From Tangfeifania sp. (lineage in GTDB: Bacteria > Bacteroidota > Bacteroidia > Bacteroidales > Prolixibacteraceae), in assembly GCA_018400515.1 (NCBI GenBank), contig JAGYMR010000009.1:1-28064 (forward strand): 28,064 nt of DNA, read 5' to 3'. The translations under genes were made by a program, and so were the position numbers. The first letter of the stretch is position 1; every line of letters begins with the position of its first letter. Positions 1-28,064 of this stretch are shown here, one piece after another. The notes below the pieces were generated by a model that was not told where the DNA came from, made no database searches, and saw nothing but the letters and a program-made list of their open reading frames with translations.

Positions 1-35
1 CAAACCGGTGGTTTCAGCCACTCACCCACCTCACC
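1..35 (-). tRNA. tRNA-Ser, 5' half, cut by window edge (probable GCT anticodon)
   Basis: Read on the minus strand from base 35 down, the sequence gives a 7-nt acceptor strand (GGTGAGG), TG, a D arm with stem GGT/ACC around GAGTGGCTGAA, an A at position 26, the anticodon-stem strand CCGGT, then TTG. The GAGTGGCTGAA D loop is typical of serine tRNAs. The window ends on the first anticodon base, a G. GCT fits better than GGA because the loop begins TT, but the rest of the gene, including the long variable arm, is outside the window. This is recognition by eye, with no covariance model behind it. Confidence 0.75.
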
Positions 36-111
36 GTTGAAGTTTGAAAGTCACCAAAATAGCGGCATCCGGAACACCGGAAGCCTTCTTATTTCAGCCT
101 TGAAAAGAACG

Positions 112-133
112 CCGGGTTTCGCCCGGTTTTTTT
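112..133 (+). terminator. Rho-independent terminator-like hairpin
   Basis: CCGGG (112-116) pairs with CCCGG (122-126) across a TTTCG loop, and seven T follow on the plus strand. No plus-strand gene precedes it in the window, because the tRNA at 1-35 is on the other strand. It could end a short plus-strand RNA that starts after base 35. That stretch holds another hairpin at 64-85: GGC, a mismatch, TCCGG, an AACA loop, CCGGA, a mismatch, GCC. On the minus strand the same stem is followed by a weaker CGTTCTTTTC, so it might also stop transcription from the patatin gene. Confidence 0.6.
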
Positions 134-430
134 CGTGCGTGCAAATGTAATCATTGTTTTTCCTTTCGCAAAAAAAATTTTTACTCCTTTTTTATCCTTA
201 TTGCTGCTGCCTGATGTCTTTGCTGGCCCGGATCTTTCACTGAGGTTACGGATTCGCAATCCGGGGTGCCTGTTTTTGGAGCAGATCAGCAACCCGCTTT
301 TGCTGACGGCTGTCTGCCGGTGCTGCGAACCCGGATTTCCCTTGCTGGCCTGGATTCCCTTGCTGAACCGGCTTTCTCCTGCTAACCCTGATGCAATCCG
401 GAGCCGTTTTTATCCGGGGCAACTTTTTTA
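134..430. other. Intergenic stretch with no recognised gene
   Basis: This stretch lies between the hairpin and the stop codon of the patatin-like gene. A plus-strand open frame crosses it and runs into the patatin gene, but its product is rich in Leu, Arg and Cys without any recognisable domain, and I treat it as chance. A single ATGTAAT at 145-151 has no 11-bp partner. I see no RNA gene or repeat here. Confidence 0.5.
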
Positions 431-1195
431 TCAGTCCCCTGGAACCTGCGAAGGTATTGCCTTTTTCACCGCCTTGTACCCCAGTTCAAAAAGCGCTTCC
501 GCATGCGAGAGGGTCAGGATATCGTATTTGTCAATGCCCTCCGGTTCAATAAAGTAGGTAGCCAGGGGGTGCACCTGGGGCATGTTGGCATTCACGCTCA
601 TGTAGAAAGTGCGCGTAGCCACCTGGATGAGGTTTTTGAATTTTTCCCGCGGGTTCAGCGGGCTGATGTTAACAACAATGATCCGTTCGCAATCGTTTTT
701 GATGGGTTCAACGGGAATGTTGTCGATCAGTCCCCCGTCCACGTAAGATTCGCCGTCCATCTCCACCGGAGAAAAGAGCACAGGGATCGAGGAGGAGGCC
801 AGAACGGTTTTATCGAGCGGTCCCGTGTTCCGGTATTCCACCGATCCTTTCTGCAGGTTGGCAACGGCAATAAAAAGGGGGAGGGGCAGCTCCTCGATAT
901 TTTTATACGTTATTTCATCCCTGATCAGTTCCCGGAGTCCGTCAAGTTTCAGCAACCCGTCCACCGGAAAATGAATTTTGGTCAGCTTAAAAAAGGAACG
1001 GCGCTGCAACAGTTTCATGGTGGCTTCGGGCGATTTTCCCGAAGCAATGAAGGAGCCGGCAATGGCCCCGGCACTCACCCCGGATATCACATCCGGCCGG
1101 ATCCCTTTTTCCTGCAGCGCCGCCATCACCCCCAGGTGGGCAAAACCCCGGGCACCACCCCCGCTGAGTACCAATCCTGTTTTATACCGTTTCAT
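431..1195 (-). CDS. Patatin-like phospholipase (RssA-type)
   Basis: The product is a 254-residue cytoplasmic serine lipid acyl-hydrolase of the patatin family. Three family hallmarks are visible: the glycine-rich oxyanion loop SGGGARG at residues 11-17, the nucleophile elbow GVSAG at 39-43 with catalytic Ser41, and the DGG motif at 153-155 supplying the catalytic Asp. No signal peptide or C-terminal outer-membrane barrel is present, so this is the short soluble RssA/YlbK-like form and not the long secreted PlpD-like form. The true substrate of this subfamily is unclear; it could be a phospholipid, a lysophospholipid or another acyl ester. It lies 134 bp after the aminotransferase gene on the same strand and may or may not share its transcript. 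The ATG at 1195 puts the glycine-rich loop at the usual distance from the N terminus. Confidence 0.9.
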   Translation of the reverse strand: MKRYKTGLVLSGGGARGFAHLGVMAALQEKGIRPDVISGVSAGAIAGSFIASGKSPEATMKLLQRRSFFKLTKIHFPVDGLLKLDGLRELIRDEITYKNIEELPLPLFIAVANLQKGSVEYRNTGPLDKTVLASSSIPVLFSPVEMDGESYVDGGLIDNIPVEPIKNDCERIIVVNISPLNPREKFKNLIQVATRTFYMSVNANMPQVHPLATYFIEPEGIDKYDILTLSHAEALFELGYKAVKKAIPSQVPGD

Positions 1196-1329
1196 GTGAA
1201 TGCAATTGATTTAACCATTTATTCTCTTTTGTGCGGGTACCGCTTGTGCGGGCACCTGAAAAATTTAACGTCCTCCTTCCCGGGGGGCTCTGAAAAAATT
1301 TTTCTGATGGATCTGTTGTTTTTTGTTTG

Positions 1330-2808
1330 TTACAAAGAAAACCAATTTCTCAGTTGGTCCGCCTTCCCCGCATCCTTTTTATGCCTGAAGATATTTTTAT
1401 GGATGTCGTAATCGTACTGCTTTTCATAATCCCCGGTGTTTTCCACAATATCCTTCAGTCCCGCAATCATCAGGTCGATATCGTTGTCTGTCATTACGGG
1501 GTGCAGCGACCAGCGCACCCAGCCCGGTTTTTCCGAAAGATCGCCATGGTTGATTTTGTCGGTAATTTCCTGTGATTTCTCCCGGGTCACTTTCAGCATG
1601 TAATGTCCGTAGGTGCCGGCACAGGCGCAACCGCCGCGGGTCTGGATTCCGTATTGGTCATTCAGCACCTGTACAATCAGGTTGTAATGGATCCCTTCGA
1701 TGTAGAAGGAGATCACCCCCAGCCGGTCGCGCACGTTATCGGCCAGGATTTTCATGCCGGGAATGGTATCGAGCCCCTTAAAAGCCCGGGCAAGCAGCTC
1801 CTCCTCCCGTTTCCGGATATTTTCAATCCCCATTTGGTCTTTCAGTTCGAAGGCCAGGGCGGCTCTGACCGACTGCAGGAATCCCGGCGTTCCCCCGTCC
1901 TCGCGGGCTTCAATATCATCCACGTATTTGTATTTTCCCCAGGGATTGGTCCAGTCCACTGTTCCGCCTCCCGGATTGTCGGGCACTTCATTTTTATACA
2001 TCGAGGCATCAAAAATCAGCACTCCCGGTGCTCCCGGTCCCCCGAGGAATTTATGCGGCGAGAACATCACCGCATCGAGTTTCTCCTTCGGATCTGCCGG
2101 GTGCATATTGATCGCATCGTAGGGCGCAGATGCGGCAAAATCGATGAAACAGACCCCTCCGTATTCATGCATGATCCGGGCCAGTGCTTTATAGGGGGGG
2201 CGCACGCCGGTCACATTCGAACAGGCCGTGAAGGAACCGATCTTGAATGTCCGGTCACAATACCGGTCCAGGGCTTTGCGGAGGTTTTCCGGATCGACCA
2301 ACAATCCTTCCCCGGGTTCGACCATAACCACATCGGCATTGGTTTCGTACCAGGATGTCTGGTTGGAGTGATGCTCCATGTGGGTGATAAAGACCACCGG
2401 CCGTTCGCGTTCGGAAAGGCATTTCCGGTGGGCCCGCTTTCCGCAGTATTTCAAACCCAGGATGCGCTGGAATTTGTTGATCACGGCCGTCATGCCGAAA
2501 CCTGCCGTGATAATGATATCTTCCGGGCCGGCATTCACATGTTTCTTGATGATCTCGTGCGAACGGTGGTACGCTTCGGTCATCAGCAGCCCGGTTTCAC
2601 TGGTTTCGGTGTGTGTATTCCCCACAAAAGGTCCCAGTGAATGGCTTATTTTCTCCTCAATGGGACCGTACAACCTTCCGCTGGCAATCCAGTCGGCATA
2701 GACCAGTTTCCGGATGCCAAAGGGCGTCTCAAATTTCTGGTTGTGGCCGATAATGTGCTTTCGGAATTGGCTGAAGTGTTCTTCCAGTTGATTCATAATA
2801 GCGCTCAT
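1330..2808 (-). CDS. Class V aminotransferase / cysteine desulfurase-like PLP enzyme
   Basis: The product is a 492-residue pyridoxal-phosphate enzyme of fold type I. The cofactor-binding lysine is in SPHKFLGG (Lys253), the ring-stacking region is HMEHHSN at 143-149, and the cofactor-nitrogen Asp is in FIDFAAS (Asp223). A late GGCACAG at 392-398 contains Cys394 and Cys396, near the position where SufS/NifS enzymes carry the catalytic cysteine. It is longer than SufS (about 410 residues), with extra sequence at both ends, and no other Suf or Isc genes are nearby, so I would not call it a housekeeping cysteine desulfurase. A cysteine lyase, a selenocysteine lyase or another class V activity is possible. 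An alternative ATG four codons in (2796) is equally credible. The gene is divergent from htpG. Confidence 0.85.
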   Translation of the reverse strand: MSAIMNQLEEHFSQFRKHIIGHNQKFETPFGIRKLVYADWIASGRLYGPIEEKISHSLGPFVGNTHTETSETGLLMTEAYHRSHEIIKKHVNAGPEDIIITAGFGMTAVINKFQRILGLKYCGKRAHRKCLSERERPVVFITHMEHHSNQTSWYETNADVVMVEPGEGLLVDPENLRKALDRYCDRTFKIGSFTACSNVTGVRPPYKALARIMHEYGGVCFIDFAASAPYDAINMHPADPKEKLDAVMFSPHKFLGGPGAPGVLIFDASMYKNEVPDNPGGGTVDWTNPWGKYKYVDDIEAREDGGTPGFLQSVRAALAFELKDQMGIENIRKREEELLARAFKGLDTIPGMKILADNVRDRLGVISFYIEGIHYNLIVQVLNDQYGIQTRGGCACAGTYGHYMLKVTREKSQEITDKINHGDLSEKPGWVRWSLHPVMTDNDIDLMIAGLKDIVENTGDYEKQYDYDIHKNIFRHKKDAGKADQLRNWFSL

Positions 2809-2937
2809 TTTCCGCTTCCAAAATAAGCAACTTTCCTTAAAAAAACGTAGCCAAAAATCAAATCTCCGTCAAAAATGGCCGGACCGGCTGCATTGCCGTG
2901 ACAATTCGTCATAAAAACCGGTTGGCATGCGGTTTGA

Positions 2938-2971
2938 TTTGAGGCAGCGCAGGAATAAAAGTCTAAATTTA
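2938..2971 (+). promoter_or_regulatory. Candidate htpG promoter (Bacteroidota type)
   Basis: TTTG at 2938-2941 and TAAATTTA at 2964-2971 resemble the Bacteroidota -33 (TTTG) and -7 (TAnnTTTG) elements with 22 bp between them; the -7 box misses only the last G. It ends 12 bp before the htpG start codon, which implies a very short leader. No heat-shock-type CIRCE repeat is visible. Confidence 0.35.
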
Positions 2972-2983
2972 AACGTTAAAAAT

Positions 2984-5038
2984 ATGCAAAAAGGAAAAAT
3001 TGGCGTAACCAGTGAAAATCTTTTCCCCATTATTAAGAAATTTCTCTATTCCGATCACGACATTTTTTTGCGGGAAATCATTTCCAACGCGGTGGACGCC
3101 ACCCAGAAATTAAAAACGCTGGCATCGAAAGATGCGTATAAAGGCGACGTAACCGATCTGAAAGTGCGTGTCAGCCTCGACAAGGATGCAAAAACCATCA
3201 CCGTGTCGGACAACGGCATCGGGATGACGGCCCAAGAGATTGAAAAATACATCAATGAGATTGCATTTTCGGGTGCCAATGATTTTCTTGAAAAACACAA
3301 GGACGATGCCAATGCGATCATCGGGCACTTCGGCCTTGGATTTTACAGCGCTTTCATGGTGTCGGATGAGGTGGATATCATCACCAAATCCTATCAGGCG
3401 GATGCGCCTGCTGCCAAATGGACCTGTCAGGGAACACCCGAATTTACCCTGGAGGAGACGGAAAAAGCAGAGGTGGGAACCGACATTGTGATGCACATCA
3501 ACAGCGATTCGGAGGAGTTTCTCGATGAAAACAAGATCAATGAGATCCTGCAGAAATACTGCAAATTTTTACCTGTTCCGGTAATTTTCGGAAAGAAAAA
3601 AGAGTGGAAAGACGGTAAAGAGGTGGAAACCGGCGAGGATAACCAGATCAATGATACCGAACCGGCATGGACAAAAATGCCGGCCGACCTGAAGGAGGAG
3701 GATTATAAAAATTTCTACCATCAGCTTTACCCCATGGCGGAAGATCCCCTTTTCAACATTCACCTCAATGTGGATTATCCTTTCAACCTGACCGGGATTC
3801 TTTACTTCCCGAAAATTAAGAGCAATTTTGAAGTCCAGAAGAATAAGATCCAGCTTTTCAGTAACCAGGTGTTTGTCACTGATTCGGTTGAGGGGATTGT
3901 ACCTGAATTTTTGACATTGCTACACGGGGTACTCGATTCGCCCGACATTCCGCTGAATGTTTCGCGTTCGTATCTTCAAAGCGATTCCAACGTCAAAAAG
4001 ATCAGCAACCATATCACCAAAAAGGTGGCCGACCGGCTGAATGAGCTGTTTAAAGAGGGCCGCGAAGATTTTGAAAAGAAGTGGGATGATCTGAAAATTT
4101 TTATTGAGTACGGCATGCTGACCGATGACAAGTTTTATGACCGTGCCATGAAATTTTTCCTGTTTAAGAATACCGAAGGGAAGTATTTCACTTTTGATGA
4201 ATATGAGAAACTGATCAAGGAGAACCAGACCGATAAGGACAACAAAGTGGTTCACCTGTATACCACCAATCAGGAAGAGCAGTTCACCTTTGTTGAAGAT
4301 GCGCGCAATAAAGGGTACGATGTATTGATACTCGACGATGTACTTGCCCCGCACCTCATCAACCGGTTTGAACAGAAGCAGTCCGATGTCCAGTTCGTGA
4401 GGGTCGATTCCGATGTCCCGGAAAACCTGATCAAAAAAGACGACACCACCAAAGAGGAGTTCACCTGGGAGCAGAAGCAGGAGTTATCGCCGGTTTTCCA
4501 GGCAGTTGTTCCGGAAAACAATGATCACACTTTCATCGTTGATTTTCAGGATCTGGGTGCCGATGCCAATCCCATGGTCATCACCCGCAGCGAGTTTATG
4601 CGCCGCATGAAGGATATGAGTGCCGCCCAGGGAGGCATGAGTTTTTATGGTGATATGCCCGATAGTTTAAACCTGGTGGTGAATACCGCTCACCCGTTGG
4701 TGAAAAAAGTGCTCGATGCCAAAGATAAAAAACTGGGCAGCACGCTCGAAACGATGAACGCGGAGATCTCAGCGAAAAAGGAGGAAGTGGAAAAGCTGGA
4801 GAAAGCCAAAGAAGGCAAGAAAGAGGAGGAGGTACCCCAGGCCGATAAGGATAAGCTGGAAGCTGCCAACAACGAACTGGCGAAACTCGAGGAGAAGAAA
4901 CGCGCGCAGCTCACCGATTTCGGCAGGAAAAACAAGCTGGCCAAACAGATGGCTGATCTGGCCCTGCTCGCAAACGGCATGCTGAAAGGCGCTGATCTCG
5001 ATAAGTTTGTCCGCCGCAGTGTGGATATGATAAAATAA
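2984..5038 (+). CDS. htpG: Molecular chaperone HtpG (Hsp90)
   Basis: The product is a 684-residue ATP-dependent cytoplasmic chaperone of the Hsp90 family. The N-terminal ATPase domain shows the REIISNAVDA helix with the ATP-contacting Asn, the DNGIGM motif and GHFGLGFYSAFMV. The middle domain carries the conserved NVSRSYLQ catalytic-loop region. The C-terminal part includes a Lys/Glu-rich, probably coiled-coil stretch of roughly 60 residues before the final dimerisation helices, as seen in Bacteroidota HtpG. I chose the ATG at 2984 (MQKGKIGVTSEN) because homologues begin there; the same frame is open 19 codons further upstream, but those residues look like leader DNA. The gene is monocistronic, bounded by the promoter upstream and the terminator at 5068-5098. 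Confidence 0.97.
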   Translation: MQKGKIGVTSENLFPIIKKFLYSDHDIFLREIISNAVDATQKLKTLASKDAYKGDVTDLKVRVSLDKDAKTITVSDNGIGMTAQEIEKYINEIAFSGANDFLEKHKDDANAIIGHFGLGFYSAFMVSDEVDIITKSYQADAPAAKWTCQGTPEFTLEETEKAEVGTDIVMHINSDSEEFLDENKINEILQKYCKFLPVPVIFGKKKEWKDGKEVETGEDNQINDTEPAWTKMPADLKEEDYKNFYHQLYPMAEDPLFNIHLNVDYPFNLTGILYFPKIKSNFEVQKNKIQLFSNQVFVTDSVEGIVPEFLTLLHGVLDSPDIPLNVSRSYLQSDSNVKKISNHITKKVADRLNELFKEGREDFEKKWDDLKIFIEYGMLTDDKFYDRAMKFFLFKNTEGKYFTFDEYEKLIKENQTDKDNKVVHLYTTNQEEQFTFVEDARNKGYDVLILDDVLAPHLINRFEQKQSDVQFVRVDSDVPENLIKKDDTTKEEFTWEQKQELSPVFQAVVPENNDHTFIVDFQDLGADANPMVITRSEFMRRMKDMSAAQGGMSFYGDMPDSLNLVVNTAHPLVKKVLDAKDKKLGSTLETMNAEISAKKEEVEKLEKAKEGKKEEEVPQADKDKLEAANNELAKLEEKKRAQLTDFGRKNKLAKQMADLALLANGMLKGADLDKFVRRSVDMIK

Positions 5039-5067
5039 TAACCGGAAGGAAACCGCCATAAATCGTG

Positions 5068-5098
5068 CGGGGGGTGAACCACCCCCCGTTTTTATTTT
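5068..5098 (+). terminator. Rho-independent terminator of htpG
   Basis: CGGGGGGTG (5068-5076) pairs perfectly with CACCCCCCG (5080-5088) across an AAC loop, and TTTTTATTTT follows. It lies 30 bp after the htpG stop codon. Its T-tract overlaps the stop codon of the convergent dehydrogenase-like gene. Confidence 0.92.
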
Positions 5099-6300
5099 CC
5101 TTCGGCAAAGTCCTGCAGGTAGGAAAAGGGCCCGGTCAGTTCTCCCCCGGTTGTAACTGTTGCCCGTTGTATGATCCCCTCCGGATCCGTGCCAGCGAGT
5201 CCCGGAAAGACTTTGTCGATCAGGTGGCGTCCAAAATCCTCCGAGGCATCCCGGGGCAGTTCGTTGGGCAGGTTGTCCACGGCCTGAACCGTAATGTTTT
5301 CCGGAGAGGCAAACGGGGGTTCGGTCTTTCCGGTGGCCGGATTGAAATCGTAAAATGGCTCGGCGATGGTCGCGGCTTTTTTGGTGGAGGGGATCGACCC
5401 GTCAATATCGCAGGTAATATCGGAAATGAGTGCGATACGGAAATCTTTCCGGCGCATGTTATCTTCCTTGAAGAGCACCGGGGCGTAGGGATCCCAGTAG
5501 GCAGCGGCAATAAGCAGGTCGGTGGACCGGGCATAGGGGAGGAAGGTATTTCTGTACATCTCCGGATGGTTGAAAAAGTGTTTGGAATCAAAGGGGCTTC
5601 CGTCTTTCCGGGCGACGTAATGGCGAGGGGTAAGCTGCGTAAAAACAGCCTCGCCAGGCATTTCCGTTGCTAAATATTCCTCCGGGGTCAGTTGTTTTAT
5701 TTTCAGATGGTTCAGTATCTCCAGGCTTCCCTGTGCCACCCTTCCCGCGCCGGTGACGGCCACCTTCACGGGGGGCAGTTGAATGCCCTCCACCCGCGAA
5801 AAGAGTTCGCTCAGGTTTTCGCACTGATGGGCCGGTTTTAAATGAAAGTGATTGTTCCGGAGTCCGAAGGCCCGCAGCCCGCTGTACGCACCCACCAATC
5901 CGGCAAAACGCCCGAATCCGATGAGCCGCTTTCCGGTGTTGTCCGTCAGCACCTCGTAATCGATCAGGCGGATTTTTTCCCGGAGAATGGTTTGGAGCAG
6001 TTGCCGGTTGTAAGCCTGTTTTTTGATTGTATGGGAGAAGAAAAGGTAGGTTTTCCCGGGGATCAGCTCCCGGACCGGCACCTCTTTGATTCCCAGCAAC
6101 ACATCGCAACTGCTCATATCCTCCTGCACGGTTATCCCTGCTTTTTGATAGTCGTTGTCGCTGAAACAACGGACGTTGCTCGTTTGCACCACCACCTCAA
6201 CCCCCGGAAAATTCTGCTGCACCTCTGAACACTGGTTCGGCGTGAGCGGCACCCGGTTGTCCGGTGGATTTTTTCCCTCTCTGATGATTCCCAGTTTCAT
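5092..6300 (-). CDS. Saccharopine/alanine dehydrogenase-like oxidoreductase (LOR/SDH type)
   Basis: The product is a 402-residue NAD(P)-dependent oxidoreductase with the alanine dehydrogenase/transhydrogenase N-terminal fold. The N terminus has the family pattern of an early IIREGK followed by RVPLTP (16-21), and a Rossmann dinucleotide loop TGAGRVAQG lies at 183-191. The later ISDITCDIDGS segment resembles the substrate region of lysine-forming saccharopine dehydrogenases and the lysine-ketoglutarate reductase half of bifunctional LKR/SDH. Lysine or another amino-acid metabolism is therefore likely, but the exact substrate cannot be read from sequence. The gene converges on htpG and stands alone on its strand. 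Its start is preceded by an unusually long, AT-rich 5' region with a Pho-box-like array about 290 bp upstream. Confidence 0.82.
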   Translation of the reverse strand: MKLGIIREGKNPPDNRVPLTPNQCSEVQQNFPGVEVVVQTSNVRCFSDNDYQKAGITVQEDMSSCDVLLGIKEVPVRELIPGKTYLFFSHTIKKQAYNRQLLQTILREKIRLIDYEVLTDNTGKRLIGFGRFAGLVGAYSGLRAFGLRNNHFHLKPAHQCENLSELFSRVEGIQLPPVKVAVTGAGRVAQGSLEILNHLKIKQLTPEEYLATEMPGEAVFTQLTPRHYVARKDGSPFDSKHFFNHPEMYRNTFLPYARSTDLLIAAAYWDPYAPVLFKEDNMRRKDFRIALISDITCDIDGSIPSTKKAATIAEPFYDFNPATGKTEPPFASPENITVQAVDNLPNELPRDASEDFGRHLIDKVFPGLAGTDPEGIIQRATVTTGGELTGPFSYLQDFAEGK

Positions 6301-6586
6301 TCGAATAAAATTAAATTTAATAATTGCATTTCAGTCAAGTATATATTTCTAACATCATTTTTCACGGGGCCCATGGAACTCGCATGAAATTTTATTCATT
6401 ACCTTTTGTGATGTTTGCATCATGCTCGTTTCATTCGAATATAAGATTAAATGGTTCTTTATCAGATAAATATGATTTTTGTCATTCTTTTACTATGGGT
6501 TCTCCGGGCCGGCATGCATTACTAAAACATCTGTTTTTGCCCGTTTTATTACCCGTTTATAAACAATGTAAAAATAGGGGAGTGCT
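6301..6586 (-). other. Non-coding stretch downstream of a Pho-like array (possible sRNA or long leader)
   Basis: About 290 AT-rich bases separate the start of the dehydrogenase gene from the array at 6587-6626. On the minus strand a TATTTTTA (6576-6569) sits 10 bp beyond the last array unit, where a -10 element of a PhoB-dependent promoter would lie. Transcription from there would cross this stretch toward 6300. Minus-strand reading frames here are at most about 22 codons and look random. I see no convincing intrinsic terminator, so a long leader for the dehydrogenase gene is as likely as a separate small RNA. Confidence 0.35.
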
Positions 6587-6626
6587 GTTAAAGGAGAATT
6601 ACACAAATATTACACTTTGATTACAT
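6587..6626 (-). promoter_or_regulatory. Pho-box-like array: four tandem 11-bp direct repeats
   Basis: On the minus strand the 7-mers ATGTAAT (6626-6620), GTGTAAT (6615-6609), GTGTAAT (6604-6598) and CTTTAAC (6593-6587) repeat with an exact 11-bp period and 4-bp spacers. The E. coli PhoB box uses the same design, CTGTCAT plus a 4-bp AT-rich spacer; the units here match its TGT-AT core. The array overlaps the stop codon of the MORN-repeat gene. A similar array precedes the lipoprotein/TonB-receptor operon, and two phoB-like regulators are encoded nearby. Binding has not been shown; the regulator assignment is inference. Confidence 0.6.
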
Positions 6627-7097
6627 TTCGGGTTCGTACGTTCGCCGGCTCAGGACTTTACCTTTGCCATCGTATTTTTTCCATGTTCCCGATTTCTTTC
6701 CGTTTTTATAGGTAAGCTCATACAGCAGTCCGCCCTCATCGTTCCAGATTTTCCATTTGCCGTGTTTCCTGCCGTTTTTGTAACGGGCAACCGAAATTTT
6801 GGTGTTGTTTTTATTATAAATGACCCATTTCCCGTGCATGGCGTTGTTCTTGTAGGAACGGATTTCTTTCAAATCTCCGTTGGAGAAGTAGAACTTGACT
6901 TTTCCATGTTTTTTCCCCTCCCGGATGTTCATTTCCATTTTTAATGCGCCACTTTCATGGAAGGTCGTATATGTTCCGGTGAAAAGCTCACTGTTCTGGT
7001 AATAAAAGCCGTTCTTTTCCTTCAACTCCTGGCTGGCGGCGTTAAAGCCTGATAAAAGCAGGACGATCATTCCTGTGATCAATAAAAATTTTCTCAT
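6621..7097 (-). CDS. Secreted MORN-repeat / YwqK-family protein
   Basis: The product has 158 residues from the ATG at 7097. An N-terminal signal peptide (MRKFLLITGMIVLLLSGFNA) ends near AASQ. Then come tandem repeats of about 20-23 residues built on a G-x-W/F-x-x-Y/F plan, for example HGKVKFYF, HGKWVIYN, HGKWKIWN and SGTWKKYD. This is the MORN-like repeat seen in proteins annotated as YwqK-family antitoxins, a name that says little about function. I chose the internal ATG because the longer frame starts at a TTG and would bury the signal peptide. It follows the TonB-receptor gene by 66 bp on the same strand and probably ends that operon. A periplasmic or surface accessory role is plausible but unproven. 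Confidence 0.8.
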   Translation of the reverse strand: MRKFLLITGMIVLLLSGFNAASQELKEKNGFYYQNSELFTGTYTTFHESGALKMEMNIREGKKHGKVKFYFSNGDLKEIRSYKNNAMHGKWVIYNKNNTKISVARYKNGRKHGKWKIWNDEGGLLYELTYKNGKKSGTWKKYDGKGKVLSRRTYEPEM

Positions 7098-7163
7098 TGT
7101 TAATGAATTTGATGCTTGCAAAATAGTTGAAATTTTAAATATTGTCCCCAATCGCGCTGAAAA

Positions 7164-10061
7164 TTAAAAAGAATAACCCAGTTTGAGTTGAATGGTTGTT
7201 CCGGGACTGATGCTGGAAAAATACCGGGGTACTGCCTGGAATGATCTGTATACCGATTCTTTTTTGTCGTTCAGTATATTCTCAATTTTGAGTCCTGCCT
7301 GAAACCGTTCTTCCCCGCCGAATTTTCTGCTTGCTGTGAAACGGAGGCTGTGAAAGGGAACCGAGTAGATATCCGGGCGGTCGACGATGCCCACATATTG
7401 GATGGTTTGTCCCTGAACATTATAGAAGAGGCCTGCCTCCAGTCCTTTGGTCACTCCCTCATTTTCCCCGGCGTCCCAGGTTAGTCCCCCGTTGATAATG
7501 AACGGGGCCTGTCCGGCCATATCGCGGTATTTGTCCACTGCTTGCCCCGACCGGGCATTCTCCACCCTGGATTCATATTCGGTAGGGCTTAATTCAATCC
7601 GGGATTTGGTGAAGGTATAATTGAAGTACAGGTTCAGATTTTTCAGTGATTCGCTGATCAGTCCCAGGTTTTGACGGAGATCGATCTCCGCGCCAAGAAC
7701 CTGGCCATCGCCCACATTGCGGGGTTGATAGGAACCGGCCTGGGTGGCAAACTGCACCATTTCAATCGGATTGTTAAAGTGTTTCCAGAACAGGCTGGCC
7801 GACAGGGTTTGCCCGTAATCCTGAAACAGTTCCCAGCGAAGGTCAAAATTCTGGATATCTGTTTTGGTCAGATTTCCGTCCCAGTATTCCACGCCCGCAA
7901 TATCGTTAGCATCCCTGAATAATCCGCCGATGAAGGTCCGGCCCGAGATGGGGTCGAAGATCTCAGCGTAGGAGAGCTCTTTGAACGATGGGCGGGCAAT
8001 GGTTTTGGCGTATGAAAAGCGCAGGTTCTGATTTTCCGTCAGGTTGTAAATGAGGTTCACCGAAGGGAAAAAATCCAGGTTGTCCAATACCTTATCGTTT
8101 TCCAGGACATTCGTCCCCAACTGATCCTGCCCGGTGTAATGCTGCACGTAGTTTTCGGCCCGGACACCGAAGATCGTTTTCAGTTTTTTCACGGGGAAAA
8201 ATTCGAATGAAGCATACCCGGCCGCGTTGGCCACATTGGAGTTGAATTTGTTGGGATTTACCGGGGTAAAAGGGGCCTCGTAGGTGGTGCCTCTTGAGAT
8301 GTTGCCGTTGTAGGGCCACAGGTTCTCCGGCCGGAAGATCTCATTGGGGTCTCCTGTCAGGGGGATATTCCGGATGTTTAACGCATAATTCCGGATAATG
8401 AAATCCCGCTCCTTAAAGTTATAGGCCCCGCCGAATTTCAGTCGGGCTTCTTCCCCCTTCAGCTCCAGTTTTTTTGTGATGTGCAGCACTCCGGAGAGGT
8501 TGACCTCTGTCAAATTTCTCCAGATCCTCTCGGGGAATCCCACCTCCGTTCCGATCCGGTATTGTCCGTCCCGGTCCTCATACCGGGTAAAGCGAATATC
8601 GGGGGATTTAATTTTTGAATAGGTGGGCGAAAATTTCCAGACGAGGTCCCACCCCGAATCAAAGGCCGTATATTTCCCGTCGATGAGCGCATTGGAGAGG
8701 GAGCGCTGCGTGTATTCCAGGTTGTGCTGGAATCCGGAAAAACTGGAGCCCTGGTTGGATTTTGCATAATCAAAGATTCCTGCCTGTGACTCGCCGTTCT
8801 GCAGATGCAGCAGGTTGATCCTGTATTTTGAACGTTTTGTTTTTAGCGAAAATCCCGTGAGACCGCTGATAAAAACATTGTTGACCCCGTAATCGCCCGT
8901 CTGCAATTCCCGGACCTCCATCTCTGTCACACCAGGATCTGCCGATAATCCATACCTTCCGTATTCCGCATTTTGATAAAAATCCGTGTTGTTTTTGTAC
9001 GAAAGGGAGAAGATGTAACCCAGGGTGTATTTCCCTGATTTCATCTGATTTCCCAGGGATGTTGACAGCCCGAAATCCATCAGGCTGGACTGCCGGGAGG
9101 CGGCGAGTACCGGATTGAAGGACCCGATAATCTCCTGGTAGCGAAGGCCTTTTTCACCGCCGGGATTTCCCACCACCTCGGAGAAAAGGGGAATGTTTGT
9201 GGTTGCGGGGATATCCCTTGTGCCGTCGTCGAATCCGAGAAAATCCGTTTTCCCGCCTTCATAAGAGAGAAAATCATTATTGAAGTGTGCTCCCGGATTG
9301 TATCCGGCATCCATCGAAATGCCCCCCTCTTTGGTTTCAGGAAAATCTTTGAGGTTAATGTTGATCATTCCTCCGGTAAAATCGGCCGGCAGATCGGCAC
9401 TGAACGATTTATTTACCAAAATATTATCGATGATGCTGCGCGGAAAGATGTCCATCTGGATGGAGTTCCGGTCGGGATCGAGGCCCGGGATATCGAGGCC
9501 GTTGAGGATGGTTTTTGTATACCGGTCACCAAGACCGCGCACAAAAACATATTTGCCTCCCTCCACCGAAACGCCCGTCACCCGTTTCAGGGAAGCGGCC
9601 GCATTGGAGTCGCCGGTTCTTTTCAACCGCGCAGCCGAGATTCCGTCGATGACGTTGCCCGATTTTTTTTTCATGGTGAGCATCGCTGATTCGGTATTCC
9701 GTATATACGAGGCGGTTACGGTAGCCTCCCCCAGCTCAATGGTCGCTTCATTTAATTTCAGGTTGTTAAGCAGGGTGGGATCTCCTGTTTTTACTGTTAC
9801 ATCCTTCACCTTCAGGGTTTCGTAGGAGATAAAAGAGATTTGAAGCTGGTAGGTTCCCGGGGCAATGTTCAGGGTGAATTTCCCGTCGAGGTCGGTGATG
9901 GTTCCCTGATTGGTTCCTTCAACCAGAATATTTACGCCGGGGAGGGATTCCCCTGTTTCCCCGTCAAAGACCGACCCCCTGATCACTCCTTCCTGCCCGG
10001 ATGCCATGGAGGCGAGTATTATTAAAAAACTGGAAAACAGGATTTTAATTGCGTACATCAT
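7164..10061 (-). CDS. TonB-dependent outer-membrane receptor
   Basis: The product has 965 residues from the ATG at 10061; the frame stays open to a TTG at 10103, but that extension runs through a hairpin and precedes the signal peptide. The order is signal peptide (1-22, ending ASGQ), a carboxypeptidase-regulatory-like beta-sandwich (about 25-105), a plug (about 125-240) with YVFVRGLGDRYTKTILNG at 171-188 and a DIFPRSIIDNI segment, then a long beta-barrel ending in aromatic Phe. This plug style is found in TonB receptors not paired with SusD, and no SusD gene is present. The gene lies 89 bp after a beta-helix lipoprotein gene and before the MORN gene on the same strand. Energised import of a ligand is expected. 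Context suggests a phosphorus source such as phosphate, a phosphoester or a complex, but sequence alone does not show the ligand. Confidence 0.93.
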   Translation of the reverse strand: MMYAIKILFSSFLIILASMASGQEGVIRGSVFDGETGESLPGVNILVEGTNQGTITDLDGKFTLNIAPGTYQLQISFISYETLKVKDVTVKTGDPTLLNNLKLNEATIELGEATVTASYIRNTESAMLTMKKKSGNVIDGISAARLKRTGDSNAAASLKRVTGVSVEGGKYVFVRGLGDRYTKTILNGLDIPGLDPDRNSIQMDIFPRSIIDNILVNKSFSADLPADFTGGMININLKDFPETKEGGISMDAGYNPGAHFNNDFLSYEGGKTDFLGFDDGTRDIPATTNIPLFSEVVGNPGGEKGLRYQEIIGSFNPVLAASRQSSLMDFGLSTSLGNQMKSGKYTLGYIFSLSYKNNTDFYQNAEYGRYGLSADPGVTEMEVRELQTGDYGVNNVFISGLTGFSLKTKRSKYRINLLHLQNGESQAGIFDYAKSNQGSSFSGFQHNLEYTQRSLSNALIDGKYTAFDSGWDLVWKFSPTYSKIKSPDIRFTRYEDRDGQYRIGTEVGFPERIWRNLTEVNLSGVLHITKKLELKGEEARLKFGGAYNFKERDFIIRNYALNIRNIPLTGDPNEIFRPENLWPYNGNISRGTTYEAPFTPVNPNKFNSNVANAAGYASFEFFPVKKLKTIFGVRAENYVQHYTGQDQLGTNVLENDKVLDNLDFFPSVNLIYNLTENQNLRFSYAKTIARPSFKELSYAEIFDPISGRTFIGGLFRDANDIAGVEYWDGNLTKTDIQNFDLRWELFQDYGQTLSASLFWKHFNNPIEMVQFATQAGSYQPRNVGDGQVLGAEIDLRQNLGLISESLKNLNLYFNYTFTKSRIELSPTEYESRVENARSGQAVDKYRDMAGQAPFIINGGLTWDAGENEGVTKGLEAGLFYNVQGQTIQYVGIVDRPDIYSVPFHSLRFTASRKFGGEERFQAGLKIENILNDKKESVYRSFQAVPRYFSSISPGTTIQLKLGYSF

Positions 10062-10091
10062 TTTGTTTTTTAATTGGATAGTATAAATATG

Positions 10092-10123
10092 GAAGACCCA
10101 CAAGCAGGCGCTTGTGAGTCTTC
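10092..10123 (-). other. Strong intercistronic stem-loop
   Basis: GAAGACCCACAAGC (10092-10105) pairs with GCTTGTGAGTCTTC (10110-10123) with one mismatch in 14 positions and a 4-nt loop. It lies between the lipoprotein gene and the TonB-receptor gene in their shared direction. No T-tract follows on the minus strand (ATATTTATAC), so it is not a classic terminator. A role in protecting the 3' end of the upstream cistron or in partial termination would give more lipoprotein than receptor. Confidence 0.7.
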
Positions 10124-10150
10124 ATGCTGCGATTATGATAGGGATTGATT

Positions 10151-11701
10151 TTAGAAACCGGCCAGTTCACCATTTGCATCCGCCCATGTCCAGTTGGCAA
10201 AAACCGTTTTATCGGCACCAACCGTGCCTGATGTTACAATGGAAGCATCGGGTGCCTGGGTTTCAAAGACATTTCTTCCGTCCATTTTGTCAGAAAAAAT
10301 GGCTTCAATGGTCCGGTTCCCGGCAGTCAGGTGGCTGGTATTAAATTCCAGTCCCGAAAGGGTTACAGCACCATCCAGGTAGTTTTCCCCGATGGAGGCA
10401 TCGGCATCATCATCCCCGGCATCGAGCTCAAAATCAGAGCTTTCAGAGAAGTTAAAAAAGTAGCAGTTTTCGATGTTACAGGTAACACCGTCGCGAAGGT
10501 CTGCGTATTCACCGCCGTCTTTCCCTTCATCATTCCAACCTTTAAGTGAACCATTTTTAAGCGTGAAGGTTCCTGTTGCTTCTCCTTCCGGTCCATCCAG
10601 TTCCATGCCGTGATCGGATGTTTCACCGCCAATATAGATGAAATTGTCGATGGTCCCGCTGTAGGCCTGGTCCATATCATAGGCATCATCTCCCTGGTTC
10701 CAGACAATGATGTTTTTTACATTGACGGTCCCGCCAAAACATTCGATTCCGTCATCCTGATTGGCAACAATTTCAACATGTTCAATGACAGTTTCAGATC
10801 CAACACCGCCCAGGGTGAGGCCGTTGATTTCGTTCCCCTCGCCAATATTGGAACCGCCATGTCGGATACTGATATATTTCAGCACACCTGAATTGTCATC
10901 GGCTTTGTTTCCTCCATACAATCCGTTGTTATCGGATGGGGGAATCCCTTCGATCTGGAACGGTGTTTCATCGGCAGAGATCGGAGCCTCACCGAGAACA
11001 ATCAAACCTCCCCAAAGCCCGTTCAGATCCGGGTCAAGGTTGGGACTTTTGATTTCTCCCGGCTCAATTTCATCAGCTATTGAGGTGAAAATGATAGGGG
11101 ATTCTTCGGTTCCTTCGGCCATGATATCGGCACCGCGGGCAATGATCAGGGCCGATGCATTGGCGCCTGTTCCGGCTTCCCCTTTTACAACAACCCCCGG
11201 TTCAATGGTGAGGGTCGCCCCTGCTTCAACAGCGATTCGCTGTTTAAGGATGTAGGTTTTTCCGGTTTCCCACGTAACATCAGAGGTGATGTTTTCACTG
11301 ACGGCGATGACATTCAGCTCCTCTGCAATGGATAAAACGGCGGTGGCATTGTCGGATTTCATGTTGGCATCCGTGATGGTTAAAGTAACGGATGCGGCAC
11401 CGCCGGCAGTACCCGCCGTAAAGTCCACCACAACAGAACCGGTATTCGCTCCGGCTTCAGGTTCACTGGAGATGGCGGCTGTTCCTCCCTGCGCGGTGGC
11501 ACTGGAGGAGGCATAACCCCCGGGAACGTTCACTTCGAAGGTAACTTCAGCAGAGGCTCCTGCCTCAACATCGGTGGTGGCTGAAGGAGCTGTTACCGAT
11601 GGAGCATCCGGTATGACTTCCACCGGATCTTCTTCGCAGGAATAAAAAATGGCCGTTCCGAAAACAAAAGCGATCATGAGTAATAAATGACTCTTTTTCA
11701 T
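10151..11701 (-). CDS. Surface/periplasmic beta-helix lipoprotein (paralogue A)
   Basis: The product has 516 residues and a lipoprotein signal peptide with lipid-site Cys22 (FYSC), followed by acidic EED, a context linked to surface export of Bacteroidota lipoproteins. Residues about 34-126 form an Ala/Val/Thr-rich immunoglobulin-like or cadherin-like domain. From about 140 on, short repeating strands such as TIEPGVVVKG, ALIIARGADIMAEGT and PIIFTS are typical of a right-handed parallel beta-helix. The block NIGEGNEINGLTLGGVG (285-301) is identical to one in the lipoprotein at 15764-17080, and paired acids follow (DDG at 316-318, GDDAYDMD at 337-344). There is no type IX sorting domain and no catalytic motif I recognise. 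It is the first gene of the operon with the TonB receptor and sits behind a Pho-like array. I infer a ligand-capturing partner of the receptor. Confidence 0.85.
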   Translation of the reverse strand: MKKSHLLLMIAFVFGTAIFYSCEEDPVEVIPDAPSVTAPSATTDVEAGASAEVTFEVNVPGGYASSSATAQGGTAAISSEPEAGANTGSVVVDFTAGTAGGAASVTLTITDANMKSDNATAVLSIAEELNVIAVSENITSDVTWETGKTYILKQRIAVEAGATLTIEPGVVVKGEAGTGANASALIIARGADIMAEGTEESPIIFTSIADEIEPGEIKSPNLDPDLNGLWGGLIVLGEAPISADETPFQIEGIPPSDNNGLYGGNKADDNSGVLKYISIRHGGSNIGEGNEINGLTLGGVGSETVIEHVEIVANQDDGIECFGGTVNVKNIIVWNQGDDAYDMDQAYSGTIDNFIYIGGETSDHGMELDGPEGEATGTFTLKNGSLKGWNDEGKDGGEYADLRDGVTCNIENCYFFNFSESSDFELDAGDDDADASIGENYLDGAVTLSGLEFNTSHLTAGNRTIEAIFSDKMDGRNVFETQAPDASIVTSGTVGADKTVFANWTWADANGELAGF

Positions 11702-11825
11702 TGGATGTAAAATTTTAATTGTTAAAAATAAATTTTGGTTTCTTTTGTCTTATTCAAAAATTTTTTAAAAAATGGGTTGTCACTGTTTTTTTGCGCGATT
11801 CCGGGAGCGAAGCAAGACCAAGATT

Positions 11826-11876
11826 ATTACATCCTGATTACTGTTTATTTAAGCGATTATTACATTTGCTTAATCG
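11826..11876 (-). promoter_or_regulatory. Pho-box-like array upstream of the lipoprotein/TonB-receptor operon
   Basis: On the minus strand 7-mers recur every 11 bp: CGATTAA (11876-11870), ATGTAAT (11865-11859), GCTTAAA (11854-11848), CAGTAAT (11843-11837) and ATGTAAT (11832-11826), each separated by 4 bp. Two units are identical to the best unit of the 6587-6626 array. The last unit is 124 bp before the ATG of the lipoprotein gene. A TAATCTTG at 11828-11821 is one base off the Bacteroidota -7 consensus but overlaps the last unit, so the exact promoter is uncertain. The rest of the 336-bp gap up to 12037 shows nothing else I can support. Confidence 0.55.
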
Positions 11877-11889
11877 AAATGTAATAATC
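11855..11889. repeat. Perfect 13-bp inverted repeat
   Basis: GATTATTACATTT (11855-11867) is the exact reverse complement of AAATGTAATAATC (11877-11889), with a 9-base loop GCTTAATCG. A further direct copy of AAGATTATTACAT lies at 11820-11832. It overlaps the Pho-like array, so the left arm contains one array unit and the right arm presents the same 7-mer on the opposite strand. It has no T-tract, which argues against a terminator for the kinase gene. Confidence 0.85.
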
Positions 11890-12037
11890 TTGAAGGGCTT
11901 TAGTATAAAGGGATTTCTGATTTTTTTATTTTGTAAAACTGGGATGGGGAGGTCATCTGGTAATGTTAATTTAACCCGGGAATGGTTTTTCTGGTTAAGA
12001 AAGTCGGGGAGCGGAAGATGGGAACGACCGGGGGATG

Positions 12038-13807
12038 TTATTTTTTTGAAAAAGAGAACAGGAATTCTGTTCCCCTCCGGGGTTTGTTCCGGACGGAGAT
12101 GTCTCCTTTATGTAACTGGACGGCGTTCTTCACGATGGCCAGTCCCAGGCCGGTACCGCCCGATTCACGTGTCCGGCCGTGGTCCACACGGTAGAAACGT
12201 TCAAAAATGCGGGGAAGGTGTTTCGCAGGAATCCCTTCCCCATTATCGGAATAAGAGAAAAAGAAATATTTTTCGTCTTCGTGGTATAATTTTATTTCAA
12301 TGGTTATTTCTTTGCCACCATAATTGATGGAGTTTTCAATGAGGTTCTGGAAAACGGAAAAAAGCAGCGACTCATTTCCCTGGATTACCGTTCCGCTTTG
12401 GATGTTATGGAGCAGCTGAATGTGTTTTTCCTTTAGCCGGTGGGCAAAATTTTCCTCCACATCGTCAATGACTTTTTTGATATCCACAGGTTTGAAGGGA
12501 AAAAGCTCACCAGCATCTTCAATATTATTAAGCAGCGAAACATCATTGATAAGATCGGTCAGTCTTTCGGCCTGGCAAAAAGCCTTGTTGAGAAAATTCA
12601 GTTGTTTCTCCTCCGGGACGGGCCAGTTGTTGAGCATCGTTTCGATATAACCTTTGATTGAAGCCAGCGGCGTTTTGAGTTCATGTGCGATATTGGAGGT
12701 CAGTTGCTGCTTCATCCGCCTTCGTTTTTCCAGTTTGGTGATATCGGTGATCACCACCTCGAAACTGCGGTCCAGAAAAACAATGCTTTGAATTTTGTAA
12801 TATTTTTCGTTTTTGGAGATGACATATTCCAGGTGGGGCAGGGCTTCCGGATGAAAAGGCGTTTTTTGGCTCAGATGCGTTTCAAGAAACTGGTTGAGCT
12901 TTTGAAATTCCCCGATGCCGAAAATATTGGCCGGTGAGTAGATGGTCCTTTTGGAAATGATGTTGATGTATTGGATGAAATGGCTGTTGGAGAGGGTTTT
13001 TTCCTTTTGGGGTGAAAAAAAGGCAATCCCCTCATTAAGGGCATTGAGGTGATTGAATAATTTCTCTTTTTCGTTGGAAAGTTCGTCTTTGGTGTTTTTC
13101 AGGTTGTTGTAGATCCGTATGATCTGACTGCCAATAATCCCGAGTTCATTTTCGGGGAAGGATGTGTCGCGTTCAATCCGCTCATTTCTGCCCGCTTTGA
13201 TCGAAAAGTCCTTCAGTTTGGTGATTGAAACAGATAACCTGTTGGTTACAAGGAAAAGGATGATTCCAATAACACCAAATAGGGAAACAATGAAAAAGAT
13301 AAAGGCCTGTTCAGCTTTCAGGAAATTTTTTATCTGAACGTTGTATACCACCGCTGTCCGTACAAAATATCCTGGATATTTTTTTGCATAATAGTAGTAG
13401 TCCTGGTTGGTGGTCTCCGAATGGCGAATGTTTGAACCTGTCTGGTTCCGGAGTGCTTTTTGAATCTCCGGACGGTCCAGGTGGTTCTCCATTTGATGGT
13501 ATTCTTCCACAAAACTGTCGTACAAAACGTTCCCTTTCTTGTCAATCAGGGTGATGCGTGTCTGAGGCTGGGGAATAATGCTTTTTAATTCACCAATGCG
13601 GTCGAGCTTGTTTTCCTCAATCAGGTTATTTTGTCTGGTGAAGCGTTGCGTAATCTCTGCTATGTTGTCGAGCGTGTTTTCCAGTTGCGCAGCCCGGTAG
13701 TTTTTTTCCCGCTGGTATTGAAAAGTGAGGATGGCCGCGGTGAATAAAAAGAAAACCACGATAAAGTAGAGGAATATTTTTCCCCTGAAAGATTTAATTT
13801 TCACCAT
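12038..13807 (-). CDS. Sensor histidine kinase (PhoR/WalK-like, large extracytoplasmic sensor)
   Basis: The product has 589 residues from the ATG at 13807, 16 bp after the regulator stop codon; the frame extends upstream only to a TTG inside the regulator gene. Transmembrane helix 1 is about 10-31, a periplasmic sensor region of roughly 135 residues follows, and helix 2 is about 168-187. A linker with a probable PAS-like segment (about 250-360) leads to the HisKA motif SNIAHELKTP with phospho-accepting His375. The ATPase domain shows NLIENSINYG (488-497), DNGEGIP (521-527) and GGTGLGLAIVK (550-560). All catalytic boxes are intact. It is translated with the response regulator at 13824-14516. 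Context suggests phosphate or envelope sensing; the actual signal is unknown. Confidence 0.92.
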   Translation of the reverse strand: MVKIKSFRGKIFLYFIVVFFLFTAAILTFQYQREKNYRAAQLENTLDNIAEITQRFTRQNNLIEENKLDRIGELKSIIPQPQTRITLIDKKGNVLYDSFVEEYHQMENHLDRPEIQKALRNQTGSNIRHSETTNQDYYYYAKKYPGYFVRTAVVYNVQIKNFLKAEQAFIFFIVSLFGVIGIILFLVTNRLSVSITKLKDFSIKAGRNERIERDTSFPENELGIIGSQIIRIYNNLKNTKDELSNEKEKLFNHLNALNEGIAFFSPQKEKTLSNSHFIQYINIISKRTIYSPANIFGIGEFQKLNQFLETHLSQKTPFHPEALPHLEYVISKNEKYYKIQSIVFLDRSFEVVITDITKLEKRRRMKQQLTSNIAHELKTPLASIKGYIETMLNNWPVPEEKQLNFLNKAFCQAERLTDLINDVSLLNNIEDAGELFPFKPVDIKKVIDDVEENFAHRLKEKHIQLLHNIQSGTVIQGNESLLFSVFQNLIENSINYGGKEITIEIKLYHEDEKYFFFSYSDNGEGIPAKHLPRIFERFYRVDHGRTRESGGTGLGLAIVKNAVQLHKGDISVRNKPRRGTEFLFSFSKK

Positions 13808-13823
13808 CTTCAGCTGGCTGTTT

Positions 13824-14516
13824 TTAATTGGGGTTATTATCCCGGAAACAATACCCATAGCCCGATTTCCCTTTGATGTGATCTCCGTAATCCCCGATTT
13901 TTTTCCGGAGCCGTGCAATGTTTACATCCACATTTCGCTCGGTTACGATCACATCATCTTTCCAGATGCGCTGAAGGATCTCCTCGCGGCTGAGGTATTG
14001 TCCCCTGTTTTTTAATAAAAGGCTCAGGATCTCAAATTCTTTGCGGGTCAGGTTGATATTTTGTCCGTAAAGGAAGATCTCTTTTTTAAGCAGATCCACC
14101 GTTAAATTCTCAAAAACAATTTTTTCATCTTCCCCGCCAGGACCGGTCCCTCTTCTTAAAATCGCTTTAATCCGGGCAATGACCTCTTTGATGGAGAATG
14201 GTTTTGGAATATAATCATCCCCGCCCACGTTAAAACCGGTCAGGATGTCGTTCTCCTCCCCTTTGGCGGTGAGAAAGATCACCGGGGTATTTAGTTTTTT
14301 CTCTTTCCGGATAACGTTGGCCACTTTATATCCTGATATTCCCCCCATCATGACGTCCAGCAGGATCAAATCAAAATTTTCGAGGGGTTTTTTCAGTGCC
14401 TCTTCCCCCGAGTGGGCAAGATCAATGGAAAAGCCTTCACTTTCCAGGTTGAACTGCAAAATTTCGCACAGGTCTTTTTCGTCGTCAACAATCAGTATTT
14501 TTGGGTTCCCTTTCAT
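13824..14516 (-). CDS. OmpR/PhoB-family response regulator
   Basis: The product has 230 residues: a receiver domain with acidic pair Asp10/Asp11, phospho-acceptor Asp54 (LILLDVMM), Thr83 and Lys105, then a winged-helix DNA-binding domain. The recognition region reads ERNVDVNIARLRKKIG and ends SGYGYCF. OmpR/PhoB-type regulators typically bind direct repeats with about 11-bp period, which matches the arrays found in this window. The gene comes first in a two-gene operon with its kinase and is divergent from the porin operon across 237 bp. It is less similar to E. coli PhoB in the recognition helix than the regulator at 22041-22739, so it may read a related but distinct site. Confidence 0.94.
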   Translation of the reverse strand: MKGNPKILIVDDEKDLCEILQFNLESEGFSIDLAHSGEEALKKPLENFDLILLDVMMGGISGYKVANVIRKEKKLNTPVIFLTAKGEENDILTGFNVGGDDYIPKPFSIKEVIARIKAILRRGTGPGGEDEKIVFENLTVDLLKKEIFLYGQNINLTRKEFEILSLLLKNRGQYLSREEILQRIWKDDVIVTERNVDVNIARLRKKIGDYGDHIKGKSGYGYCFRDNNPN

Positions 14517-14642
14517 CTTTGCAGTGAATTTTTGTTTGTTAACTTACGGTAAACAGATTGGTTTGCTTTATTAAAAATTTGTTAATTGTTATCGGTGGAA
14601 TCCTGAGAATAGGCGGAAACAATGTTCCCGACATTCATATTT

Positions 14643-14709
14643 ATAAAAAATAAGCAACAATGCTCTATAAATAAAAAATAGTTGTTACAAAATAATGAAT
14701 AAAAAATTA
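14643..14709. repeat. Three ATAAAAAAT blocks at exact 28-bp spacing
   Basis: ATAAAAAAT occurs at 14643, 14671 and 14699. The intervening bases are AT-rich and only loosely alike. The blocks lie in the divergent gap upstream of the porin gene (start 14754). Phased A-tracts can bend DNA, but 28 bp is not a whole number of helical turns, so chance in AT-rich DNA is a fair explanation. Confidence 0.5.
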
Positions 14710-14753
14710 AATGTTATTAATTCGTACTTTTTGTTTATTGCTAACTTTTTTTT

Positions 14754-15758
14754 ATGCGTTTTAGATTTTATCTCCATTTTGGGTTTTTTCTGCTTATTCC
14801 GGCCGTCTGTTTTTCCGGGGAGGGGGAAGGATTTGAACCCCATGGCCGGCCCTTTGCCACCATTTATGTCAATTTTCACCGGGGTATTACCGGGAGTGCT
14901 GTAGATGAAGCCGCATTTGAGCTTATGCGCGGGTACATTGGCTACGAATATTATTTAAGTCCTGCTTTTTATGCTAAAATCAACGTGGATGTGGGCAGTC
15001 CCGAGGATTTGTCACCCTATTCCAAGGCGCGGAGGTATGCCTATTTTAAAAATGCCTACCTTCGTTATTCGCACAGCCGGTGGGAGGTTGATTTCGGCCT
15101 GATCGGGTTACGGCAGTTTAAACTACAGGAGAGAATCTGGGAGCGCAGGTATCTGATGAAAACCCTTGCCGATGAACACCGGCTGGGCTCTTCGGCCGAC
15201 CTGGGCGTCAACATTCATTATTTGCTGAATGACAGGGCATCCTTCGATTTTACTATGATGAACGGGGAGGGGTACAGCAGCCTGCAGATGGATGATACAT
15301 TCAAATACAGCCTGGGGAGTACGATAAAATTCCCCCGGAATTTCGTTTCATGGGTCGTTTTTGATATATCTCCCAACGAGCATCCCGAAACCACGATTAC
15401 CCTGTTTTCTTCCTATGATTTCCGTTCAAAATGGAACATTGCCGGCGAATTTATTCTGAGACAAAACGACGGCTGGAAGCGGGATCATAACATCCTTGGG
15501 TTTTCCATTTTCGGAAAGTACAATTTGACTTCAGAATACCAGTTGTTTGTCCGTTACGACAAGGTGGAATCGAATATCGTTGAAGGCGAAACATATCCCT
15601 GGCATCTGGCCAGTGACGGCACCTCACTTATTGCCGGGCTCCAGTTCCAGCCCATCAAAAATATTAAGGCAGCCTTGAATTATCACGATTGGTATCCCTG
15701 GGCTGCCAATCTTCAGGGCAGTGGTTTTGTTTACCTCTATCTGGAAGTAAAAATGTAA
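14754..15758 (+). CDS. Outer-membrane beta-barrel porin-like protein
   Basis: The product has 334 residues. A short signal peptide (MRFRFYLHFGFFLLIPAVCF) is followed by alternating amphipathic strands rich in Tyr, Phe and Trp, such as YIGYEYYLSPAFYAKINVDV, FKNAYLRYSHSRWEVDFGL and YQLFVRYDKVES, and it ends YLYLEVKM. This is the pattern of a transmembrane barrel of about 14-16 strands. The family resembles the small OprO/OprP-like porins of Bacteroidota, and the phosphate context favours that reading, but substrate selectivity cannot be seen. It is 5 bp upstream of the second beta-helix lipoprotein gene, so the two are certainly co-transcribed. I did not find an 11-bp array in its upstream region. 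Confidence 0.8.
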   Translation: MRFRFYLHFGFFLLIPAVCFSGEGEGFEPHGRPFATIYVNFHRGITGSAVDEAAFELMRGYIGYEYYLSPAFYAKINVDVGSPEDLSPYSKARRYAYFKNAYLRYSHSRWEVDFGLIGLRQFKLQERIWERRYLMKTLADEHRLGSSADLGVNIHYLLNDRASFDFTMMNGEGYSSLQMDDTFKYSLGSTIKFPRNFVSWVVFDISPNEHPETTITLFSSYDFRSKWNIAGEFILRQNDGWKRDHNILGFSIFGKYNLTSEYQLFVRYDKVESNIVEGETYPWHLASDGTSLIAGLQFQPIKNIKAALNYHDWYPWAANLQGSGFVYLYLEVKM

Positions 15759-15763
15759 AAAGG

Positions 15764-17080
15764 ATGAAAATGAGAGAAAAATTAGGGATCTTTTTTTTCC
15801 TCCTATTGGTGGTTGTCTCTTGCCGAAAGAGTGATTATAGCCTTGAAACAGGTGACGAAATTTACCGGGGCGGGGGAAATGGAACCGGAACGGTCACTTG
15901 GACCAATGAAAGGGATTATTTGCTGGATGGGTTGGTTTTTGTGAACGACGGTCAGGTACTTACCATTGAGGCGGGAACCGTGATCCGGTTTCGTCCGGGG
16001 CAGGCTGAAAATGCCAGTGCCCTGGTGGTGGCCCGGGGCGGAAAAATTATCGCCCGCGGAACACGGGAGAACCCCATCATTTTTACTTCGGAGAACGACG
16101 ACCTGTATGGATCCGTTGAAAAAGAAGCGAAAGGGTTATGGGGAGGATTGATTATTCTGGGACATGCCCCTGTAAATGTGGCCGGAGGTGAAGCTCGGGT
16201 GGAGGGGATCCCCCTTTTCGAGCCCCGCGGGATCTTTGGGGGGGATAATGAAGCCGACGATTCCGGCGTCCTGCGGTATGTCTCCATCAGGCATGGAGGC
16301 ACTAATATTGGCGAAGGAAACGAGATCAACGGGCTTACCTTGGGAGGCGTGGGACGGAAAACCGAGATCGATTTTGTTGAGGTGATTTCCAATGACGACG
16401 ATGGCGTGGAAATTTTCGGTGGAACGGTGAATCTGAGGCACCTGGTGGTCTCAGGATGCAGTGACGATCTGTTCGATTATGATCTGGGCTGGACCGGGAA
16501 GGGACAGTTCTGGCTTGGATTTGAAAATGAGTATATCGGGGATCACCTGATCGAGGCGGGGGGAGGCTCCGACCCTGTTCTTGGTTATCCGTACTCCCTG
16601 CCGGTTATTTTAAATGCCACCCTTATCGGAAATGGTGAAACCGGAAGAGGAACCTGTGTGTTTTTTGAACGTTTTGCCGGAGGTATTATCGCCAATTCTG
16701 TTTTTGTTAACAATCAAAACGGCGTCTGGCTGGATACCCAAAACGGAGAGAACGATACCTACAGCCAGTGGCAAAGCGGGAAACTGAAGATCGAGAACAA
16801 CCTTTTCCACCAGGTTCCGATTCCTCTTAGTGACCCTGTTTTTCAGCTTACAGGAATCTATACCCCTCAAATGGAGGAGGCGTGGGCCGGCTATTTCGAA
16901 GCCGGTAACAATGAAAGGGGAGACCCCGCTATTGATCCGGCAAACGGTCAGTTTGTCCCGGCACAGAAAATCATGGGAAATTTGTATGAATATCCCGCTG
17001 AATGGTTCCAGAAAGTGGATTTTAAAGGGGCTTTCGGAGAAGATAACTGGGTGGATGGATGGACCCTGCTTTCCCCATAA
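15764..17080 (+). CDS. Beta-helix lipoprotein (paralogue B)
   Basis: The product has 438 residues from the ATG at 15764, 5 bp after the porin stop; the open frame extends upstream only to a TTG inside the porin gene. The signal peptide ends in the lipobox VVSC with lipid-site Cys20. Unlike paralogue A it lacks the immunoglobulin-like domain and goes directly into the beta-helix (about 40-330), with matching segments LTIEAGTVIRF, ALVVARGGKIIARGT, NPIIFTS and GLWGGLIILG. NIGEGNEINGLTLGGVG at 181-197 is identical to paralogue A. The paired acids recur as DDDG (211-214) and SDDLFDYD (233-240). The tail is unrelated to that of A. Being locked in an operon with a porin-like barrel suggests it feeds ligand to, or gates, that barrel. 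Confidence 0.85.
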   Translation: MKMREKLGIFFFLLLVVVSCRKSDYSLETGDEIYRGGGNGTGTVTWTNERDYLLDGLVFVNDGQVLTIEAGTVIRFRPGQAENASALVVARGGKIIARGTRENPIIFTSENDDLYGSVEKEAKGLWGGLIILGHAPVNVAGGEARVEGIPLFEPRGIFGGDNEADDSGVLRYVSIRHGGTNIGEGNEINGLTLGGVGRKTEIDFVEVISNDDDGVEIFGGTVNLRHLVVSGCSDDLFDYDLGWTGKGQFWLGFENEYIGDHLIEAGGGSDPVLGYPYSLPVILNATLIGNGETGRGTCVFFERFAGGIIANSVFVNNQNGVWLDTQNGENDTYSQWQSGKLKIENNLFHQVPIPLSDPVFQLTGIYTPQMEEAWAGYFEAGNNERGDPAIDPANGQFVPAQKIMGNLYEYPAEWFQKVDFKGAFGEDNWVDGWTLLSP

Positions 17081-17175
17081 GCCGGAAGGAATTTGTGCTT
17101 CGGAGATCCCACCATCTGGCCTGGTTTTTACCCCAAGGCACCCTGCCAAATGACAATCTTTCTGGGTTCATTTGA

Positions 17176-18006
17176 TTAAATGATGTTGGGGAAAGTCAAT
17201 TCTTTCACCAGCGATTGATATAATTGCCGCCCTTCCGGAAGATCCGGTTCGTCCGTTTGTCCTTCATCATCCCCACCCTCATGATGATAAAGATGCCATT
17301 TTTTGTCGTAATATTCGGCCGCTGTGAAGTTTTCCACCCAGTCGCCACAATTCAGATAATGTACCCGGTGGCCATTGATTCTTATCTCTTTCTCACGGGG
17401 CAGGTGGGTATGTCCGCAAATAACGGAGTGATACCCCATGGACATCGAGGTCTTTGCAACGGAAGCCTCCAGTTTCGAAGGGCTGACCTTGTTTTTTGAA
17501 AAGGGTTTTTTTATGTTCTTGTAGATGATGACCTCATGCCCTCCGAGCTTTTCTAATAGATGATTTAAACTTTTATTTATTACGGAAAGCAGTCCTAATC
17601 CTGCAGCGCCCAGCCGTGCCAGCCATTTGGATTGATGAATAACCGGATCAAAGATATCTCCGTGAATCATCCAGGTTTTTAAACCATTCAAATCAAGCAC
17701 CAATTGATTCACAATTTTCAAATTGCCGATTTCCGTCTGATTGAATTTCCGTAAAAATTCATCATGATTCCCCGTTATGTAATAAATCCGTGTTCCTTTC
17801 TCCATCATTTTTATCAGTTGACGGATCACCTTTAAATGGCTTTTGGGAAAATAATTCCTGCTGAACCTCCAGGAGTCAATGATATCTCCGTTCAGGACCA
17901 ATGTTGCGGGGTGAATCGATTTGAGGTATTTCAGTACTTTTTTGGGTTTGCTGGCAAAGGTAGCAAGGTGTAAATCAGAAATGACCGCAACTTCTAATTT
18001 TCTCAC
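17176..18006 (-). CDS. Calcineurin-like metallophosphoesterase (LpxH/PlcP-like)
   Basis: The product is a 276-residue cytoplasmic dimetal phosphoesterase. The metal ligands are complete: Asp11/His13 in ISDLHLA, Asp41 in NGDIID, Asn80-His81 in GNHDEF, His115 in HGDIFD, and His199/His201 in CGHTHLP. The family (COG2908-like) includes UDP-2,3-diacylglucosamine hydrolases and the phosphate-starvation phospholipase C PlcP of alphaproteobacteria. Segments such as IDSWRF, GNHDEFLR, the HGDIFDPVIHQSKWLA stretch and YLNCGDWVE look to me closer to PlcP, judged from memory. Together with the phosphate-gene setting this suggests membrane phospholipid breakdown under phosphate limitation. The start is a GTG at 18006; an upstream ATG is out of frame. 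Its 5' region carries a weaker Pho-like array. Confidence 0.88.
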   Translation of the reverse strand: MRKLEVAVISDLHLATFASKPKKVLKYLKSIHPATLVLNGDIIDSWRFSRNYFPKSHLKVIRQLIKMMEKGTRIYYITGNHDEFLRKFNQTEIGNLKIVNQLVLDLNGLKTWMIHGDIFDPVIHQSKWLARLGAAGLGLLSVINKSLNHLLEKLGGHEVIIYKNIKKPFSKNKVSPSKLEASVAKTSMSMGYHSVICGHTHLPREKEIRINGHRVHYLNCGDWVENFTAAEYYDKKWHLYHHEGGDDEGQTDEPDLPEGRQLYQSLVKELTFPNII

Positions 18007-18075
18007 TGCTTCATGTTTTTTATCGTTTAAAATAATTTGTTAATGAAGGGCTGATTGTAATCGAATCATGTTTTG

Positions 18076-18092
18076 TTGGAATTTTTTTCCAA
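18076..18092. repeat. Short inverted repeat upstream of the phosphoesterase gene
   Basis: TTGGAA (18076-18081) and TTCCAA (18087-18092) flank five T. It lies about 70-85 bp upstream of the GTG start and could be an operator or a small hairpin in the leader. No family is recognised. Confidence 0.4.
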
Positions 18093-18104
18093 ACACATTC
18101 CATT

Positions 18105-18155
18105 CTTACAAAGAAGCGTAAACTTCATTAATGAACCGTTAAAAACATATTACGT
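18105..18155 (-). promoter_or_regulatory. Weaker Pho-box-like array upstream of the phosphoesterase gene
   Basis: On the minus strand 11-bp-phased units read ACGTAAT (18155-18149), TTTTAAC (18144-18138), CATTAAT (18133-18127), a poor TTTACGC (18122-18116) and TTGTAAG (18111-18105). Two units match the nTGTAAT core at five of six positions, the others less well. The array ends about 99 bp before the start codon, a geometry similar to that before the lipoprotein operon. AT-rich background makes a chance match possible. The remainder of the 18007-18328 gap shows nothing else beyond the short inverted repeat. Confidence 0.35.
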
Positions 18156-18328
18156 CTCGAATAATCGTATCTGATTCATCTAACGGAAAATTATGAAGGG
18201 GAATTTTCGTATTCATGAACCGTTTGGTCAGGAATCGTTGATGGCTCTTTTGCCATGCATCTGTTTTCCGGGATGTTTTCCTGGAGGCCTTTCAAATAAG
18301 ACAGCGGTCAGATTTTTTAGTGAGGAGG

Positions 18329-20599
18329 TTATGACCGCTCCTGCTCCGTCACCCGGATAAAATCGCGGTGGGCCTTAATCAGGTTGATCGAATGGAGCAA
18401 CATATTTTTTGTTTCCGTAATGGTGTTGAAAAATAATACCGAGTTCCGGGTATTCACTTCCCGCGTTTTGATCCTTTTGATCTGGGCGATTTCCATCTTT
18501 TCCAGGTATTGGAAAATATGATCCCGTTGTTTGATCAGATCATCCACTTTCCCGAAATCATTTTCTTTAACCAGCCTGAGTGCCAAACTGAAAAAGTTGT
18601 CAATTTGGGATTTAAGCGCTGTTAATTCTTCGGCCTGTGCTTTTATGAAAGGTTTATGGTGGTTGTTGATATGTTCAAAGAGCGGCTCTACAAGGAAGTT
18701 CAGCGAATGAGCCATCTCTCTCTGGTAATCCACCAGTTGTACATAGAAATGCCCAGAATCAATATTCTCTTCAATCTTCGAAAGAATGTTTAAGACCTTG
18801 TTTTTCTTTTTCTTCGACTTTTTATTCAGGGTGTTTTTTACCTCAATAGTCTCTTTCAGTTTGGAACGGCTCTCTTTCAAAAAGGAGTGGATACTTTCGT
18901 CGTAGATTTGATTGGCCTGAACAATGGATTTGGTCACCTGCTTTATGCATTTTTCCAACACTTTGTCGGTTTCATCCTTCTCGGTAATGGCTTCCTCCTC
19001 CTCTTCAGCGGCCGTTTTTCTCCGTTTGTTAAATAACATGTGGGTACGAATAACCATGAAAACGGCCAGAGCCACGAAGACAAAAATGACGAACTTTCCT
19101 CCCACCGAAATGAACCAGGCGATCAGTGCAGAAACAGAAAATGCGAGGATGGCCGTTAAAAACCAGCCGCCGATGACAGAGAAAACGCCGGAGATTCGGT
19201 AAACCGCACTTTCACGGTCCCAGGCCCCGTCGGAGAGGGATGTCCCCATGGCAACCATAAAAGTTACATAGGTGGTGGAAAGCGGGAGCTTGAGGGATGT
19301 CCCGATGGCAATAAGGATACTGGCCACGACAAGGTTTACCGAAGCCCTGATCTTGTCGAAAGCGGGGCCGTCGGCTTGCACTGCTGTCTCCGGAGCGGAC
19401 GAACGAAAACGCGCCTGAATAGCACTGATTAGCGAGTCGGGCATCACCTGGATGAGGGTTTTGTTAAATTTGGTTGAGCTTCTCACTATGAACCTTGCTG
19501 CCAGAGAAGAATTAAAGCGCTCGGAACCCTCTCCCTGCCTTGATAAATTCACTTCTGTTTTAACTACCGACTGGGCTTTTCGTGAAAGGATCAGGGTAAT
19601 GATCATAATCAATCCGGCCAGGGCCAGCATAAACGGAGGCGTGCCTACTTTTCCGGCCAGCATCTCCATGGAAAAGGCCTCGGGAGAAGCGGAACCCGCT
19701 GCGACCCATGCTTTGAACGAGTTGAACCCTGCCAGGGGAACACCGATGAAGTTCACCAGGTCGTTCCCGGCAAAAGCCATGGCCAGGGCAAACGTACCGA
19801 CCAGTACGATCAGTTTAAGGATCTTAATATTGAACAACCATTTCAATGCTTGCAAAATGATCACCCAGGAAACGAAACTGTACAATAGAAGGGTTCCTGC
19901 ATGGTGTACCACCCAATCACCAATTTTTTCACCGCCGGCCACTTTAACTTCTGCAAAGGCAGATCCTTTGATCCCTTTGATGAGCATAAAATAGACGATC
20001 GCTGTTATGGCCAAACCCCCAAAAACGGAACCGAAATATTTCATGGGCCCCCGGTAGTTAAAGGTGAAAATTAACCGTGTGATGTACTGGATAATGGCTC
20101 CTATGGAGAAAGCAATGAACACGGATAGTAATATTCCCGTGATAATGGCCAGCGCTTTTTCAGAATTAATGTATTCGGATAACTCCAGAAAAGATCCACC
20201 CATGCTGTATATCTTTACCAGCGAAACAGCCACTGCAGAACCCAGCAGTTCAAAAACAATGGAAACCGTGGTGGAGGTGGGCATGCCAAACGTGTTGAAC
20301 AGGTCCAGTAGGATGATATCGGTGATCATCACAGCCAAAAAGATGACCATGATCTCGGAAAAAACAAACATGTCGGGGTGAAATATTCCCTTCCGGGCAA
20401 CCTCCATCATACCGCTCGAAAAGGTGGCTCCGATTAAAACCCCGGCTCCTGCCATCAGGAAAATGAGCCACTTGGATGCTGCTTTGGAACCAAATGCAGA
20501 ATTCAAAAAATTTACAGCATCATTGCTTACGCCAACAATTAAATCGGAGATCGCCAGTGCGAAGAGGATGACAACAATAATCAAGTAAAAATTTTCCAT
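18329..20599 (-). CDS. pit: PiT-family inorganic phosphate transporter with PhoU-like C-terminal domain
   Basis: The product is a 756-residue inner-membrane permease. Both halves of the internally repeated PiT signature are present: GVSNDAVNF at 23-31 and AGNDLVNF at 277-284. The substrate-binding Ser/Thr loops are MPTSTTVS at 106-113 and LPLSTTYV at 438-445. Hydrophobic helices run to about residue 517. The remaining 235 residues are charged, helical and cytoplasmic, with the look of a fused PhoU-like regulator. PiT proteins carry metal-phosphate with protons or sodium at low affinity. The length, about 250 residues above the E. coli PitA core, is due to this tail. It is transcribed alone on the minus strand, divergent from the phoR-like kinase gene across 306 bp. 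Confidence 0.93.
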   Translation of the reverse strand: MENFYLIIVVILFALAISDLIVGVSNDAVNFLNSAFGSKAASKWLIFLMAGAGVLIGATFSSGMMEVARKGIFHPDMFVFSEIMVIFLAVMITDIILLDLFNTFGMPTSTTVSIVFELLGSAVAVSLVKIYSMGGSFLELSEYINSEKALAIITGILLSVFIAFSIGAIIQYITRLIFTFNYRGPMKYFGSVFGGLAITAIVYFMLIKGIKGSAFAEVKVAGGEKIGDWVVHHAGTLLLYSFVSWVIILQALKWLFNIKILKLIVLVGTFALAMAFAGNDLVNFIGVPLAGFNSFKAWVAAGSASPEAFSMEMLAGKVGTPPFMLALAGLIMIITLILSRKAQSVVKTEVNLSRQGEGSERFNSSLAARFIVRSSTKFNKTLIQVMPDSLISAIQARFRSSAPETAVQADGPAFDKIRASVNLVVASILIAIGTSLKLPLSTTYVTFMVAMGTSLSDGAWDRESAVYRISGVFSVIGGWFLTAILAFSVSALIAWFISVGGKFVIFVFVALAVFMVIRTHMLFNKRRKTAAEEEEEAITEKDETDKVLEKCIKQVTKSIVQANQIYDESIHSFLKESRSKLKETIEVKNTLNKKSKKKKNKVLNILSKIEENIDSGHFYVQLVDYQREMAHSLNFLVEPLFEHINNHHKPFIKAQAEELTALKSQIDNFFSLALRLVKENDFGKVDDLIKQRDHIFQYLEKMEIAQIKRIKTREVNTRNSVLFFNTITETKNMLLHSINLIKAHRDFIRVTEQERS

Positions 20600-20650
20600 T
20601 ATCCCTTTTTTAGCGGAATTTGATTTTTGGTGCGAAATAAACTGTATTCG

Positions 20651-20701
20651 CTCACGAAAATATTAAAAATCGGTTAATTTTCCATGAAATATTGATTAAT
20701 C
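20651..20701 (-). promoter_or_regulatory. Possible degenerate Pho-box-like array upstream of the PiT gene
   Basis: Minus-strand units at 11-bp phase are GATTAAT (20701-20695), ATTTCAT (20690-20684), AATTAAC (20679-20673), TTTTAAT (20668-20662) and TCGTGAG (20657-20651). Only ATTTCAT and TTTTAAT resemble Pho units well. The array ends 52 bp before the PiT start. This is the least certain of the four arrays. Confidence 0.25.
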
Positions 20702-20820
20702 AAAAAACGCCCTATTTTTTTTATTTTTGCTTCATGAAAATAGAGCGCGCGTGGAAAGGAGTTTCAGATTTAAAATGAATGGTGAAACGATCATGGAGAG
20801 AAAATTTTTACTCCGGAGCA

Positions 20821-20835
20821 TGTAAAATATTTACA
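20821..20835. repeat. Short palindrome upstream of the phoR-like gene
   Basis: TGTAAA and TTTACA flank ATA at 20821-20835, 71 bp before the kinase start codon. Followed by TACCTTTA at 20875-20882, which is one base off the Bacteroidota -7 consensus, it could be an operator for the phoR-phoB operon. The rest of the 20600-20905 gap holds nothing else I recognise. Confidence 0.35.
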
Positions 20836-20905
20836 CCCCAGGGGATGATAAAAATACATGCGAGTTTCATACTATACCTTTAAAAACAACCAATATTAAT
20901 AGTAT

Positions 20906-21946
20906 ATGAAAACACACTCTTCAAGAAAACTGGCAACATTCCTTTCAGCTTTGCTGACCCTGCTGGTTGCTTTGATTCTGTTCATCAGCCGTTGGTTCCC
21001 TGAAGAGATTATTGTGCCGGTCCTGCTGGTGGTTGCTTTTTTCCTCTTTGCATTCTTTTTTGTAAATTTTATCATTAACAAGTATATCCTGGATAAGATC
21101 CGTCCGGTATACAAAACCATTAAGGACCTACCCCTGAGTGGCAAAAGGCTGGAGGAGAAATCGACCGATTCTTCGAATCTGCTGGCAAACGTGCGGTTTG
21201 AAGTGGAGGAGTGGGCGAAGACCCAGATGAAAGAGATTGAACGGTTAAAAGAGCTGGAGCGTTACCGGAAAGAGTTTGTCGGCAACGTTTCCCATGAATT
21301 GAAAACCCCCATATTTAACATCCAGGGATATATATTGACCCTGCTGGAGGGGGGGATTGACGATTCTAAAATCAACCTGCTTTATCTTAAACGGACGGAA
21401 AAAAGCATCAACCGGATGATCTCCATTGTAGAAGATCTCGAATCGATTACCAAACTTGAATCAGGCGAATTAAAGCTAAACCTGGTGAGTTTTGATATTG
21501 TGAAAACGGTGAAGGATGTATTGGATATGGAACAGTGGCAGGCTGATGAAAGAAATATTACGCTGGAGATGATCCAAAAACCGCCCAAACCGGTCTTTGT
21601 AAAAGCCGACCGGAACCGTATTCTCGAGGTTCTCACCAATTTGGTGGTGAACGGGATAAAATATGGCAGGGAACATGGGTATGTACATGTTTCATTTCAT
21701 GACCTGGATGATGCCATTATGGTGGAGGTGACCGATAACGGGATTGGCATAGAAAAAAAGAATTTACCCCGGGTTTTTGAGCGGTTTTACCGCGTTGATA
21801 AATCCCGTTCCCGCGAACAGGGAGGGACGGGACTCGGCCTTTCCATTGTGAAGCATATCATTGAAGCACACAATCAGTCTATTAATGTGCGCAGTGTGGT
21901 CGAACAGGGCACCACATTTAATTTTACCCTTGAAAAAGCCAAATAA
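20906..21946 (+). CDS. phoR: PhoR-type sensor histidine kinase
   Basis: The product has 346 residues. Two transmembrane helices (about 11-28 and 35-57) are joined by a loop of only a few residues, so there is no real periplasmic sensor, as in many phosphate-type PhoR kinases that sense through the transporter or PhoU. A short linker leads to HisKA with NVSHELKTP and His130. The ATPase domain has LTNLVVNGIKYG, DNGIGIE (277-283) and GGTGLGLSIVK (305-315). The family is the PhoR branch. The gene faces away from the PiT-PhoU gene and is followed 94 bp later by the phoB-like regulator gene. A link between the PhoU-like tail of PiT and this kinase is inference. Confidence 0.9.
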   Translation: MKTHSSRKLATFLSALLTLLVALILFISRWFPEEIIVPVLLVVAFFLFAFFFVNFIINKYILDKIRPVYKTIKDLPLSGKRLEEKSTDSSNLLANVRFEVEEWAKTQMKEIERLKELERYRKEFVGNVSHELKTPIFNIQGYILTLLEGGIDDSKINLLYLKRTEKSINRMISIVEDLESITKLESGELKLNLVSFDIVKTVKDVLDMEQWQADERNITLEMIQKPPKPVFVKADRNRILEVLTNLVVNGIKYGREHGYVHVSFHDLDDAIMVEVTDNGIGIEKKNLPRVFERFYRVDKSRSREQGGTGLGLSIVKHIIEAHNQSINVRSVVEQGTTFNFTLEKAK

Positions 21947-22040
21947 TCGGGCTACTTTTGAAATAACTGTATTTTTATTATTTTTTTTGTGCTTCAGCAT
22001 TTAACAATCGTTACCTTTATCATTTGTAACAATAAAAACC

Positions 22041-22739
22041 ATGACCGAAAGTATTTTTAAAATCCTGTTGGTGGATGATGAGATCGATATTCTTGAATTC
22101 CTGAGCTATAATCTCGAAAAAGAGGGCTACAAAGTATTTACTGCCCAGAATGGTGCCGATGCTATAAAGCTGGCCGAAGAGAAAAAACCCCATTTGATCC
22201 TGCTTGATGTGATGATGCCCGAAATGGACGGGATTGCTGCTTGCGAAGAGATCCGGAAGATCCCTGCGCTCAATGATACCCTCATTGCGTTTCTGACGGC
22301 CCGTGGGGAAGATTATTCACAAATTGCCGGTTTTGAAGCGGGTGCCGATGATTATATTACCAAGCCGGTGCGGCCCAAGGTGTTGGTGAGCAGGGTAAAA
22401 GCATTGTTGAAGCGCTCCGGGGAAAGCGGACCTGTTTCGTTTGCCAAAGATTCCAGCACTATGACCATTGGGAATCTGGTGATTGACAAAGAGCGTTACC
22501 TGATCCGGATCGGGGATAAGGAGATGATTCTTCCGCGGAAAGAGTTTGAACTGCTATCCCTGCTTGTTTCAAAGCCGGGAAAGGTGTTCACCCGGGAAGA
22601 GATCTATACCTCTGTCTGGGGAGAGAACGTGGTGGTCGGCGACCGGACCATTGATGTGCATATCCGGAAATTGCGGGAAAAAATCGGGAATGTACATATC
22701 AAGACGCTGAAAGGAATCGGGTACAAATTTGTAGAGTGA
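22041..22739 (+). CDS. phoB: PhoB-type response regulator
   Basis: The product has 232 residues. The receiver domain has Asp12/Asp13, phospho-acceptor Asp56 (LILLDVMMP), Thr86 and Lys108. The winged-helix output domain has recognition sequence DRTIDVHIRKLREKIG followed by TLKGIGYKF, very close to the DRTVDVHIRRLR and RGTGYRF elements of E. coli PhoB as I recall them. This makes it the best candidate to bind the nTGTAAT arrays in the window. It forms an operon with the kinase upstream. Its stop codon and that of the convergent gene at 22742 lie within the 10-bp palindrome GTGAGCTCAC. Confidence 0.92.
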   Translation: MTESIFKILLVDDEIDILEFLSYNLEKEGYKVFTAQNGADAIKLAEEKKPHLILLDVMMPEMDGIAACEEIRKIPALNDTLIAFLTARGEDYSQIAGFEAGADDYITKPVRPKVLVSRVKALLKRSGESGPVSFAKDSSTMTIGNLVIDKERYLIRIGDKEMILPRKEFELLSLLVSKPGKVFTREEIYTSVWGENVVVGDRTIDVHIRKLREKIGNVHIKTLKGIGYKFVE

Positions 22740-22741
22740 GC

Positions 22742-23368
22742 TCACACATAAGAAACGACAAGCGAAAAGATGAGCAATCCCAGAAGATAACCGGCAATGA
22801 GCTGCGCCAGCGTGTTTTTCGCGAGCACTATGCGGGCGGAACCGGTCAGTCCCGAAACAAGAACAAGTAAAATAAGCGCAGGAAGTGGATTAATCCCCGT
22901 CCGGAACGCCAGAGTAAAAACAGCCCCTGCCAGACTTCCGAGGGCAGCCATGTGGCTGCTGATTTTCCATTTCAGGGACACAAGCAAGAGCGCAATAACG
23001 ACCAGCGCCGAAGCGATCAAAAGAATTTTAAATACAGGATAAACCTGCGCACGGTTTAAAAGAACAAACCCCAGGTAATGAAATGCCGCAGTAAACAGGA
23101 AAATCATCAGCCGGTCATTCTTTTTTTCCATCGAAAGGTCGAATCCTGGTTTCAGTGCCAGCAGGGCCACTGCCAGCATGGGCAAAACAGCCGTCGAAAA
23201 CAGGACCACCAGCAGGACAAAACGCTGGGACTCCCAGGGGATAAAAGAGAAATAAAAACCCGATTGGAACATTAAAATAAATCCCAGCGTAGGTATAAGC
23301 ACCGGATGAAAAGAAACAGACACTATCTGGGCAGCTTTTTTCATTACCTTTTGTGATCTCCTGAACAT
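22742..23368 (-). CDS. PAP2-like integral membrane protein, probably not catalytic
   Basis: The product has 208 residues with about six hydrophobic helices. The C-terminal half recalls the type-2 phosphatidic acid phosphatase core: KKNDR (82-86), SSHMA with His139, and ARIVLAKNTLAQLIAG from residue 178. In active PAP2 enzymes the last motif is SR-x5-H-x3-D. Here Arg179 remains, but the catalytic His is Asn185 and the Asp is Gln189. It is therefore likely a non-catalytic relative. It is 15 bp after rpoN on the same strand. An ATG at codon 9 is an alternative start. Confidence 0.65.
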   Translation of the reverse strand: MFRRSQKVMKKAAQIVSVSFHPVLIPTLGFILMFQSGFYFSFIPWESQRFVLLVVLFSTAVLPMLAVALLALKPGFDLSMEKKNDRLMIFLFTAAFHYLGFVLLNRAQVYPVFKILLIASALVVIALLLVSLKWKISSHMAALGSLAGAVFTLAFRTGINPLPALILLVLVSGLTGSARIVLAKNTLAQLIAGYLLGLLIFSLVVSYV

Positions 23369-23383
23369 GGTCGTTTAAGCATA

Positions 23384-24847
23384 TCAGAGTTTCTTGCGCA
23401 AACGGGCCACGGGGATGCCTAGTTGTTCCCTGTATTTTGCCACCGTTCTGCGGGCGATATTATAGGATTTCTCTTTCAGAATGGCGGTGAGTTTTTCATC
23501 GGTTAGTGGTTTTTGTTTGTCCTCATTTCCAATGCATTCCTGTAAAATTTTCTTTATTTCCCGGGTGGAAACTTCCTCCCCGTCATTTTTCTGAAGCCCT
23601 TCGGAAAAGAAATATTTGAGCGGAAAGATCCCAAAATGGGTTTGTATGTATTTGCTGTTTGAAACCCGCGAAATGGTGGAGATATCCAGTCCTGTCCTTT
23701 CAGCAATGTCTTTCAGGATCATGGGGCGGAGTTTGGCTTCATCGCCCTCCTTGAAATATTCCCTCTGAAAATCGATGATCTCCGACATGGTGAGCAAAAG
23801 CGTATGGTTTCTTTGCCGGATGGCGTCGATGAACCACTTGGCTGCGTCGACTTTTTGTTTTACAAACGTCAGGGCGTCTTTCCGTTCTTTGGCCTTTTTT
23901 TTGTTTTGCTCTACCAGGGAGTGTAACATCTCCAGGTAGGTTTCGTTAATTTTCAGTTCAGGCACATTCTGTTGATTCAGTGAGAGTTGCAGTTCCCCGT
24001 CGATATTCTCAAGCAGGAAATCCGGGATAATGGGCTGGTTCGATTTATTCATTGGGTTGCTGTAGGAACTGCCCGGCTTCGGATTCAACTTCAGTACCTG
24101 TTCGATGCCCTTTTTTAATTCCTCCTCAGAAAGATCCAGTTTCTTCTTAATTTTTTCATAGTGCTTCCGGGTAAATTCGTCGAAGTAATCTTTCACGATG
24201 GCCCCCGCCAGTTCATGGCTTTTGTTCTCCTTGCGTTCCAGCTGAAGTAAAAGACATTCCCGCAGGTCCCGCGCACCTACCCCCGGGGGGTCGAGCTGCT
24301 GAATGATGTGAAGGATTTCCTGCAGTTTTTCTTCCGGCACCTCCATGTTCAGATTAAATGCCAGATCGTCGCTGATGGACTGTAAATCGCGGCGGAGATA
24401 CCCGTCATCATCAATGTTGCCAATGATATATTCCGCCAGCTTTCTGTCTTCTTCCGGGAGAGTGATCATCCCGAGTTGTTCCCGAAGGTTTTCGTGAAAA
24501 GTGGTTCCCACGGAGAAGGGAATTTCGACGTATTCATCATCCCTGGAATAATTGTTGGAAGCTGTTTTATAGGAAGGGATCTCCTCCTCTTCCTCATCGA
24601 AATAGTCATCGTAAGAGAATTCATCGTTGTCCTGTTCGCTGCTGTTGTCGTCAGCATCGGAGGTGCCTGTTTCCTCGTTTTCCGGAGGGCTGTCCGAATC
24701 GAGTTCCAGCACGGGATTCTCCTCCAGCTCTTTTTTAATGCGCTGTTCAAGTTGGAGCGTAGGGATCTCCAGAAGCTTTATCACCTGAATCTGCTGCGGT
24801 GAAAGCTTTTGCAGTAACTTTTGCTGTAACGAAAGTTTTTGCTCCAT
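23384..24847 (-). CDS. rpoN: RNA polymerase sigma-54 factor
   Basis: The product has 487 residues. Region I is the Gln/Leu-rich N terminus (LQQKLLQKLSPQQIQ), which contacts activators and core. Region II is a very acidic linker of about 70 residues. The core-binding and helix-turn-helix segments follow, with DLREC in the GARDLR region. The C-terminal RpoN box ARRTVAKYRE (465-474) reads the -24 promoter element. All parts are intact. It lies 63 bp after asnS. No sigma-54 activator is encoded in the window. Confidence 0.97.
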   Translation of the reverse strand: MEQKLSLQQKLLQKLSPQQIQVIKLLEIPTLQLEQRIKKELEENPVLELDSDSPPENEETGTSDADDNSSEQDNDEFSYDDYFDEEEEEIPSYKTASNNYSRDDEYVEIPFSVGTTFHENLREQLGMITLPEEDRKLAEYIIGNIDDDGYLRRDLQSISDDLAFNLNMEVPEEKLQEILHIIQQLDPPGVGARDLRECLLLQLERKENKSHELAGAIVKDYFDEFTRKHYEKIKKKLDLSEEELKKGIEQVLKLNPKPGSSYSNPMNKSNQPIIPDFLLENIDGELQLSLNQQNVPELKINETYLEMLHSLVEQNKKKAKERKDALTFVKQKVDAAKWFIDAIRQRNHTLLLTMSEIIDFQREYFKEGDEAKLRPMILKDIAERTGLDISTISRVSNSKYIQTHFGIFPLKYFFSEGLQKNDGEEVSTREIKKILQECIGNEDKQKPLTDEKLTAILKEKSYNIARRTVAKYREQLGIPVARLRKKL

Positions 24848-24910
24848 GTCCCTTTTTTCTTAGCCCTGTAAATTTACTATTTTTTTTTGAAGGGCTTCAA
24901 GTATGACGAA

Positions 24911-26347
24911 TCAGAATTCGGCATTTTTGGGCGTTCTGGGGAAAGCGATCACATCACGGATATTGCCCATGCCGGTGATGAACTGGACAAACCGTTCAAA
25001 TCCCAGTCCAAAGCCACTGTGGATCACGCTTCCGAACCTTCGTGTATCCAGGTACCACCACATCTCTTCTGCCGGAATGTCCATCTCTTTCATCCGGCGC
25101 TCCAGTTTTTCCAGGTCTTCTTCCCTTTGCGATCCACCGATAATTTCACCAATCTGGGGAAACAAAACATCCATGGCCCTGACGGTTTTATCATCGCTGT
25201 TCTGCTTCATGTAAAAAGCTTTGATGTTTTTGGGATAGTCCGTTAATATTACGGGGCATTTAAAATGTTTTTCCACCAGGTACCGTTCATGTTCACTTTG
25301 CAGGTCCACTCCCCAGTCCACCGGGAACTGGAATTTATTCTTTTTATAGGGTTTGGAATTTTTTAATATGTCAATGGCTTCGGTGTAGGTTATCCGGACA
25401 AATTGGCTGTCAAGCACAAATTTCAGTTTTTCCACCAACTCCATGGATCGTTGGTCTTTCGGTTTATTCTTTTCCTCCTGTTCCAGGCGCCGGGCAAGGA
25501 ACTGCAGGTCGTCGCTGCAATGTTCCAGGGCGTAGTGGATAAGGTATTTAACAAATTCCTCCGCCAGGTCCATGTTATCATTCAGGTCATAAAAGGCCAT
25601 TTCAGGTTCGATCATCCAGAATTCGGCCAGGTGGCGGGTGGTGTTGGAGTTTTCGGCACGGAAGGTGGGGCCGAAGGTATAAATCTCCCCCAGAGCCAGT
25701 GCGCCGAGTTCTCCTTCCAGTTGCCCGGAAACAGTCAGGTTGGTGGGTTTCCCGAAAAAGTCTTTGCTGTAATCGGGGGTCCCTGCTTCCGTAAGTGGCG
25801 GATTCACCGGATCGAACGTGGAAACCCGGAACATTTGTCCGGCTCCTTCGGCATCGCTGGCGGTAATAATAGGTGTATGCAGGTACACAAATCCTTTTTT
25901 GTTAAAGAAGTGATGAATGGCATAGGCCATAGCGTGACGGATCCGGAACACAGCGCCAAAAGTGTTTGTTCGAAACCGGAGGTGGGCATTTTCGCGGAGG
26001 AATTCCAACGAGTGCTTCTTGGGCTGGATGGGATATTTTTCCGGGTCTGCTTTCCCGAGTAACTCCATTTTTTCAGCCAGCAGTTCCACTTTCTGGCCGC
26101 TTCCCTGCGATTCGGCAAGAACCCCTATCACTGAAAGGGCTGCCCCGGTGTTGATCTCATGTAGTAATTGTTCGTCGAATTTTCCGGTCTCAGCAACGAC
26201 CTGCAGGTTATGGATGGTTGAACCGTCATTTAAAGCAATGAAATTGACATTTTTACTTCCCCGCCGGGTTCGTACCCAGGCTTTCACGTTTATTTTCTCC
26301 CCCGTTTTTCCATTTAAAAGAATGTCCTTAATTTTTAATCTTTCCAT
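24911..26347 (-). CDS. asnS: Asparaginyl-tRNA synthetase
   Basis: The product is a 478-residue class IIb aminoacyl-tRNA synthetase that charges tRNA-Asn. An OB-fold anticodon-binding domain occupies about 1-110 ([20 protein letters not shown]). The catalytic core follows, with motif 2 [20 protein letters not shown] and motif 3 [16 protein letters not shown]. Motif 2 reads AENSNT, as in AsnRS, whereas aspartyl enzymes carry a different segment. Length and end points match the bacterial family. It leads the asnS-rpoN-PAP2-like group on the minus strand. Confidence 0.97.
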
Positions 26348-26458
26348 GTTCCGGCTGTTTTAAATGCTTTTAGCTTAAGGTTTACAAAAATAAATTTTTA
26401 TGGTGATTTTCTTTCTCCGGGGGGGCTAAATTTTGCTTTTTTAATGGAGCGGTTATAT

Positions 26459-26487
26459 AAAAAAAACTATCCGCCACCGGCGGATAG
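26459..26487 (-). terminator. Rho-independent terminator of the Gfo/Idh/MocA gene
   Basis: On the minus strand CTATCCGCC pairs perfectly with GGCGGATAG across a 3-nt loop (26487-26467), and eight T follow (26466-26459). It lies about 90 bp after the stop codon of the oxidoreductase gene and separates it from asnS. Confidence 0.92.
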
Positions 26488-26576
26488 CCTTTCACCTGCC
26501 TGATTGATTTACCGGTTCAGTTTGCATCCCGGTCAATGCGACTGTTCAGCGGCAGGGATTGAACCGGAAAGAGGGG

Positions 26577-27926
26577 TTATCCCTCCAGTGTTCCCGGAAC
26601 GGGGACTTTGGCATTTTTAATATAACCAATGTCTCCCATGATGTATGTTTCCGGGCCCAGTTTCATGTCTGAATTCATCATTTCATCGAAGGTCACCTCT
26701 TTTCCCGTATAGGCTGAAACCCTTCCCATGATGGCCATCATGTTTGAAATGGCTGTTTGTTCTGCTTCATTGACAGGGATGTCTTTACGGATGCAGGTGA
26801 CCAGGTCGATGTGCTCCTGGACGTACGGACTGGTTTCAGATGCTTCGGCAAGGAATAACTGATTGCCGCCGGCATCGACGATCTGGGGTTTGTGCCCGGC
26901 AGTGGTGGCAATCGCTTTGGTTCCGTTGAAAATTTCATAAACACCGTTGGTGCACCCGTTGATCTGACGGCAGGTGCTGTGCATGTGCCGTCCGTCATCA
27001 TAAACAAAGTCCACGCTGAAATTATCGTACTGGTCGCCCGTGACCCTGCGTTGCCTTGATCCAAAGCCGAGGGCTTTCACGGGGGCTTCTCCCATGAACC
27101 ACTGGGCAACATCCAGGTTATGCACGTGTTGCTCCACGATGTGATCCCCTGAGAGCCAGCACCAGTTTACCCAGTCGCGGATCATCCATTCCATTTCGCT
27201 CCATTCGGGCTGGTTGTTCCGGTGCCATAATTTTCCGCCGTTCCAGTAAACATTGGCCGAAATGATTTTTCCAATGGCATTTTCGTTCAGTTTTTTGATC
27301 AGGTTAATATAGCTGTGTTCATGGCGGCGCTGTGTTCCGGTTATTACTTTCAGTCCCTGCGAATCGGCCATTTTTGCCGCTGTAATGATCTGCCGGATTC
27401 CTGTCGGGTCAACCGCGAGCGGTTTTTCCATGAATACATGTTTTCGTGCTTTTACTGCAGCTTCGAACATTTCCGGCCTGAATTTCGGCGGGGTCGCAAG
27501 AATTACAACATCAACGCCTGAATCAATCACTTTTTCGTAAGCATCAAACCCGATGAAGCAATTTTCTTCAGGAACTTCGAGCCCTTTCTGGTCTTTCAGT
27601 TTCCCTTTCAAGCTGTCGAGCCGGTCCTGGAAAACATCGCCCAAGGCTGTAATGGTAAGCCCGGGACCGGCATCCAGAAAGTTCATGGCTGCTCCGGAAC
27701 CGCGGCCACCGCAACCGATAACGCCCGCTTTTAATTCTTTTCCTTCCGGGGCGGTTTCAAGTAACGGAGGAAGGTTGAGTTCCCGGGGTTCCCAGTTATA
27801 ATCACCTGCAGCACCGTTTCCTTCTGTGGTGCAGGATGAGAATGTCCCCACACCCATGGCTCCGGCAGCACTTACGGCTGCCGCACCGGCCAAAAATTGA
27901 CGTCTTGAAAAATTATTCTTTCCCAT
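26577..27926 (-). CDS. Tat-exported Gfo/Idh/MocA-family oxidoreductase
   Basis: The product has 449 residues. The N terminus is a twin-arginine signal (NFSRRQFLAG, Arg8-Arg9) running into FSSC with Cys32, so it may be a Tat-exported lipoprotein. The Rossmann loop is GVIGCGGRGSG at 68-78, and the family catalytic region is EKPLA with Lys168. Bacteroidota encode many such exported oxidoreductases, thought to act on sugars or inositol derivatives with a tightly bound nicotinamide cofactor; no substrate can be assigned. It lies 39 bp after the SUMF1-like gene and probably shares its transcript. Confidence 0.93.
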   Translation of the reverse strand: MGKNNFSRRQFLAGAAAVSAAGAMGVGTFSSCTTEGNGAAGDYNWEPRELNLPPLLETAPEGKELKAGVIGCGGRGSGAAMNFLDAGPGLTITALGDVFQDRLDSLKGKLKDQKGLEVPEENCFIGFDAYEKVIDSGVDVVILATPPKFRPEMFEAAVKARKHVFMEKPLAVDPTGIRQIITAAKMADSQGLKVITGTQRRHEHSYINLIKKLNENAIGKIISANVYWNGGKLWHRNNQPEWSEMEWMIRDWVNWCWLSGDHIVEQHVHNLDVAQWFMGEAPVKALGFGSRQRRVTGDQYDNFSVDFVYDDGRHMHSTCRQINGCTNGVYEIFNGTKAIATTAGHKPQIVDAGGNQLFLAEASETSPYVQEHIDLVTCIRKDIPVNEAEQTAISNMMAIMGRVSAYTGKEVTFDEMMNSDMKLGPETYIMGDIGYIKNAKVPVPGTLEG

Positions 27927-27965
27927 AATTAATTGTTTTTGGTTGATTTAGGATTTTAAAAATAG

Positions 27966-28064
27966 TTATTTTTTTCCGGTTTTTTCATCAAATTCACAAA
28001 CAACTCTAAAACTGATGAAATTGCAGTCGGATAACCACCATTTGCTTTTCGGCATCTGGGGGTC
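27966..28064 (-). CDS. C-terminal end of a SUMF1/formylglycine-generating-enzyme-like protein (partial)
   Basis: The last 32 codons and a TAA stop are visible in one frame that runs off the window edge. The residues DPQMPKSKWWLSDCNFISF followed by RVV match the C-terminal end of the FGE/SUMF1 domain, where DPQxPKSxWWxTD and GFRVV are usual, as I recall the family. Such proteins activate sulfatases or act as unrelated lipoproteins (gliding-motility and C-type-lectin-like uses occur in Bacteroidota). The catalytic cysteines would lie outside the window. Recognised by eye from a short piece. Confidence 0.65.
   Translation of the reverse strand, partial: DPQMPKSKWWLSDCNFISFRVVCEFDEKTGKK

Follow-up and report, generated by a model that had tools for sequence, protein, structure and literature searches.

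A candidate PhoBR-linked phosphorus-scavenging locus of Tangfeifania sp. in which one lipoprotein family stands beside both a TonB-dependent receptor and a porin-like barrel

The closest described systems come from Flavobacterium johnsoniae and Caulobacter. PUSIV of F. johnsoniae (Fjoh_0542-0546) comprises OprP, PhoR, PhoB, a TonB-dependent receptor (TBDT) and the lipoprotein FII, and PUSIII comprises FI and a TBDT; according to the cited portions of that report, the receptor and lipoprotein of PUSIV were strongly induced at low phosphate, with no significant change for OprP, and FII is annotated with the pectin-lyase-fold label IPR011050 (PMC8115612). ElpS of Caulobacter (CC0170) is a low-phosphate extracellular lipoprotein encoded beside the TonB-dependent receptor CC0171. 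A functional interaction of the two was proposed by its authors from co-occurrence, and overproduction of ElpS went with more secreted phosphatase activity (PMC2996285).

The window (the whole stretch of DNA analysed, 28,064 nucleotides) has a layout of the PUSIV/ElpS type: a lipoprotein gene adjoins a TonB-dependent receptor gene, phoBR lies beside them, and the lipoprotein is homologous to the large family labelled PF28492. Like PUSIV it combines a phoBR cluster with a porin (OprP in PUSIV), a receptor with Plug and CarbopepD domains and a lipoprotein presumably related to ElpS (in PUSIV with the pectin-lyase-fold label). The difference is that the cited portions of the PUSIV report name no lipoprotein partner for OprP, whereas the window adds a second lipoprotein (LipB), a PiT permease, a further kinase-regulator pair (HK2/RR2) and a phosphoesterase. 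ElpS resembles the first lipoprotein, LipA, in being encoded beside a TonB-dependent receptor, but it adjoins type II secretion genes and is released into the medium, and no porin partner is seen for it in the portions cited. The kinship of FII and ElpS to the LipA family is taken from these two papers, not from a sequence comparison made here (PMC8115612, PMC2996285). The LipA-receptor half of the locus is already published in kind.

An earlier sequence-only reading of this DNA had placed the genes correctly (Table 1). It had also reported that each lipoprotein adjoins an outer-membrane protein, and we confirmed that LipA precedes the TonB-dependent receptor and that LipB follows the porin-like barrel, starting 5 bases past the porin stop with ATG 15764 or 11 bases past it with ATG 15770. 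The MORN-repeat gene is the last of the LipA-receptor unit; a homologue lies near the receptor in six loci of the family (L101-L106) and near the pair in L179.

Table 1. Features of the locus, in window coordinates
Feature	Position	Strand	Remarks
MORN-repeat protein	6621..7151	(-)	Pfam MORN_2, 57 bits; likely ATG start about 7097
TonB-dependent receptor, 979 aa	7164..10103	(-)	Pfam barrel, Plug, CarbopepD_reg_2; likely ATG start 10064
14-pair hairpin between LipA and receptor	10092..10123	(-)	possible attenuator or terminator
LipA, receptor-paired lipoprotein, 516 aa	10151..11701	(-)	C-EEDPVE after lipid Cys
PhoR sensor kinase (HK1)	12038..13918	(-)	NCBIfam NF053855, 658>500 bits; likely start near 13807
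PhoB response regulator (RR1)	13824..14516	(-)	NCBIfam NF053854, 320>270 bits
Porin-like outer-membrane barrel, 334 aa	14754..15758	(+)	homologue names, family profile
LipB, porin-paired lipoprotein	15764..17080	(+)	C-RKSDYS after lipobox
Calcineurin-like metallophosphoesterase	17176..18006	(-)	PF12850, 51 bits
PiT-type phosphate permease, C-terminal extension	18329..20599	(-)	PF01384, 79 bits
Sensor kinase HK2	20906..21946	(+)	below PhoR cut-offs
OmpR-family regulator RR2	22041..22739	(+)	below PhoB cut-off

LipA and LipB (lipoboxes FYSC and VVSC) are homologous, as the sequence-only reading had it, with 46% identity over 228 residues (E 6e-62). The segment NIGEGNEINGLTLGGVG is exactly common to both. 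As it lies where the family is conserved best, it shows kinship without implying a recent duplication, which the trees do not support: they place LipA and LipB in separate clades. The 120 LipA homologues listed carry PF28492 (Pfam), and at least 7,891 homologues were found among 7,995 candidates scored. The family is very common and uncharacterised, and the present pairs give a concrete handle on it. Its members are not always lipoproteins, since the script found no lipobox in 24 of 65 receptor-paired members and a type IX sorting tail was seen in two members without a script-detected lipobox (L118 and L122); CHU_C matches in L139 and L142 remained below the cut-off. Eight acidic positions (E291, D316, D317, E320, D338, D339, D342 and E367, LipA numbering) reach 97-100% conservation in both groups, receptor-paired and porin-paired, which suggests that the two probably handle a similar ligand or metal. 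The presumed right-handed beta-helix fold of LipA and LipB is taken from the annotation of other proteins, namely IPR011050 for F. johnsoniae FII and the shortened UniRef name “Right handed beta hel” for P0245; sequence and profile searches found no solved relative.

The pairing with the receptor is widespread. A phylum survey drew 118 genomes, 79 of which hold the lipoprotein family, and lipoprotein-receptor adjacency was present in 74 of these 79 (67 by coordinates, plus 7 of the 12 others by reading the DNA). The five genomes without a pair (G023, G063, G074, G090 and G109) are represented by only some of their copies. The claim that a beta-helix lipoprotein here replaces SusD is loosely worded, as the receptor is not SusC by the curated model (TIGR04056, 69.7 bits against a cut-off of 368, covering residues 41-180 only); TIGR01782 was likewise below its cut-off (177<310 bits). 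In common with SusCD/PusCD systems, the window has a lipoprotein gene next to that of a TonB-dependent receptor bearing CarbopepD_reg at its N-terminus; besides the receptor class, it differs in the lipoprotein, as a Pfam scan of 19 window ORFs matched no SusD family.

Porins are usually regarded as working alone. The listings searched gave no precedent for a porin paired with a lipoprotein of this family. The window porin has no Pfam or NCBIfam match at E 0.01 (PF07396 included), which sets it apart from OprP/OprO (PF07396). It resembles these proteins in being a barrel beside phoB, and its homologue L095 has a sub-threshold PF07396 match (17.8<20.9 bits). Several homologues in Prolixibacteraceae carry the name “porin”, and solved chains of OmpT and porin P were matched by the family profile no better than E 0.03-0.12. 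In Mariniphaga anaerophila, a cultured member of the Prolixibacteraceae, the porin and the lipoprotein have consecutive locus tags (105346 and 105347). We analysed 40 porin regions of one order, chosen from 93 porin places by going down the ranking and skipping some without a fixed criterion. A family lipoprotein lies directly behind the porin in 22 of the 40; L221 was left out of this count, as a regulator gene intervenes and its lipoprotein precedes a receptor. Recurrence in 74/79 genomes and 22/40 porin regions indicates that the pairings are more than chance. The sequence-only reading had named homologues without a barrel as a refuting outcome, and this applies to some copies. Of the 40 regions, 19 have a PiT permease no more than 4 kb from the porin (15/22 of those with the lipoprotein versus 4/18 of those without it), and the two genes, PiT and LipB, may merely be inherited together. 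The closest relative, L207, retains porin-LipB-PiT-HK2-RR2-PAP2-RpoN in the window order; in six family-level genomes, where 12-20 kb were read, similarity revealed no other window genes beside porin-LipB.

In a tree of 110 rows, all 29 porin-paired members form one clade (support 100/99) among the receptor-paired ones. This points to one partner switch, apparently from the receptor to the porin. That one lipoprotein family stands beside both an energised and a (presumably) passive channel, as first read from the sequence, is borne out by the adjacency surveys and this tree, and hints that the lipoprotein can be put to use in two ways.

The two groups also differ at the N-terminus. The surface-export signal (LES) of Bacteroidota, as described for other species in the cited part of PMC5080379, consists of two acidic residues shortly after the lipid cysteine. 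LipA carries such residues and LipB does not. At least two acidic residues in the five positions after the cysteine occur in 3/28 porin-paired versus 27/41 receptor-paired members with a lipobox (Fisher p 5e-6, a value that ignores relatedness). In the porin group the lipobox script read L212 and L245 wrongly and overlooked L209; by hand reading, arginine directly follows the lipid cysteine in 28 of 29 porin-paired members, the exception being L220 (C-E-R-K-G-D-Y). This arginine start, together with the mostly absent acidic signal, suggests that LipB may face the periplasm instead of forming a surface cap.

The interpretation of the region as a Pho locus was supported by the curated PhoBR models and by the Pho context of relatives. 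In L178 the order is receptor, lipoprotein, ABC permease, ABC ATPase (presumably PstA and PstB), a 206-aa protein, PhoU, PhoB, a Bro-N gene and PhoR; in L179 it is Porin_O_P, PhoB, PhoR, receptor, lipoprotein and MORN. Two PhoB/PhoR-like pairs had been proposed, of which RR1/HK1 was confirmed (320>270 and 658>500 bits) but RR2/HK2 was not: RR2 scored 217.9<270 bits against NF053854 (PhoB), and HK2 264<400 (PnpS), 234<334 (PhoR) and 155<500 (Bacteroidota PhoR). RR2-like genes (best match RR2, at least 170 bits) were counted near 15 of the 60 loci with a lipoprotein-receptor pair, and 7 of the 40 porin regions have one no more than 6 kb from the porin. The PiT part of the suggested PiT-PhoU permease is sound (PHO4, 79.1>33.7 bits) but the PhoU part found no Pfam match, and hhalign gave 0.6% probability with a PhoU profile built from two sequences, which makes the test a weak one. 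Similarly, the supposed PlcP-like enzyme is a metallophosphoesterase (Metallophos_2, Metallophos) but matched no more specific model above cut-off; its PF12850 is also the Pfam of F. johnsoniae PlcP, its best NCBIfam model is of the LpxH type (55<134 bits), and it is absent at the corresponding place in L207. A PhoR search (NCBIfam PhoR and the window PhoR) gave 0/118 in the phylum genomes, a result that is uninformative because at most 10 kinase candidates per genome were scored; the window PhoR, run over 31 family-level genomes, found three.

Taken together, we consider it fairly probable that the window holds a PhoBR-linked island for scavenging phosphorus at the outer membrane, in which a single lipoprotein family serves two routes and which would be induced by phosphate limitation. 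In the first route, which follows PUSIV/ElpS, LipA would probably sit at the surface, perhaps outnumbering the receptor, and capture or process a phosphorus-containing ligand, to be imported by the receptor with TonB energy. In the second, formed by the porin, LipB and PiT, phosphate would diffuse in through the porin, and LipB, tethered at the porin and periplasm-facing as its N-terminus suggests, might raise capture or hand-over to PiT. A family found next to an energised receptor in most of the lineages surveyed, and in one clade next to a porin and often a phosphate permease, would let active and passive uptake be compared directly on a common protein basis. A more specific version, which we offer as unlikely but worth stating, is that the family switched once from TonB-dependent receptors to a passive phosphate porin, replaced the surface-export signal by a constant N-terminus of the C-R-K-S-D-Y type, and turned into a periplasm-facing acceptor docked beneath the porin, passing phosphate on to PiT in place of PstS.

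LipB might alternatively be an ordinary Pho-regulon lipoprotein (a phosphatase accessory, as proposed for ElpS) encoded in the porin operon and making no contact with the porin, a possibility that we take seriously while leaning somewhat against it. The phosphatase effect of ElpS overproduction (PMC2996285, in the portion cited) fits such a role. So does the arrangement of a PP-loop gene, which is kept downstream of the porin either with LipB in between (six family-level genomes) or directly, without LipB (12 family-level genomes). Together with the 18 of 40 regions whose porin has no lipoprotein behind it, these 12 genomes indicate that LipB is optional to the porin, and in the porin tree regions that have LipB are interspersed with regions that lack it (9 changes, of which supported branches force at least 3). 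Mere co-regulation is harder to reconcile with the single clade of all 29 porin-paired members, which keep a distinctive common N-terminus and their place beside the porin while the surroundings change.

It is improbable, in our estimation, that the family consists of polygalacturonase-like beta-helix enzymes which hydrolyse phosphorus-bearing cell-wall polymers, and not of binding proteins. FI-FIII were modelled on an Aspergillus polygalacturonase by the F. johnsoniae authors (PMC8115612, in the portion cited), and acidic residues form a conserved ladder along the core, but this ladder could equally be metal-binding or structural. A polygalacturonase identity found no support at the residue level when LipA was set against the GH28 catalytic motifs: the histidine of its S-D-H-G is not among the positions at least 85% conserved in both groups. 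We also doubt that the PhoBR-LipA-receptor operon and the PiT-porin-LipB-HK2/RR2 block are two separate systems serving different needs and close by chance. The pairs do lie on different contigs in six family-level genomes (fragmented assemblies), but L209, L217 and L220 hold both in one stretch, RR2-type regulators neighbour both kinds of pair, and PiT and PhoBR both concern phosphate.

Among DNA signals, a Pho-box scan for a pair of TTTAACA repeats spaced by 11 bp (the motif of a Riemerella PhoP study, as given in the cited part of PMC9603813) gave non-significant repeats upstream of LipA (P 0.225) and at one shared site in the PhoB-porin gap (P 0.05 on the PhoB side, 0.065 on the porin side). 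The mean best score in the operons of 22 relatives was 10.95 versus 9.91 for shuffled sequence, and P 0.04 was reached by four of the six porin orthologues; we treat this as a hint at most and left it unused. The searches for RNA families (Rfam, 0 matches), sigma-70 promoters (22 found, 22.7 expected) and terminator-like structures (20 found, 21.2 expected) added no signal. The hairpin before the receptor gene recurs: stems of at least 11 pairs, one mismatch allowed, occur in 19/21 lipoprotein-to-receptor gaps, against 8/21 receptor-to-lipoprotein gaps and 29/78 other same-strand gaps (which include ordinary terminators). The two gaps that lack one are those of L113 and of L105, where an early start call shortens the gap. 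In L159 and L161 the lipoprotein-receptor gap is 761 bases long.

We showed that pairing with a TonB-dependent receptor is a widespread feature of the lipoprotein family to which the two related lipoproteins of the window, LipA (receptor-paired) and LipB (paired with a porin-like barrel), belong. In an even draw of 118 genomes across the phylum, family members were present in 79 (E 1e-10) and the receptor in 70 (E 1e-60). A member lay within 3 kb of the receptor at 68 of 71 receptor places, spread over 67 genomes, with identical strand in 68/68; the receptor came first in 55 of these and the lipoprotein in 13. Reading of the DNA around the members revealed an adjoining receptor in 7 of the remaining 12 family genomes, which brings adjacency overall to 74/79 (coordinates and DNA reading). 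The pair was also present in 6/6 separately examined loci of relatives (L-numbers denote such fetched DNA regions), the receptor of L003 being split over two frames.

The LipA-receptor half of the window is already known in kind, since PUSIV and ElpS/CC0171 have been published. The F. johnsoniae phosphate locus PUSIV comprises OprP, PhoR and PhoB together with a TonB-dependent transporter and a lipoprotein, FII, which carries a pectin-lyase-fold label, and phosphate depletion strongly induces the transporter and FII (Lidbury et al., PMC8115612). The same authors related FI-FIII to a Caulobacter lipoprotein (PMC8115612), in our own reading ElpS, a low-phosphate lipoprotein encoded beside receptor CC0171, and the ElpS/CC0171 co-occurrence was considered by its authors to reflect probably a functional interaction (Le Blastier et al., PMC2996285). 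Among the titles and opening lines of abstracts found, with few subscription papers covered, on phosphate porins with a lipoprotein, beta-helix/pectin lyase fold, PiT, Bacteroidetes and the F. johnsoniae loci, none described a porin-paired family member.

Lipoprotein-receptor pairs of relatives sit inside phosphate operons. The order in L178 is receptor, lipoprotein, an ABC permease and its ATPase, presumably PstA and PstB, a 206-aa protein with no match, PhoU, PhoB, a Bro-N gene and PhoR; that in L179, whose gene set is that of the window, is Porin_O_P, PhoB, PhoR, receptor, lipoprotein, MORN and a small CarbopepD-like ORF. The Bro-N domain gene (L178:12248-13114) lies between phoB and phoR. 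Regulators resembling RR2, of the second sensor kinase/regulator pair of the window (HK2/RR2), were counted by hand near 15/60 lipoprotein-receptor loci (at least 170 bits). Upstream of the window genes, the search for a Pho-box repeat gave nothing significant.

Of the two PhoB/PhoR-like pairs proposed by the sequence-only reading, pair 1 was confirmed by both curated cut-offs, and pair 2 (HK2/RR2) failed them. The PhoU label of the PiT permease was not borne out, and the supposed PlcP-like gene does encode a metallophosphoesterase, which may be a PlcP. The window is probably of Prolixibacteraceae origin, since the named relatives of its porin in the match list are Prolixibacteraceae-type genera, e.g. 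Mariniphaga. LipA and LipB are 46% identical across 228 residues. About 100 extra residues of LipA (about 25-130) separate lipobox and core; they are absent from the ~400-415-aa relatives in the G001 family (G-numbers denote genomes), and database homologues of ~510 aa align to LipA over the full length. A metallophosphoesterase 32-41% identical to that of the window adjoins lipoprotein-receptor pairs in other genomes (L160:5010-10916; L120:6705-12256).

Features of the window and PorP/SprF-linked family members of relatives
Feature	Coordinates	Orientation	Remark
phoB	13824-14516	minus	curated Bacteroidota PhoB cut-off passed
phoR	12038-13918, likely start near 13807	minus	curated Bacteroidota PhoR cut-off passed
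LipA	10151-11701	minus	
TonB-dependent receptor	7164-10103, likely start 10064	minus	
MORN-repeat protein	6621-7151	minus	
Porin-like barrel	14754-15758	divergent from phoB	
LipB	ATG 15764 or 15770 to 17080	divergent from phoB, with porin-like barrel	
Metallophosphoesterase, PiT permease, HK2/RR2 pair			beyond LipB
PorP/SprF-linked family members	L139:7841-14049, L142:845-8663, L146:7281-13674, L150:2144-8148, L153:3512-8830		

The porin-lipoprotein arrangement recurs in relatives. A close LipB (E below 1e-100) occurs in six genomes of the 31-genome G001 family, directly behind the porin in 6/6 and followed by a PP-loop gene; a further 12 genomes of this family have the PP-loop gene directly after the porin, with no lipoprotein between. 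The porin was present in 88/393 genomes of an order-level draw (E 1e-40). Surroundings were read for 40 of the 93 porin places: 22 showed a family lipoprotein immediately after the porin, 19 had a PiT permease no more than 4 kb away and 7 had an RR2-like regulator no more than 6 kb away; the 22 leave out L221, in which a regulator gene separates porin and lipoprotein and the lipoprotein precedes a receptor. In L207, the closest relative, the order porin-LipB-PiT-HK2-RR2-PAP2-RpoN is retained, with no phosphoesterase in between. PhoR-PhoB adjoins porin-LipB in L209, with a lipoprotein-receptor pair nearby, and both pairs also occur in L217 and L220. Porin and LipB of Mariniphaga anaerophila have consecutive locus tags.

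The maximum-likelihood tree of the family covered 110 domains, of which 65 were receptor-paired, 29 were porin-paired and 16 had neither partner. All porin-paired members formed one clade (support 100/99; 200/200 bootstrap trees examined), and a single receptor-paired clade was rejected (AU p 2e-49). The rows adjoining the porin-paired clade in a quick tree were L160 and L221, where porin, regulator and lipoprotein-receptor pair are neighbours. Regions with and without the lipoprotein were intermixed in the porin tree (58 rows; 9 changes, at least 3 forced), which would fit one LipB gain and several losses. A switch from receptor to porin may be proposed only as the simpler reading, because the root is the midpoint.

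Receptor-paired and porin-paired members share eight conserved acidic positions, and the two groups therefore likely handle a similar ligand or metal. Surface lipoproteins of other Bacteroidota species carry acidic residues just past the lipid cysteine (PMC5080379). LipA continues after its lipobox as C-EEDPVE, and at least two acidic residues in the five positions after Cys were found in 27/41 receptor-paired members with a lipobox versus 3/28 porin-paired ones; by hand reading, Arg directly follows Cys in 28/29 porin-clade members, mostly as R-K-S. If this export rule applies here, LipB would face the periplasm, since the porin clade mostly lacks these acidic residues. In the proposed model, LipA would supply the receptor from outside the cell and LipB act at the porin, perhaps from inside, the PiT permease being the putative last step of the path past porin and LipB. 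No lipobox was detected by script in 24/65 receptor-paired members; two scanned ones without a detected lipobox carry a type IX sorting tail.

A best stem of at least 11 pairs was found in 19/21 lipoprotein-to-receptor gaps, compared with 8/21 gaps of reverse order and 29/78 other same-strand gaps, and z-scores were -2.7 to -6.2 in 17/17 folded lipoprotein-to-receptor gaps. A natural reading is that the hairpin may allow more lipoprotein than receptor to be produced. The hairpins (window 10092-10123; L101-L104, L106-L108, L110-L112, L114, L115, L217, L220) differ in sequence yet share their place.

Other arrangements were also observed. Multi-domain fusions behind the receptor contain 2-4 stretches per protein matching the lipoprotein domain (L116:10427-16030; L117:3407-6370; L119:8014-10929). 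Small CarbopepD_reg_2-like proteins (about 112-119 aa), whose resemblance to the receptor is confined to its N-terminal part, are encoded near receptor and MORN genes (L101:6001-6339, L179:5375-5731, L220:12222-12575 and others; Pfam check for L101 only). Family copies without a receptor exist, five of them near PorP/SprF-domain proteins, which belong to the type IX secretion system. Ig/CHU_C-type proteins were present at 4/4 of these loci that were scanned for them, two below the CHU_C cut-off. PorP/SprF at the five scanned loci is a third sort of outer-membrane barrel adjoining family members. A barrel-less member stands behind a PAP2/haloperoxidase-like gene (L155:5980-9481), possibly another phosphatase link.
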